From Clostridia bacterium (lineage in GTDB: Bacteria; Bacillota; Clostridia; Christensenellales; Borkfalkiaceae): a DNA stretch of 51,820 nucleotides. Position numbers and translations under genes: made by a program. The stretch is from the NCBI GenBank assembly GCA_017504795.1, contig JAFVQM010000008.1:1-51820 (forward strand). Reading direction: 5' to 3'. Positions within the stretch are counted from its first letter, which is position 1. Each line of letters opens with the position of its first letter. This document shows, one piece after another, positions 1 to 51,820 of this stretch. A model generated the notes under the pieces. It searched no databases, had not been told where the DNA came from, and was given only the letters and a program-made list of their open reading frames with translations.

Positions 1-397
1 CACGAGTTTTAACAGTAATTATGGCAGGAATCTCAAAAGCTTTAATACAACGCACAACACATACGTTGCTTCCGTCACTTTCGGGTGTTATAGTTAAATA
101 ATCACTTATTTGCTCAGTAGTGTTGGAAGACCAAACAATATTCCAGTCAACAAGTTTTTGACTTTCAGGAACACTTGTAGGATATACAGTCGCAGTTAAA
201 GTCTGCTCTAAATAGCCTTCTTCACTATTAACTACAACGTCACTACTCATAAGTTTAACGCGTTCACTATTTGCAATTTCAGTATTAAGCGAACCATTAA
301 GCGTTTCTTCTGGTGCACACGCTGTTAAACTTGACGTTAAACCTAAGCATAACACAAACGTTAATATAAGCGAAGTTAACTTCGTAATTTTTTTCAT
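1..397 (-). CDS. Lipoprotein with Ig-like domain, C-terminus beyond window edge
   Basis: The reading frame opens at an ATG (395-397) with an AGGAG-type ribosome binding site and runs off the left edge, so about 132 residues are visible. It begins with a short basic stretch, a hydrophobic core and a lipobox ending LTAC, so it should be lipidated at that Cys and held on the outer face of the membrane. After the signal comes a beta-rich segment with alternating hydrophobic residues and a WSSN motif, resembling Big_2-type Ig-like domains. It is the last visible gene of the leftward operon of the mobile element, 12 bp after the surface protein gene. A role in cell surface contact or adsorption is inference. 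The true length is unknown. Confidence 0.7.
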   Translation of the reverse strand, partial: MKKITKLTSLILTFVLCLGLTSSLTACAPEETLNGSLNTEIANSERVKLMSSDVVVNSEEGYLEQTLTATVYPTSVPESQKLVDWNIVWSSNTTEQISDYLTITPESDGSNVCVVRCIKAFEIPAIITVKTR

Positions 398-409
398 AAT
401 TAATTCTCC

Positions 410-1243
410 TTATTTTTTAGACACTGCAATAATTGCAATTACAACCACCGAAATAATAATAAATAATGCTATAGAGCCAAGAGTTGCAATTCCAGCAGTA
501 AATGCCGAAATATTTTCAAGCCCAAACACAACAATAGAAGTGTTACCTACCATTTCAACAAAATTATCTTTATCTTCAACGTTAGAAGAATTATCTTGTT
601 GAGTATTGTCGTCAGTAGGTTCGTCAGGTTCAACAGTGGGCTCGTCCGGTTCAACGGTAGGTTCGTCGGGCTCAACAGTCGGTTCGTCCGGTTCAACAGT
701 AGGTTCAACAAGAACGTTAACACCGTCAAAATCAGCCAAAACCGTTGCTTCCGATAAGTTCATATCCCAAGAACTGTGACCGTTATACTCGCCAGGATAA
801 ATTTCAGACATATCAGCCACAACAGAACTGTCAGTTATATTTACTAACCAATAACTAACGTCATCAATAATTACGGCTTTAACGCTGGAACTTATAAAAT
901 CACAAGTTGGTAAATCGCTACTACGCAAATCTAAATTAAGCCAAGGAGAACCAGAATCAGGAGCTTCAACAAAAAGACGACAATTAAAGTCTTCGTCTAT
1001 ACTTGAAGGCACTACTAACTCTAACGTGTATTTATCATTGTCAAACAATAAATACTTTCCGTAAACGGTATCGCCTTGTTGTAAAGCAGTTTTTTCCCAC
1101 GTGGAATAATCTGGCGTACTTGGTTCTTCTGCCTTTACTTGTGGTAGGGTATTAGTAAGTAATACCCCAAGCATAAGCGCAAGCGTTGTAAACGCCAGCG
1201 CGAAAGTGTTAAATATATTTTTAATTTCAAATTTCTTTTTCAT
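410..1243 (-). CDS. Surface protein with signal peptide, EPDEPTV repeats and C-terminal membrane anchor
   Basis: This 277-residue protein has an N-terminal signal peptide (basic start, hydrophobic core at about residues 12-30, cleavage near VKA-EE). An unrecognised globular domain follows (about 40-180). Next come four to five copies of a 7-residue EPTVEPD unit (about 182-212), an acidic Asn-rich linker, and a C-terminal transmembrane helix ending in KK (about 248-277). It is therefore secreted and anchored by its C-terminus. That layout (signal, globular domain, low-complexity spacer, C-terminal anchor) is shared by Gram-positive wall-spanning proteins and by pIII-type adsorption proteins of filamentous phages. 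The sequence does not decide between them. It sits 5 bp downstream of a small membrane protein gene in the element's operon. Confidence 0.8.
   Translation of the reverse strand: MKKKFEIKNIFNTFALAFTTLALMLGVLLTNTLPQVKAEEPSTPDYSTWEKTALQQGDTVYGKYLLFDNDKYTLELVVPSSIDEDFNCRLFVEAPDSGSPWLNLDLRSSDLPTCDFISSSVKAVIIDDVSYWLVNITDSSVVADMSEIYPGEYNGHSSWDMNLSEATVLADFDGVNVLVEPTVEPDEPTVEPDEPTVEPDEPTVEPDEPTDDNTQQDNSSNVEDKDNFVEMVGNTSIVVFGLENISAFTAGIATLGSIALFIIISVVVIAIIAVSKK
618..714 (-). repeat. Tandem 21-bp repeat inside the surface protein gene
   Basis: About four and a half copies of a 21-bp unit encode the heptapeptide EPTVEPD. Copies differ mostly at third codon positions, which suggests selection for the peptide rather than a very recent expansion. 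The unit is a multiple of three, so copy-number change would alter spacer length without a frameshift. Confidence 0.85.
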
Positions 1244-1248
1244 AAAAA

Positions 1249-1503
1249 TTAGATACCTTTTTCTTCTTCAACTTCAACGTCTTCTAAAACTTCAAGTTCG
1301 CCGCACTCAGTACAAGCACCGTCTTCAAATACGTGTTCACAAGTAGGCTCGTTACCAAACCAAGTATCCGTATTCCAGTTAGTAAAACCGGAAGTAATAC
1401 ACGATAACGCTATCGCTAATACTGAAAGTATTGATACGATAATTAAAGTAACTTTTAAGCCTTTAATTTTTGCTCTACTACCATAACTTGAATATCTTGC
1501 CAT
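1249..1503 (-). CDS. Small membrane protein with Cys-rich C-terminal motif
   Basis: The protein has 84 residues. A Ser/Tyr-rich basic N-terminus precedes one transmembrane helix (about residues 15-37). The rest contains a CEHVFEDGACTECG segment (His and Cys pairs typical of a small zinc-binding knuckle seen in surface proteins of gut Firmicutes) and ends in an acidic tail. Start codon and 5' leader are shared base for base with the gene at 3818-4018 (42-bp direct repeat). It lies between the zinc ribbon gene and the surface protein gene of the element. Function is unknown; a minor virion or conjugation-surface component is one possibility. Confidence 0.75.
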   Translation of the reverse strand: MARYSSYGSRAKIKGLKVTLIIVSILSVLAIALSCITSGFTNWNTDTWFGNEPTCEHVFEDGACTECGELEVLEDVEVEEEKGI

Positions 1504-1538
1504 AATTTATATCCTTTCCCTTTACGCTGGGAGCCACG
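1497..1538 (-). repeat. 42-bp direct repeat, copy 1: shared leader and start codon
   Basis: Identical over 42 bp to 4012-4053. On the coding strand it contains CGTGGCTCCCAGCG, a purine-rich AAAGGGAAAGGAT ribosome binding region and the first codons ATG GCA A. Two otherwise unrelated small genes therefore start with the same leader. Confidence 0.9.
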
Positions 1539-1543
1539 AATTT

Positions 1544-1654
1544 TTATAATACTTGTCCTTTTATAGTTCCTTGTGTAAGTTTGTGTTCACACATAGGGCA
1601 TACGTAATAGCCCTCAGGAACTTCACAACCGCAAAAAACACATAAACTTTCCAT
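1544..1654 (-). CDS. 36-residue zinc ribbon protein
   Basis: A short frame with a strong AAGGAG site 8-9 bp before its ATG. The translation contains two knuckles, CVFCGC and CPMC, about 14 residues apart, the pattern of a rubredoxin-like zinc ribbon. The ribosome binding site overlaps the end of the rep gene, so the two are probably translated from one transcript. Small ribbons like this are common next to replication genes of plasmids and phages. What it binds cannot be told. Confidence 0.65.
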   Translation of the reverse strand: MESLCVFCGCEVPEGYYVCPMCEHKLTQGTIKGQVL

Positions 1655-1670
1655 AATTAATCACTCCTTT

Positions 1671-2945
1671 TCAAAATGGTAAATCTTCATCGTCTAAAAC
1701 TTCAGTCATAGTTATTTGACCTACTTTTAACGTTTTCGGTTCAACTTTACCAAAAACGTCAGTTATCAAATTTGAAACGTTTATAGCCTTTGGTTTATCC
1801 TTGTAATAGTCGAGAGTGTTATTTTTAATAACATTACAATCACCACAAGGCTCGCCTTTATTATTTAATTCGTTGTATAAATAAATGTAATCTTCTTTGA
1901 CTATAACGTAATTTGATATTCTACGATACAACTGTTTTAAGGTGGCAGTATCTAATTTATCTTTATCGTCACCTTTGTACCACTCGCTTAATTTTTGTTT
2001 TGAAGTAATAACTAACAAAACGCCAAAAAAACATTTATTTTGATATCGCGATTTTACAGGGCTGTTCGTATGATTATCTAAAAACTTCAAAAGGTCAGTA
2101 AAACTAAAACTGTCGTCACGCATATCGTCTAATATGTAAACGTCTTCGCCTTTATAATTCTCAAACGCATCATTCGACGAACCACTTATGCCGTAATCTA
2201 AATGCCTAAACATTATTTCTTTATCTTCAGACTTTGAAGTTTTTCGCCAATACTCTTTTGGAACGATATCAAAATAATTTAGTTTTTCAACAAATTGCCT
2301 AGCAAACGTAGTTTTACCCGTTCCGCTTTCACCAGTTACAAACATTACTTGAATAAACCTATCAATAAACGTAGACCTATATTTAAGTTCAGTTACAAAT
2401 GCATCGTCTAATTTCTTTTGCATTTTTATTCGTAATGTAACGTCTTTAATCTGATGAACGCGTTCTATTTGTTCTTTATAACTAAATTCTTTGAAGTTAC
2501 CAATACCCAAATTAAAACGTTCTTCTTCAGTAAAAACTTCCGGGTTCCAATTAGGCGAGTGTTTTACTTCACTCCAATCATATTGAAATTTGCCTTCTGC
2601 TATTGCATCAGCAGTTCCGTGTACAAAATAAAGTAAACAGTTAGATGCACTTGTTATAATTTTTTTTATCGAATGCTCGTTAACGTTAAACCAACTGGCT
2701 ACCATTTTATGGTTTATACTGTTTTCACCAAAATTTACGTAAACGTGTACGTGATTTGGTTTATGCGTACCTTCTTTATGTTCAGGGTTTTCTAATTCAT
2801 CGTATTTTGTATAGTTATCTTTGTCGTGTAATATAAAAGCCCATTTTTTTATAGAACGATAACTTTGCAAAACGTCTAATACTTTAATGTTATTTGCTTT
2901 TAAGTATTCTTCAGTAACAGAAAACCAATAATGCTTTAACTTCAT
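1671..2945 (-). CDS. rep: Rolling-circle replication initiator: HUH endonuclease fused to SF3 helicase
   Basis: This 424-residue protein combines two domains. The N-terminal nuclease shows motif I (WAFILHDKD, 35-43), motif II with the metal-binding histidines (HVHVY, H65/H67) and motif III with the likely nicking tyrosine Y106 followed by the YFVH...KFQYD pattern of Rep_2 plasmid initiators (PF01719). The C-terminal domain is a superfamily 3 helicase: Walker A GESGTGKT (205-212), Walker B DVYILDD (268-274), motif C ending ITS (313-315) and an arginine finger pair RR (341-342). This architecture is known from pCRESS plasmids and CRESS-DNA virus Reps. It should nick the origin, stay covalently bound and unwind the replicon. 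Two iteron clusters and a GC-rich hairpin lie just upstream. Confidence 0.93.
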   Translation of the reverse strand: MKLKHYWFSVTEEYLKANNIKVLDVLQSYRSIKKWAFILHDKDNYTKYDELENPEHKEGTHKPNHVHVYVNFGENSINHKMVASWFNVNEHSIKKIITSASNCLLYFVHGTADAIAEGKFQYDWSEVKHSPNWNPEVFTEEERFNLGIGNFKEFSYKEQIERVHQIKDVTLRIKMQKKLDDAFVTELKYRSTFIDRFIQVMFVTGESGTGKTTFARQFVEKLNYFDIVPKEYWRKTSKSEDKEIMFRHLDYGISGSSNDAFENYKGEDVYILDDMRDDSFSFTDLLKFLDNHTNSPVKSRYQNKCFFGVLLVITSKQKLSEWYKGDDKDKLDTATLKQLYRRISNYVIVKEDYIYLYNELNNKGEPCGDCNVIKNNTLDYYKDKPKAINVSNLITDVFGKVEPKTLKVGQITMTEVLDDEDLPF

Positions 2946-2975
2946 AAATTACCTACCAATTATAATTTTAAGTTA

Positions 2976-3103
2976 TTCCCCATTATTCCCCCTTTTTCCC
3001 CGTGCGCCTTTTGACAAGGTCTTCGGCGCACGTATATATATTTTTAATATATATAAGGGGTTAATTTACAAATAGATTTTCCCTATTATTCCCTAATATT
3101 CCC
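2976..3103. repeat. Two clusters of TTCCC iterons at 10-bp spacing around a hairpin
   Basis: TTCCC begins at 2976, 2986, 2996 and again at 3079, 3089, 3099, so each cluster has three copies exactly one helical turn apart. Between them sits a 7-bp inverted repeat, GTGCGCC ... GGCGCAC (about 3002-3036), followed by an AT-rich run of TATA. Such phased repeats directly upstream of rep are typical initiator-binding sites, so this is one of two candidate origins in the element (the other is at 3450-3640). It also forms the 5' untranslated region of rep, where it could serve autoregulation. Confidence 0.6.
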
Positions 3104-3114
3104 TATCGTATAGG

Positions 3115-3399
3115 TTAATTATCAAAATAGGGCGACTCTTGAACTAATTCAAGACCTTCTAAGGTCTCAGAACCGCCAAAATATTTAGGTGAACCAGCCA
3201 CAACTTCTACAACGTCACCAAACTTAAAACCTTGTTTTACAATAGCGTTGTAAACGTCTTCTTCTACAAAGACCTTTCTAGGCTTAAAAAATACGGTCTT
3301 ATCCTTTGTTTCACGTTTCTCGAACAAATTAACTTGCCAATACGGTTTGTCGTTGTTCTTCTTACTTTTGCCTGCATAAATGGCTTGAAATATAAACAT
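3115..3399 (-). CDS. Small OB-fold-like protein, probable single-stranded DNA-binding protein
   Basis: 94 residues, beta-rich, with alternating hydrophobic and aromatic residues (IFQAIYAG, KPYWQVNLF, KVFVEEDVY) and a GDVVEVV strand, the general look of a small OB-fold. It directly precedes rep on the same strand, where rolling-circle plasmids and filamentous phages carry their ssDNA-binding protein. The start has an AAGGAG site. A perfect dyad, CCTAAT-TGT-ATTAGG (3414-3428), sits just upstream of that site and could form a hairpin limiting translation. The fold is inferred from pattern and neighbourhood, not from a diagnostic motif. Confidence 0.45.
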   Translation of the reverse strand: MFIFQAIYAGKSKKNNDKPYWQVNLFEKRETKDKTVFFKPRKVFVEEDVYNAIVKQGFKFGDVVEVVAGSPKYFGGSETLEGLELVQESPYFDN

Positions 3400-3449
3400 A
3401 AAATTACTCCTTGCCTAATTGTATTAGGACTTAAAAAAAATTATATAAA

Positions 3450-3640
3450 GTAAGGTGACCAACGGCAGTATACCGCTATACCACCGCTTTGGTAGCGGTC
3501 ACCTTACATTTATACCTAAATAAAATAGGGGTGGCCAAGGGCTGAAATACAGCCCATTGACCGCAGTTCGGGGGCTTGTCCCGAAACTGTATATAAAGCA
3601 CGAACACGTGCTGTATATCCGTTACGATGACGGCAATGTA
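3450..3640. other. Field of hairpins, candidate rolling-circle origin or structured RNA
   Basis: This gene-free stretch is packed with inverted repeats. An 11-bp outer stem GTAAGGTGACC (3450-3460)/GGTCACCTTAC (3497-3507) encloses a second hairpin, ACCGCT/AGCGGT. GGGCTG-5-CAGCCC follows at 3539-3555, a 9-bp stem CAGTTCGGG/CCCGAAaCTG with one bulge at 3564-3589, and AGCACG-4-CGTGCT at 3597-3612. It lies between the small genes and ssb-rep on the leftward transcript. Double- or single-strand origins of rolling-circle replicons look like this; a processed non-coding RNA is the alternative. No reverse transcriptase is nearby, so a retron RNA is unlikely. Confidence 0.5.
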
Positions 3641-3683
3641 TCCGCCAACGTAAATTTAATGGAGGTGCATAAATGAATATGCC

Positions 3684-3781
3684 TGGTGGGGTATATAGGA
3701 ATCGAACCCACGACTGTAAAAAATCGATTTATAAGGAGTGAAATTTATGAAAAAAAATTACAGTCTACACCGAGTTACCCC
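3684..3781 (-). ncRNA. tRNA-like structure with intact T-arm, acceptor stem and CCA, but no D-stem
   Basis: Read on the minus strand, 98 nt fold as follows. The 5' acceptor strand GGGGTA pairs with TACCCC, followed by A73 and an encoded CCA. The T-arm has a 5-bp stem (two G-U pairs) and a canonical TTCGATT loop. Instead of D and anticodon arms there is an unpaired CTCGGTGTA stretch and a long helix GACTGTAA/TTACAGTC closing a 38-nt AT-rich loop. The GACTGTAA strand resembles a tyrosine anticodon loop (GTA), but the D-arm is missing. The layout recalls the tRNA-like domain of tmRNA or viral tRNA-like structures. On the opposite strand the same bases carry two tiny frames with good ribosome binding sites (3673-3741 and 3747-3785). 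Confidence 0.5.
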
Positions 3782-3817
3782 ATAAAACACCGTTATAAAC
3801 GGTGTTAAATTAAAATG

Positions 3818-4018
3818 TTACTTTTTACCTTTTACTTTAGAAACGCCGTTCTTAAACGACTGTTTTTCTTTTTCAGAAAAACCTTCTATTCTAGCACCTA
3901 CACTTTTTGCAGCGTAACCTACGCCCATATTAAATGCAGCACGCTCCGATGCGCTATATTTGGGCTTTCCTTTATTTGTAGATTTACCTTTGTTTGAAAC
4001 TAATTGAATTTTTGCCAT
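3818..4018 (-). CDS. Small basic protein, possible DNA-binding or packaging protein
   Basis: 66 residues, about a quarter of them Lys or Arg, with a basic N-terminal tail (residues 1-20), a central predicted helix (ASERAAFNMGVGYAAKSV, about 23-40) and a second helix with a basic end. A similar SERAAF..G.GYA pattern occurs in small proteins of Firmicutes mobile elements, but I cannot name a family. Its ATG and 5' leader are part of the 42-bp repeat shared with the gene at 1249-1503. It is the last gene before the tRNA-like structure. Confidence 0.6.
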   Translation of the reverse strand: MAKIQLVSNKGKSTNKGKPKYSASERAAFNMGVGYAAKSVGARIEGFSEKEKQSFKNGVSKVKGKK

Positions 4019-4053
4019 AATTTATATCCTTTCCCTTTACGCTGGGAGCCACG
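4012..4053 (-). repeat. 42-bp direct repeat, copy 2: shared leader and start codon
   Basis: Second copy of the leader seen at 1497-1538, here in front of the 66-residue basic protein. It lies in the 46-bp gap after the 67-residue protein gene. Confidence 0.9.
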
Positions 4054-4064
4054 TTATTATCTCT

Positions 4065-4268
4065 TTATCCAATTTTCTCACAATAATACTTAAAAATAAA
4101 TCCACCTAGACCGTTAGCGTCAAGTTCGTTGTAAATGGTATCTAAATTTTTATCCGTTAACCTAACAAAACTTTTATAATGCTCTATACTAAAATCTAAC
4201 GCCATATTTAAATCAGTAAACGGATAAGTAAAATACTCACCATTTACAAGCAAAACTACTATATACAT
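4065..4268 (-). CDS. Hypothetical 67-residue protein of the mobile element
   Basis: Small, mildly acidic and aromatic-rich, with no signal, membrane segment or known motif. Its start overlaps the end of the upstream 157-residue gene by 10 bp, which indicates translational coupling. No function can be assigned. Confidence 0.6.
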   Translation of the reverse strand: MYIVVLLVNGEYFTYPFTDLNMALDFSIEHYKSFVRLTDKNLDTIYNELDANGLGGFIFKYYCEKIG

Positions 4269-4732
4269 TTCTTTGACTCCCTTATTGCTTGAAATTTATA
4301 AACGTGATTACCGTCTTCACCAGTATGGGGGTTAAATAACGATATATATATTTGATTTTCAGTACAAACCATTTCTATAAAATCAGAACTTAAACATTTT
4401 TTAGCAATTATTTCAATAAACTTACCACCGTCAATTTTATAAACTTCATCACCTTTTCTACGGCTAAAATCACGGTCTTCATTGATAAAACTATACTCGT
4501 ATTTGTGATTAACTAAATAATCACCAAACACGTTAATATTAAGTTTTTTAACGTCTTCAGTAACGCTAAACTGTTCTTTTAACACTTCCTTTAGAACGCT
4601 AAAAATCTCTTTTTTTTGAAAAACGTCTAAATCGTCGCGATAAGCAAGTCTACTTTCAACCTTATAGGCAAAATCTTTTAGTCCCTTAAAATAACCTTGT
4701 CTAAAATCTAAAGAAACCTTATTTTTATCCAT
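4259..4732 (-). CDS. Hypothetical 157-residue protein of the mobile element
   Basis: Mixed charge, predicted helical N-terminal half (about residues 10-65) and a beta-rich C-terminal half with a DGGKFIEII and a NQIYISLF segment. No recognised family, signal or membrane helix. An AGGAGTGA site precedes its ATG. Third gene of the leftward operon, overlapping the next gene. Confidence 0.65.
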   Translation of the reverse strand: MDKNKVSLDFRQGYFKGLKDFAYKVESRLAYRDDLDVFQKKEIFSVLKEVLKEQFSVTEDVKKLNINVFGDYLVNHKYEYSFINEDRDFSRRKGDEVYKIDGGKFIEIIAKKCLSSDFIEMVCTENQIYISLFNPHTGEDGNHVYKFQAIRESKKCI

Positions 4733-4758
4733 ATCTCACTCCTTAAAAATGTATTTAT

Positions 4759-5067
4759 TTAACCGTCACTACGAAAATCATAGGCTTTACCATATATTTC
4801 GCTTAGTGACTTATGTTTAACGTAAGTTTTACCAGAAGGATATTTATAAATTGTTCGGTCTTTTTTATCTTCAACAATTGTACCCTTAGGCAATTTAGAA
4901 CTATGAGAACGTGATAAACTTTCTTTATACTTGTTCCAACCAATTACGGTTGTTTTAGTGTAGGGGTTGTATAGCCTATCACCATATTGCAAAGAAACGT
5001 CACTAAATTTATCCGCTTTGCCTTTGCTTATCTCACCAGTAAAACTATTTTTAGTCCAATAATTCAT
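4759..5067 (-). CDS. Hypothetical 102-residue protein of the mobile element
   Basis: Basic, rich in Lys, Ser and Tyr, without transmembrane segments. The stretch NPYTKTTVIGWNKY and the repeated YKYPSGKTYVKH segment suggest small beta hairpins. Not recognised. Lies 26-29 bp from both neighbours in the operon. Confidence 0.6.
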   Translation of the reverse strand: MNYWTKNSFTGEISKGKADKFSDVSLQYGDRLYNPYTKTTVIGWNKYKESLSRSHSSKLPKGTIVEDKKDRTIYKYPSGKTYVKHKSLSEIYGKAYDFRSDG

Positions 5068-5096
5068 AATTACCCCCGTAAAAAAGAACTATAAAT

Positions 5097-5477
5097 TTAC
5101 TTTTTTCGTTCTATTAACATAGAGTTATATTCTCTTCCAATTAAATGCTTATAAGTATTATGCACTTTATTATTAGGCCAAGAATCGACGTTTTGTTTGC
5201 CATAAATTTTGCCTAACATTTTACGTTGGTCAACATAATAACAAGCAAAACAACCAGCATCTACAAGACCTGCGCCTTTTTGATAATCACTATAACGTCT
5301 TTTAGAAGGATCACCGCAATTATAATTGTTAGCATCAATATTCATACCCTTAAGCCAATCTTTAGAATTGCCAAAGGATTTATCTGCATAATAACTTTTA
5401 ATTTCAGAACGAATTATATTCTTAGCGACTTTAGTTGTACTTTTAGGCTTAAAACCTTTACTAAACATTTTTGCCAT
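5097..5477 (-). CDS. Hypothetical 126-residue Cys-containing basic protein, first gene of the operon
   Basis: This is the first gene after the leftward promoter (start 18 bp from the nearest operator). The protein is basic and soluble. Four Cys/Asp-rich positions (NCGDPSKRRY and GCFACYY) could bind a metal. No family is recognised. Being first in an operon controlled by a CI-type repressor, it is a candidate early function such as an antirepressor or copy control, but that is only position-based inference. Confidence 0.6.
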   Translation of the reverse strand: MAKMFSKGFKPKSTTKVAKNIIRSEIKSYYADKSFGNSKDWLKGMNIDANNYNCGDPSKRRYSDYQKGAGLVDAGCFACYYVDQRKMLGKIYGKQNVDSWPNNKVHNTYKHLIGREYNSMLIERKK

Positions 5478-5496
5478 GACTTAACTCCCTTTTAGG

Positions 5497-5572
5497 TAGA
5501 ATAATTCTACTTTATACTATAATTATAGTAGATATTTTCTATTTGTCAAGCGTATAATGTAGAAAAAATCTA
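5497..5572. promoter_or_regulatory. Three repressor operators between the repressor and the leftward operon
   Basis: Three 13-bp dyads share TAGA-5-TCTA or its near form: 5497-5509 (perfect palindrome), 5529-5541 and 5560-5572. Centres are 32 and 31 bp apart, three helical turns, so dimers would bind on one face. The middle site sits between the -35 and -10 boxes of the leftward promoter, and the third overlaps the region upstream of the repressor gene. This is the layout of a phage-type switch. The binding protein is presumably the adjacent HTH protein. Confidence 0.7.
5522..5549 (-). promoter_or_regulatory. Consensus promoter of the element's leftward operon
   Basis: On the minus strand TTGACA (5549-5544) and TATAAT (5527-5522) are both perfect, separated by 16 bp. 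It drives the genes from 5477 down to the left edge. Operator 2 lies between the two boxes. Confidence 0.8.
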
Positions 5573-5598
5573 TAATAATTAAAAATAGGAGTGAAATT

Positions 5599-5919
5599 AT
5601 GACAAAAATTAAAGAATTACGTTTGGAAAACAACTGGACACAAAAAGAATTAGCAGAAAAAATCAATCTAGATGCACATAACATTGGTGATTGGGAACGT
5701 GGAAAAGCCGAACCGTCTATTTATTGGTTAAAACTTTTAAGTGAAGTATTTAACTGCTCAATAGATTATCTTGTAGGGCGCGAAAATGATTTTGGTATTA
5801 TACAGCAAACAAATAACGCTTTGACTGAAAACGAAAATCAAATTATTGCTTTATATCGTAAACTTAACGTTCACGACCAACATAAGGTTTTGGGCTTTAT
5901 CCAGGCATTAGCATATTAA
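5599..5919 (+). CDS. CI/Cro-type HTH repressor of the mobile element
   Basis: 106 residues. Residues 3-60 form an XRE-family helix-turn-helix (IKELRLENNWTQKELAEKI ... IGDWERGKAEPS ... LLSEVFNCSIDYLVG). The C-terminal 40 residues are a short helical oligomerisation segment, with no LexA-type peptidase domain. It is therefore not expected to respond to RecA by self-cleavage. It is divergent from the leftward operon, has a GGAGTGAAATT ribosome site, and is followed by a strong terminator. It most likely represses the leftward promoter through the three TAGA-5-TCTA sites and so keeps the replicon silent. Confidence 0.88.
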   Translation: MTKIKELRLENNWTQKELAEKINLDAHNIGDWERGKAEPSIYWLKLLSEVFNCSIDYLVGRENDFGIIQQTNNALTENENQIIALYRKLNVHDQHKVLGFIQALAY

Positions 5920-5923
5920 AAAA

Positions 5924-5973
5924 GGCGGAAGAGTTGCACGCAGGCTTATCTGCACTTCTTCCGCCTATTTTTT
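5924..5973 (+). terminator. Terminator after the repressor gene
   Basis: GGCGGAAGA pairs with TCTTCCGCC around an inner hairpin (GCAG/CTGC), followed by a T-run. Confidence 0.85.
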
Positions 5974-6478
5974 CCGGATATCTGGAATTTTTATTGAAGG
6001 CGTTTCGTGGCAAAAACGCCTTATCTTTTATATTATATTTTTTGTGTCTCGGCGACGCCAAGGGGAGCAGGTCATTTTTTGACTGCTCCCGCAGGCGAGA
6101 TTGTACACGGTAGAACCCGTTTTGTAAAGTCTTTTTTTTGTTTATCTCCCGTAAGGCATAAAGCACCATTATTTTCGTTGAAAATAATTAAAAAAAGACT
6201 TGACAAACTACTTTTCAACTCTTTATATGCTAACGCGCATATAAAACTAATTTGAAAATATACTTAGCGTAGCTGTTTAACTGCGCTATTTAACCAGGAA
6301 CTTAACGACGTTACTTAACTTCAATATTTGACCCTGGAACGTAACTCCGGTTATTCGCGCAACTCATAAAATAATCTTTTTATTGAAAATATACTTTTGT
6401 ATTTTTTCAAAAACTACTATTAAGTCACAACTGAAAACACTTGATATAATGAAGAAAAACAACCAAGGTGGGCTTTTT
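5974..6478 (+). other. Structured gene-free region upstream of integrase, possible attP arm sites
   Basis: About 500 bp without a credible gene. It contains a GGCGTTT/AAACGCC hairpin near 6000-6023. A nested hairpin follows at about 6047-6102: outer TCTCG/CGAGA, inner GGGAGCAG-type stem with a T-rich loop. TTAAC occurs at 6277, 6290, 6302 and 6315 (spacing 13, 12, 13 bp). CCAGGAACTTAAC (6294-6306) recurs as CCTGGAACGTAAC (6333-6345). A 14-bp direct repeat TTGAAAATATACTT lies at 6252-6265 and 6383-6396. Regular short repeats beside an integrase gene suggest arm-type or excisionase sites. Confidence 0.4.
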
Positions 6479-7597
6479 ATGGAAATTCAACATTATATTG
6501 ATGCTTTAACTAAAATTGATAACGCTATCGCACAAGTTATAGGAGCGTTACAAGGCGAAATTTACAAACAAGGAGGCGATATTAAAAATTCAGCGTTCTA
6601 TCCTACAAAACAAAAGGAGGAACCAAATATGCCAAAACTTAAAAACATTTACATTTATAAACGTGATAAATATTACTATGGTCAGGTAACGTACGAAGGG
6701 AAGAAAAAGAGTTTTACTCGTAAAAATAAGGCTGAACTTATTGCCGACTGCAAAGCTACGCTTGAAGAGTTTAAGGAAACTGCCGACCCGACTAAAAGGC
6801 GTGTTCTCGATACGGTTGCAAGATATTATCTTGAAAACCTTAAAAAACCGTTTATATCGGATAGTTATTATAATACTTTATTCAAGCATTATCAAAAGCA
6901 CGTAAAACCCAAAATAGGCAGTCTTAAAATATCCAGTATAACCCCTATAATTCTACAAGGCTATTTTGAAGAACTAACAAGTTACTCAACGCGTATCGCT
7001 GAAGACGTTAAAACTCTGCTTAATCAAATTTTTGAGTATTCGGTAGGTAATAACTTTATTAAAGTTAACCCGATGCGAGCAGTTAAGGTTCTTAGGCACG
7101 AACGAGAGAACGGCAAAGCCTTAACGCCTGAACAAATCAAAAAATTAAAAAACGTCATTGAAAATACGGAATATAAAACGGCGTTTTATATTTTACTTTA
7201 TACCGGTGTTCGTGGTTCGGAATACGATAAACTCGAATTTGACTTTAATAACAACGTTATTAAAATTAAAAGTTCAAAACTTAAACAGCACCAAAAAGAA
7301 AAATATAGAACGATACCGATACTAAGCGCCTTGCATCCACTCAAAGACGAAATATTAAAAGGGGAGTGGCAACAATACACCCCGCAAATTCTTGATAGAC
7401 GTTATAAAGAGTTCGTCGGCGTTGGTAGACTAAACTGGTTGCGCCATACCTTTCAAACGTATTGCTGTTTAACTGCGCCGTTAGAACTTGTAAACTTCTG
7501 GGCAGGGCATACGGTAGGCAAGGATATGACAAGTAAGGTTTATCTTCACTATCCTATGGAATACCAACAAAAAATGGCAAGTAATATTACATATTAA
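6479..7597 (+). CDS. int: Tyrosine recombinase (integrase)
   Basis: 372 residues from the ATG at 6479; a second in-frame ATG at 6629 has a stronger AGGAGG site and would give 322 residues starting MPKLKN, so two forms are possible. Order: an N-terminal helical extension, an arm-binding-like domain (IYIYKRDKYYYGQVTYEGK), a core-binding SAM-like domain, then the catalytic domain with Arg in TGVRGSE, the HxxR box LRHTF, the later His in AGHTVG and the nucleophile Tyr in KVYLHY. All catalytic elements are present, so it should be active. It would integrate and excise the replicon. A tRNA-Ser-like 16-mer lies just downstream. Confidence 0.92.
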   Translation: MEIQHYIDALTKIDNAIAQVIGALQGEIYKQGGDIKNSAFYPTKQKEEPNMPKLKNIYIYKRDKYYYGQVTYEGKKKSFTRKNKAELIADCKATLEEFKETADPTKRRVLDTVARYYLENLKKPFISDSYYNTLFKHYQKHVKPKIGSLKISSITPIILQGYFEELTSYSTRIAEDVKTLLNQIFEYSVGNNFIKVNPMRAVKVLRHERENGKALTPEQIKKLKNVIENTEYKTAFYILLYTGVRGSEYDKLEFDFNNNVIKIKSSKLKQHQKEKYRTIPILSALHPLKDEILKGEWQQYTPQILDRRYKEFVGVGRLNWLRHTFQTYCCLTAPLELVNFWAGHTVGKDMTSKVYLHYPMEYQQKMASNITY

Positions 7598-7671
7598 ATT
7601 TCACGTTCTTAAAGAAAAAATAAAGAAAAAAAACTAAAAAAAGATTAAAAAATAGCCGTTTTTAGCATAAA

Positions 7672-7715
7672 AAAACCGCTAAAATTGTGGGTTTTGCCAC
7701 AAAAATAGCGGTTTT
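7672..7715 (+). terminator. Terminator-like double hairpin after the integrase gene
   Basis: AAAACCGCTA (7672-7681) pairs with TAGCGGTTTT (7706-7715) around an inner TTGTGG/CCACAA stem; A- and T-runs on both sides allow use in either direction. Confidence 0.7.
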
Positions 7716-7730
7716 GGCGGAAGCGGTGGG
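7715..7730 (-). other. Candidate attachment core: 16-nt tRNA-Ser 3' end
   Basis: The minus strand reads CCCACCGCTTCCGCCA. That is exactly the T-stem 3' strand (5), acceptor 3' strand (7), discriminator G and CCA of a tRNA-Ser with 5' GGAAGCG. The rest of a tRNA is absent on the right. Integrases of such elements commonly use tRNA 3' ends. The partner copy would be outside the window, so this remains a candidate. Confidence 0.45.
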
Positions 7731-7750
7731 CAGTAAACCCAAAGTTTTGA

Positions 7751-7779
7751 TTGACAACGGCGATATAATAGGATAAAAT
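7751..7779 (+). promoter_or_regulatory. Promoter placing the start codon almost at the transcript 5' end
   Basis: TTGACA (7751-7756), 17 bp, TAAAAT (7774-7779). Transcription would begin near 7786, only a few bases before the ATG at 7789, so the mRNA is probably leaderless or nearly so. Confidence 0.6.
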
Positions 7780-7788
7780 TATGCTATT

Positions 7789-8418
7789 ATGAAAAAAGAA
7801 TTTTATTCAGATATTATATTTAATAAGCAAAAACGCCGTAGTGCAGTGATTTTGAACATGCTTTTAGTGGTGATTTCCCTTGGAACAGCGTCAATATTTT
7901 TAGTTAATAAAGACTGGCTTTTTGGTGGCGCGTTCGTATTTATAGCGATTTTTCCTATTGCGCTAATTCCCGTGTCGTTTAGAAATTACCCAATTCACGG
8001 CAAACCTATAATTACGGTAACCGATAAAGAAATTACAGTGATGAACGAAACGGTTAAGGTTAAGGATATAACTAAAATTAAAGTTTTAATAGACCTTCCA
8101 CCGTGCACCGATGCCGAAAGCGTAAAAGCGTTAGAAAATATTAAAACCGTTCACCCAGGCTATGACGTTTACGGTAATTTAGATATGTTTTACGTTGGAA
8201 GTGACGGGAAAAAGAAGATAGTGTACAGCCACGTTTCAAACGTTATTGAAGCGCTTGAAGATATGCTTTACGTAGGCGTAAAAAACTATTCGGTAACGTA
8301 TTCAATTAAGAAAAACACCGTTATATCCGAGTTTGATTTTAGAAAAGTGGTTTCTCAAAAAAAGCAAGAAGAGAACAATAAACTTTCTGAAAAACAAAAA
8401 AAGCGCCAACTTATATAA
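7789..8418 (+). CDS. Hypothetical membrane protein with two N-terminal helices and PH-like domain
   Basis: 209 residues. Two transmembrane helices at about 20-39 and 43-62 are followed by a cytoplasmic beta-rich part (ITVTDKEITVMNETVKVKDITKIKVLI) that resembles bacterial PH-like domains. A charged Lys/Glu-rich coiled tail (about 175-209) completes it. The ATG at 7789 has no clear ribosome binding site but lies directly after a good promoter. It is flanked by the element's end and tRNA-Leu, so it may be host or cargo of an older insertion. Function unknown. Confidence 0.7.
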   Translation: MKKEFYSDIIFNKQKRRSAVILNMLLVVISLGTASIFLVNKDWLFGGAFVFIAIFPIALIPVSFRNYPIHGKPIITVTDKEITVMNETVKVKDITKIKVLIDLPPCTDAESVKALENIKTVHPGYDVYGNLDMFYVGSDGKKKIVYSHVSNVIEALEDMLYVGVKNYSVTYSIKKNTVISEFDFRKVVSQKKQEENNKLSEKQKKRQLI

Positions 8419-8476
8419 CGGAAATATCGGCAATTTTCAAAAATATTAAAAATTTTGAAAAACCCCTTTATTTTAT

Positions 8477-8505
8477 TTGCTCTTTTGAAAACTTTGTGTT
8501 AAAAT
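8477..8505 (+). promoter_or_regulatory. tRNA-Leu promoter
   Basis: TTGCTC (8477-8482), 17 bp, TAAAAT (8500-8505), 20 bp before the tRNA. Confidence 0.6.
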
Positions 8506-8525
8506 ACATATGCTTTATTGAGCAC

Positions 8526-8612
8526 GCGGATGTGGCGGAACTGGCAGACGCATAAGACTAAGGATCTTATGAAGGCTACTTCGTGCAGGTTCAAGTCCTG
8601 TCATCCGCACCA
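8526..8612 (+). tRNA. tRNA-Leu(AAG)
   Basis: Acceptor GCGGATG/CATCCGC, discriminator A, encoded CCA. Anticodon arm TAAGA-CTAAGGA-TCTTA gives anticodon AAG. A variable arm of class II length (GAAGGCTACTTCG region) and T-arm CAGG-TTCAAGT-CCTG are present. 87 nt, all arms present, so functional. Confidence 0.95.
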
Positions 8613-8613
8613 A

Positions 8614-8645
8614 CGAAATGCACCCTAAACGGGTGCATTTTTTCG
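8614..8645 (+). terminator. tRNA-Leu terminator
   Basis: CGAAATGCACCC/GGGTGCATTTTTTCG hairpin. The pairing continues outward into the tRNA 3' end and its inverted copy (see next entry). Confidence 0.8.
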
Positions 8646-8646
8646 T

Positions 8647-8805
8647 TGGTGCGCAGGACTTGAACCTACGGTTCAGCCCCTAGCGTGGCGCAACCCCTTT
8701 GTCCTTACGGACATTTCCCATAATAGGGGAATCCCCTGTCATCCGCACCAAAAAAAGGCCGACTTTTTAGTCGGTCTTTTTTCGTGCGCAGGACTTGAAC
8801 CTACG
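8647..8805. repeat. Decayed palindromic copies of the tRNA-Leu 3' end
   Basis: 8647-8667 is an inverted copy of the tRNA T-arm and CCA end lacking five bases (TCATC). 8735-8750 repeats the last 16 nt of the tRNA in direct orientation and is followed by its own terminator (GGCCGACT/AGTCGGTC, T-run). 8784-8805 is a second inverted copy. So the module 'tRNA end, terminator, inverted tRNA end' occurs twice. Between them 8671-8734 has small hairpins (GTCC/GGAC) but no complete tRNA. Past integrations at this tRNA are the simplest origin. Confidence 0.7.
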
Positions 8806-8871
8806 ATTCAATATTGATGATTAAGTTTAACACAAGCCAAAAAATTTTATAAAAATTTTCAAAGTTTGGCA

Positions 8872-8900
8872 TTGACGAATTAAGTTAAAATTGGTATCAT
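8872..8900 (+). promoter_or_regulatory. Promoter of the YegP-like gene
   Basis: TTGACG (8872-8877), 17 bp, TATCAT (8895-8900); the gene follows 30 bp later with an AAGGAAGG ribosome site. Confidence 0.65.
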
Positions 8901-8930
8901 ATAAGTAATAAAACTAAGGAAGGTATTGTT

Positions 8931-9320
8931 ATGGGAAAATTCGTTATCAAAAAAACCGCAACCGGGTTTAACTTTTCACTTTATGCATCAAACAAAGAAA
9001 AAATCGCAGTTTCTTCACAAGTTTACACCGCAAAGGCTACTTGTAAAAAGGGTATGGAAAGCGTTGCTAAATTTGCCGTTAAGTGTATAGAAGAAGACAA
9101 AATTGAAGATAAAACTTTGAAAAAACCCGTTGAAAAAACTTGCCCTAAGTTTGAAATTTACTTTGACAAAGCAGGTTTATATAGGTATAGGCTTATCGCA
9201 TCAAACGGCGAAAGTATCGCTATGAGCGAAGAAGGTTATAAATCTAAAAACGGCGTGCTTAACGGAATAAAAAGCGTGTCCGTAAACGCTGTTGGCGCTG
9301 AAATAGAAGAAGAAGTTTAA
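8931..9320 (+). CDS. YegP/DUF1508 family protein, two tandem domains
   Basis: 129 residues consisting of two similar units of about 50 residues: KFVIKKTATGFNFSLYASN...SSQVYTAKATCKKGMESV (3-48) and KFEIYFDKAGLYRYRLIASN...SEEGYKSKNGVLNGIKSV (about 73-120). Each shows the FxLxASNGE/K...Y.S...C.NGI pattern of DUF1508. The family is small, cytoplasmic and of unclear role; the E. coli member is YegP. Monocistronic, own promoter and terminator. Confidence 0.88.
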   Translation: MGKFVIKKTATGFNFSLYASNKEKIAVSSQVYTAKATCKKGMESVAKFAVKCIEEDKIEDKTLKKPVEKTCPKFEIYFDKAGLYRYRLIASNGESIAMSEEGYKSKNGVLNGIKSVSVNAVGAEIEEEV

Positions 9321-9329
9321 TAAACTAAA

Positions 9330-9360
9330 ACCACTGCAACCGCAGTGGTTTTTTTATTTT
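9330..9360. terminator. Bidirectional terminator between the YegP-like and AraC genes
   Basis: ACCACTGC-aacc-GCAGTGGT followed by T7; it overlaps the 3' end of the convergent AraC gene. Confidence 0.85.
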
Positions 9361-10130
9361 TGTAAAAACTTTTTTCTATATTTGCCGGGTGAAATTCCCG
9401 TTAATTTAGTAAACGTAGCCGAAAAGTAATACTCGTTAGAAAACCCGCAAGCGGGGGCGATATATCTAAACGGATAATCGGTTTGTTCAATGAGTTTGCA
9501 AGCGCGTTTTACACGCATTTCTTGAACGTAACTTCCAACCGATTTACCCGTGTTTTTTCTAAACCTATTATTTACCGCCACGCGTGATAAGTTAAAGGCG
9601 TTTGCTATTTTTTCGAGCGAAGCGTCTAAATTATCGTTTACGTAGTTTACCATTTCTAAAAACAAATTATCGCTAGGCTTGTTTTCGTATTTGATATACG
9701 GCGATTCGATTTCGGCTAAAAAAGTATACCAAATATCGTCAATTAAATGTCGCCTTAAATTTTCGGTAGGAAGGTCGTGCTGGCAAATAAGAAGCCTTAG
9801 TTTATTAAGGTTTTCAAGAATTCGACCACCGCCGTCAAAACTAAATTTACCGCTTGGAAGTTTTTTAGTGTCGTCAAACCCAAGCCGTATTATATGCATT
9901 GTAATTTTTTCGTTAACCACCTTAGAAAAATTTACGTTTGGCGGGCAAATCACCGCTTGCTTTTCGCAAACGGTATCCCACTTTTCGCTACCTATTTTGT
10001 AGTTAAACGAACCCTTTTCAACAAGGTAAATAGTTAAAAAATTATTTAAGTCGTTAGCGTTTCTAAAAAATTCAAAGTTCTCAAAATACGAGTGTTTGCG
10101 ACTTGTTACTAAGTTATTCCATAAAGACAA
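9354..10130 (-). CDS. AraC-family transcriptional regulator
   Basis: 258 residues. The N-terminal half (about 25-140) is a cupin-like sensor domain (VEKGSFNYKIGSEKW...QAVICPPN). The C-terminal half carries two helix-turn-helix motifs (SLEKIANAFNLSRVAVNNRFRK and FRYIAPACGFSNEYYFSATF) ending in the family signature around TGISPGKYRKKF. It is transcribed away from the flavoprotein-esterase pair, and an AATATT...AATATT dyad (10151-10177) lies between them. Regulation of that pair in response to a small ligand, often a sugar, is the likely role; the ligand is unknown. Confidence 0.9.
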   Translation of the reverse strand: MSLWNNLVTSRKHSYFENFEFFRNANDLNNFLTIYLVEKGSFNYKIGSEKWDTVCEKQAVICPPNVNFSKVVNEKITMHIIRLGFDDTKKLPSGKFSFDGGGRILENLNKLRLLICQHDLPTENLRRHLIDDIWYTFLAEIESPYIKYENKPSDNLFLEMVNYVNDNLDASLEKIANAFNLSRVAVNNRFRKNTGKSVGSYVQEMRVKRACKLIEQTDYPFRYIAPACGFSNEYYFSATFTKLTGISPGKYRKKFLQK

Positions 10131-10150
10131 AGTTAAGCCCCTACCTTTTC

Positions 10151-10177
10151 AATATTATAAAAAAATTATACAATATT
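10151..10177. promoter_or_regulatory. Dyad in the araC-type/flavoprotein intergenic region
   Basis: AATATT-n-TAA ... TTA-n(3)-AATATT, an almost symmetric 27-bp element just upstream of the rightward promoter and inside the leftward one; candidate AraC-protein site. Confidence 0.4.
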
Positions 10178-10180
10178 AAA

Positions 10181-10209
10181 TTTACACAGTCAATAAATTA
10201 CGGTAAAAT
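10181..10209 (+). promoter_or_regulatory. Promoter of the flavoprotein-esterase pair
   Basis: TTTACA (10181-10186), 17 bp, TAAAAT (10204-10209). Confidence 0.65.
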
Positions 10210-10229
10210 TTATAGTAGGGAGAAAAATT

Positions 10230-11465
10230 ATGGAACTTTATTACGATATAGTTGTGTTAGGCGGTGGGCCTTCGGGGATATCCGCATCAATATCGGCAAG
10301 GCGCTTGGGCGCTAAGGTTTTACTCATTGAAAAAAACGGTGTTTTAGGTGGTATGAGCACGGCTGGGCTACTTAACGTTTGGTGTGGCGATAGTTATTCT
10401 AAGATATTTCAAAAGGTAATTAAAAACACCACTAAAAAGACGGATAGCGGTAGAAGAATTTTCTCGCCGGAAACGTTAAAGTACGAATATATTAAACTGA
10501 TTGAAGAGTACGGGGTTGACGTTTTACTTCACAGTTTCGTGTGTGACGTTTCGGTTAAAAACGGCAGGATAGAAAGTATTAAAACTGCAAGTAAATCGGG
10601 CTATACGTCGGTTTTTGCGTCAAATTTTATTGATGCAACGGGTGATGGTGACGTGGCAAACCTATGCGGTATTCCGTTTGAAATGGGTAGAGAAGACGGG
10701 CTTACCCAACCTATGACCGTTGAGTTTATGATAGGTGGGGTAGACAGTGAAAACGCCCTTTTCAAACAAGCGCGTGGCAATGCTTATCTTCAACAAAAAA
10801 TGCAAGAATATTTAAGTGACGGTAGAATTTCACGTCCCGTGGGGCTTATAATACTAATAGAGGCGTTAGAGCCAAATACCGCCTTTTGCAATATGACTAA
10901 CGTTATCGGCGTTGACGGGACTAACGTTTTAGATATAACGAAAGCCGAGTTTGAAGCGCGCAAACAAATACCGCAAATAATAAAGTTTTTGCGTGAAAAC
11001 GTAAAAGGTTATGAAAACGCCTACGTTATAACTTCGGCTTGTACGGTTGGCGCAAGGGAAACGAGAAGATTAAAAGGAAAGTACACCCTAACATATCTTG
11101 ACGTTCAAGACGGTAGGTTTTTTGACGACTGGTTAGTTGACGGCGCTAAATACTGTTTTGGCGTTCACAACCCAAACGGCAAGGTGGACGCGGTTATCGG
11201 CAAACCCGTTGAAACGGGCAAGCGCTACACCATACCTTACGGCTGTTTCGTAAGCGATAAGATAGAAAATTTAGCCTTTGCCGGTAGGTGTATATCGGGC
11301 GACCACTACGCACATTCAAGTTATCGCGTTATGCCTATTTGCTTTGCCATGGGCGAAGGCGTTGGAAGTTGCGTTGCGTACGCTTTTGCAAACGGATTAA
11401 AGGTAAATTCGCTAACGCTTAGCGACGTTAAAAAAGTTCAACAACTCATTGAAGAAGAAATATGA
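10230..11465 (+). CDS. FAD-dependent oxidoreductase (FAD_oxidored family)
   Basis: 411 residues. The N-terminus has the dinucleotide-binding motif GGGPSGISASISARRLGAKVLLIEK (GxGxxG plus the acidic strand end) followed by GGMSTAGL. A second conserved FAD contact lies near DATGDGDVANLCG (about 136-148). The C-terminus has the family block FAGRCISGDHYAHSSYRVMPICFAMGEGVG. This matches the PF12831 flavoproteins often found with sugar or glycan genes; the substrate is unknown. GGGAG ribosome site, then ATG. It precedes an esterase-like gene, with a hairpin between them. Confidence 0.85.
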   Translation: MELYYDIVVLGGGPSGISASISARRLGAKVLLIEKNGVLGGMSTAGLLNVWCGDSYSKIFQKVIKNTTKKTDSGRRIFSPETLKYEYIKLIEEYGVDVLLHSFVCDVSVKNGRIESIKTASKSGYTSVFASNFIDATGDGDVANLCGIPFEMGREDGLTQPMTVEFMIGGVDSENALFKQARGNAYLQQKMQEYLSDGRISRPVGLIILIEALEPNTAFCNMTNVIGVDGTNVLDITKAEFEARKQIPQIIKFLRENVKGYENAYVITSACTVGARETRRLKGKYTLTYLDVQDGRFFDDWLVDGAKYCFGVHNPNGKVDAVIGKPVETGKRYTIPYGCFVSDKIENLAFAGRCISGDHYAHSSYRVMPICFAMGEGVGSCVAYAFANGLKVNSLTLSDVKKVQQLIEEEI

Positions 11466-11469
11466 AAAA

Positions 11470-11493
11470 ACAAGGCAAACGCCTTGTTTTTCT
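11470..11493 (+). terminator. Terminator after the flavoprotein gene
   Basis: ACAAGGC-aaac-GCCTTGT with a following T-run, 5 bp after the stop codon. Expression of the next gene therefore probably needs its own promoter or readthrough. Confidence 0.8.
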
Positions 11494-11551
11494 TTAATCT
11501 TATTGATATTTAATATTACCTTTGTTATAATACAACAAAAGGAGAATTAAA

Positions 11552-12580
11552 ATGCTAAAAATTAACGGTGACTCGTGCCACGAATTACTTTTAGACAGTC
11601 AAAAGCAGTTGTTAGCGTATAACGACCAAAGTGACTTTTTTGCTTGGCGTGAAAACTTAAAAGAAAAGTTTATTGAACTTATCGGCGTTAAAGAAATTGA
11701 AAAAAACGCTTGCCCTATAAGCGTTGAAATTGAAGAAGAAATTGAGTTTGAAACCTACAAGCGTATTCGTTTTACCTTTGAAAGCGAAAAGGGTTCGGTC
11801 GTTCCGTGTTATTTGCTTATTCCAAAAAACACGAGTGAAAAGCCACCGCTCGTAATTACTTTGCAGGGGCATACTACGGGTTTTCACAATTCTATAGGCG
11901 TACCTAAATACGAAGAAGACTACGTTAAAATCGAGCGCAATTCTTTTGCCGTTCAAGCGGTTGAAAGGGGATACGTTGCACTTGCTATCGAACAGCGCGC
12001 TATGGGTGAGAGAAAGACTAATATCCACGAGCCCGACAAAATTAGAATGTGCGCATTTCAAGCCCTTACTGCTTTTGAACTTGGTAGAACGCTTGTTGGC
12101 GAAAGGGTGTGGGACGTGTCTAAGGCGATAGACGCTATGAGTTTTTTTAGCGATTTAGTTGACCTTGATAAAATTATAATAACGGGCAATTCTGGTGGTG
12201 GAACGGCATCTTTTTATTCGGCAATTTATGATAAGCGCATTAAAATTTGCGCGCCGAGTTGCGCGTTTGCATCGTATAAAATGTCAATTATGAAACTTTA
12301 TCACTGCGCTTGCAACTATATCCCCGGCGCACTTAAATGGTTTGATATGGGCGACTTGACTGCGTTAGTAGCCCCACGCCAACTTACTATTTTTGCAGGG
12401 GAAAAGGATATAATTTTTCCGTTAACTAGTGTTAAAAGCGCCTTCGATACGGCAGAAAAGATTTATGGAAAAGTAGGTGCTAAGGAAAACGTAAAACTCA
12501 TTACTCACCCTTATGGGCATTTGTGGGAGCCAGAACTTATTTGGCAAGCAATTGCTCTTGAACTTGAAAAATTGAAATAA
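11552..12580 (+). CDS. Alpha/beta-hydrolase, acetyl esterase or deacetylase-like
   Basis: 342 residues with the fold features of the AXE1/abhydrolase_7 group. PLVITLQGHTTGF (99-111) supplies the oxyanion region. The nucleophile elbow is GNSGGG with S214. An acid residue lies in AGEKDIIFP and the catalytic His in HPYGHLWEPE near the end. No signal peptide, so cytoplasmic. It follows the flavoprotein gene and may remove acyl groups from imported glycan pieces, an inference from family and context only. Strong AAGGAG site. Confidence 0.8.
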   Translation: MLKINGDSCHELLLDSQKQLLAYNDQSDFFAWRENLKEKFIELIGVKEIEKNACPISVEIEEEIEFETYKRIRFTFESEKGSVVPCYLLIPKNTSEKPPLVITLQGHTTGFHNSIGVPKYEEDYVKIERNSFAVQAVERGYVALAIEQRAMGERKTNIHEPDKIRMCAFQALTAFELGRTLVGERVWDVSKAIDAMSFFSDLVDLDKIIITGNSGGGTASFYSAIYDKRIKICAPSCAFASYKMSIMKLYHCACNYIPGALKWFDMGDLTALVAPRQLTIFAGEKDIIFPLTSVKSAFDTAEKIYGKVGAKENVKLITHPYGHLWEPELIWQAIALELEKLK

Positions 12581-12609
12581 AAAAAGGCGTTTCCTTTGAA
12601 ACGCCTTTT
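12581..12609. terminator. Bidirectional terminator between esterase and SulP genes
   Basis: AAAAAGGCGTTT-6-AAACGCCTTTT, flanked by A- and T-runs, between convergent genes. Confidence 0.85.
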
Positions 12610-12618
12610 ACTATGCAA

Positions 12619-13890
12619 TTATTCTTGGGTTTTAGCCTTTTTCGATTTTAACTTTTCGAAAAGTATAAAAGCGTAATGTAAAACTAAGCCAACCACTATT
12701 GCTATAACTAGGTTAAACGCTACCGTTAAAACAAAAGTTAAAACGAGCACGATTATATCGTAAACTTTTTTAGTTTTGATGATTTCTACAAAGTGACGCC
12801 ACTCGCTCATATTATACGCAACGATAAAGAGTATCGACGCAATAACCGGCATAGGAATAAGCGATGCATACGGCATTAAAACCACTAAAACAATAAATAA
12901 AACTACGGCGTGTACCATACCTGATACGGGTGTTCTACCGCCGTTTTTTACGTTAGCGGCAGTTCTTGCAATAGCGCCCGTTGCGGGAATTCCACCAAAT
13001 AGCCCCGAACAAATATTGCCAAGACCTTGCGCGATAAGTTCGGTGTTGGGGTTGTGGGTGTCTTCAATCATACCGTCGGACACAACGCACGAAAGTAGCG
13101 ATTCGATACCTGCAAGAATTGCTATGGTAAACGCGTCGGGAAGAACGGACAAAATAAGTTCACCGCTAAACTCGGGGAAGGCAAATTTGGGAAGGGAAGA
13201 CGAGATTTCAAACGCATCACCTATCGTTATAACGGGCATACCCGTAAGCGCAACGACGAGCGAGCCAAGTAGTACTACGATGAGCGACGCGGGTACTTTT
13301 TTGAAAAACCTTGCCCAAATTATCATAATGGCAACCGAGAGCGCACCAACTAAAAGCGCAAGCCAGTTTATGGTTGAAATATTAGATATAACGTTAGCAA
13401 TTTTATCAACCGTTTCAATATTTTCAACGCCTGCGGGGAAAGAAAGCCCCAAAAAGTCTTTAATTTGACCTACTACTATCGTTATTGCAATACCCGCGGT
13501 AAAGCCGACCGTTATAGTTTTGGGTATGAACTTTATAAGGTTGCCAAGCCTAAGTACACCCATAAGAATTAAGATAACGCCTGCAAGCAAGGTGGCAACG
13601 ATAAGCCCGTTAAGCCCCTTAGTTGCTACTATTCCTGCAACTATCGTAGCAAATGCCGCGGTAGGGCCTGAAATGTTAACTCTACTACCGCCAAATAGTG
13701 CTATCACAAAACCTGCAAATATCGCGGTGTAAAGCCCTTGTTCGGGGCTAACGCCAGACGCTATTGCCAGTGCAATCGAAAGCGGAAGCGCTATAATTGC
13801 AACGATTATACCCGAAACAACGTCAGATAAAAACGATTTTTTGGTATAACCTTTGAAACAAGTAAAAATTTTAGGCTCGAAAGTTTTCAT
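12619..13890 (-). CDS. SulP-family anion permease lacking a STAS domain
   Basis: 423 residues with about 12 hydrophobic segments. The N-terminal SulP signature is present (DVVSGIIVAIIALPLSIALAIASGVSPEQGLYTAI, about 24-58), as are the conserved SGPTAAF (74-80) and TANVKNGGRTPVSGMVHAV (about 314-332) blocks. Members usually have 500 or more residues because of a C-terminal cytoplasmic STAS domain; here the protein stops about 15 residues after the last helix. It probably moves sulfate, bicarbonate or another anion. Single gene with an AAGGAG ribosome site. Confidence 0.9.
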   Translation of the reverse strand: MKTFEPKIFTCFKGYTKKSFLSDVVSGIIVAIIALPLSIALAIASGVSPEQGLYTAIFAGFVIALFGGSRVNISGPTAAFATIVAGIVATKGLNGLIVATLLAGVILILMGVLRLGNLIKFIPKTITVGFTAGIAITIVVGQIKDFLGLSFPAGVENIETVDKIANVISNISTINWLALLVGALSVAIMIIWARFFKKVPASLIVVLLGSLVVALTGMPVITIGDAFEISSSLPKFAFPEFSGELILSVLPDAFTIAILAGIESLLSCVVSDGMIEDTHNPNTELIAQGLGNICSGLFGGIPATGAIARTAANVKNGGRTPVSGMVHAVVLFIVLVVLMPYASLIPMPVIASILFIVAYNMSEWRHFVEIIKTKKVYDIIVLVLTFVLTVAFNLVIAIVVGLVLHYAFILFEKLKSKKAKTQE

Positions 13891-13954
13891 TTGTTAACTC
13901 CTTGATAAATACCGTTTAATTATACATATTTATAACTATTTTTACAACTGTTTT

Positions 13955-14848
13955 TCAAGGTTTTAGGCAATCTTCTTCTAAAACGTTAGATATAAGCCTA
14001 TTTTCCATTTCCACTTTTGCAAGCGTAATAGCGTTGGGTTTTATTAAAAAAACGCTATCACTATTATAAGGCACGACTTTAACTATTTTGCCTAAGAACT
14101 CACTAAGGTCTGAAATTCTATCGTAAAGCCGTGGCGCTAGCGCACCTTGAACGTTTGCCCCGATAGATAAATTTTCAAAAAAAGCAAGCGGTAATAGGTG
14201 CGGGTGAATATCGAAAAAATCTTTTTCTTTTATATCGCGACGAGATAGTAGCGTAGGTGCGCTTGAAAGTAGCCACTCTTCTTCAATAGAAGTTCTACTA
14301 ACCGTTTTATACCGCTTTTTTACGGTTAAGTTTTGAGATATAAAAAACTCGTCGTAAACGCCTGAAAACACGAGAGATTTAGACTCGGTTGAATATATAA
14401 AAACGGCGGACTTTTCCGCGGAAAAACTAAGTATTATAAGTTCGTTTAGTATAGTTATTTCAAAGTCTTTTGGAATAAAGGGTAGGGCTTTAACGTCTGA
14501 AATAGTTCCGTCTAAAAAGAATTTAACAGTTCCGTCAAGAACGACCGTTACGCTTGCTAAAATCGAGTACGCACTTTGTTGTTTTTGCCCTAACACTTTG
14601 AAAGGGTATCCGCATTTTATAGGGAAAACGGGATAAATAAAACGCCTACCAAAACTATTAAAAATTTTTATATCATTACACGATTTACTGCCGTAAACGG
14701 GTAGGTATTTAGCGCTTATAGGCAATAGTTCGAAAAACGGCTCGTCACACTCAACGTCTGCAAGGTGTAAATTATCGTTTATAACGCCTAAGTATTCGCC
14801 GTTAATTTTTAGGTGGCAGGGCGTTTCCGAGTATAGGTAGACTTTCAT
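13955..14848 (-). CDS. Hypothetical 297-residue protein with PEGA-like N-terminus
   Basis: No signal peptide or membrane segment. The first 40 residues (VYLYSETPCHLKINGEYLGVI) look like a small beta domain of the PEGA type, in which a short strand pair carries a 'G-x-YLG' turn. The remainder is beta-rich (strands around 95-130 and 140-170) and ends in a helical domain (about 215-297). I do not recognise the family. It is divergent from the Myb-like gene with an 80-bp shared intergenic region, which hints at joint control. Confidence 0.6.
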   Translation of the reverse strand: MKVYLYSETPCHLKINGEYLGVINDNLHLADVECDEPFFELLPISAKYLPVYGSKSCNDIKIFNSFGRRFIYPVFPIKCGYPFKVLGQKQQSAYSILASVTVVLDGTVKFFLDGTISDVKALPFIPKDFEITILNELIILSFSAEKSAVFIYSTESKSLVFSGVYDEFFISQNLTVKKRYKTVSRTSIEEEWLLSSAPTLLSRRDIKEKDFFDIHPHLLPLAFFENLSIGANVQGALAPRLYDRISDLSEFLGKIVKVVPYNSDSVFLIKPNAITLAKVEMENRLISNVLEEDCLKP

Positions 14849-14927
14849 AATATAGTGTATTTACAAATTCGTTGCCGTATGTATTATAATTTGAAATTTA
14901 GGCAAAAATCTTAAAAAAGGAGATATT

Positions 14928-15581
14928 ATGAAAAAATTTAACGAACTTACCACAAAAGAACTGATAACGAGCGTAAATTTAGCAAAAGATAGTGGCAATA
15001 GTTTAGTGAAGGCGTTTTTTGAGTTTTCAAAGAAACACGGCTACTCGCAAGGCAGTGTTAGAAACCACTACTACAAAGTAGTAAAAAACACCGAAAAAGG
15101 CGGTGATTTGTACCGCAAATTAGGGCTTTCAGATAGGCTTAAACCCGCTTTTATAAAAGAGTTTACGCGCGCCGAAGAAAAAGACCTGCTATACCAAATC
15201 GCAAAGGGCATAATTAACGGTAAAAGCGTTAGAAAAACCGTTTACGAACTTTCAAATAACAGCGATAAATTAGCGCTAAGATACCAAAATAAGTTTAGAA
15301 ACTTAGTTAAAAACAACTCACCGCTACTTGAAGAAGTTTCTTCTATAATCGAACTTGAAACGGGGATAAAAGTAACTTTCAAAAACAGAGAAAAAACTGA
15401 AAAATATCTACAACTTGAAAGTGAAATTAACAAAATGCTTGAAAGGATTATCAAAGATATTAGCGACGAAAATAGACGGCTAAAACTAGACGCTACTAAA
15501 CTCGAAAAGGAAAACGCGCAATTAAGGTGTGTAGTTAAAAAGACTATGCAGGAAAAACAATTTGAAAAATTTATAAAATAG
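14928..15581 (+). CDS. DNA-binding-like protein with two SANT/Myb-type repeats and a coiled coil
   Basis: 217 residues. Two helical units (about 5-60, with the VRNHYYK helix, and 88-140, with RYQNKFRNL) resemble the Myb/SANT repeats of RsfA-like sporulation regulators. The C-terminal third (about 160-215) is a heptad-bearing coiled coil rich in Glu and Lys. A role as a transcription regulator is inferred from that shape; no family is certain. AAAGGAG ribosome site. The 297-residue gene reads the other way from the same gap. Confidence 0.55.
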   Translation: MKKFNELTTKELITSVNLAKDSGNSLVKAFFEFSKKHGYSQGSVRNHYYKVVKNTEKGGDLYRKLGLSDRLKPAFIKEFTRAEEKDLLYQIAKGIINGKSVRKTVYELSNNSDKLALRYQNKFRNLVKNNSPLLEEVSSIIELETGIKVTFKNREKTEKYLQLESEINKMLERIIKDISDENRRLKLDATKLEKENAQLRCVVKKTMQEKQFEKFIK

Positions 15582-15680
15582 AGTGATTTTTTACAAGTTT
15601 TGAAAGTGATTTTGTTATAACTTTATACTTCTTGTGTATAGTATAATAACATAGTTATACTTATAGTGCGCGAGGAGATT

Positions 15681-18600
15681 ATGTTACAATTAGAAAACGT
15701 TAAAAAAATATACAAGACAAAAGCAGGTGACGTTCCCGCGCTTGACGGGGTTAGTTTACTTTTTCCTGAAACGGGTATGGTTTTCGTTACGGGTAAATCG
15801 GGTAGTGGTAAAACTACGCTCTTAAACGTTATAGGCGGGCTTGACGGGATTGACGAAGGCGAAATTTACGTTTACGGCAAAAAGTTTTCCGAGTTTACTG
15901 CTAGTGAGTACGATAGTTATAGAAATACGCTTATAGGTTTTATCTTTCAAGAATACAATCTTCTTCCCGACTACAATATTGAAAAAAACGTAGGTATTGC
16001 CGACGAACTTCAAGGTAAAAAGACGGATAGGGAAGAACTTCAAAGAGTGTTAGCAAGCGTTGGTATTGAAAATTTTGAAGGTAGAAAACCGGGGCAGTTA
16101 TCTGGCGGTCAAAAGCAACGCGTAGCGATTGCAAGAGCGCTTATTAAAAACCCCAAAATCATTATGGCGGACGAGCCTACCGGCGCGCTTGACAGCGGTA
16201 CGGGTATTCAAGTAGTTGAAGAACTCAAACGCCTATCCAAGGAAAAACTAGTTATAGTTATTTCTCACGACTTAGAACTTGCTAAAAAGTATGCAGATAG
16301 AATAATTAGGCTCGTTGACGGTAAGGTCGTTGAAGACGTTACCATTGAAGAAAGGGTTATAAAAGACAACGTTTTAGACGGTGCGGGCGTTTTAACCGTT
16401 AAAGCGGGCAGTGATTTATCTAGTGATGAAAAGGACGTTTTAGCATCGGCAGTTAAAAATAAAAAGCCTATCGTGGTTACCGATAAGCCTACCGTTAAAG
16501 AAAAAATTCCTACTGACGAGAGTAAGATTGTAAAAAGCAACGAAAAAGTTAAACTTATAAAGAGCAAGATGAAACTAAGTAGTTCCGCTATGCTCGGCAT
16601 AAAGTCGTTAAAGGTAAAACCTTTAAGGCTGGTGTTTACCATACTTTTATCGGCAATAGCGTTTGCGGTGTTCGGTGTTTTTGACACGATAGCGTCGTAT
16701 TCGCGCAGTAAAGTGGTGGCGGACTTTTTGCAAAACGGTGATTTCAAAACGGTAGCCGTCAACGCCGAAGAAGTAACGGAAGACGGAGAAAGTTACAACA
16801 TAAATATAAGTGACGACGTGGTTTCCACCTTAAAAGCACAAACGGGTTACAACTTTAAGCCCGTGTACGGCGTTCAACCTTTCGTTTCAAATTTAGCGGT
16901 AAAGCCAACGTCTGAATATCTTTACGACATAAAAGCCGAAAACGGTACTAAGGTTAACAACAAAAGTAAGGGAAAAGGTTATTACGTTCCTAAAATTAGC
17001 GGTGTAGTAGAGTTTTCTGCTAGCGAAAGGAACGAATTTAGCAAAATTACCGAGTACGGCTACAACTTAATTTGGGGTAAATACCCTGAACTTGAATACG
17101 ATAGTAGCGGTCAAGTTAAATCGGATAGCATTTATAAAGTTGCAATTTCAAGATACCTTGCAGACTGTATTATTTATCACTCAACCGATTATAACGGCAG
17201 ACCTTCGTCAAATATATTCGGCAAGCCTATGCTCACCTACGCGGACTTTGAAGGGGTAAAAATTCTACCCGTTAACGCTACGATGACTAGTGGTGTTCCT
17301 GCGCTTGAAATAGTTGGCGTATACGATACGGGCGCAATTCCTAGCAAATTCGACGTTCTTAAAGACGCGTACGTTCAAAGCCATAACGACCCCAATCAAC
17401 CGCTTATAGACGAACTTAAAGCGTACTTGGCGTCGGGTGCGGAACAACTTTTATTCGTACCCGAAGGCGGGATAGACGCGTCCATTAAATTTTTACAAAG
17501 ACCGCGCGTTTTCTACGCGCCCACGGCAAATTATTCTATAAAGAACGAAAAGTTGGCAAGTAGCACTTCAAGTTCGTTAGTGAAGGCTGTGAACGAAGTG
17601 TTCTTAACCCCAGAAAGCGCCCCAAAAGGTAGTAACGTAATGATGTTTGACCCCGATAGGGAGTCTGCTGAAACTTATACGCTTGACAAAAACGAAGTTC
17701 TTATATCGTATAGAGACTTAAATTATATCTTTGAGCGTGAAAGGGCTTTGTCGTATCATATAGACGGGTATAGTGGCTACGGTAACGTTGTGCTTGATAA
17801 AATGTTATACGATATAAACTTTATGGGTACGGACGATAAGGTTAAGTTAAAGGCGCAGATTAAAGACGCTTTAACCCTTGCAAACAAGTTGTACGCAACT
17901 TACAGGGGCGAAACAAACTTTGACTACGCGAACGCCACTACCGAGCAAAAACAGACCTATAAAGATACATATTATAACCGTAAAATCACTCTTACTAAAA
18001 CGTCGATTTCAAGGGGCGAATCTACGGTTACCGACTTTAAGGTGGTGGGCGTTTATTTTGACGTTAGAAACTCTTACGGTGTTACCCAGTTAGCGCCGAT
18101 ACTTGCAAGTGAAGAAACTCTTTCGGGTTTAGGGTTTTCACTCAACCAAGGTGTTTACCAAAGGGTTATGGCACCGATGAAGAAGGATAAAACGTCAATG
18201 AAACTTGCCGATTACATAACGGCAAATAGTGGGCTTACCCTTAAACTTTACGGGAACGACGTTTTATCTACCCTTGAATACGGTGAAACGCAAATTCTTC
18301 AATTTACTAACTTATTCCTTTACGCATCGCTCATTTTAGCGCTATTTTCGATGTTTATGCTCTTTAACTACATTTCAACGAGTATCGTATCAAAGCGTAA
18401 CTCTATCGGCGTACTAAGAGCGCTTGGCTCAAACAGTAGCGACGTGTTTAAGATGTTTTTAACCGAAAGTTTAATAATTTCAACGATAAGCGGAATACTT
18501 GCTTGCGTAGGCTCTTACTTGGCTTGTCATTTAGTAAACACCTATGTTAAAGAGTTTATGAGTTTACTAGTAAACTTTGCAATATACGGCGTTCGCCAAG

Positions 18601-18707
18601 TGATTATCATATTTGCTATAAGCATAATAACGGGTGTTATTGCATCTATCGTTCCCATTATCAAAATTGCGAGAGAAAAACCGGTTGACCTTATTAGAAG
18701 ACCGTAA
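15681..18707 (+). CDS. ABC transporter, fused ATPase and FtsX-type permease
   Basis: 1008 residues from the ATG at 15681, which has GAGGAG close by; a GTG 15 bp earlier lacks a site. Residues 1-215 form a MacB/LolD-type ATPase: Walker A GKSGSGKT (38-45), signature LSGGQKQR, Walker B IIMADEP and a switch His. A charged linker (about 225-300) leads to a first transmembrane helix (about 315-337). A very large extracytoplasmic domain of some 530 residues and a C-terminal FtsX domain with three helices follow (FLYASLILALFSMFMLFNYI ... SIGVLRALGS). Such fusions drive mechanotransmission or export of peptides or antibiotics rather than uptake. A palindrome AGTATAA-8-TTATACT precedes it. Confidence 0.9.
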   Translation: MLQLENVKKIYKTKAGDVPALDGVSLLFPETGMVFVTGKSGSGKTTLLNVIGGLDGIDEGEIYVYGKKFSEFTASEYDSYRNTLIGFIFQEYNLLPDYNIEKNVGIADELQGKKTDREELQRVLASVGIENFEGRKPGQLSGGQKQRVAIARALIKNPKIIMADEPTGALDSGTGIQVVEELKRLSKEKLVIVISHDLELAKKYADRIIRLVDGKVVEDVTIEERVIKDNVLDGAGVLTVKAGSDLSSDEKDVLASAVKNKKPIVVTDKPTVKEKIPTDESKIVKSNEKVKLIKSKMKLSSSAMLGIKSLKVKPLRLVFTILLSAIAFAVFGVFDTIASYSRSKVVADFLQNGDFKTVAVNAEEVTEDGESYNINISDDVVSTLKAQTGYNFKPVYGVQPFVSNLAVKPTSEYLYDIKAENGTKVNNKSKGKGYYVPKISGVVEFSASERNEFSKITEYGYNLIWGKYPELEYDSSGQVKSDSIYKVAISRYLADCIIYHSTDYNGRPSSNIFGKPMLTYADFEGVKILPVNATMTSGVPALEIVGVYDTGAIPSKFDVLKDAYVQSHNDPNQPLIDELKAYLASGAEQLLFVPEGGIDASIKFLQRPRVFYAPTANYSIKNEKLASSTSSSLVKAVNEVFLTPESAPKGSNVMMFDPDRESAETYTLDKNEVLISYRDLNYIFERERALSYHIDGYSGYGNVVLDKMLYDINFMGTDDKVKLKAQIKDALTLANKLYATYRGETNFDYANATTEQKQTYKDTYYNRKITLTKTSISRGESTVTDFKVVGVYFDVRNSYGVTQLAPILASEETLSGLGFSLNQGVYQRVMAPMKKDKTSMKLADYITANSGLTLKLYGNDVLSTLEYGETQILQFTNLFLYASLILALFSMFMLFNYISTSIVSKRNSIGVLRALGSNSSDVFKMFLTESLIISTISGILACVGSYLACHLVNTYVKEFMSLLVNFAIYGVRQVIIIFAISIITGVIASIVPIIKIAREKPVDLIRRP

Positions 18708-18713
18708 AAAATT

Positions 18714-19853
18714 ATGAAAGATTATATTTATTTGGACAATGCGTCCACCACACCGCTTGACGGTAGGGTGCTTGACGCTATGACGCCGTATTTAACCACC
18801 TATTACGGCAACGCGAATTCCGTTCACGGCGTGGGTAGGCAGGCGGTAAAAGGGCTTGACGAGGCGCGCCAAACGGTTGCCGACATTATAGGCGCTAACT
18901 TTAACGAAGTTTACTTTACTTCCGGCGGTTCGGAAAGTAACAACCTAGCAATTCGCGGTTCTTACTTTTCACGCGGGGATAAAAACAAACTTATAGTTTC
19001 GTCTATCGAGCACCCGTCTGTTTTGCAAACGGCTAAACATATTGAAAGTTTAGGCGCTTTATTAGAATGCGTTTCCCCAAGCGGTAGCGGTATTTTATCG
19101 GTTAGCGACTACTTAGATAAAGGTTTAAGCGATGTGTTTTTAGTGTGTATGATGACGGCTAACAACGAAATCGGTACGTTACAGCCCGTAAAAGAACTTG
19201 CAAAGGCGTGTAAAACCGCTGGCGCAACGTTTTTTACCGACGCCGTTCAAGCGATAGGCGCGTGCGATATAAACGTTAAAGATTTAGGCGTTGATATGCT
19301 ATCTTTTTCGGCGCATAAGTTTGGTGGGCCTAAGGGCGTTGGCGTTTTGTATATAAAAAACGGCACGAAAATTAGCCCGCAAATATCGGGTGGGCATCAA
19401 GAAAGGGCAAAGCGCGGTGGCACTAGCAACGTTGCAGGTGCGGTAGGGCTTGCAACCGCCTTAAAACTTTCAAGAGAAAACCTTGATAAAAAGGCTAAAT
19501 ACCTAACCGAACTAAGAAATTATTTTATAGATAAGGTTATTAAATCTACGGGCGTTGCAACCCTTAACGGCGATAGAGATTTAAGGCTTTCAGGCAACGC
19601 AAACCTTACCTTTTCTGGAATTGACGGGGAGGCTCTCCTTTACGCGCTTGATATAAAGGGGGTGTGTGCGTCGCTTGGGTCGGCGTGTTCGTCGGGCACG
19701 ATAGAGCCGTCTTACGTTCTTAAAGAGATAGGTTTAAGTGATAAAGATGCAAAATCTACCGTTAGATTTACCTTGTCAAGCGCTAACACGTACGAAGAAA
19801 TTGATAGGGCGATTGAAATAATTTCAGAGTGCGTAAAATCTTTGAAAAAATAA
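18714..19853 (+). CDS. Cysteine desulfurase (NifS/IscS group)
   Basis: 379 residues, the usual length. The PLP-binding lysine is K202 in SFSAHKFGGPKG. The loop cysteine that carries the persulfide is C325 in LGSACSSGT, as in group I desulfurases. N-terminal YLDNASTTP motif present. It removes sulfur from cysteine for Fe-S clusters and tRNA thiolation. Begins 6 bp after the ABC transporter gene, so it may be co-transcribed with it. No iscU or mnmA follows here. Confidence 0.95.
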   Translation: MKDYIYLDNASTTPLDGRVLDAMTPYLTTYYGNANSVHGVGRQAVKGLDEARQTVADIIGANFNEVYFTSGGSESNNLAIRGSYFSRGDKNKLIVSSIEHPSVLQTAKHIESLGALLECVSPSGSGILSVSDYLDKGLSDVFLVCMMTANNEIGTLQPVKELAKACKTAGATFFTDAVQAIGACDINVKDLGVDMLSFSAHKFGGPKGVGVLYIKNGTKISPQISGGHQERAKRGGTSNVAGAVGLATALKLSRENLDKKAKYLTELRNYFIDKVIKSTGVATLNGDRDLRLSGNANLTFSGIDGEALLYALDIKGVCASLGSACSSGTIEPSYVLKEIGLSDKDAKSTVRFTLSSANTYEEIDRAIEIISECVKSLKK

Positions 19854-19880
19854 AAAAGCAAGCTTATAGCCTGCTTTTTT
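19852..19880. terminator. Bidirectional terminator after the cysteine desulfurase gene
   Basis: AAAAAAGCA-GC-ttata-GC-TGCTTTTTT between convergent genes. Confidence 0.75.
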
Positions 19881-19888
19881 AAGGAAGA

Positions 19889-20068
19889 TTACTCTTCTTC
19901 CGCTTGTTCGCAATCACAGCATTTGCACTTAGAAAGTTCTTCTGCTTTCTTGCGAATTTGTTCTTGACTTTCTTTAACCATACGTCTTGCCTTGTGCGAG
20001 TTGGCAACGATAAGCGCGCCACCTAGCATACCTAGGGAAAGACCGATTAAAAACATTTTTCCGTCCAT
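19889..20068 (-). CDS. Small membrane protein with Cys-rich tail
   Basis: 59 residues from an ATG with a good AAGGAGA site. One hydrophobic segment rich in Gly and Leu (about residues 5-22) is followed by a basic amphipathic helix (HKARRMVKESQEQIRKKAEEL), the layout of YtxH-like proteins. The end, CKCCDCEQAEEE, holds four Cys in five residues and could bind a metal. No closer name possible. Confidence 0.65.
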   Translation of the reverse strand: MDGKMFLIGLSLGMLGGALIVANSHKARRMVKESQEQIRKKAEELSKCKCCDCEQAEEE

Positions 20069-20142
20069 AATCTCTCCTTGACCGCTTAGGTCATAATAAG
20101 TATGTGGCGTAGTTAAAAAAATATACGAATTTTGTCGAAATT

Positions 20143-20571
20143 ATGAAATGTATTTGTTTTGATATAGGCGATAAGCGTATAGGCGTAGCCGTTTCCGACC
20201 CGTTTGGAGAAATGGCGCTCCCGCTTGAAACTTATTACCGCAAAAATTTTAATAAAGATTTAGATTATCTTGTAAACTTAGCAAAATCTAGGTACGCTGA
20301 CGTTATCGTGTGCGGTCTTCCCTTAAACTTTGACGGAAGTAGGTCCGAGCAAACGGATAAAACCGAGAGTTTTATTGAAGAACTTAAAAAGCGTACGGAC
20401 ATAAAAATCGTTACCGAAGACGAAAGGTTTACCACCTTAGAGGCAAGGCGCGTTTTACTTGAAGCCGACGTGCGCCGTCAAGACAGAAAGGCGGTAATCG
20501 ATAAAATAGCCGCGTCTTACATACTTGAAACGTACCTACTAAAACTAAAAAACCAAAAGGAGAAAAAGTAA
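20143..20571 (+). CDS. ruvX: Putative pre-16S rRNA nuclease / Holliday junction resolvase YqgF (RuvX)
   Basis: 142 residues. An RNase H-like fold starts with FDIGDKRIGVAVSDP (first catalytic Asp in FDIG). The conserved GLPLNFDGSRSEQT loop, the acidic TEDERFTTLEA strand and the C-terminal DKIAASYILETYL helix follow, all diagnostic of YqgF. It acts in 16S rRNA 5'-end processing in the family members studied. Its stop is immediately followed by the ATG of DUF1292, the usual Firmicutes pairing. Confidence 0.95.
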   Translation: MKCICFDIGDKRIGVAVSDPFGEMALPLETYYRKNFNKDLDYLVNLAKSRYADVIVCGLPLNFDGSRSEQTDKTESFIEELKKRTDIKIVTEDERFTTLEARRVLLEADVRRQDRKAVIDKIAASYILETYLLKLKNQKEKK

Positions 20572-20886
20572 ATGAATAACGAAAAAGACTTAATTGAAAC
20601 GTTAGACGAACCTATTGAACTTTTTGACGACGAAGGCAATAAAACCGAGTTCTACCATATCGGAACTATGGAATTTGAAGGTAAAAACTACGCCTTTTTC
20701 CAACCTGCTGAAAGCGTTGAAGGCGCAGACCCTGACGACGTTGTTATCTTTGAAGTTGACGAGAAAAACCAAGTTCTTCTTCCCATAGACGACGAAGATT
20801 ATCTTGAAAAGATATTTGATAAATTTCAAATTGAATACAACGAGCAATTTGCAGATGAAGAGAGCGACGGGGAACTCATCAACTAA
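20572..20886 (+). CDS. DUF1292 family protein (YrzB-like)
   Basis: 104 residues, strongly acidic. The core LFDDEGNKTEFYHIGTMEFEGKNYAFFQPAE ... DVVIFEVDEKN matches DUF1292, a small beta-rich family of unknown function found next to yqgF. Its stop codon is followed within 7 bp by structured repeat copy A. Confidence 0.92.
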   Translation: MNNEKDLIETLDEPIELFDDEGNKTEFYHIGTMEFEGKNYAFFQPAESVEGADPDDVVIFEVDEKNQVLLPIDDEDYLEKIFDKFQIEYNEQFADEESDGELIN

Positions 20887-21410
20887 TTTTAATCCCTTAT
20901 AAGCGTCGTTATACTTTGTTACTGCGACTTTTTATCACCTCGATAACCAACAAGGTTAATCTCGGCGGTAAAAAATCTTGTGCCTCGTCTAACTCGCTTC
21001 TAACGTCTTAAAACAAGTTGTAATAGGCTTATGATAGACGGACTTCGATGACCAACAAGGTCTATCTCACCCCGTAAACGTCGCGAGCCTCGATATACTT
21101 GCAACTAACGTCTTAAATACAAGTTGTAATAAGCATTGAGTTAAAACTTCGATGACCAACAAGGTCGCTCCCTTCCGCAAAAACACAAACGCCTCGCCTA
21201 ACTTGTAACTAATACCTTAAAACGACTTTGTATAGTCTGTGTTCTAGGCGAGCCTCGATATACTTGCAACTAACGTCTTAAAACACAAGTTGTAATAAGC
21301 ATTGAGTTAAGACTTCGATAACCAACAAGGTTAATCTCGGCGGTAAAAAATCTTGTGCCTCGTCTAACTCGCTTCTAACGTCTTAAAACACAAGTTTATA
21401 TAGGCAAATT
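20887..21410 (+). repeat. Structured repeat family, copy A (four hairpins in tandem)
   Basis: A 520-bp gene-free block. It opens with TTAATCCCTTATAAGCGTCG. Four hairpins share a TCGAT(A/G)ACC-AACAA-GGT core, at 20942, 21047, 21151 and 21317. Linkers repeat CGAGCCTCGATATACTTGCA and ACGTCTTAAA..CAAGTTGTAAT. 20940-21014 is nearly identical to 21315-21390, and 21083-21165 to 21248-21332, so the block grew by internal duplication. Confidence 0.85.
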
Positions 21411-21484
21411 ATAAAATAAAAACACAACCACAGCGTTGGCGGTAGCCAACATTTAGCTTTGCGAGACGGCAGTCAAATTTAGAT

Positions 21485-21517
21485 TAAAAAAGCGTAGGAA
21501 AACCTACGCTTTTTTTT
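21485..21517. terminator. Terminator at the end of tmcAL
   Basis: AAAAAAGCGTAGG-aaaa-CCTACGCTTTTTTTT; usable from both sides. Confidence 0.85.
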
Positions 21518-22682
21518 ATACTATTATCATATTGTGTTCGTTTATTTTTTCGCCTAAAACCGATGAGTAGATATCGCTCGAAAAAACGTCCTTTTCAAAG
21601 ACTTCTTTTGCAAAAGGCGATAGTTTAGATACGTCACTTTTCCTAGTGATTAGCGGATAAGCCGACTTTGATAGTAAGGATAAAAGTTCACTCTTTTCGC
21701 CGTTTATTGCAAGAACTTTCAAATAAAGGTCTTTTTTAAGGGCAGACTTTACGAGTTTTTCGTCTATTTTAAGCATAGTCGATAATAAAATTCTTTTAAG
21801 CCTTGCGGTAGTGTATCTTTTAGTTTTTAACTTTTCTAAAAGGTCAACGACCGTGAAACTATCTTTACAAAGCGCTTTAATTCGGTTTTCAAGCCCTTCA
21901 ACGCAGTCAACCGCCTTTGCAATGTCTTTTTTATCGCTAGAAATTATAGAATACATAATTTCCCTATCAAAATTTGGCGGTAACTCTAAATCTTTGTAAA
22001 CGTGCCCTGGAACGAAGTTTTTTACCGCAATTTTTTTGCCGTTTTGTAGCGCTGACCTTATAGCAAGAGCCGACGGGTTTGACTTTAATAGCCTTTCTTC
22101 GTTGTAACTAGCCCCGTCCCTTTTAATAACGTCAACTTCAATAGGGTAGTTATTTTTAAGTATTGCCTTAACGTACTCAACGCCAAGCACGTTGTTTGGC
22201 GACTTTAATATTTCGTCGTTAAAATTAGGGTTGGTTTTTTTAAGGGCTAATTCTCTCGCTTGAAGTAGTGAAAGCCCCTTTTTAAGTTGAATTTTTAACT
22301 CGCTTTTATATTCCGGCGTTTCATTTAGCATAAATACGGCGGTGTCGATAATCTCTTTTTTATCACCGCATTCCGCACCGAAACAAATAGACTTTTCAAG
22401 GGGTAAAGCGTTAATTAGTTTTACCGCTCCGCTAGAAAAAATTTCTGCCGTTTGGGTTGCGAACACGGTTGGAAGTTCAAACACGATATCCGCCCCGGAT
22501 AGCACTGCGTGGCGGGCTCTTGTAAACTTGTTAAGGACGGCAGGTTCTCCACGCTGAGTAAAGTTACCGCTTAAAAAAACCGCAATATAGTCGGGCTTTA
22601 ACTTTTCCTTTATAAAGTTTATTTGGCTTAAATGCCCGTTGTGGAAAGGGTTGTATTCCGCAACGATAGAACAAATTTTCAA
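21516..22682 (-). CDS. tmcAL: tRNA(Met) cytidine acetate ligase
   Basis: 388 residues from a TTG start at 22680-22682, which has an AGGGGG site and begins directly before KICSIVAEYNPFHNGH. A longer frame would overlap pta and is rejected. The nucleotidyltransferase motif FHNGH, the GNFTQRGEPA block and the SGADIVFELPT strand define the family (YlbM). It activates acetate with ATP and acetylates the wobble cytidine of elongator tRNA-Met. It is divergent from pta, whose product is one enzyme away from acetate. Confidence 0.93.
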   Translation of the reverse strand: MKICSIVAEYNPFHNGHLSQINFIKEKLKPDYIAVFLSGNFTQRGEPAVLNKFTRARHAVLSGADIVFELPTVFATQTAEIFSSGAVKLINALPLEKSICFGAECGDKKEIIDTAVFMLNETPEYKSELKIQLKKGLSLLQARELALKKTNPNFNDEILKSPNNVLGVEYVKAILKNNYPIEVDVIKRDGASYNEERLLKSNPSALAIRSALQNGKKIAVKNFVPGHVYKDLELPPNFDREIMYSIISSDKKDIAKAVDCVEGLENRIKALCKDSFTVVDLLEKLKTKRYTTARLKRILLSTMLKIDEKLVKSALKKDLYLKVLAINGEKSELLSLLSKSAYPLITRKSDVSKLSPFAKEVFEKDVFSSDIYSSVLGEKINEHNMIIV

Positions 22683-22698
22683 AATTCCCCCTAGGTAA

Positions 22699-22727
22699 TT
22701 TACATTTTCAAAAAATAGGTGTATAAT
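22699..22727 (+). promoter_or_regulatory. pta promoter
   Basis: TTTACA (22699-22704), 17 bp, TATAAT (22722-22727). A minus-strand -10 (TATTAT) for tmcAL lies at 22766-22771. Confidence 0.65.
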
Positions 22728-22742
22728 GATATGGTAAATTAC

Positions 22743-22760
22743 GTGAAAAGTAGTTTTCAC
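22743..22760. promoter_or_regulatory. Palindrome between tmcAL and pta promoters
   Basis: GTGAAAA-gtag-TTTTCAC, perfect arms, located after the pta transcription start and just before the tmcAL -10; a candidate operator for both genes. Confidence 0.45.
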
Positions 22761-22824
22761 TAAATATAATACACCAAAAACAAAAAATAATAAAGTAAAT
22801 AACAAAATTTTATAAGGAGACTTT

Positions 22825-23853
22825 ATGAAAGACATTTTAAGTGAGATTAAACAAAGAGCGTCTGCTCTTAACAAAACCGTAGTTTTACCCGAAGGGGAAG
22901 ACAGTAGAGTTGTTGAAGCGGCTTACAAAACCGTAAACGAAAAAGTTGCATCTATTATTCTTTTAGGTAACGAAGAAGAAATTAAAAAGAACAATCCCAC
23001 CGTTTGTTTAGACGGCGTTAAGATTATCGACCCCGTAGTTTACGAAAAGACGGGCGCTTACGCTGAAATGCTTTTCAATTTAAGGCAAGGTAAAATCAAT
23101 AAAAAAACGGGCGCACCCGAATACGCTACCGTTGAAGATGCAAAAGCGTATATCTTAAAAGATTATACTATGTACGGCGCTTTAATGCTTAAAGCAGGTG
23201 ACGTTGACGGTATGGTTTCAGGCGCTTGCCACTCTACCGCAAACACCCTTCGCCCAGGTCTTCAAGTAATTAAAACCGCACCCGGCGAAAAAATGGTATC
23301 TGCTTACTTTTTAATGATTGCACCCGAAGGTGGCAACAAATACTGTGAAGACGGTTGCTATATCTACGCAGATAGCGGTTTAGTTCAAAACCCAAGTAGT
23401 GAAGAACTTGCTTACATCGCTTTATCTTCTGCAAAATCGGCTATCCAAGTTGCTAACGTTGAGCCTAGAATTGCTTTCATTTCGCACTCCACCAAAGGTA
23501 GCGCAAAACACGCTGACGTTAATAAGGTGACGGACGCGGTTAAACTTTTCAAAGAAATCGCACCCGAATACAAGGCGGACGGGGAACTTCAATTCGACGC
23601 GGCTATCGTTCCTTCGGTTGCTAAGTCAAAAGCCCCGGGTAGCGAAGTTGCAGGTCACGCTAACGTTATGATTTTCCCTGATCTTGACGCTGGCAATAGC
23701 AACTACAAAAACACCGAACGTTTAGGCGGTTTTATGGCAATAGGTCCTATCTGCCAAGGTTTAGCAAAACCTATCAACGACTTATCTCGCGGTTGCGCAA
23801 CTGACGATATAGTTGCAGCGGTAGCCATCACGGTATTGCAGACTAAGAATTAA
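22825..23853 (+). CDS. pta: Phosphate acetyltransferase
   Basis: 342 residues, the compact clostridial form without the N-terminal DRTGG domain. Recognised by VLPEGEDSRVVEAA at the start, DGMVSGACHSTANTLRP, QNPSSEELAYIAL, FISHSTKGSAKH and VMIFPDLDAGNSNYKNTERLGG. It interconverts acetyl-CoA and acetyl phosphate. In many Clostridia ackA follows at once; here the next 330 bp hold a structured repeat instead. The stop codon TAA is itself the beginning of that repeat. AAGGAG site. Confidence 0.96.
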   Translation: MKDILSEIKQRASALNKTVVLPEGEDSRVVEAAYKTVNEKVASIILLGNEEEIKKNNPTVCLDGVKIIDPVVYEKTGAYAEMLFNLRQGKINKKTGAPEYATVEDAKAYILKDYTMYGALMLKAGDVDGMVSGACHSTANTLRPGLQVIKTAPGEKMVSAYFLMIAPEGGNKYCEDGCYIYADSGLVQNPSSEELAYIALSSAKSAIQVANVEPRIAFISHSTKGSAKHADVNKVTDAVKLFKEIAPEYKADGELQFDAAIVPSVAKSKAPGSEVAGHANVMIFPDLDAGNSNYKNTERLGGFMAIGPICQGLAKPINDLSRGCATDDIVAAVAITVLQTKN

Positions 23854-24085
23854 TCCCTTATAAGCGTCGCATAACTGCGTTACTGCCGTCGCCGAGTGTC
23901 TACAATGACCAAAAGGTCTATTGTAACCACTCGTCTAGGCGAGCCTTGTTCTGCTCGTTTCTAAGGTCTTAATTAAGTTGTGATAGGCTTTGAGTGAAAG
24001 TACTTCGTGAGCCTAGCCTAATACCCAAACTAACGTCTTAATTAAGTTGTAATAGGCTTTACTACTTACTAGTTGTAGACTAGTA
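23851..24085 (+). repeat. Structured repeat family, copy B
   Basis: Starts with the pta stop codon (TTAATCCCTTATAAGCGTCGC). The central hairpin at 23894-23932 has arms GAGTG and TACAATGACC facing GGTC-T-ATTGTA and CACTC around an AAAA loop: same inner GACC/GGTC and single-base bulge as the other copies but different outer pairs. GTCTTAATTAAGTTGT(A/G)ATAGGC occurs twice after it. Confidence 0.8.
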
Positions 24086-24145
24086 GGTTAACTTGTAATT
24101 TAATTACAAAACTAAAAAATAATTAAAATTATTACTTTATTAAAG

Positions 24146-24174
24146 TTGACAATAATTTTCAAATGTACTATACT
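24146..24174 (+). promoter_or_regulatory. Promoter of the DUF177-rpmF operon
   Basis: Perfect TTGACA (24146-24151), 17 bp, TATACT (24169-24174). The ATG at 24189 is only about 8 nt from the expected start site and no ribosome site fits between. Confidence 0.7.
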
Positions 24175-24188
24175 TTATAGGCAATATA

Positions 24189-24632
24189 ATGATTATCGAC
24201 GTTAGAAAGTTAAAATTTAGCGGAAAGTTCGAAAGCGATTTTGCTTTTGAATACGACTATCAAGGCGATTTGCCCGCTTTTTACGGCATCGTTCTTGACG
24301 GGCCCGTTTCGGTTAGCGGAACTTCTATACTTCAAGGAGACGACGTTTATATCGACGGGGCTATCAAGTGCAAGATTGTTGGTGAATGTGCAAGGTGCTT
24401 AAAAAGGGTTGAGCGCGAGTGGTCTTGTGAGTTCTCCGTAGTCTACGCGGTAACTCGTCAGGATGAAGACGATTACTTGTATCAAAACGGCAGGGTAGAT
24501 TTAACCCCGGCGGTTGAAGATGCAATACTTACGTCAATTCCAACGGTTATTTATTGTAAAAGCGATTGTTTGGGCTTATGCCCCAGTTGCGGAAAGGACT
24601 TAAACGAAGGTCCTTGTGATTGTAAAAAATAA
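24189..24632 (+). CDS. YceD/DUF177 family protein
   Basis: 147 residues. The family core GAIKCKIVGECARCLKRVE and the C-terminal Cys cluster CLGLCPSCGKDLNEGPCDC identify DUF177. It lies directly before rpmF, its near-universal neighbour, and members are linked to 23S rRNA accumulation. The start has no Shine-Dalgarno sequence but lies just after a strong promoter, so the mRNA is probably leaderless. Confidence 0.92.
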   Translation: MIIDVRKLKFSGKFESDFAFEYDYQGDLPAFYGIVLDGPVSVSGTSILQGDDVYIDGAIKCKIVGECARCLKRVEREWSCEFSVVYAVTRQDEDDYLYQNGRVDLTPAVEDAILTSIPTVIYCKSDCLGLCPSCGKDLNEGPCDCKK

Positions 24633-24650
24633 AAAGAGAGGTTTTATAAA

Positions 24651-24845
24651 ATGGCAGTTCCAAAGAGTAAGGTTTCCAAGGCAAGAGGAAATAAAAGATT
24701 TGCTAGCAACTATAAAGTAGCAGTTCCTACGCTTGTTGAATGCCCTCAATGTCACGAGAAAAAGCAACCCCACAGAATTTGCAAAAAGTGCGGTTACTAC
24801 GATGGCAAACAGGTTGTTGTTACGGCGACTGAAACTAACGAATAA
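24651..24845 (+). CDS. rpmF: 50S ribosomal protein L32
   Basis: 64 residues starting MAVPKSKVSKARGNKRF. The zinc ribbon CPQC ... CKKCGYY is the Cys4 form. Start with AGAGAGG site 18 bp after DUF177. A terminator follows the stop. Confidence 0.98.
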   Translation: MAVPKSKVSKARGNKRFASNYKVAVPTLVECPQCHEKKQPHRICKKCGYYDGKQVVVTATETNE

Positions 24846-24858
24846 TTTATGAAATTTA

Positions 24859-24883
24859 GGGCGAAAAATATTCGCCCTTTTTT
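24859..24883 (+). terminator. rpmF terminator
   Basis: GGGCGAA-5-TTCGCCC then T6. Confidence 0.9.
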
Positions 24884-24896
24884 CAACGAGGATTAT

Positions 24897-26615
24897 ATGA
24901 AAAAACTTTTAAGTATTTGTATTTGCGCGCTGATAATCGCCTTATCGGGCGTTTTTAGTGTAGATAATTATAAAACGGTAAAAGCCGAGTCTACTACTAT
25001 GCCAGATAAACACTTAATACTTAATAGCGACCAAAGTTACGGCGGTAGCGTAAACGAGAGTTTGTACGGCAAGGGCGCGCCCAAAAACGGCGAGTTTGAC
25101 GTTGCTAATTCCCCATACTTTACCGTTAACGATTATTATAATATGTTATCCACCACGGGTGACTATCCGCTAACTATTTTACCTAACTTTAAGCCCTATC
25201 AACAAACTATGAAAAATAGTTCCGCTTTTGCGTGTTTAGTTATGGCGTTTAACCGCTTGGGGCTCGACGTAACCGGGGAGTATAGTGAACTTTCACTTTA
25301 TCAAAAGTACGAACAGTTAAATGGAGTTACCCTTAAAGATGCGGACGTAAAGAGTGCAGACCTTCGCGATTTTATAAAGTCGCTTAATTTAGGTTACGAA
25401 TTAGAGTCAAAGCCCTTTCCTAGCGGAAACACTAAAAATTCTAGCGACTTATTTAGAAGTTTCGTTGAAAGAAATTTAAACGAAGGCAATTACGTTTTAG
25501 TACGCTATCAGTCGCAAGCCGATTTTGGTTGGAAAATTATAATCGGTGTTGACGGTTTAGATACGGATTTTTATTATGACGACGTTTTGATTTTAGCAAA
25601 CCCGTTTGACGTTTCCGACCATTATCAAGACGGGTTTTCTCTTCAACGCTTAGGCTCGTTTACCGTTTGGTGGCAACAAGTAACTGAAAATGGTGAAAAA
25701 TCACTTTCAGACGAGTGTGTAGTAATAAAATCGGGTGTTAGAAATAACTTTACTAGAGTTGCAAGAAGTACCGAAATTAAACAAACGGCTTACGATTTAC
25801 ACTTAATGCTCAATGCGGACGGGAGTTACGGTGGCACGCGCAACAAGGATAAATACGGTGCTATTACTACCAAAAACGGTTCGAACAACCACTTAAACAC
25901 CAACTACTATAAAACTAACGACTATTATAATATGGGTGACGAAGGTAGTCGCTTGTTACTTAAAAACTACAACACCTTTCAACAAACGATGGCGTCTAGT
26001 TGCGGAATTTGTTCAATGATGTCGGTATTTAATTATTTGGGAGAATCCGTTGACGAGAGTTGGGAAGTAACCCTTACTGAAAGTTACGAAAGGTTAAACA
26101 GAACGAATATTCTAAAAAAAGGAACGAGTGCAAAAGGCAACTTAAAAGTAGCCGAAGAACTTGGTTATAAAGGTTACGTTGGCGGTTCAAATACGGGCGA
26201 AGAACCTGCTTTTCCAACCTACGAAAGTTATCGTGATTTTATAAAGGAAAATCTTCAAAAAGACCAGCCCATAGCAATTTCTGCAAGACCGCAAGGTGGG
26301 CACTGGATAGTTATTATCGGGCTTGACGATATGGGAACGCCAAACATCTACGACGACGTTATAATCACGGCAGACTCGTCAGACACCTGGGACCATTATC
26401 AAGACGGGTACAACACCTATTCGGCAACGCATTTATATAGAACGCATTTTAGCGGTCATTTAGATAAGTGCTATTCGTACCTTATTATTAAAAAGCCTTT
26501 CCCCGTATGGGCTATCGTTTTAATAGCGGTAGGTGGCGTTGCAGTGCTAACAGGTGGAACGTTTGCAGTAATTACCATTATAAAAAAGAAAAAATCTAAA
26601 AAACAAAGCGTGTGA
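24897..26615 (+). CDS. Secreted C39-like cysteine peptidase with an inactive first domain
   Basis: 572 residues from the ATG at 24897 (GAGG site; an ATG at 24849 lies in the rpmF terminator stem region and is rejected). Signal peptide at 1-31. Two homologous papain-fold units follow. The second (about 298-535) has QQTMASSCG with C369, GGHW with H469 and a TADSS strand, so the Cys-His pair is present. The first (about 38-290) aligns closely but has S109 for the Cys and G211 for the His. A C-terminal helix (about 536-562) and a KKKKSKK tail anchor it. Likely a cell-surface bacteriocin- or wall-related peptidase whose first unit only binds. Confidence 0.8.
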   Translation: MKKLLSICICALIIALSGVFSVDNYKTVKAESTTMPDKHLILNSDQSYGGSVNESLYGKGAPKNGEFDVANSPYFTVNDYYNMLSTTGDYPLTILPNFKPYQQTMKNSSAFACLVMAFNRLGLDVTGEYSELSLYQKYEQLNGVTLKDADVKSADLRDFIKSLNLGYELESKPFPSGNTKNSSDLFRSFVERNLNEGNYVLVRYQSQADFGWKIIIGVDGLDTDFYYDDVLILANPFDVSDHYQDGFSLQRLGSFTVWWQQVTENGEKSLSDECVVIKSGVRNNFTRVARSTEIKQTAYDLHLMLNADGSYGGTRNKDKYGAITTKNGSNNHLNTNYYKTNDYYNMGDEGSRLLLKNYNTFQQTMASSCGICSMMSVFNYLGESVDESWEVTLTESYERLNRTNILKKGTSAKGNLKVAEELGYKGYVGGSNTGEEPAFPTYESYRDFIKENLQKDQPIAISARPQGGHWIVIIGLDDMGTPNIYDDVIITADSSDTWDHYQDGYNTYSATHLYRTHFSGHLDKCYSYLIIKKPFPVWAIVLIAVGGVAVLTGGTFAVITIIKKKKSKKQSV

Positions 26616-26628
26616 AAACACGCTTTTT
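26606..26628 (+). terminator. Terminator overlapping the peptidase stop codon
   Basis: AAGCGTGT-gaaa-ACACGCTT followed by T-run; the stop codon TGA lies in the loop. Confidence 0.8.
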
Positions 26629-26668
26629 AATTTCACAAAAATTTTAACTTAAAAAAAGTCAAAAACAC

Positions 26669-26697
26669 TTGATTTTTATAATTCTACGATTTATAAT
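26669..26697 (+). promoter_or_regulatory. htpG promoter
   Basis: TTGATT (26669-26674), 17 bp, TATAAT (26692-26697), immediately followed by the CIRCE operator. Confidence 0.75.
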
Positions 26698-26700
26698 GAA

Positions 26701-26727
26701 TTAGCACTCTATGTGTGAGAGTGCTAA
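26701..26727. promoter_or_regulatory. CIRCE operator (HrcA binding site)
   Basis: TTAGCACTC-N9-GAGTGCTAA, a perfect match to the consensus, placed over the transcription start of htpG. HrcA repression with release on heat shock is expected. Confidence 0.97.
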
Positions 26728-26748
26728 TTTTTTAACAAGGAGAGTATT

Positions 26749-28575
26749 ATGAAAAAGTTCAAAACGGAATCGCAAAGGGTGTTAGACCTTATGATAAATT
26801 CCATATACACTAATAAAGAGATATTTTTAAGAGAAATTTTAAGCAACGCGAGTGACGCTATTGATAAACTTTACTATAAATCTTTGCAAGGCGGTATTTC
26901 AGGGCTTTCAAGAAATGATTTTTATATAAATATAGATATAGATAAGGACGCGCGCGTTCTCAAAATTTCCGATAACGGTATCGGTATGACGGAAGAAGAA
27001 TTAGATAAAAATCTTGGCACGATAGCAAAGTCCGGTTCGCTTGACTTTAAGGCAGACGAGAAGTTAAAGGAAGAAGATATAAACATTATAGGTCAATTCG
27101 GCGTAGGTTTTTACTCTGCGTTTATGGTGGCTGAAAAGGTTGAAGTTATCACCAAAGCCTACGGAGAAGATACTGCTTACAAGTGGTCGTCAAAAGGGGC
27201 GGAAGGTTACGAGATTAGCCCTTGCGAGAAAGACGGGTTCGGCACTGAAATTGTTCTATATATAAAAAATGACGAGGGCGGTGAAAACTATTCTACCTAT
27301 TTAGAAGAATACACGATTAAAAATCTCGTTAAAAAGTATAGCGACTATATAAGATATCCTATTAAAATGGACGTAACGGAGTACAAGGAAGTTGACGGCA
27401 AGCAACAAAGTTACTTTGAGAACAAAACGCTTAACTCTATGACGCCTATATGGAAAAAGTCAAAGTCGGAAGTTAAAAAAGAAGAGTACGACGAGTTTTA
27501 TATGGCTGAATTTTTCGATAGTAATGCGCCCGTTAAAACGATTTCTATGTCGGTAGAAGGCGCGGTTGACTTTAAGGCGCTTTTATACGTTCCTAAAACT
27601 CCGCCGTATAACTATTACAGCAAAAACTACGAAAAAGGGCTTAAACTTTACACCAACGGCGTTATGATTATGGATAAGTGCTCAGACCTATTGCCTGACT
27701 ATTTCAGTTTTGTAAAAGGCGTTGTTGATAGTGAAATTACCCTTAATATCTCGCGTGAGGCAGTTCAACAAACCCGCCAAATTAAAGCGATAGCGCAAAG
27801 CATTGAGAAAAAGATAAAGTCAGAACTTTTAGATTTACTTAAAAACGACAGGGCTTTATACGAAGAGTTTTTCAAATCTTTCGGGCTACAACTTAAATTT
27901 GGCATTTACCAAAGTTTCGGTATGAATAAAGACCTTCTTCAAGATTTACTTTTATTCTACTCGATAAAGCAAGATAAACTTATAACCTTAAAAGAATACG
28001 TTGAAAACGAAAACGGCGATATCTACTACGTTTCGGGAAAATCGGTATCCGGTATAAAAGCGTTACCGCAAACTGAAAAACTCATCTCTGACGGAAAGGA
28101 CGTGTTGTGTCTAGTAGACGACGTTGACGAGTTCGCCATCAAATTTATCAGCGAGTACGACGGTAAAAAGTTCATAAACGCCACCCAAGAAGTTTCAAGT
28201 GAAGACGTTGAACTAAGTGGTGACGAAAAGACGGTATTTGATAAGATTAAAACCGCGCTTGACGGTAAAGTTATTAAAGTAGTCGGCGCAAAAGATATGG
28301 CAAACCACCCCGTATGCTTGGCAACCGAGGGCGAAGTTTCGCTCGAAATGGAAAAGGTTTTGAAATCGCAAGCGGGCGGTAGCGAAATTAAAGCGCAAAA
28401 GGTACTTAAAATCAACCTTTTACACCCCGTTTTAGAAAAACTTAAATCGCTTAGCGAACAAGAACTTGACGATATGGCTAAAATCTTATACGCCTTAGCA
28501 TCTCAAATTGCAGGCTTAGAAGTTGAAAATCCAACTTTCATAGCCGAAAAAATTATTAGTTTGCTTTGCAAATAA
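26749..28575 (+). CDS. htpG: Molecular chaperone HtpG (Hsp90)
   Basis: 608 residues. N-terminal GHKL ATPase: ILSNASDAIDKL (ATP/Mg site), DNGIGM, and the lid GQFGVGFYSAFMV. Middle domain with NISREAVQQ (catalytic Arg loop) and a C-terminal dimerisation domain. Cytosolic folding chaperone. In B. subtilis htpG is not a CIRCE gene, whereas here a perfect CIRCE sits at the promoter, so this lineage put it in the HrcA regulon. Strong AAGGAG site. Confidence 0.97.
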   Translation: MKKFKTESQRVLDLMINSIYTNKEIFLREILSNASDAIDKLYYKSLQGGISGLSRNDFYINIDIDKDARVLKISDNGIGMTEEELDKNLGTIAKSGSLDFKADEKLKEEDINIIGQFGVGFYSAFMVAEKVEVITKAYGEDTAYKWSSKGAEGYEISPCEKDGFGTEIVLYIKNDEGGENYSTYLEEYTIKNLVKKYSDYIRYPIKMDVTEYKEVDGKQQSYFENKTLNSMTPIWKKSKSEVKKEEYDEFYMAEFFDSNAPVKTISMSVEGAVDFKALLYVPKTPPYNYYSKNYEKGLKLYTNGVMIMDKCSDLLPDYFSFVKGVVDSEITLNISREAVQQTRQIKAIAQSIEKKIKSELLDLLKNDRALYEEFFKSFGLQLKFGIYQSFGMNKDLLQDLLLFYSIKQDKLITLKEYVENENGDIYYVSGKSVSGIKALPQTEKLISDGKDVLCLVDDVDEFAIKFISEYDGKKFINATQEVSSEDVELSGDEKTVFDKIKTALDGKVIKVVGAKDMANHPVCLATEGEVSLEMEKVLKSQAGGSEIKAQKVLKINLLHPVLEKLKSLSEQELDDMAKILYALASQIAGLEVENPTFIAEKIISLLCK

Positions 28576-28579
28576 ACAA

Positions 28580-28605
28580 AAATGCGGAAAATTTTCCGCA
28601 TTTTT
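28580..28605 (+). terminator. htpG terminator
   Basis: AAATGCGGAA-aatt-TTCCGCATTTTT. Confidence 0.88.
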
Positions 28606-28635
28606 AATTTTTTTTGAAAAAGGGGGTTAAAACGC

Positions 28636-28664
28636 TTTACAACTTTAGCGTAATAAAGTATAAT
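28636..28664 (+). promoter_or_regulatory. Promoter of the amino acid transporter operon
   Basis: TTTACA (28636-28641), 17 bp, TATAAT (28659-28664). ACTTTAG (28642-28648) and its complement CTAAAGT (28687-28693) bracket the start site and may be an operator pair. Confidence 0.65.
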
Positions 28665-28708
28665 GTAACCATAACACTTTACCAAACTAAAGTGAAAGGA
28701 GAAAAATT

Positions 28709-29569
28709 ATGAAAAAGTTATTAACTAAAATTTCAGGTATGATTTTAGCGGTTGTATGTATGTTTTCAATGACCGCTTGTGGCGAAACTTTACTTATCGG
28801 TAAAGAATTTACCGCAGCAACTTCGCAAGTTGATGCGCTTTCTAAACTTGATAAAGGCGAAGCAGACGTTGCCGTTATCGACTCGGTTATGGCAGGCTAT
28901 TATACTTCTACTGGCGAATACGCTAGCAAAATGCAAATGGTAGAAGGTCTTGTACTTGCAGAAGAAAAGTACGGTATTGCAGCAAAAAAGGGTAACGACG
29001 CGTTGATTTCTAAAATAAACGAAGCGCTTATCGCTATTAGAACTACCGATTACGCTACCGTTGCAAACAAATACGGCTTAAATTCGTCAATTGCGTTAAC
29101 GCAAGATACTACTAACCCCAAAGCAACCGCTAGCGATAATAGTTGGAACGAACTCGTATCTTCGGGTACTTTGGTTATAGGCTATACCTTATTTGCCCCT
29201 ATTGCTTTCAAGGAAGACAACGTTTTACAAGGCTTTGATATCGAACTTGCTGAAAAAGTCGTTGCATGGCTTAATAGTGAGTATTCAGTTAACTTAACCG
29301 TTCAGTTTGAACTTATCGAGTGGTCTACCAAAGAAGCAAAACTTGAAGACGGTACGCTTGACCTTGTTTGGAACGGTATGACTATTACCCCCGAACGCGA
29401 AGCAGGTATGTGCATTTCTATTCCTTATCTTTACAACAAGCAAGTAGCGGTTATCTTGAAAGAAGACGCTACTAAGTATACCGATAAAGAAAGTATGAAA
29501 AACGCTATTATGACTGCGGAAAAAGGTTCTGCTGGCGAAACTGTTATCGTTGGAGAAAAAGAAGAATAA
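28709..29569 (+). CDS. Amino acid ABC transporter binding lipoprotein, circularly permuted
   Basis: 286 residues. Lipobox SMTAC gives lipidation at C24. The order of family elements is unusual. Residues 30-125 carry what is normally the C-terminal part of the second lobe (EADVAVIDSVMAGYY, YGIAAKKGNDALISKINEAL, final helix ending ANKYGL). Residues 145-265 carry the first lobe (GTLVIGYTLFAPIAF, GFDIELAEKV, DLVWNGMTITPER, IPYLYNKQVAV). The protein ends with the start of the second lobe (AEKGSAGETVIVG). The C-terminus thus stops where the N-terminus begins in a normal member. Likely binds a polar amino acid and feeds the adjacent permease. Confidence 0.85.
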   Translation: MKKLLTKISGMILAVVCMFSMTACGETLLIGKEFTAATSQVDALSKLDKGEADVAVIDSVMAGYYTSTGEYASKMQMVEGLVLAEEKYGIAAKKGNDALISKINEALIAIRTTDYATVANKYGLNSSIALTQDTTNPKATASDNSWNELVSSGTLVIGYTLFAPIAFKEDNVLQGFDIELAEKVVAWLNSEYSVNLTVQFELIEWSTKEAKLEDGTLDLVWNGMTITPEREAGMCISIPYLYNKQVAVILKEDATKYTDKESMKNAIMTAEKGSAGETVIVGEKEE

Positions 29570-29583
29570 AATTCGGAGATTAA

Positions 29584-30270
29584 ATGGAAAATTTTCAACA
29601 AATTATTCTTGAACTTTTAGAGGGTTTCGGCAATACGGTGTTACTGTTTGCCGTAACCCTTATTCTCGCTTTACCGCTAGGATTACTCCTTGGGTTTGGC
29701 TCGATGTCAAAGTTCAAACCGCTAAAATGGCTAGTAAAAACTTTGGTGTGGATAATTCGCGGTACACCGCTTATGTTACAAATATTATTAGTAAGTTTTT
29801 TACCGTATTACGTTTTCGGCGTTCAAACCAAACAGTTAGCGTCGGCGCTTGGGCTTACCATTAACGCCACGATGTTCGTTTTCGTAGCGATTGCTTTCGT
29901 AATAAATTACGCTTGTTATTTTTCTGAAATTTACCGCGCTGGTATTGAAAGTATTCCCGTTGGGCAGTACGAGGCGGGCAAGGTTTTGGGTATGACTAAA
30001 AACCAAATTTTCAGTAAAATTATACTAATGCAAGTAATAAGGCGTATTCTTCCGCCTATGTCTAACGAAATCATAACGCTTGTTAAAGACACGTCGCTCG
30101 CGCAAGTACTTGGTATTATAGACCTACTTAACGCTGCGAAATACGCGGTTAACCACTACGTAGTTTTAACGCCTTTCGTGTACGCAGCGGTGTTCTATTT
30201 AATATTTAACGGTATTTTAACTTTACTATTTGGTTATATCGAGAAAAAACTTTCTTATTACAAGGTGTAA
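29584..30270 (+). CDS. Amino acid ABC transporter permease
   Basis: 228 residues, about five hydrophobic segments, with the HisM/GlnP signature VWIIRGTPLMLQI near residue 58. The coupling motif EAGKVLGMTKNQIFSKIILMQVIRRILPP (about 133-161) contacts the ATPase. Starts 14 bp after the binding protein gene and ends 1 bp before the ATPase start. Inner membrane pore of the importer. Confidence 0.95.
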   Translation: MENFQQIILELLEGFGNTVLLFAVTLILALPLGLLLGFGSMSKFKPLKWLVKTLVWIIRGTPLMLQILLVSFLPYYVFGVQTKQLASALGLTINATMFVFVAIAFVINYACYFSEIYRAGIESIPVGQYEAGKVLGMTKNQIFSKIILMQVIRRILPPMSNEIITLVKDTSLAQVLGIIDLLNAAKYAVNHYVVLTPFVYAAVFYLIFNGILTLLFGYIEKKLSYYKV

Positions 30271-30271
30271 A

Positions 30272-31060
30272 ATGGCATTTTTAGAAGTTCAAAATTTAAT
30301 AAAAAGTTTCGGTAAAACCGAAGTGTTAAAGGGTGTTTCTTTTACGCTTGAAGAAGGTGAAGTTTTATCTATAATAGGCCCGTCGGGTAACGGTAAAACA
30401 ACGCTACTTAGATGCCTTAACTACTTAGAATTTGTCGACGGGGGCATTGTAAAACTTAACGATACGGTTATTCAAGACGAAAACGTTAAAACCCTTAAAG
30501 AAGACGAAATTCGAAACCAACGCCTTCATTTTGGTATGGTTTTTCAGTCGTTTAACTTGTTTCCGCAATACACGGCTAAGCAAAACGTGAGTTTGGCGCT
30601 ATCCATTATGGAGAAAGAACGCGCTAAAAAAGGGCAAGAACCGTTATATAGCGTACCTTCTGAAAAGGTGGCGGAAAACTTGCTTGAAAGGGTAGGGCTT
30701 AAAGATAAAATGAACAACTATCCTTGCGAATTATCGGGCGGTCAATGCCAACGCGTGGCAATAGCAAGGGCTATGGCGTTAAAGCCTGACGTTTTGTGTT
30801 TTGACGAGCCTACTTCGGCGCTTGACCCAGAACTGACGGGCGAAGTATTAAAGGTTATAAAAGAACTTAAAGCAACTACGGGTATGACGATGATAATCGT
30901 AACCCACGAAATGGAATTTGCTAAAAACATATCCGATAAAGTTATGTTTATGTGGGACGGAAAGGTGTGTGAATTCGGTACGCCCGAAAAGGTTCTTGAA
31001 AACCCCGAAATGGAAGAAACCAAGCACTTTTTACAATCTTTTTTAGAGAATAAACAATGA
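30272..31060 (+). CDS. Amino acid ABC transporter ATP-binding protein
   Basis: 262 residues from the ATG at 30272 with AAGGTG nearby; an upstream in-frame start inside the permease gene is rejected. Walker A GPSGNGKTT, Q-loop, signature LSGGQCQRVAIARAM, Walker B VLCFDEPTSALDPE and switch His in VTHEM place it in the GlnQ/HisP group. Its stop overlaps the queH start (ATGA). Confidence 0.95.
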   Translation: MAFLEVQNLIKSFGKTEVLKGVSFTLEEGEVLSIIGPSGNGKTTLLRCLNYLEFVDGGIVKLNDTVIQDENVKTLKEDEIRNQRLHFGMVFQSFNLFPQYTAKQNVSLALSIMEKERAKKGQEPLYSVPSEKVAENLLERVGLKDKMNNYPCELSGGQCQRVAIARAMALKPDVLCFDEPTSALDPELTGEVLKVIKELKATTGMTMIIVTHEMEFAKNISDKVMFMWDGKVCEFGTPEKVLENPEMEETKHFLQSFLENKQ

Positions 31061-31650
31061 TTTCATATTATCAAAAATATCAAAATACAATAAAAAGCCT
31101 TGCAAATAAGCCAAGGCTTTTACTTCATAGTTGTTGCGCGCCGTGTTCGTCGGCTTGTCTTGAAGAGTTAACTAAATATTTTGAAGTGGACGTGTATTTT
31201 TATAACCCGAATATCACGCTTGAAGAAGAATTTAACAAAAGACTAAGCGAACAAATTCGTTTTATAAGCGAAGTTTACGGCGATACGATTAAGGTTATAA
31301 ACGCGGGGCATAATAGCAATGATTTTTACTCTAAAATTAAGGGGCTAGAAGAACTACCCGAAAGGGGTGCAAGGTGCAAAGTTTGCTATGCACTACGGCT
31401 AGAAAAAACGGCAGGGTATGCTAAAAATAACGGTTACGATTATTTTACGACTACCTTATCACTTAGCCCACATAAAAACGCCGAGTGGATAAACCAAATC
31501 GGCGAAGAGTTAGAGTTAAGTTACAACGTTAAATTTCTAAATAGCGACTTTAAGAAGAAGGGCGGATATCTCCGTTCGATAGAACTTAGTAAAGAGTATA
31601 ATTTATATCGTCAAGACTATTGCGGTTGCATTTTTAGTCGTAAGGCGTGA
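31057..31650 (+). CDS. queH: Epoxyqueuosine reductase QueH
   Basis: 197 residues. N-terminal LLLHSCCAPCSSACLE holds the paired Cys of the family, RCKVCYALRLEKTA a second pair, and the end has YCGCIFS. These Cys bind the 4Fe-4S cluster and metal site of QueH (DUF208), which converts epoxyqueuosine to queuosine in tRNA. ATGA overlap couples it to the transporter ATPase, an unusual partner. Confidence 0.93.
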   Translation: MISYYQKYQNTIKSLANKPRLLLHSCCAPCSSACLEELTKYFEVDVYFYNPNITLEEEFNKRLSEQIRFISEVYGDTIKVINAGHNSNDFYSKIKGLEELPERGARCKVCYALRLEKTAGYAKNNGYDYFTTTLSLSPHKNAEWINQIGEELELSYNVKFLNSDFKKKGGYLRSIELSKEYNLYRQDYCGCIFSRKA

Positions 31651-31657
31651 AAAACGG

Positions 31658-31702
31658 CGTTATGCTTTGTTCTTTATGTTTTTGCGAAATTCCTGCGACC
31701 GA
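31658..31702 (+). repeat. Structured repeat family, short relative (copy E)
   Basis: 45 bp matching 51776-51820 with three differences, running from CGTTATGCTTTGTTCTTT to TTCCTGCGACCGA. It begins 8 bp after the queH stop codon, again next to a stop. Confidence 0.8.
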
Positions 31703-31718
31703 TAAATTCTAAAAAACA

Positions 31719-31777
31719 AAAAAACGGCTTACAAGCCGTTTTTCTATTAAAAAAGCAAGGCTTTTGCCTTGCTTTTT
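31719..31777. terminator. Two terminators between queH and fba
   Basis: AAAACGGCTT-ac-AAGCCGTTTT (31721-31742) and AAAAGCAAGGC-tttt-GCCTTGCTTTTT (31751-31777). One serves each convergent gene. Confidence 0.88.
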
Positions 31778-31793
31778 AAGTTGTAAAATTATA

Positions 31794-32789
31794 TTACTTG
31801 CACTCGTCAGCCTTGCCAGCGCAACCTAATACGTTGATAAGTTTGTGCTTAACGATTTCTTTGATGTTTGCTCTAGCGGGTTTAAGGTATTCTCTGGGGT
31901 CGAACTTGTCAGGCTTTTCGTTGAAGAATTTACGGATAGTACCCGTCATAGCAAGTCTAAGGTCAGAGTCAATATTGATTTTGCAAACTGAAAGTTCAGC
32001 AGCCTTTCTAAGTTGTTCTTCGGGAACGCCGATAGCGTTAGGCATTTTACCGCCGTTGTCGTTAACCATCTTAACGTATTCTTGCGGAACTGACGAAGAA
32101 CCGTGAAGAACGATGGGGAAACCAGGAAGTTTTTTAGAAACTTCTTCTAAGATATCAAATCTAAGAGCAGGGGGAACTAAGATACCGTCTTCATTAACTG
32201 TGCATTGTTCCGGAGTGAACTTGTAAGCGCCGTGCGAAGTGCCGATAGCGATTGCTAAACTGTCAACGCCCGTTCTAGTTACGAATTCGATAACTTCTTC
32301 GGGTTTGGTGTAAGATTCGTTGCCAGATTCAACCTTAACTTCGTCTTCAATACCAGCGAGAGTTCCGAGTTCGCCTTCAACGGTGATGTATCTACCCCTT
32401 GCTGCAACGTCATGCGCGTAGTCAACAACCTTTTTGGTAAGGGCGATGTTTTCTTCGAAAGGAAGGTGCGAACCGTCAATCATAACGGAAGTGAAGCCAC
32501 CGTCGATAACTGCTTTACAAGTTTCGAAGTCAGGGCCGTGGTCAAGGTGTAAAACGATAGGAATTTCGGGGCATTCTAAAACTGCTGCTTCAACGAGTTT
32601 TACAAGATAAGTATGGTTTGCATACGCTCTTGCGCCTTTACTAACTTGTAAAATAACGGGTGCGTTAACTTCTTTACAAGCTTCGGTAATACCTTGAACG
32701 ATTTCCATGTTGTTTACGTTAAAAGCGCCGATAGCGTAACCGCCGTTGTACGCTTTTTCAAACATTTTTTTACTATTAACAAGTGCCAT
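31794..32789 (-). CDS. fba: Class II fructose-bisphosphate aldolase
   Basis: 331 residues. Zinc and substrate residues are visible in LHLDHGPDFE, EGELGTLAG, GTSHGAYK and VLHGSSSVP, followed by KINIDSDLRLA. Glycolytic enzyme cleaving fructose 1,6-bisphosphate. Single gene, own promoter, AAGGAG site. The last residues (CAGKADECK) are an unusual Cys-containing tail. Confidence 0.96.
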   Translation of the reverse strand: MALVNSKKMFEKAYNGGYAIGAFNVNNMEIVQGITEACKEVNAPVILQVSKGARAYANHTYLVKLVEAAVLECPEIPIVLHLDHGPDFETCKAVIDGGFTSVMIDGSHLPFEENIALTKKVVDYAHDVAARGRYITVEGELGTLAGIEDEVKVESGNESYTKPEEVIEFVTRTGVDSLAIAIGTSHGAYKFTPEQCTVNEDGILVPPALRFDILEEVSKKLPGFPIVLHGSSSVPQEYVKMVNDNGGKMPNAIGVPEEQLRKAAELSVCKINIDSDLRLAMTGTIRKFFNEKPDKFDPREYLKPARANIKEIVKHKLINVLGCAGKADECK

Positions 32790-32825
32790 AAGTAAAAATC
32801 TCCTTAAAAATAATTGATTAGTCTA

Positions 32826-32854
32826 ATTATATACCAAATAATTAAAATATGCAA
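32826..32854 (-). promoter_or_regulatory. fba promoter
   Basis: Minus strand TTGCAT (32854-32849), 17 bp, TATAAT (32831-32826). Confidence 0.75.
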
Positions 32855-32984
32855 TTGTTTTTTAACCCGAAGAAAATTTTTGTGTAAAATAACCGAATAA
32901 AAATCTACCTTATTGTCAACAATTAAATCAATAACGAAATTTTACAAAATTCCGTATAATGATAAGGGGGAGAAATTGGATTTC

Positions 32985-33335
32985 ATGATTAAACGCGGTG
33001 AACTTTACTATGCCGATTTAAGCCCCGTTGTAGGAAGTGAGCAGGGTGGAATTCGCCCCGTGCTAGTCGTTCAGAACGACGTTGGCAATAAATACAGCCC
33101 AACCGTTATCGCCGCCGCCGTTACTAGCAGAATAAACAAGGCAAAACTTCCAACGCATATTGAACTTAACGCCGTAGAGTACGGGCTAAGTAAAGATTCG
33201 GTGGTGTTACTTGAACAAATACGAACGCTTGACAAACGAAGGCTAAAAGAGAGAATAGGCGAACTTTCGCCCAAAACTATGATTATGGTTGACGACGCTT
33301 TACTTATCAGTTTGGGGTTTACCAAAAAAGCATAA
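32985..33335 (+). CDS. MazF/PemK-type mRNA interferase
   Basis: 116 residues from the ATG at 32985, the length of B. subtilis EndoA; a TTG at 32976, closer to GGGGGAG, would add MDF. Family motifs: [29 protein letters not shown] (with the catalytic Arg) and [22 protein letters not shown]. Expected to cut mRNA at short ACA- or UACAU-like sites. No antitoxin gene fits in the 150 bp upstream or downstream, so the toxin is unpaired here. A TATAAT lies at 32955-32960. Confidence 0.9.
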
Positions 33336-33345
33336 CTAAACTTTT

Positions 33346-33379
33346 ACTCCGCAATTTTTATTGCGGAGTTTTTATTTTT
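33346..33379 (+). terminator. Terminator after the MazF-type gene
   Basis: ACTCCGCAA-6-TTGCGGAGT then T-rich run. Confidence 0.88.
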
Positions 33380-33441
33380 ATTAAAAATACTTTGTATTTT
33401 TGTAAAGATGTGCTAAAATAAAATAAAAAGGAGTAAATTCT

Positions 33442-33924
33442 ATGAAAAAACTAAGAACTATTGATATAGTAGTTTCCATCGTAGCGCTTATTTTAGTAAT
33501 TGCGGTGGCAACCGTACTCGGCGCGCTTCAAGTATCAGGCGTTATAGACCTTGAAGTTGACACCTTTTTACTTATTATGACCGTTCTTACCTTAGGTATA
33601 GGCTTATACCTTACCGTTTACGCAATTATCCGTAAAGGTGGGTACGAATACGCCGTTGGCGGAATACTTTTAGTAGTTGGCATAATTTTACTTATGGTAT
33701 GCTTAAAGGCTGAAATTTGGCTCATTTTAATCGTGGGCGTTGGTATTTCGCTTATAGCGATGCTCGTTCCATTTTTATTAAAGGCTAAATCGTTAGTCGT
33801 TGAAAGGGCGGACGAAAAGGAAGATTTCGTTCCCTATATGCAAAAACTCGAAGAACAAAAGAAAGAAGAAAAAGAAAAGGAAGAGAGTGAGCCCCTTCCC
33901 GAAATAAAATCATTTAAGGACTAA
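33442..33924 (+). CDS. Hypothetical membrane protein with charged tail
   Basis: 160 residues. Four hydrophobic segments (about 8-30, 40-62, 70-87, 92-113) form two hairpins. The last 45 residues are a Lys/Glu-rich cytoplasmic tail (EEQKKEEKEKEESEPLPE). No family recognised. AAGGAG site. Leads a long rightward gene run and sits 4 bp before pncB. Confidence 0.65.
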   Translation: MKKLRTIDIVVSIVALILVIAVATVLGALQVSGVIDLEVDTFLLIMTVLTLGIGLYLTVYAIIRKGGYEYAVGGILLVVGIILLMVCLKAEIWLILIVGVGISLIAMLVPFLLKAKSLVVERADEKEDFVPYMQKLEEQKKEEKEKEESEPLPEIKSFKD

Positions 33925-33928
33925 TATT

Positions 33929-35371
33929 ATGCAAGATATTAAACGCAATTTAACTTTACTTACAGACCTTTACGAACTTACTATGATGAACGGCTATCTC
34001 AAAAAGGGCAAGGATAAAGAAGTTGTGATATTTGACGTGTTTTTCCGTCAAAACGAACTTATAACTTACTCTTTGGCGGCTGGGCTTGAACAGGCGATCG
34101 ACTATATTTTGAGTTTCCGTTTTTCAAAAACCGATATTGAGTATTTAAGGAGCATAAACGTCTTTGACGAAGAGTTTTTAACCTATCTTGAAGGCTTGAA
34201 GTTTACTGGCGATATATATTCCGTACCCGAAGGAACTATGGTTTTCCCCGGCGAGCCGATACTCACGGTAAAAGCCCCCGTTATCGAAGCGCAACTTATC
34301 GAAACGGCGGTTCTTAATATTATAAATCACCAAACGCTAATTGCGTCAAAGGCGGCAAAGATAAGATATTCTGCCGGTAGCGATTTAGTTATGGAATTCG
34401 GGCTTAGAAGAGCACAAGGGCCAGATGCCGGCATTTACGGGTCGCGCGCGTCGGTTATAGGCGGTTGTAATTCAACTAGTAACGTATTAGCGGGTAAACT
34501 TTTCGATATCCCCGTTGCTGGTACTCACGCGCACAGTTGGGTTATGAGTTTTCCGTCCGAGTACGAGGCTTTCAAAGCGTATGCCGACGTGTATCCTGAC
34601 AACGCGTTACTGCTTGTAGACACGTACGATACCTTAAAAAGCGGTATTCCAAACGCAATAAAAGTTTTTGACGAACTTAAAGCGCAAGGCAAAACCCCCA
34701 AGGGTATAAGAATAGATAGTGGCGACTTAGCCTACCTAACCAAAAAAGCAAGAAAGATGCTTGACGATGCGGGATATCCCAACGCAATAATTTGCGCTAG
34801 TGGTGATTTGGATGAAAAACTTATCCAATCTCTTAAACTCCAAGGCGCAAAGATAAATTCGTGGGGCATAGGCACTAAACTTATAACTAGTGCAGATATG
34901 CCTGCGCTCGGCGGTGTTTATAAACTTGCAGGCGTAGTTAATAAAGACGGTAGCGTTACCCCCAAAATTAAAATTTCGGAAACTAGCGCTAAAATTACCA
35001 ACCCCGGCTTTAAGAAGGTGGTTAGAATTTATGACGCGGAAACGGGCAAAGCCGAAGCCGACCTTATAATGTTATTCGACGAAGTTATCGACCAAACTAA
35101 ACCGCTTACCATAACTCACCCGATAGAAACGTGGAAGAAAATCACGTTTAACAACTATAAAATAAAGGAACTTTCAGTAGAAGTTGTAAAAGACGGTAAA
35201 CTCGTTTACAAATTCCCAAGCGTAAAAGAAATTGCTCGTTACGCCGAAGAGGAAATGAAGTCTTTCTGGGACGAGTATTTAAGACTTGACAGACCGCATA
35301 TATATAAAGTTGACTTATCAGACAAACTCTTAAAACTCAAAACGGATATGCTTGCTGAAATTAGAAAGTAA
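33929..35371 (+). CDS. pncB: Nicotinate phosphoribosyltransferase
   Basis: 480 residues, the long form. Motifs: LLTDLYELTMMNGYLKKGK, FGLRRAQGPDAGIYGSRA (substrate loop), GTHAHSWVM with the autophosphorylated His, IRIDSGDLAYL and NSWGIGTKL. It joins nicotinate and PRPP in the NAD salvage pathway. Spacing of 4-5 bp on both sides indicates an operon. Confidence 0.96.
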   Translation: MQDIKRNLTLLTDLYELTMMNGYLKKGKDKEVVIFDVFFRQNELITYSLAAGLEQAIDYILSFRFSKTDIEYLRSINVFDEEFLTYLEGLKFTGDIYSVPEGTMVFPGEPILTVKAPVIEAQLIETAVLNIINHQTLIASKAAKIRYSAGSDLVMEFGLRRAQGPDAGIYGSRASVIGGCNSTSNVLAGKLFDIPVAGTHAHSWVMSFPSEYEAFKAYADVYPDNALLLVDTYDTLKSGIPNAIKVFDELKAQGKTPKGIRIDSGDLAYLTKKARKMLDDAGYPNAIICASGDLDEKLIQSLKLQGAKINSWGIGTKLITSADMPALGGVYKLAGVVNKDGSVTPKIKISETSAKITNPGFKKVVRIYDAETGKAEADLIMLFDEVIDQTKPLTITHPIETWKKITFNNYKIKELSVEVVKDGKLVYKFPSVKEIARYAEEEMKSFWDEYLRLDRPHIYKVDLSDKLLKLKTDMLAEIRK

Positions 35372-35376
35372 GTAAT

Positions 35377-35793
35377 ATGGAAAACAATTCAACTAAACAA
35401 CTGCAAAACGCTAAAAAGCGCGCGCAAGACATTACTGAAACGGCGAAAGAGCAGTACAAAATCGAAATTGATAGGTTAAAACTGTTTAACGCGCGGTTTA
35501 ACGCTTTCGTTAATAAAACCGTTCAAAATTACCCGTCTGACCAAACTAGGAAACTCGTCGTGGTGTCTGAGATGATTACCGAGATTTTAATGCGCGACGA
35601 AGAAGATTTTTACACCGCAAAAGACAAAATTGAAGATATTTACAAACTTATAGACGAAGAAGGTGCAAATTATTCTGAAAAGCCTTCGCTTTTTGGCAAG
35701 AGCGACAACGGGTTTGATATGGAAGAAGTTCTCAACCCCAAAGGCGAACTCGACCTTAAAAGCCTTCTTCAAGAACTCGGAGTTACCGAATGA
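35377..35793 (+). CDS. DivIVA-like coiled-coil protein without the N-terminal domain
   Basis: 138 residues. The first half (KRAQDITETAKEQYKIEIDRLKLFNARFNAF) matches the coiled-coil region of clostridial DivIVA proteins, which sit immediately before lspA in many Firmicutes, as here. The membrane-curvature-sensing N-terminal domain of DivIVA is absent. The C-terminal half is acidic and unstructured. Overlaps lspA by 4 bp. Either a shortened septum protein or a remnant that kept its place in the operon. Confidence 0.5.
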   Translation: MENNSTKQLQNAKKRAQDITETAKEQYKIEIDRLKLFNARFNAFVNKTVQNYPSDQTRKLVVVSEMITEILMRDEEDFYTAKDKIEDIYKLIDEEGANYSEKPSLFGKSDNGFDMEEVLNPKGELDLKSLLQELGVTE

Positions 35794-36353
35794 TTTATAT
35801 CGTGTGTTTAATTACGGCGGTGGGCGTTTTAGCCCTTGACCTAATAACTAAATATTTTGCCCAAGAATTAAATTTTAACTTCGTAGTTATTCCAGAACTT
35901 GTAAAGTTTAAGTTAACCTACAACACGGGCGCGGCGTTCAGTTTTTTAAGCGATAAAAGTTGGGCGATAACTTTGTTTGCAATAATTACGTTTATTGCCT
36001 TAGCGCTAATACTAGGCTACTTTATTTTCAATATTATAAAGCACAAAAAAGTGTCTAAATGGTTACTTATATCGCTATCGCTTATATTTGCGGGCGCACT
36101 TGGTAACCTTATTGATAGGTTGATGCTAGGAAAGGTTAGGGACTTTATTTTCGTATTCTACAACACCCAAATTTTCCCTGCGATTTTCAACGTTGCGGAT
36201 ATGGCGCTAGTTATCGGCGTTATTATGACGTGTATATACCTTTTGTTTTTAGATAAAGACGCGGTTTTTAGGAAGCCCCCAAAAGCGCCCGAAAAAATTT
36301 GCGAAGATAAAATCGAGCCAGCCGAAGGAGAAGAAAATGACGATAACGGTTGA
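35790..36353 (+). CDS. lspA: Lipoprotein signal peptidase (signal peptidase II)
   Basis: 187 residues with four transmembrane helices. Catalytic aspartates are in GNLIDRL and FNVADMAL, and the NTGAAFSFL box precedes them. It removes signal peptides of lipoproteins such as those at 1-397 and 28709. The C-terminal tail (about 155-187) is longer than usual and acidic; it overlaps rluD. Confidence 0.96.
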   Translation: MIYIVCLITAVGVLALDLITKYFAQELNFNFVVIPELVKFKLTYNTGAAFSFLSDKSWAITLFAIITFIALALILGYFIFNIIKHKKVSKWLLISLSLIFAGALGNLIDRLMLGKVRDFIFVFYNTQIFPAIFNVADMALVIGVIMTCIYLLFLDKDAVFRKPPKAPEKICEDKIEPAEGEENDDNG

Positions 36354-37236
36354 CGAAAAGGGTGTTAGGCTTGACGTTTACTTATCTAAAAAACTTGACT
36401 TTTCCCGCGCGAAAACCCAAAAACTTATAGACGACGGCAACGTTACCGTAAACGGTAAGACAGTAAAATCTAAAATGCTAACCGCGGTGGGGGACGAGAT
36501 TGTCGTTACTATTCCAGAGCCTGTCGGCGTTTCGGTAAAGGCGGTTGATATTCCGCTTGATATAGTTTATCAAGATAGCGACTTAGCAGTTATAAACAAA
36601 CCGCAAGGTTTAACCGTTCATCAAGGCAGTGGCACGGGTGATGAAACGCTAGTTAACGCGCTACTATATCATCTTGACAGTTTAAGTGGTATAAACGGTG
36701 TAATAAGACCTGGGATCGTTCACAGAATTGATAAAGATACGTCAGGCTTACTAGTAGTTGCTAAAAACGACAAGGCGCATTTGAGTTTATCAAAGCAGAT
36801 AGAAACTAAAACTTGTAAGCGCGTTTATATTGCCTTGCTTGAAGGCGAATTAAAACAAGATTTTGGCAAAATTGAAACCTTTATTTCCCGTTCAACGAAA
36901 AACCGTACGCAAATGGCGGTTGCGCCTAGCGGAAGAAGGGCGGTAACAAATTACAAAGTTATTGAAAGAAGTAACGGCTACACCCTTTGCGAATTTTCGC
37001 TTGAAACGGGTAGAACGCACCAAATACGCGTTCACTCAAAGCACTTAGGTCACCCGATAGTGGGCGATACCGTTTACGGATATAAAAACCAAAAGTTTAA
37101 GTTAAACGGGCAACTACTTCACGCTAAAAGGTTAACCTTTATTCACCCGTCTACGGGAAGAGAAGTTTCTTTTGAAGCGCAAACACCCCCTTACTTTGTA
37201 AGCGTTTTGAAAAAACTTGGGTTTACTAACATTTAA
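36337..37236 (+). CDS. rluD: RluA/RluD-family pseudouridine synthase
   Basis: 299 residues. S4 RNA-binding domain at about 10-60 (VRLDVYLSKKLDFSRAKTQKLIDDG). The catalytic Asp is in HRIDKDTSGLLV, and the KRVYIALLEG and GRTHQIRVH blocks follow. Modifies uridines of 23S rRNA; D versus B specificity cannot be told. Starts inside the lspA gene (17-bp overlap). Confidence 0.93.
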   Translation: MTITVDEKGVRLDVYLSKKLDFSRAKTQKLIDDGNVTVNGKTVKSKMLTAVGDEIVVTIPEPVGVSVKAVDIPLDIVYQDSDLAVINKPQGLTVHQGSGTGDETLVNALLYHLDSLSGINGVIRPGIVHRIDKDTSGLLVVAKNDKAHLSLSKQIETKTCKRVYIALLEGELKQDFGKIETFISRSTKNRTQMAVAPSGRRAVTNYKVIERSNGYTLCEFSLETGRTHQIRVHSKHLGHPIVGDTVYGYKNQKFKLNGQLLHAKRLTFIHPSTGREVSFEAQTPPYFVSVLKKLGFTNI

Positions 37237-37246
37237 GGAGATAAAA

Positions 37247-37855
37247 ATGGCTAAAATTTCTAAACTTATAAACACTCAAAAAACCAAATATTTTTGGCTA
37301 TATATCGTAGTTGGCGCAATACTAATGATAGTGTCTATTATGCTGATGCCGTTTTGGAAGGATATAGCACCAGATTTATTCTTTGCATCCTACGGCGAAG
37401 ATTTTATTAAAATAGTAGTAGCAGGCGTACTCGTTTTGTATATGTTTGGCTACCTTCTTAAAAAACTTATCAAAACTAGCATTATGGCGGTTAAGGTTTT
37501 ATCTATCGTAGAATTTACCGTGTTATCGCTTATCGCACTTGGTTGCATTATTTCGCAATTTGCAGTATTTTACCTTGATATTTCAATTATTTTAGCGCTT
37601 GCCGTTTGGATGCGCGGTTTGGTTGAAGTTGTTAGGGCGTATCTTTATAATAACGCTAGCGAAAAATACCCCGTTTCTAAACTCGTAATAGCAATCGTTT
37701 TAATTACGCTTGGCGGGTACGTGTTTGCATCGAACGTAATTACTGCTGAAATAGTTTTATGGGTGGCAACGATATTTGCCTTTATCATAGCGCTTATAAT
37801 ATTTGTCCTTGGTTTTTACAAAAACCCCAACACCAAAAAGACTAAAAAGAAGTAA
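37247..37855 (+). CDS. Hypothetical six-helix membrane protein (HdeD/DUF308-like)
   Basis: 202 residues from the ATG at 37247 with AAGGAG 6 bp upstream. About six transmembrane helices; WMRGLVEVVRAYL recalls the DUF308 repeat. Basic C-terminus (KNPNTKKTKKK). Function unknown. 3 bp before the DUF512 gene. Confidence 0.65.
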   Translation: MAKISKLINTQKTKYFWLYIVVGAILMIVSIMLMPFWKDIAPDLFFASYGEDFIKIVVAGVLVLYMFGYLLKKLIKTSIMAVKVLSIVEFTVLSLIALGCIISQFAVFYLDISIILALAVWMRGLVEVVRAYLYNNASEKYPVSKLVIAIVLITLGGYVFASNVITAEIVLWVATIFAFIIALIIFVLGFYKNPNTKKTKKK

Positions 37856-37858
37856 AAT

Positions 37859-39160
37859 ATGTTAAAAATTCAAAGCGTTATTAAAAATTTAATAGCGGAC
37901 GAGTTAGGTATTAAACCTAACGACGAAATACTTTTTTTCGACGGGTTCGAGGCGTTAGACCTTTTAGATTATCTTTATTACGACAGTCAAACTTTCTTTA
38001 CTTTAACCGTAAAAAGCGGTGACGAGATTATCGACTTTGAAATCGAAAAGGATGAAGACGAGAGTTTGGGCGTAACGTTCGTATCTGATAATTTAGACGT
38101 TAAAACCTGCCGTAACAAATGCCTGTTTTGTTTCGTTGACCAAATGCCTAAGGGGATGCGCCCGTCACTTTATCTTAAAGACGACGACTATCGCCAAAGT
38201 TTTCTCCACGGCAATTTCGTAACTTTAACTAACGTATCGAGCGCGGAAATTGATAGAATTATAAGGCTAAAACTAAGCCCGCTTTACGTTTCCGTTCACG
38301 TTACCGATAGTGAAGTTAGAAAAAAACTTTTAGGAAACCGCTTTGCCGGCGACATACTCGAAAAACTTAAAAAACTAAGTGATAACGGCATTAAATTACA
38401 TACCCAAGTAGTGTTAGTTCCTTACCTTAACGACGGGGCTATTTTAGATAAAACTTGCCGTGATTTGTTTGCATTAAAAGGCGTTCAGTCAGTGGCGGTA
38501 GTTCCTTGTGGAATTACAAGGCATAGAGAAAATTTATATAAAATCGACGACGTTGACGGGGGCTACGCAAATTGCGTTATCGAGCAAATTAAAGGGCTAA
38601 ATAGCGAGTTTAACCGTAGTTTTATTCAGCCGGCTGACGAGTTTTATTTCAAAGCAAAACGCGCGGTTGAAAGCGTTGATTTTTACGGCGACTTTTCGCA
38701 AATTGAAAACGGCGTTGGCGTTACCGCTAAGTTTGAAAACGAACTGACAAGTTCGCTAAAAAAGGCTAAAAACAACGCAAAATACCTTTTAATAACGGGA
38801 ACTAGCGCGTATAATTTTATATATTCGTGCGCCAAAAAAGTGGAAAGTTTCGTCAGCGGTTTGAAAGTTGACGTACTAGGGGTTGAAAATAAGTTTTTCG
38901 GCTCTACCGTAAACTGTACGGGGCTACTCGTTGGCGAAGATATACTAAACGCTTGTAAACTTATTGTAGAAAGCGAAAAATACACGGCTTTAATACTACC
39001 TTCGGTGTGCTTAAAGTGTGACGAAGAAGTTTTTTTAGACGGGCTTACCGTTAAAGAACTAAGCGAAAAATTAAAACTAGATATAATTATTACCGACGGT
39101 AGCGGAGAGAGTTTCTTTTCGTCGCTTTCGGGCGGTAAAAATTTAAGGATTGTAAAATGA
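37859..39160 (+). CDS. DUF512 family protein (PDZ plus radical-SAM-like Cys cluster)
   Basis: 433 residues. N-terminal PDZ-like domain, then CRNKCLFCFVDQMPKGMRPSLYLKDDDYRQSFLHGNFVTLTN (from about residue 82), the diagnostic CxxxCxxC block, then the TDSEVRKKLLGN and FIQPADEFYFKA blocks. The family is fixed next to der in Clostridia; its biochemical role is unclear. Its stop overlaps the der start (ATGA). Confidence 0.93.
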   Translation: MLKIQSVIKNLIADELGIKPNDEILFFDGFEALDLLDYLYYDSQTFFTLTVKSGDEIIDFEIEKDEDESLGVTFVSDNLDVKTCRNKCLFCFVDQMPKGMRPSLYLKDDDYRQSFLHGNFVTLTNVSSAEIDRIIRLKLSPLYVSVHVTDSEVRKKLLGNRFAGDILEKLKKLSDNGIKLHTQVVLVPYLNDGAILDKTCRDLFALKGVQSVAVVPCGITRHRENLYKIDDVDGGYANCVIEQIKGLNSEFNRSFIQPADEFYFKAKRAVESVDFYGDFSQIENGVGVTAKFENELTSSLKKAKNNAKYLLITGTSAYNFIYSCAKKVESFVSGLKVDVLGVENKFFGSTVNCTGLLVGEDILNACKLIVESEKYTALILPSVCLKCDEEVFLDGLTVKELSEKLKLDIIITDGSGESFFSSLSGGKNLRIVK

Positions 39161-40473
39161 AAAAACCTATCGTTGCCGTAGTTGGCAGACCAAACGTCGG
39201 AAAATCTACCTTCTTTAACAAGGTGACCGGCAAGAAAATTTCAATAGTAAAAGATAAGCCGGGCGTTACTCGTGACCGCATTTATTGTGATGCCGAGTGG
39301 TGCGGAAAGGCTTTTACGTTAATAGACACGGGCGGTATAGAACTCAAATCGCAAGACGAGATGTGGAAACATATCAAAAAGCAGGCGGAAATTGCCATTG
39401 AAACGTCAGACGTAATACTTTTTATGTGTGACGGTAAAGGTGGGCTTACCGCGTCTGACGTGGAAGTTGCGTCAATGTTAAGAAGAAGTAAAAAACCTAT
39501 CGTTTTGGCGGTTAATAAACTCGATAACTACGACCAAAGTGCACTTTTTGAGTACTACGAACTAGGCTTAGGCACGCCCGTAGGTATTTCGTGCGAGCAG
39601 GGTAAAGGTTTAGGCGACTTGCTTGACGAAGTTTGTTCTAACTTTGATAGCGTTGAAGCCGAAGAAGAAGACGACACCGTTAAAATTGCAATAGTAGGAA
39701 AGCCCAACGCTGGTAAATCGAGTTTAGCAAATAAACTCTTAGGCTTTGATAGAACGATAGTATCAAGCGTTGCAGGGACGACGCGTGACGCTATCGATAC
39801 CCCTTTTACCTACAACGGTCAAAAGTTTACGCTTATTGACACCGCGGGTATTAGAAAGAAAAAGTCCGTTTACGACGACGTTGAATATTACAGCGTAGTT
39901 CGCGCTTTCGGCGCAATTAGAAGAGCAGACGTTTGCTTGGTGGTAATAGACAGCGTTGAGGGTTTAACCGAGCAAGACGTTAAGATTTTAGGCTACGTTC
40001 ACGAACAGGGAAAACCGTCTGTCGTTATAATGAACAAGTGGGACTTGGTTGGAAAGGACACCTTTACCATAGAAAAATTCCGCAAAAAGTTAGACGACGA
40101 CCTTGCCTTTATGGACTATTATAAGTCGATATTTATTTCGGCAAAAACGGGGCAAAGAACTGAAAAGATTTTAAGCGTAGCGCTTGAAAGTTTACAAAAT
40201 GCCCGTCAAAGAATTTCAACGGGTACGCTCAACGACCTTATAGGTGACGCGGTTAGAACTACCGATCCACCAACGAAAAACGGTAAAAGGCTTAAAATTT
40301 ACTATACCGTGCAAGACGGTATTGAACCGCCAACCTTTATAATGTTCGTAAACAACCAAGAACTAATGCATTTTAGTTACAAGCGCTTTATCGAAAACAC
40401 CTTGCGAAACGCGTTTGATTTTTCGGGCACGCCTATTAAACTATTTATAAGAGAAAAATCGGAGGAAGAGTAA
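39157..40473 (+). CDS. der: Ribosome biogenesis GTPase Der (EngA)
   Basis: 438 residues with two GTPase domains: GRPNVGKSTFFN and DTGGIE, NKLD; then GKPNAGKSSLAN, DTAGIRKK, NKWD. A KH-like C-terminal domain follows. Required for 50S maturation. Overlaps plsY by one base. Confidence 0.98.
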   Translation: MKKPIVAVVGRPNVGKSTFFNKVTGKKISIVKDKPGVTRDRIYCDAEWCGKAFTLIDTGGIELKSQDEMWKHIKKQAEIAIETSDVILFMCDGKGGLTASDVEVASMLRRSKKPIVLAVNKLDNYDQSALFEYYELGLGTPVGISCEQGKGLGDLLDEVCSNFDSVEAEEEDDTVKIAIVGKPNAGKSSLANKLLGFDRTIVSSVAGTTRDAIDTPFTYNGQKFTLIDTAGIRKKKSVYDDVEYYSVVRAFGAIRRADVCLVVIDSVEGLTEQDVKILGYVHEQGKPSVVIMNKWDLVGKDTFTIEKFRKKLDDDLAFMDYYKSIFISAKTGQRTEKILSVALESLQNARQRISTGTLNDLIGDAVRTTDPPTKNGKRLKIYYTVQDGIEPPTFIMFVNNQELMHFSYKRFIENTLRNAFDFSGTPIKLFIREKSEEE

Positions 40474-41225
40474 TGACCGTTTCTTTTTACATGCTTTGGT
40501 GGCAATTCTTACTTCTCGCTATCGGCTCGTATTTAATGGGCAACGTTAACTTTGCAATAATAATTTCAAAACTCAAAAAGAAAGATATTAGAACTTTGGG
40601 TAGCGGTAACCCCGGTACTTTGAATATGAGTAGAAATTTCGGGCTTGGCATCGGCGTTCTCACACTTTTACTAGATATCATAAAGGGCGCATTACCCACC
40701 TTTTTAGGCTATATTATATATAAGGATATGTTCTTTGAAGGAACTACGCTTCCTATAAACGAAATTGCAAAAGTAGGCTGTGGCTTTTTTGCAGTGCTTG
40801 GGCATATCTTTCCAGTGTTTATGAAGTTTAAGGGCGGAAAGGGTATTGCAACCACTATCGGTGTGTTTTTAGTTTGCGACCCGTTAGTTGCGCTAATTAG
40901 CGGTGCGCTTGCTATCGCGTTTATTTTAATTACCGAAATAGGCGCAATGGGCTCGTTTATAGCAACAACGCCGGGCGCGTTTATGGCGTGCTTGTCGGTT
41001 TATAAAAACTACTTTGAAGGTCAAGCGCCAACACCGCTTAACTATGCGTTAATTGCGCTTACTAATCTATTTATCGTAGGGATTATCTTTTTAACGTGGT
41101 ACGCGCACAGAAAAAATATCGAGCGAATGCTCACTGGCGAAGAACACCCAACCAACTGGCTACAAATGATACGCGAATCGAAAATAAAGCGCAAAAACAA
41201 AAAAAATAAAACTGAAAACGATTAG
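40473..41225 (+). CDS. plsY: Acyl-phosphate glycerol-3-phosphate acyltransferase
   Basis: 250 residues, six or seven helices. Conserved loops: GNVNFAI, GSGNPGTLNMSR, DIIKGALP, GHIFPVFMKFKGGKGIATT. First acylation step of phospholipid synthesis, in the membrane. About 40 residues longer than typical because of a basic C-terminal tail. The common partner gpsA is not present; spoIVA follows. Confidence 0.95.
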   Translation: MTVSFYMLWWQFLLLAIGSYLMGNVNFAIIISKLKKKDIRTLGSGNPGTLNMSRNFGLGIGVLTLLLDIIKGALPTFLGYIIYKDMFFEGTTLPINEIAKVGCGFFAVLGHIFPVFMKFKGGKGIATTIGVFLVCDPLVALISGALAIAFILITEIGAMGSFIATTPGAFMACLSVYKNYFEGQAPTPLNYALIALTNLFIVGIIFLTWYAHRKNIERMLTGEEHPTNWLQMIRESKIKRKNKKNKTEND

Positions 41226-41254
41226 CATAATTATAAAAATCTTCTCATATACAT
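41225..41254 (+). promoter_or_regulatory. Sigma-E-like promoter of spoIVA
   Basis: GCATAATT (41225-41232), 13 bp, CATATACAT (41246-41254), close to the mother-cell sigma-E pattern. spoIVA is a sigma-E gene in studied sporulators. GGGAGG ribosome site follows. Confidence 0.55.
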
Positions 41255-41281
41255 CTATTAGTATTCGGGAGGATTTTTTTA

Positions 41282-42760
41282 ATGGAAAAGTTCGATATTT
41301 ATAAGGACGTCGCCAAGCGTTCCGGCGGTGACATTTATATCGGTGTAGTAGGTCCCGTTAGAACGGGTAAATCGACGTTTATTACCAAGTTTATGGACTA
41401 TATGGTAACGCCGAATATATTAAACAAGCAAAAACTCAAAATGGCTATTGACGAAATGCCCCAGTCAGGCTCGGGCAAAACCATAACGACTACCGAGCCC
41501 AAGTTCGTTCCGGCAGAAGGCGTTAAAATCTCGGTTGGCAAGAAAGCGCAGGCAAAAGTTAGGCTTATAGACTGCGTTGGCTATATGGTAGAAGGTGCTC
41601 TCGGCGGTGATGAAGACGGGGCAGAACGCCTTGTTAAAACGCCGTGGTCAACTCAGCCTATGCCACTTAAAAAAGCAGCGGAAATCGGCACGGAAAAGGT
41701 TATTAAAGACCACTCAACCGTAGGCGTTTTAGTAACGACTGACGGCTCGGTTTGCGATATCCCGCGCGAAAATTATATCGAGGCGGAAGAAAGGGTGGTT
41801 GAAGATTTAAGAAAGTGCGGTAAGCCTTTCGTAATCGTTCTAAACACCGCCGATAAAAACGGCGAAAACGCCCAAAAACTTGCCGATAGTTTAACCGATA
41901 AATACGGTGTAAAGGTAATAAAATGCAACCTTTTAGAAGTGGGTGAAGACGGGCTTAACGAAATTTTAGAAAATTTACTTTTAGAGTTCCCGCTTAAAAC
42001 GTTTGACGTAACGCTACCTAAATGGCTACAAGTTTTACCAAGCGATAGCCCTATCATTTTAGATATAGTAAACAAAATTAAAGACGTTGCGCCCATAGTT
42101 TCTAAAATGAAACACTATAAAGTTATTGAAGACGCGCTCTCGTCAGTAGACTCGGTTGAAACCGTTTCAAAATCGGTTGCTATGCTAGATAACGGCTCGG
42201 CTAAATACGACCTTAAAATTAAAGACGGGTTGTTTTACGACACGCTATCTCAAATTTCGGGCGATAAAATCGAAAGCGACTACGAACTTATTAGTTACGT
42301 TAAAGAACTTTGCGTTGCAAAAAATAACTACCGTAAGTTAAAATCTGCGCTTAGCGAAGTTGACGAGGGCGGTTACGGTATAGTTATACCCGAAAACTGC
42401 GATATGACTTTAAGCGAGCCCGAAGTTATTCGCCAAGGCGGTAGATACGGCGTTAAAATTAAGGCAAACACGTCTTGTATGCACCTACTTAAAATAGGCT
42501 TATCGGCTGACGTTTCGCCCATCTCAGGCACCGAAAAACAATGCCGTGATTTTGCCGAATTTTTGAAAAACGAGTATCAAGAAAACCCCGAAAAAGTTTG
42601 GAAAACCGACGTTTTTGGTAAACAACTTTGTTCTCTCGTTAGCGAAGAAATTATGCAAAAAATCGGCTCTATGCGTCAAGACACTAAAAACAAAATGCGA
42701 AAGACCGTTACTAGAATTGTAAATGAAGGTAAGGGTGGGGTAATCTGCATCCTCCTTTAA
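41282..42760 (+). CDS. spoIVA: Stage IV sporulation protein A, spore coat morphogenetic ATPase
   Basis: 492 residues, full length. Walker A GPVRTGKSTF (about 24-33), the TITTTEPKFVP switch, the DCVGYMVEGALG block, and the C-terminal membrane-binding end GKGGVICILL. SpoIVA polymerises around the forespore with ATP hydrolysis and anchors the coat. Its presence shows that the organism belongs to an endospore-forming lineage. The stop codon TAA starts structured repeat copy C. Confidence 0.97.
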   Translation: MEKFDIYKDVAKRSGGDIYIGVVGPVRTGKSTFITKFMDYMVTPNILNKQKLKMAIDEMPQSGSGKTITTTEPKFVPAEGVKISVGKKAQAKVRLIDCVGYMVEGALGGDEDGAERLVKTPWSTQPMPLKKAAEIGTEKVIKDHSTVGVLVTTDGSVCDIPRENYIEAEERVVEDLRKCGKPFVIVLNTADKNGENAQKLADSLTDKYGVKVIKCNLLEVGEDGLNEILENLLLEFPLKTFDVTLPKWLQVLPSDSPIILDIVNKIKDVAPIVSKMKHYKVIEDALSSVDSVETVSKSVAMLDNGSAKYDLKIKDGLFYDTLSQISGDKIESDYELISYVKELCVAKNNYRKLKSALSEVDEGGYGIVIPENCDMTLSEPEVIRQGGRYGVKIKANTSCMHLLKIGLSADVSPISGTEKQCRDFAEFLKNEYQENPEKVWKTDVFGKQLCSLVSEEIMQKIGSMRQDTKNKMRKTVTRIVNEGKGGVICILL

Positions 42761-42905
42761 CCCCTTAGAAACTTCGTCTATCTTCGTTAACTGCTTCGTT
42801 TACGGACTTCGATAACCAAAAAGGTTTATCTCACCCCGTAAACTTCGCGAGCCTCGATATACTCGTTTCTAATGGCTTAAAGCATCGCTTAGCATAAGCA
42901 AATTA
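42757..42905 (+). repeat. Structured repeat family, copy C
   Basis: Begins with the spoIVA stop (TTTAACCCCTTAGAAACTTCG). Hairpin 42797-42846: GTTTACGG/CCGTAAAC outer stem, GATAACC-AAAAA-GGTT-T-ATC inner stem. It is followed by GCGAGCCTCGATATACTCG. About 65 bp are nearly identical to copy D, 8.7 kb away. Confidence 0.85.
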
Positions 42906-42910
42906 CTATT

Positions 42911-42938
42911 AAAAGCATAGGGATGCCTATGCTTTTTT
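42911..42938 (+). terminator. Terminator after repeat copy C
   Basis: AAAAGCATAGG-gatg-CCTATGCTTTTTTT. This serves spoIVA, so the repeat here is transcribed with it. Confidence 0.85.
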
Positions 42939-43088
42939 TGTATGTAAAATTATCTACGTGGTTGGTATTAAAAACCTAGGTTCTTGCTTTATATGATAAG
43001 ATGTAACGCGTGCGCATATAAAACGAGCGTTAAAGGTGTTCATACGTTTAATATAATATCCGCTAAAATAATAAAAAATTAGATAAAT

Positions 43089-43137
43089 TGTACAAATTTC
43101 GGGCATAACTACAAAATTAAGGGTTAAAATTTGTACA
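43089..43137. promoter_or_regulatory. Inverted repeat upstream of the MsmX-type gene
   Basis: TGTACAAATTT (43089-43099) and AAATTTGTACA (43127-43137), 11-bp perfect arms with a 27-bp gap; each arm also contains TGTACA. Candidate twin operator. Confidence 0.5.
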
Positions 43138-43146
43138 TATTGTATA

Positions 43147-43175
43147 TTGATTTTTGCGCGCGTGTGTGGTATTAT
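43147..43175 (+). promoter_or_regulatory. Promoter of the MsmX-type gene
   Basis: TTGATT (43147-43152), 17 bp, TATTAT (43170-43175), just after the inverted repeat. Confidence 0.65.
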
Positions 43176-43207
43176 TTTAGGGTAGAATTTATTTTGGAGG
43201 ATATATT

Positions 43208-44566
43208 ATGGCAGGCTTATTACTTGACCACATTTACAAAGTTTATCCGTCTGGCGTTCAAGCCGTAACGGACTTCACTCTTGATATTCAAGATAAAGAA
43301 TTTATCGTATTCGTAGGCCCATCTGGTTGTGGTAAATCAACCACTCTTCGTATGATAGCAGGTCTTGAAGAAATTTCTGACGGTGACCTTATTATCGACG
43401 GTATTAAGATGAACCTTATTCAACCCAAAGATAGAGATATCGCAATGGTATTCCAAAACTACGCACTCTATCCCCATATGACCGTTTACGATAACATGGC
43501 GTTCGGTCTTAAACTCCGCAAAATGCCCAAAGCAGAAATTGATGCGCGAGTTAAAGAAGCGGCTCGTATCTTAGGTCTTGAAACTTATCTTCAAAGAAAG
43601 CCTAAGGCATTATCTGGTGGTCAACGTCAACGTGTTGCGCTCGGTCGTGCAATCGTTCGTGAACCCAAAGTATTCCTTTTAGACGAACCTTTATCAAACC
43701 TTGACGCGAAACTTCGTGCTCAAATGCGTACTGAAATTACCAAACTTCACCACAGACTTGCAACCACTTTCATCTACGTTACTCACGACCAAGTTGAAGC
43801 AATGACGATGGGTACTCGTATCGTAGTTATGAAAGACGGTTTTATTCAACAAGTTGACGCGCCTCAAAAACTTTACGATTATCCCGCAAACGTATTCGTT
43901 GCAGGTTTCATCGGCACTCCGCGTATGAACTTCTTTGACGCTACCTTAACGGGTACTAAGAGCAAAGTTTACATTGAGTTTGAAGGTCAAAAACTTGAAC
44001 TTCCCAAAGCAAAAGTTGATACTATTATCAATCTTGAAGACTATCTTAACACTGGTAAGCAAGTTGTATTCGGCGTTCGCCCGGAAGACTTCCACGATGA
44101 AGAATCTTTCGTTAAGGCTAACCCCAAATCGCTTATCAACGTCAGAGTTGACGTAGTTGAAAAACTCGGTTCTGAAAGTTTACTTTACTGCGTATTCGCA
44201 GACCTTAACGAATCTGACCAAATTGAAAGTTTAGTTGAAGAACGCGTTCAATTGATCGCTAAGGTTGATAACCGTTCAACCACTTCTATCAACACCAAAG
44301 TTGACCTTGGTATCGACCTTATTCACACTCACTTATTCGATAAGGAAACTGAACTTTCTATCTTAGAAGGCGAAGGCACTAAGGCTTACGTTCCCGTTGT
44401 TGAACTTGAAAGACAAGCAAAACGCGCTGAAGAAGAAGCGAAAAAAGCCGCTGAATTAGAAGCGAAACTTGCAGCAAAACAAGCAGCAAAGGAAGCAAAA
44501 CTTGCAGCAAAACAAGCAAAAGTTGAACAGCCCAAAGAAGAACCTGCTGAAAAAACCGAAGAATAA
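43208..44566 (+). CDS. Multi-sugar ABC transporter ATPase (MsmX/UgpC type)
   Basis: 452 residues. ATPase 1-240: Walker A GPSGCGKST, signature LSGGQRQRVALGRAI, Walker B VFLLDEPLSNLDAK, switch His in VTHDQVEAMTMG; then the TOBE regulatory domain to about 390. No permease or binding protein is nearby, as expected for a shared ATPase that serves several carbohydrate importers. The last 50 residues are an Ala/Lys/Glu helix with repeated AAKQA units, absent from ordinary MsmX. Codons are those of a highly expressed gene. GGAGG site. Confidence 0.93.
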   Translation: MAGLLLDHIYKVYPSGVQAVTDFTLDIQDKEFIVFVGPSGCGKSTTLRMIAGLEEISDGDLIIDGIKMNLIQPKDRDIAMVFQNYALYPHMTVYDNMAFGLKLRKMPKAEIDARVKEAARILGLETYLQRKPKALSGGQRQRVALGRAIVREPKVFLLDEPLSNLDAKLRAQMRTEITKLHHRLATTFIYVTHDQVEAMTMGTRIVVMKDGFIQQVDAPQKLYDYPANVFVAGFIGTPRMNFFDATLTGTKSKVYIEFEGQKLELPKAKVDTIINLEDYLNTGKQVVFGVRPEDFHDEESFVKANPKSLINVRVDVVEKLGSESLLYCVFADLNESDQIESLVEERVQLIAKVDNRSTTSINTKVDLGIDLIHTHLFDKETELSILEGEGTKAYVPVVELERQAKRAEEEAKKAAELEAKLAAKQAAKEAKLAAKQAKVEQPKEEPAEKTEE

Positions 44567-44578
44567 TCTTTAATACAA

Positions 44579-44611
44579 AAGAGCCGATTTTGTTAAATCG
44601 GTTCTTTTTTT
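44579..44611 (+). terminator. Terminator after the MsmX-type gene
   Basis: AGAGCCGATTT-tgtt-AAATCGGTTCTTTTTTT. Confidence 0.88.
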
Positions 44612-44643
44612 GTGCAAAATTATATAAATTTTAGTTAAAACTC

Positions 44644-44672
44644 TTGCAAAAGGGGAGTGTATTAGTTATAAT
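44644..44672 (+). promoter_or_regulatory. Promoter of the CdaR-type regulator gene
   Basis: TTGCAA (44644-44649), 17 bp, TATAAT (44667-44672). Confidence 0.65.
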
Positions 44673-44711
44673 ATTTACAAAATTTATGCAATTTGCACAA
44701 AAAGGTAGTTT

Positions 44712-45758
44712 ATGGAAAGAGAACTTTTAAGAGTTTTAAGAGCAGTTAAAGACAAAACGGGAATTGAAGTTCAGGCAATTTCAGATAGTGGCGTATACTA
44801 CGCTAGCACTATGAGTAATTTTATTCCCGTAAAGCAAGAAGATTTTTCTTCTAATCAAGACGTTTTTTGTGACAGCGAGTACACTTACTTTAAGTTTAGT
44901 TTTGGCGGTAGCAAGTTTTTAGGGTTAATATTCGGCACGAGCGAGCACGAGAAAAACTATGCCAACTTAATTATAGGCTATATCGAAATGAGCCAAACTA
45001 AAAACACTCACTTGTCGTATGACGAAGAAATCAGTTTAATCATAACGGGTAATTCTACTAAAAGTAGAACGCTACACTTTATGAACAAGTATTCTACCCC
45101 CAAAGCGCCGTGTTACGTGTCCTACGTAAAGTGCCCAGAAGGTAGAGCCTTTGAAGTTCAAGAGTTTATTAGAAGTTATTATCCAGAAAACGGCGGGGTT
45201 ATAGCCTTGTCGCAAGACAGCGTAGCGTGTGTTAAGTATATCGAAAAGGACGAAGTTTTAGACTTAACTTCCCCGTCAAAACAAGCCGAAACGTTTAAGC
45301 GTTCTATTTTTGAAGAACTTGGCATAAACGTTATAGTGTACGTTGGCGGTGCGGTTAAAACTTTTGCCGACGTAGCGGTATCGTTTAATCAAGCGCTTGC
45401 AACCGAAAAAATGAGTGAAATTTTTGGTGTAGGCAGTGGCGTTTTAGCGTATAAAGACGTTATGCTCGCCAAAATCTTAGAAGATAACTCGCCAAACAAA
45501 ATTCGCGAGTACTATTCCGCGCTTTTAACGGGTGGCGAAGAAGAACTTTTAAGCGACGAAGAGTTAATGCTCACGGGGGACGCGTTTTTAGCAAATAATC
45601 TAAACGTTTCCGAAACGGCAAGAGAGATGTATATCCATAGAAATACCTTAATTTATCGCATTGACAAGATTGAAAGATTAACGGGGCTTGATATTCGCAA
45701 GTTTTCAGACGCGTTAAATTTTAGAATATTATTTATTTTATCTAAGTTAAAAGGTTAA
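44712..45758 (+). CDS. CdaR/PucR-type transcriptional regulator
   Basis: 348 residues. A GGDEF-like middle region and the C-terminal PucR helix-turn-helix (ANNLNVSETAREMYIHRNTLIYRIDKIERLTGLDIRKF, about 292-330) are present. The N-terminal 120 residues are a probable ligand domain. Related regulators control sugar-diacid or purine use; here it lies next to the MsmX-type ATPase, so carbohydrate response is plausible but unproven. Confidence 0.85.
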   Translation: MERELLRVLRAVKDKTGIEVQAISDSGVYYASTMSNFIPVKQEDFSSNQDVFCDSEYTYFKFSFGGSKFLGLIFGTSEHEKNYANLIIGYIEMSQTKNTHLSYDEEISLIITGNSTKSRTLHFMNKYSTPKAPCYVSYVKCPEGRAFEVQEFIRSYYPENGGVIALSQDSVACVKYIEKDEVLDLTSPSKQAETFKRSIFEELGINVIVYVGGAVKTFADVAVSFNQALATEKMSEIFGVGSGVLAYKDVMLAKILEDNSPNKIREYYSALLTGGEEELLSDEELMLTGDAFLANNLNVSETAREMYIHRNTLIYRIDKIERLTGLDIRKFSDALNFRILFILSKLKG

Positions 45759-45767
45759 ACTATATTT

Positions 45768-47027
45768 ATGAATAAAAAACTTAAAAAGATACTTATTCCT
45801 ATTATTTGCGTGATAGGTTCGGTAGCCGTGTTTTTTCTCGGCTTTTTCACGAGAGAATTCACGTATTCTGACGTTCAGCGCGCAGTACTAAACATTTTAG
45901 ACAAGTACGAAAAATTCTACTATTATGAAGACGAAAACGTCGTAGATACTATATCCGACGCGATTTTCGATAAATATTCTACCTATATGACCAAGGAAGA
46001 GTACGAAGCCATCAAAAGCGAGGCAAACGGCGAAACCCAAGGCATAGGCGTAGGTTTTAACGTTGGCAGTTTGAAAATCGTTAGCGTAACTACTAATTCG
46101 CCTTGTGATAAAGCGGGTGTAAAGGCTGGTGGAACGGTTGTAAAAGTAGCGGTTAACGGCACGGATAAACCATTTACCACTTACGACGAGTTTTTTAGTA
46201 TTATGGACGGGGTTTCCCTTGGTGAAACGATAAATTTAACCGTTAACTATGGCGGAGCGGAAACGACGTATTCTGTTAAAAAAGAAGACTACAAGCGCTC
46301 GTACGTAACGTATAGAGATAACACGGGAACGTACAATTTTTTAGACGACGGCGGTATGAAACTAACGCTAAGAAACCTTGATAATATTGTAAAGCCCAGC
46401 ACGGCGTATATAAAATACGAGCAGTTTAGTGGGCGCGCTAGTGGGAGTGACGGGTCTGTCGGTCAACTGAAAACTGCACTTGATAGATTTAGAAGTAGCG
46501 GTAATAAAAACCTAATACTAGACCTTAGAGATAACGGCGGTGGGTATATGGACGTTTTGTCCGAAGTTGCAGGGCTTTTCGTTGAAAAAAGCGGTAATAA
46601 CCAAGTGTTATCTATTGCAAAAGACAAGTATAATAAAGTAAGTAAATTCTACGTTAAAAATAACGCCTACTCGTCCTACGGGTTTGAAAATATTATAGTT
46701 TTAGCAAACCAAAATACCGCGTCCGCTAGTGAAGTTTTAATAGGCGCTATGCTTGATTACGATACGCAAAATAAAGTAACCGTCGTACTAGACGGGCACT
46801 TAGAAAACGGTGAAACGGTGTATAGAAGTTTTGGTAAAGGCATAATGCAAACCACCTATCTCAACCTTGACGGTAGCGCCGTAAAAGTAACCACCGCTGA
46901 AATATTTTGGCCAAAGTCTAATATATCAATTCACAAAAAAGGGGTAACAACGGAGATATCTAGTAAGGTTAAAAACGCTGTAAACGGCAACGCTTACGAA
47001 TACGCGTTAAATCTTCTAAATAATTAA
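45768..47027 (+). CDS. S41-family C-terminal processing peptidase
   Basis: 419 residues. N-terminal membrane anchor (about 8-28), PDZ domain (about 85-170, GIGVGFNVGSLKIVSV...PCDKAGVKAGG) and S41 domain with the nucleophile Ser in NTASASEV and the general-base Lys in FGKGIMQT. Acts on the outer face of the membrane; relatives work in sporulation signalling or envelope maintenance. Starts 9 bp after the regulator gene. Confidence 0.93.
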   Translation: MNKKLKKILIPIICVIGSVAVFFLGFFTREFTYSDVQRAVLNILDKYEKFYYYEDENVVDTISDAIFDKYSTYMTKEEYEAIKSEANGETQGIGVGFNVGSLKIVSVTTNSPCDKAGVKAGGTVVKVAVNGTDKPFTTYDEFFSIMDGVSLGETINLTVNYGGAETTYSVKKEDYKRSYVTYRDNTGTYNFLDDGGMKLTLRNLDNIVKPSTAYIKYEQFSGRASGSDGSVGQLKTALDRFRSSGNKNLILDLRDNGGGYMDVLSEVAGLFVEKSGNNQVLSIAKDKYNKVSKFYVKNNAYSSYGFENIIVLANQNTASASEVLIGAMLDYDTQNKVTVVLDGHLENGETVYRSFGKGIMQTTYLNLDGSAVKVTTAEIFWPKSNISIHKKGVTTEISSKVKNAVNGNAYEYALNLLNN

Positions 47028-47053
47028 AAAAACGGCTTATAAGCCGTTTTTTT
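47026..47053. terminator. Bidirectional terminator after the S41 gene
   Basis: AAAAAACGGCTT-at-AAGCCGTTTTTTT between convergent genes. Confidence 0.88.
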
Positions 47054-47408
47054 AATGTTCGAAATAGTTCGATAAGGTAGAGAATACTTCTTCACTTGCA
47101 ACGTCTTTTATCGGGTTAAGATACTCGGGCTGATACTGTTTTTCTTGCGTAGTCTCTTTGGGGCTAGTTTCTTTTACCGACGAAATTAGCGTGGTAAGAA
47201 GTGGCATTATAGTTTTTATATCTATATTGCCGTTTATAACGTTTTTCATTTCGGGAGACTGCATCGTTTCGATAACTTTATCGTTCACCCCAAAAAGAGA
47301 AAGTAGTGGAGATATGCTTTGAAAGTCAAAATTTTGAAAAACTTCTTTTACACCGCTATTTCGATTAAGAAGAAAAATTACTATTAAAATAATAGGTAAA
47401 TAACTCAT
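47052..47408 (-). CDS. Hypothetical protein with N-terminal membrane anchor
   Basis: 118 residues. A hydrophobic start (LPIILIVIFLL, about 4-14) is followed by a helical soluble part containing SLFGVNDKVIETMQSPEMKNVINGN and TLISSVKE. Divergent from the 87-residue gene with about 60 bp between them, so possibly co-regulated. No family recognised. Confidence 0.6.
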   Translation of the reverse strand: MSYLPIILIVIFLLNRNSGVKEVFQNFDFQSISPLLSLFGVNDKVIETMQSPEMKNVINGNIDIKTIMPLLTTLISSVKETSPKETTQEKQYQPEYLNPIKDVASEEVFSTLSNYFEH

Positions 47409-47468
47409 AAAAAATCCTCACGTTTTAATAACTACTTGCATACAAATAAATTGTATATAGGAGGTTGT

Positions 47469-47732
47469 ATGCGAGATTTCAATAACTATTCAACGGGTTC
47501 AAAATCCCAAAAAGACACGATGGACGCCATTAAAAACTTTGCCGGTAAGTACGAGGGCGCTAGCGAGAACGAACTCATTTTAGAAATTATGAAAGAAGCC
47601 GAAAAAGGCAGGCGCAACGGAACGCTATCCGATAGCGATATAGATAGGTTCAAAAATATGCTTGAACCTATGTTAAACTCGGCGCAAAAACAAAAACTAC
47701 ATAAGGTAATTGAAAAGATTAAAAAGAGTTAG
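47469..47732 (+). CDS. Hypothetical 87-residue soluble helical protein
   Basis: The ATG at 47469 has TAGGAGG just upstream; an earlier TTG is not supported. Charged, helical, no Cys, no signal. The segment LEPMLNSAQKQKLHKVIEKIKK resembles the C-terminus of small Clostridia proteins of unknown role that pair with a membrane partner like the divergent neighbour. Its 3' end overlaps the convergent aminotransferase gene by 14 bp. Confidence 0.6.
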   Translation: MRDFNNYSTGSKSQKDTMDAIKNFAGKYEGASENELILEIMKEAEKGRRNGTLSDSDIDRFKNMLEPMLNSAQKQKLHKVIEKIKKS

Positions 47733-48849
47733 CAATTTCCTTTATTGCAGATATTAGCGCGTTAACTTCGCGCTTGGTGTTGTGCGGGCTAAGGGATACT
47801 CTTATTAGCCCGCCGTCGTCGGTATTTAACATTTTATGTATAAGCGGAGCACAATGAAACCCACCGCGAACTGCAATATCGTATTTATTAGATAGTATCT
47901 CAGTAACTTCGCCTGACGGTAAGTTGCTAATTGCAAACGAAACTATTCCCACGGGGTTTTTATTAGAGTAAATAGTAACGCCGTTTATAAACCCCAGTTT
48001 ATCTATGAGATAACCCGTGAGGTCTAAAAGATAGTTGGAAACGTAAGATAGGCTGTTTTCAACGTATCTAATGCCTTCTTCAAGCGAACAAATTGCGGGT
48101 AAATTTAGCGTTCCGCTTTCAAGTTTTTCGGGGTATACGTCGGGTTGAAAGGGGTTAAAACTCTCAGTTCCCGTACCGCCTTCGATAAGTGGGTTTACCG
48201 TAACTCTATCGCTCAATATCAAAACGCCTATACCTTGAATAGAATAAAGCCCTTTGTGCCCTGCAAGCGCTAGCATATCGATATTATACCTTGTAACGTC
48301 TATGGGGATATGTCCGCCTGCTTGCGCACCGTCTACGATAAATAGGGCTTTTTTATTTTTCAAAAACTCGCCTATTTCAAGTAGGTTTGCGCACTCGCCC
48401 GTCACGTTGCTAGATGCGTTTATAACTACGGCTGAAACGGTGCTATCGTAGTGGCTTTCTATATCGCTTGCCGTGATAAAACGCTTGTTTTTAGGCGTTA
48501 TAATATCAAGCGTTATATCGCCTTTCTTTTCAAGTGTGAAAAGCGGTCTTAGTACGCTGTTGTGTTCAAGAGCAGTCGTTAAAACTTTTCCCTTCGGAAT
48601 TCCGCCGTGAATAGCAAGGTTTATGGCTTCGGTGCAGTTTTTAGTAAAAATTACTCTCGATACGTTTTTGGCGTTAAAAAACTCGGCTACTTTTTTTCTG
48701 CACGAGTATACGTAAGACGACGCCGTTTGCGATAACCTATGTAAACTGCGCCCCGTGTTGGCGTTTAGGTATTTTATAACTGAAACCGTCGTATCTATTA
48801 CGTTTGAAGGCTTAAACCCACCGCTTGCCGCATTGTCAAAATAAATCAT
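47719..48849 (-). CDS. Cysteine desulfurase / selenocysteine lyase-like aminotransferase
   Basis: 376 residues from the ATG at 48847-48849 (AAGGTG site), starting MIYFDNAASGG. The PLP lysine is K199 in LALAGHKG. The catalytic Cys is C333 in RGGFHCAPLIHK, the group II (SufS/CsdB) arrangement. Second desulfurase in the window and distinct from the IscS type at 18714. It is divergent from a DUF3343 carrier gene, a partnership known from selenium and sulfur trafficking in Clostridia. Confidence 0.9.
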   Translation of the reverse strand: MIYFDNAASGGFKPSNVIDTTVSVIKYLNANTGRSLHRLSQTASSYVYSCRKKVAEFFNAKNVSRVIFTKNCTEAINLAIHGGIPKGKVLTTALEHNSVLRPLFTLEKKGDITLDIITPKNKRFITASDIESHYDSTVSAVVINASSNVTGECANLLEIGEFLKNKKALFIVDGAQAGGHIPIDVTRYNIDMLALAGHKGLYSIQGIGVLILSDRVTVNPLIEGGTGTESFNPFQPDVYPEKLESGTLNLPAICSLEEGIRYVENSLSYVSNYLLDLTGYLIDKLGFINGVTIYSNKNPVGIVSFAISNLPSGEVTEILSNKYDIAVRGGFHCAPLIHKMLNTDDGGLIRVSLSPHNTKREVNALISAIKEIANSF

Positions 48850-48959
48850 TACACACCTTAAATTAAAAATTTTAATAAAATATATAGTGCGGAAGTGTTT
48901 CCGCATATAAAATATATTATTTTTTAATAATATATATGCAAACGAAGGAGAAAATATTT

Positions 48960-49205
48960 ATGAAAAAGTACGTTGCCGTTTTTCGGTCAAGAACGGACGT
49001 TTTGTCCTTTATCGACGATATGAAAAAAAACTCTCAGTACGCTAAGGCGATTTCCACCCCAAAGCAAGCAAATATAGGTTGCGGAATTTCGGCGGAAATT
49101 ACTAGCCTTGGCGTTTATACCGCTAAAAAACTAATAAATAAAAATAGGTATAATTCCTTTCACGCCATTATTTTGATTGATAATAACCTAGTAAGGCGAA
49201 TTTAA
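48960..49205 (+). CDS. DUF3343 family, putative sulfur/selenium carrier
   Basis: 81 residues from the ATG at 48960 with AAGGAG. The family pattern 'STPK..NIGCGIS' is clear, with the single conserved Cys C41 followed by Gly. DUF3343 proteins are thought to carry persulfide or selenide from a desulfurase. The SufS-like gene lies next door in the opposite direction. A hairpin with a T-run ends the transcript inside the nth leader. Confidence 0.8.
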   Translation: MKKYVAVFRSRTDVLSFIDDMKKNSQYAKAISTPKQANIGCGISAEITSLGVYTAKKLINKNRYNSFHAIILIDNNLVRRI

Positions 49206-49224
49206 TAAAAAAAAGATTTGCTCT

Positions 49225-49278
49225 TTTTAGCCGTTGTGTGTTAAAATAAACTTAACGCCTAACGGCTTTTATTTTTTT
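49225..49278 (+). terminator. Terminator-like hairpin abutting the nth start codon
   Basis: AGCCGTT pairs with AACGGCT, with an inner GTTAA/TTAAC stem, then TTTATTTTTTT immediately before ATG. It ends the DUF3343 transcript and also overlaps the nth promoter (TTGCTC at 49218-49223, TAAAAT at 49242-49247). Confidence 0.6.
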
Positions 49279-49911
49279 ATGAATAAAGAAAAAGCAAAAA
49301 TCATAATTGAAAAACTTGATAAAACTTACTTCGGCGCAAAGCCGGCGCTTAACTTTAATAGCGAATACGAACTTTTGGTTGCGGTGATACTCTCTGCTCA
49401 GTGTACTGACGAAAGAGTTAATAAAGTAACTAAAATACTGTTTGAAAGTTATAATTCGCCTAGTAAAATGTTAACGCTATCGGTTGACGAACTCTCTAGT
49501 ATTATTCTACCTTGCGGGCTTAATAACTCAAAGGCTAAACATATTTTAGGCGCGTCAAAATCAATTATCGATAATTTTGATGGAAAAGTTCCAAATAATT
49601 TACAAGACCTTAGAACGCTTGACGGCGTTGGTAGAAAAACCGCAAACGTTGTGTATTCCGTCGCCTTTGGGGGTGACGCTATCGCGGTAGATACCCACGT
49701 TCAACGCGTTTCTAATAGAATAGGGCTTGCAAAAAGCGATAACCCCTTAACGACTGAAAAGCAACTTATGAAAAAAATTGATAAAAGTATGTGGTCAAAA
49801 TCGCATCACTACTTAATTTATCACGGTAGGCGGGTTTGCACGGCACGGTCGCCAAAGTGTAGCGAGTGCGTATTAGTTACTGAGTGCGAATACAAAAACA
49901 AAAAGGTGTAG
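49279..49911 (+). CDS. nth: Endonuclease III
   Basis: 210 residues from the ATG at 49279. The helix-hairpin-helix LRTLDGVGRKTANVV with catalytic Lys and the downstream DTHVQRVSNR with catalytic Asp are present, as is the 4Fe-4S ligand set C-x6-C-x2-C-x5-C near the end (CTARSPKCSECVLVTEC). Removes oxidised pyrimidines from DNA. No ribosome binding site is visible; the U-tract of a hairpin sits right before the ATG. Confidence 0.95.
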   Translation: MNKEKAKIIIEKLDKTYFGAKPALNFNSEYELLVAVILSAQCTDERVNKVTKILFESYNSPSKMLTLSVDELSSIILPCGLNNSKAKHILGASKSIIDNFDGKVPNNLQDLRTLDGVGRKTANVVYSVAFGGDAIAVDTHVQRVSNRIGLAKSDNPLTTEKQLMKKIDKSMWSKSHHYLIYHGRRVCTARSPKCSECVLVTECEYKNKKV

Positions 49912-49912
49912 T

Positions 49913-51187
49913 ATGATACTTGAAAATTTTTTAGACAAAGAAAGTCTTATAATAAAATCGGGTGACGGGGGTGACGGTATTACTTCCTTTATCCGATATA
50001 AAGGCGTAACGGCAGGTGGCCCTGACGGGGGTGACGGTGGTAACGGCGGTAACGTTTACTTTATAGGCGATAGGCATAAAACTAGCCTTATAGACTTTCG
50101 CTATAAACATAAATTCGTAGCCGAAAACGGTGGAAAGGGCGATACCAAAAACTGCCACGGCAAAAACGGGGAAGACTTGTATATCCCCGTTCCGCTTGGA
50201 ACTGTTATTACCGACGCGGAAACCGGCGCTTTTATTTGCGATATTTTCTATGACGGGCAAACCCGTTTAGTTATGAGTGGCGGTAAAGGCGGTAAGGGTA
50301 ACGCTAAGTTTACAACGTCTAGGCGCCATTGCCCACACTTTGCCCAAAAAGGCGAAAAAACCGAAGTTAAAAGGGTAAATCTAGAACTTAAAGTTATTGC
50401 AGACGTGGGGCTCATAGGTTTCCCTAACGTTGGTAAATCAACGCTTTTATCTAAAATTTCGTCGGCTAAACCCAAAATTGCCAACTACCATTTCACCACC
50501 TTATCGCCAAACCTTGGCGTTGTAAGATACTATGACGATACTTTCGTTGCAGCGGATATTCCAGGGCTTATTGAAGGCGCGGCGGACGGGCTTGGGCTCG
50601 GTCACGAGTTCTTGCGCCACATTGAAAGAACTAGGCTTCTTTGCCACGTTGTAGATATTAGTGGCGTTGAAGGTAGAAACCCGATTGACGATTATAAAAC
50701 GATAAACGCCGAACTTAAAAATTACAGCAAAAAACTATCAAATCTTAACCAAATAATAGTTTTGAATAAATGCGACTTATTCGGTGCGGAAGAAAATATT
50801 AAAGAGTTCAAAAAGCGCGTTAAAAAGTATAAAATTATAACCGTTTCGGCGCTCACGGGCGAAGGTAAAGAAGAACTTATTAAAACGATTTACAATTGCT
50901 TAAAAGAAATTCCCGCCTACGAGCCCAAACAAGACGAAGGCTTTACCTACGATAAAGTTTATAGTGATAGTTTTGAGATTTTCCGCGATGAAGACGGTGC
51001 GTTTATAGTAGACGGTGACCTTGTTAAAACGCTTTCTAGAAACGTCGTTATAAACGATATGGATAGTTTGGCGTACCTACAAAAAATCTTACGTCAAAAA
51101 GGCGTTATCAAAAAACTTAGAGAAGAAGGCTGTAAGGACGGGGATACCGTAGTTATCGGCAATATCGAGTTTGATTTCGTAGATTAA
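49913..51187 (+). CDS. obgE: GTPase Obg/CgtA
   Basis: 424 residues. N-terminal glycine-rich Obg fold (GGPDGGDGGNGGNVYF), GTPase domain with GFPNVGKST, DIPGLIEGAADG, NKCD, and the C-terminal OCT domain (about 340-424). Essential ribosome assembly and stress GTPase. Starts 1 bp after the nth stop with AAGGTG. Confidence 0.97.
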   Translation: MILENFLDKESLIIKSGDGGDGITSFIRYKGVTAGGPDGGDGGNGGNVYFIGDRHKTSLIDFRYKHKFVAENGGKGDTKNCHGKNGEDLYIPVPLGTVITDAETGAFICDIFYDGQTRLVMSGGKGGKGNAKFTTSRRHCPHFAQKGEKTEVKRVNLELKVIADVGLIGFPNVGKSTLLSKISSAKPKIANYHFTTLSPNLGVVRYYDDTFVAADIPGLIEGAADGLGLGHEFLRHIERTRLLCHVVDISGVEGRNPIDDYKTINAELKNYSKKLSNLNQIIVLNKCDLFGAEENIKEFKKRVKKYKIITVSALTGEGKEELIKTIYNCLKEIPAYEPKQDEGFTYDKVYSDSFEIFRDEDGAFIVDGDLVKTLSRNVVINDMDSLAYLQKILRQKGVIKKLREEGCKDGDTVVIGNIEFDFVD

Positions 51188-51205
51188 AAATATTAGGAGA
51201 TAGAT

Positions 51206-51499
51206 ATGTTTACTTCAAAACAAAGAAGCGTTTTAAGAAGTATGGCGCAAACGATAGAACCCATAGGTCAAATAGGCAAGGGCGGTATTAGTGAAAATAT
51301 GGTTAAAACCTTTTCCGAAGCCTTAGAAGCGCGTGAACTTATTAAAATTACCTTGCTAAACAACAGCGATGAAGACTTAAAAGAAATAGCCGTTGAAATT
51401 GCTAATAAACTCGGTGCCGAACTCGTTTGCACCATCGGTCACAAAATAGTCCTTTATAGGTATTCTAAAAAGAAGGGTATAATCCACATTAAATACTAA
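51206..51499 (+). CDS. yhbY: YhbY-type CRM-domain RNA-binding protein
   Basis: 97 residues, one CRM domain: LRSMAQTIEPIGQIGKGGISENMVKTFSEALEARELIKI and IGHKIVLYR. Binds pre-50S particles. Follows obgE as in most Firmicutes. The expected next gene, nadD, is not within 320 bp; a structured repeat starts 3 bp after the stop. Confidence 0.95.
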   Translation: MFTSKQRSVLRSMAQTIEPIGQIGKGGISENMVKTFSEALEARELIKITLLNNSDEDLKEIAVEIANKLGAELVCTIGHKIVLYRYSKKKGIIHIKY

Positions 51500-51820
51500 T
51501 TTTAATACCTTATAAGCGTCGCATAACTGCGTTACTGCTTCGTTTACGGATTTCGATAACCAAAAAGGTTTATCTCACCCCGTAAACTTCGCGAGCCTTG
51601 TTCTGCTTGCTTCTAAGGCCTTAAAATAGTAAGTTGTAATAGGCTTTGGGTTATTTGCGAGCCTCGATATACTTGTAACTAAGCCCTTAAAATATCGCTT
51701 TGAATAACCTGTGTTTTAGGCGAGCCTTGTCTTGCTTGTTTCTAACGTCTTAAAATTTTAATCCGTTATAAACTTCGTTATGCTTTGTTCTTTGCGTTTT
51801 TGTGAAATTCCTGCGACCGA
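51500..51820 (+). repeat. Structured repeat family, copy D, runs to the window edge
   Basis: Opens with TTTTAATACCTTATAAGCGT, then CGTTTACGG/CCGTAAAC hairpin (51541-51590) with the inner GATAACC-AAAAA-GGTT-T-ATC stem. GCGAGCCT...CTTAAAA linkers follow three times. A second leader-like start (TTAATCCGTTATAAACTTCG, near 51758) leads into the 45-bp segment shared with copy E. Confidence 0.85.

Follow-up and report, generated by a model that had tools for sequence, protein, structure and literature searches.

A one-strand-oriented quasi-palindromic DNA element at gene ends in a family of gut Clostridia

RESULTS

Copies of the element in the window

The window, i.e., the whole 51,820-nucleotide stretch of DNA that was analysed, carries the full copies A1, B, C and D of a repeat element, together with shortened modules and partial copies (Table 1). 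A1 begins one nucleotide past the stop codon of a DUF1292 gene (assigned by Pfam; the stop ends at 20886), and D begins one nucleotide past that of a CRS1_YhbY gene (Pfam; 51499). The 5′ arm of B includes the stop codon of a phosphate acetyltransferase gene (Pfam PTA_PTB; ends at 23853), and the 5′ arm of C holds that of spoIVA (Pfam SpoIVA; ends at 42760). The orthologues of the latter two gene ends in the genome G006 have no element. B is followed by a short module extending to about 24042. A terminator-like hairpin is recognizable in the sequence 3′ of C, and separate hairpins of this kind were seen by eye 3′ of some copies.

Table 1. Copies and modules of the element in the window
Feature	Position	Strand	Basis or remark
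Full copy A1 (P1-P2-P3)	20888..21012	+	R1 117.5 bits
Shortened internal module A2 (tail, P3 tip and 3′ arms)	21013..21117	+	R1 at 21018-21091, 33.3 bits; 105-nt spacing
Shortened internal module A3	21118..21222	+	R1 at 21104-21221, 31.8 bits
Short module, only 3′ strands of P2 and P1	21223..21282	+	Repeat families D3/D4, sequence
Shortened internal module A4	21283..21387	+	R1 at 21269-21387, 37 bits
Full copy B	23849..23973	+	R1 110.3 bits
Partial copy, 5′ part of hairpin	31641..31705	+	Overlaps queH end (stop ends 31650; Pfam QueH)
Full copy C	42756..42881	+	R1 122.5 bits
Full copy D	51501..51625	+	R1 135.5 bits
Two short modules (3′ strands) 3′ of D	51626..51754	+	Repeat family D3, sequence
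5′ half of further copy, cut by contig end	51757..51820	+	Repeat families D5/D10

Anatomy

A preliminary description of this DNA had reported seven hairpins in copies A to D. The sequences it quoted are present where it placed them, including the inner stems (AACC/GGTT in A1, A4, C and D; GACC/GGTC in A2, A3 and B), the single unpaired base on the 3′ strand, and the outer stems given for C, D, B, A1 and A4. The hairpins are real, but they are the tips of one imperfect hairpin of ~125 nt with the helices P1, P2 and P3, and A2, which like A3 and A4 is a shortened internal module, lacks the 5′ strand of the outer stem. The two recurring “linkers” correspond to P2 and P1, of which they form the 3′ strands. 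Recurrence of the long linker is significant (four matches with at most three mismatches vs. 0.01 expected). The short linker by itself does not recur significantly more often than expected (15 matches with at most one mismatch vs. 12.1), although all five of its exact copies lie inside elements. The list of copies had missed the partial copy at the queH end and the modules after D.

The consensus element is non-coding and quasi-palindromic, with an A-rich loop and the ends TTTAA...TTAAA. The complementarity of P1 stops sharply at position -1. In 101 of 162 copies (a set without duplicates and without any copy having <40 nt of upstream sequence), the terminal TTAAA is followed by A, and no T-run directly follows the hairpin, for which reason an intrinsic terminator was rejected. 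A T-C mismatch at columns 13/121 is fixed in 47 of 50 copies. The conserved mismatch positions and the A-rich loop suggest that the shape of the hairpin is also constrained or recognised by something.

Covariation and pair chemistry

Covariation was measured in 50 non-redundant copies over 42 pairs of a structure derived from these same copies. Paired bases fill 90.8% of the cells, against 71.2% in shuffled alignments and 28.8-42.4% in slid controls, and two-sided changes occur in 31 of the 42 pairs (25.0 in shuffles). In the statistical test proposed in the preliminary description, the covariation score is 0.475 vs. 0.146 in shuffles, a value that none of the 500 shuffles reaches. Further pair types are no different in number from those in shuffles (70 vs. 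68.1).

The chemistry of the pairs was examined in the best 150 of 168 matches from a search of 98 loci. Among 6,245 cells, 54 are G-U/G-T, 76 A-C, 347 pyrimidine-pyrimidine and 41 purine-purine. G-U is thus not commoner than A-C and makes up 0.9% of the standard pairs (54 of 5,781), so that nearly all pairs of the element are Watson-Crick. In a small control of 11 tRNAs from the same material, G-U accounts for 9 of 129 stem pairs (7%), and by this comparison the wobble tolerance of RNA is not seen in the element.

Placement at gene ends

Most copies begin at the stop codon of the upstream gene or just past the T-run of a terminator, in sense. The upstream gene is in sense for 52 of the 53 clusters of the own genome, with a distance of at most 5 nt from the stop in 41 of the 53; at the exceptional cluster, a short sense ORF ends at the element. 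The downstream gene is convergent in 17 of 49 cases. In a wider set of 257 copies, from which duplicates and any copy lying within 300 nt of the start of the oriented locus had been removed, 37 fall into the class “other.” When 25 from among these and the two of the class “stop 7-60” were viewed, several resembled short or cut genes or terminators by eye, the rest being unexplained.

Among 125 orthologous gene ends of the own genome and G006, taken from stretches chosen around elements, the element is present in both at 9, only in the own genome at 10, and only in G006 at 8; from the marginals about 2.6 shared sites would be expected. Comparison of L105 with L140 reveals a clean addition of the element after TAA, the ribosome site of the next gene being kept. 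A short cysteine-rich gene seems to carry the element in two genera.

Orientation and replication

All 75 matches in the own genome agree in strand within their contig, and all 15 multi-copy contigs are single-stranded in this sense. The element occurs at 48 majority-strand and no minority-strand gene ends in the own stretches, and at 23 and none, respectively, in a relative; no copy lies flush on the 120 + 73 minority-strand genes. The strand of the element equals the sign of the GC skew in 33 of 34 own and 20 of 21 G006 stretches. Along contig G031:C4, the skew changes sign at about 140 kb, going from minus to plus, and dnaA is located at 149.8 kb; the elements are on the minus strand at 13, 32 and 86 kb and on the plus strand at 146.6 and 151 kb. 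Element orientation therefore appears to follow replication, although the strand bias could be partly due to expression level. There are exceptions. In G000 and G001, dnaA and the elements of the same contig lie on opposite strands, and in G000 plus elements flank dnaA on both sides where the skew is weak; either the origin is not at dnaA in these genomes, or the orientation rule fails locally. One strong copy (L092:16079-16201) is opposite in strand to its neighbours.

Arms that follow the host gene

At acs and queA, the coding end of the gene itself serves as the 5′ arm; where that end differs between species, the 3′ arm differs with it. In eight copies with a native acs or queA coding end as 5′ arm, 7-8 of 9 distal positions pair with the 3′ arm. 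In the nine copies first tested, from two gene families picked after looking, only 4 of 2,880 within-group relabelings (the observed one included) pair as well. Examined only after this test were L129, L196 (first unit), and L151 and L187 (second unit of each); L067 and L106:11343, which carry standard arms, stand outside it. The protein end RNKL of acs is identical in L232, which has no element there; L210 was left out as an element-free acs site, having an element 130 nt downstream. The correspondence is not universal. It is absent from one acs tandem unit, where 0 of 9 positions pair, and from the first of the queA units of L196, for which no 3′ arm matches at more than 5 of 9 positions; another two acs copies have standard arms. 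The odd 5′ arms of L118 and L131 in the own genome were dropped as candidates for native gene sequence. Divergence from the standard arm may explain these just as well, and the analysis was therefore confined to acs and queA, where the protein ends are conserved.

Distribution and search for known families

Searching the genome and its relatives with a model, as the preliminary description had suggested, yielded 75 matches in the own genome and the element in 54 of 81 sampled genomes of the bacterial family, a group of gut Clostridia in which it has multiplied. No element matches Rfam at the gathering score; all matches at E up to 5 fall far short of their cut-offs, and among those on an element MicX scores highest (32.8 bits vs. 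75, E 4e-4). Together with covariation exceeding that of shuffles and slid controls, this bears out the earlier view of a new structured family, and literature searches found no description of it.

A phage or plasmid origin was rejected, as the phages and plasmids searched contain no match; viral contigs, searched with one exact pattern, gave none either. Among nine incomplete genomes of the same genus, none has a Y1 (RAYT) transposase at E up to 0.001 or an IS110 DEDD transposase domain, and an IS110/bridge-RNA system was rejected on the latter result. Reverse transcriptase (RVT_1) was found in one of the nine (G001) and not in the own genome, and a retroelement or group II intron was rejected on this ground. 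Integron integrase above the TIGR02249 cut-off is present in 0 of 61 genomes; weaker matches below it (tyrosine recombinase) occur in 55 of the 61. A copy split by an intervening transposase was also sought; this gave only one weak left/right pair, with small ORFs between by eye.

DISCUSSION

Selection on RNA structure is usually proved by compensatory base changes. They can also arise by template switching, according to PMC8794818, and therefore compensation alone is no proof of selected RNA. The preliminary description had seen in a shape kept under changing sequence the sign of selection for a structure in RNA or single-strand DNA. This is borne out only in part: the conserved mismatch positions still suggest some constraint on shape, but the near absence of G-U means that RNA wobble tolerance is not seen. 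The strict orientation and the tracking of the host coding end by the 3′ arm point to a DNA-level process.

We tentatively favour, at somewhat under even confidence, a DNA palindrome that codes for nothing and has its arms rewritten when the nascent leading strand is copied from its own hairpin. The element lies at the ends of genes on the majority (leading) strand; its top strand would be the nascent leading strand, and its 5′ arm would therefore be made first. The growing strand would then fold back and use the 5′ arm as template (template switching), so that the 3′ arm and the other stems would be rewritten in single Watson-Crick steps. PMC8794818 and PMC7202029 describe template switching as making and keeping hairpins, with a leading-strand bias in E. 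coli, and quasi-palindrome hot spots at which one arm is rewritten as the complement of the other with the same bias. The element resembles such hot spots in both respects; they are single mutable sites, whereas the element is a dispersed family with a conserved core and mismatches.

Several points speak against the template-switch model. Free switching should erase fixed mismatches such as T-C at columns 13/121, selection for compensation can also, step by step, bring an arm into line with a gene end, and microhomology alone does not explain the preference for gene ends. As to new copies, we speculate that nascent strands with TTTT or TTATAA at the growing end may switch to an element copy elsewhere; no active copying was observed. 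The fuller version, an enzyme-less self-spreading palindrome that forks copy to new gene ends by leading-strand template switching, the fork at some sites making the 3′ arm complementary to the last codons of the host gene, is doubtful.

A non-autonomous, MITE-like transposon, whose putative enzyme would act on the single-stranded lagging-strand template, the hairpin shape being selected for recognition by it, is an unlikely alternative. It would account for presence and absence at orthologous sites, the inverted arms, and the conserved mismatches and loop, and one-strand orientation would follow from an enzyme that works on the lagging-strand template. Being non-coding and present in many copies with inverted arms, the element is like MITEs and pneumococcal BOX and RUP; BOX elements of pneumococcus form modular arrays. 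It is unlike them in pairs that vary throughout, one-strand orientation and gene-end placement. A non-exhaustive search found no parent insertion sequence, the Y1, IS110 and integron integrase searches (these families only, in incomplete genomes) were negative, the last above its cut-off and with weaker tyrosine recombinase matches below it, and the few clean empty/occupied pairs show no obvious target duplication by eye, intergenic divergence limiting the view.

Rather improbable is a structured 3′ UTR RNA, protecting mRNA ends or affecting translation termination and kept by selection on RNA pairing. The sense placement, mostly flush with the stop codon, the strong covariation, the excess of shared sites and the cysteine-rich gene of two genera are what it would lead one to expect, but G-U is far rarer than in the small tRNA control, minority-strand genes have no flush copy, downstream genes are often convergent, and many orthologous sites differ.

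Finally, a known repeat class (REP/REPIN with RAYT, integron attC, a group II intron remnant, a terminator or an Rfam family) is very improbable, for although the element is palindromic, dispersed, intergenic and often located after a stop codon, its tags, size, enzymes and boxes do not fit. The element shares with REP/REPIN and CGTC-tagged repeats the dispersed short palindromes, intergenic and often downstream of genes, and the CGTC repeats likewise have no known transposase (PMC3733652). REP/REPIN sequences are 20-40 nt, whereas the element is ~125 nt, lacks a GTAG or CGTC end tag, is oriented on one strand and has the stop codon inside or beside its 5′ arm; with no Y1 match in the genus, REP/RAYT was rejected. 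Integron attC is an imperfect hairpin right after a stop codon, in the same orientation and with unpaired bases at fixed places, and the element is like it in all these features. The attC boxes follow the order RYYYAAC ... GTTRRRY, and no such ordered boxes were seen by eye in the element alignment (termini TTTAA/TTAAA). Copies of the element, unlike attC, follow unlinked genes such as pta, spoIVA and acs, and attC was rejected for want of box order and integrase.

Beyond the preliminary description, the analysis adds the sites at stop codons and terminators, the apparent orientation with replication, the near-pure Watson-Crick pairs and the gene-following arms at acs and queA. Because it combines massive compensation, almost no wobble, one-strand orientation and an arm following host coding sequence, the element family could serve as a natural test of covariation from DNA template switching, as in the hairpin-templated copying favoured here, versus covariation from selection. 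A further possibility that it opens up is that dispersed repeats can spread with no transposase involved. For this poorly known group of gut Clostridia, the element is also an additional feature that is common at gene ends.

Structure of the element

The hairpins and linkers quoted in the preliminary description were recovered in the window by a sequence check, but they are not separate hairpins with recurring linkers: all belong to a single, larger unit, and the "linkers" are the 3' strands of helices P2 and P1. The full form of the element is about 125 nt and consists of P1 (15 pairs in the model, with termini TTTAA.../...TTAAA), P2 with 6 pairs, a short P2b and, capped by the A-rich loop, P3, which is the hairpin originally noticed. 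The window holds full copies, shortened modules and partial copies. Two copies in other fetched loci (L256 and L129) have the P3 tip swapped for a different hairpin but keep their P1 arms; P3 tips thus seem exchangeable.

A second repeat consists of TCCACAACTTTTTG and, after it, small hairpins with ATATAAC between them; it precedes the next gene and in places lies directly behind an element. Its 14-mer is found in 12 of 271 fetched loci, some of which represent the same place.

Coordinates of element copies and neighboring features (L, fetched loci; G:C, contig of a genome)
Feature	Location	Strand
Full copy	window, 20888
Full copy	window, 23849
Full copy	window, 42756
Full copy	window, 51501
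Shortened modules	window, in arrays
Partial copies	window, 31641 and contig end
Copy with swapped P3 tip	L256, near 2697
Copy with swapped P3 tip	L129:4599-4723	-
Full copy in mixed-strand locus	L092:16079-16201	+
Tandem copies	L239:2772-3005
Tandem copies	L151:8230-8419
Tandem copies	L187:3767-4014
Tandem copies	L196:3550-3762
Second repeat	L100:17192-17205	-
Second repeat	L150:8565-8578	-
Second repeat	L142:10855-10868	+
dnaA	G000:C37:50291-51601	-
dnaA	G001:C13:55747-57054	+
Gut-1 RNA (RF01706)	L133:10049-10131	-
Gut-1 RNA (RF01706)	L066:2065-2154	-

Distribution and turnover

The dispersed family was borne out by a covariance model (R1) derived from 50 non-redundant copies, which at E up to 0.01 has 75 matches in the window's own genome and 46 to 95 matches in each of five chosen relatives. 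At E up to 1e-4, matches were found in at least 54 of 81 sampled Borkfalkiaceae genomes (own included) and in at least 15 of 18 genera, which are lower bounds because the filters were stricter and no more than 43 candidates were scored in any genome. A DNA search gave no match in 24 genomes from other families of the order, nor did the element match the phage and plasmid records searched, or one exact pattern the viral contigs searched. At least 105 stretches matching the pattern were found; among the matches listed, 79 of 80 records are titled Clostridia or Clostridiales, and the source, where the title names one, is mostly herbivore gut. The remaining record (L221, Bacteroides sp. SIG135) carries the pattern and is possibly a mis-binned contig or wrongly titled.

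At 125 orthologous gene ends compared with the relative G006 (median protein identity of orthologues 76%), the element is present in both genomes at 9, in the own genome only at 10, in G006 only at 8 and in neither at 98; the stretches were picked around elements, and the rates are not genome-wide. Site sharing is above chance, because about 2.6 shared sites are expected from the marginals, yet the majority of sites differ. Between loci L105 and L140, the element is simply added behind the stop codon, and the ribosome site of the following gene is preserved; L117 carries a remnant, with arms present without the hairpin body.

Placement at gene ends and on one strand

Within the fetched stretches of the own genome and the window there are 55 element clusters. 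The upstream gene is sense to the element in 52 of the 53 clusters with a called upstream gene, and at the remaining one a short sense ORF ends directly at the element; 41 of the 53 lie within 5 nt of the upstream stop codon. Where a sense upstream gene is followed by a called downstream gene, the latter runs in the same direction in 32 of 49 clusters and in the opposite direction in 17. A set of 257 copies taken from many genomes divides into 143 located at a stop codon, 35 behind a terminator-like hairpin, 40 behind another element, 2 lying 7-60 nt away from a stop and 37 in other settings. One own copy lies behind a T-run that follows a T-box. Gut-1 RNA was matched barely above the gathering score at one G006 locus and below it at another, near an element array.

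On each of the 15 contigs that carry at least two matches, the elements occupy a single strand. Matches occurred in 160 of 166 loci searched, and two of the 160 are mixed, one through a weak partial match and one through a full copy (L092) lying against the strand of its neighbors and the local skew. The element strand equals the GC-skew sign in 33 of 34 own stretches and 20 of 21 G006 stretches. In the own genome, 48 elements sit flush against gene ends of the majority strand and none against those of the other strand (375 and 120 genes; Fisher P = 7e-7); in G006 the counts are 23 and 0 (216 and 73 genes; P = 9e-4). The majority strand is defined by the elements themselves, though it agrees with the skew.

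On contig C4 of genome G031, the skew changes sign at about 140 kb and dnaA lies at 149.8 kb; the elements at 13, 32 and 86 kb are minus, those at 146.6 and 151 kb plus. The top strand of the element would then run with the fork, like the nascent leading strand. The position of dnaA in G000 and G001, from the window's genus, counts against this: there, unlike in G031, dnaA and the listed elements of its contig occupy opposite strands, and in G000 dnaA is flanked on either side by plus elements, in a region of weak skew. In these two genomes dnaA may not mark the origin. In the window, skew is negative over 1-8000 and ORFs before about 6 kb are mostly minus; beyond about 8 kb, most ORFs are plus and the skew is positive for the most part. 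This change may be an inversion or an origin-like switch.

Covariation and the arm that follows the host gene

The compensatory changes were tested statistically on 42 pairs in the 50-copy alignment, with the structure derived from the same copies and relatedness not removed. The covariation score is 0.475 (0.146 in shuffles), and 90.8% of cells are paired, compared with 71.2% in shuffles and 28.8 to 42.4% in slid versions. Two-sided changes affect 31 pairs (shuffles 25.0) and 394 cells (shuffles 119.4), whereas the number of further pair types, 70, does not differ from the 68.1 of shuffles. When the best 150 of 168 matches (98 loci) were aligned to the model, 6,245 cells comprised 5,727 Watson-Crick, 54 G·T, 76 A·C, 347 pyrimidine-pyrimidine and 41 purine-purine combinations. 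Thus wobble is almost absent whichever strand is read, and in these matches the mismatches are for the most part pyrimidines on the top strand. In a small tRNA control, whose stems were accepted only if mostly paired, G·U made up 9 of 129 standard pairs in 11 tRNAs. Some mismatches are fixed; for example, 47 of the 50 copies have T·C at columns 13/121.

P1 pairing reaches position -1 (114 of 162 pair; shuffled 76) and stops at -2 (36 of 162; shuffled 47). In the 32 copies that do not start with TTTAA or TTTTA, distal positions still pair above shuffled (position 1: 27 of 32 vs. 14.1). The 5' arm can be the coding end of the host gene itself, as at acs (L106:8469, L162, L239:2898) and queA (L129, L151, L169, L187, L228), genes named from their protein sequences. 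The acs end is RNKL-stop in all seven genes found, including L232, which has no element there; of the six queA genes, one ends in GDAMFIL-stop and the others in GDACL(L/F)L-stop. In those eight copies the 3' arm pairs with the coding-end 5' arm at 7 to 8 of 9 distal positions, and 3' arms track between-species differences in the coding ends, for acs also synonymous ones. In the first test, which covered nine copies, a total as high as that observed was reached by 4 of 2,880 within-group relabelings, counting the actual labeling; the two gene families had been chosen after being noticed. Against such following, the second tandem acs unit of L239 pairs at 0 of 9 positions, the acs copies L067 and L106:11343 have standard arms, and the first queA unit of L196 lacks a matching arm, while the following unit pairs at all 9. 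In tandem copies at acs and queA, the second unit begins with the host gene's last codons, copied or decayed.

Possible mode of propagation

Among the enzymes searched, Y1 transposase was found in none of the genus's nine genomes (though in 17 of all 61 genomes), reverse transcriptase in one of the nine, IS110 in none of the nine, and integron integrase above cut-off in none of the 61; the own genome is 83.6% complete. Template switching creates and maintains hairpins and is reported to be commoner on the leading strand in E. coli (PMC8794818, PMC7202029). On the premise that the top strand is the nascent leading strand, synthesis would reach the 5' arm first, and this arm could template the 3' arm. 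Such copying fits the gene-following arms, the wobble-free pair changes and the orientation with the fork; alone, it leaves the conserved mismatches, the conserved core and the gene-end siting unexplained. Speculatively, a strand ending in TTTT or TTATAA might switch to another copy, which would give the observed start points. Another idea is that mRNA ends might act as primers in co-directional collisions (PMC8464059).

By kind, the element belongs to the small dispersed palindromic repeats. The family is real, and, as first supposed, no description of it was found in the literature searched; its siting at gene ends on one strand and its host-matched arm are known to us from no other family. 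The reading of the hairpins as a selected RNA is weakened to a less probable alternative, since the nearly wobble-free pairs, the orientation and the gene-following arm fit DNA copying and move the weight toward it.
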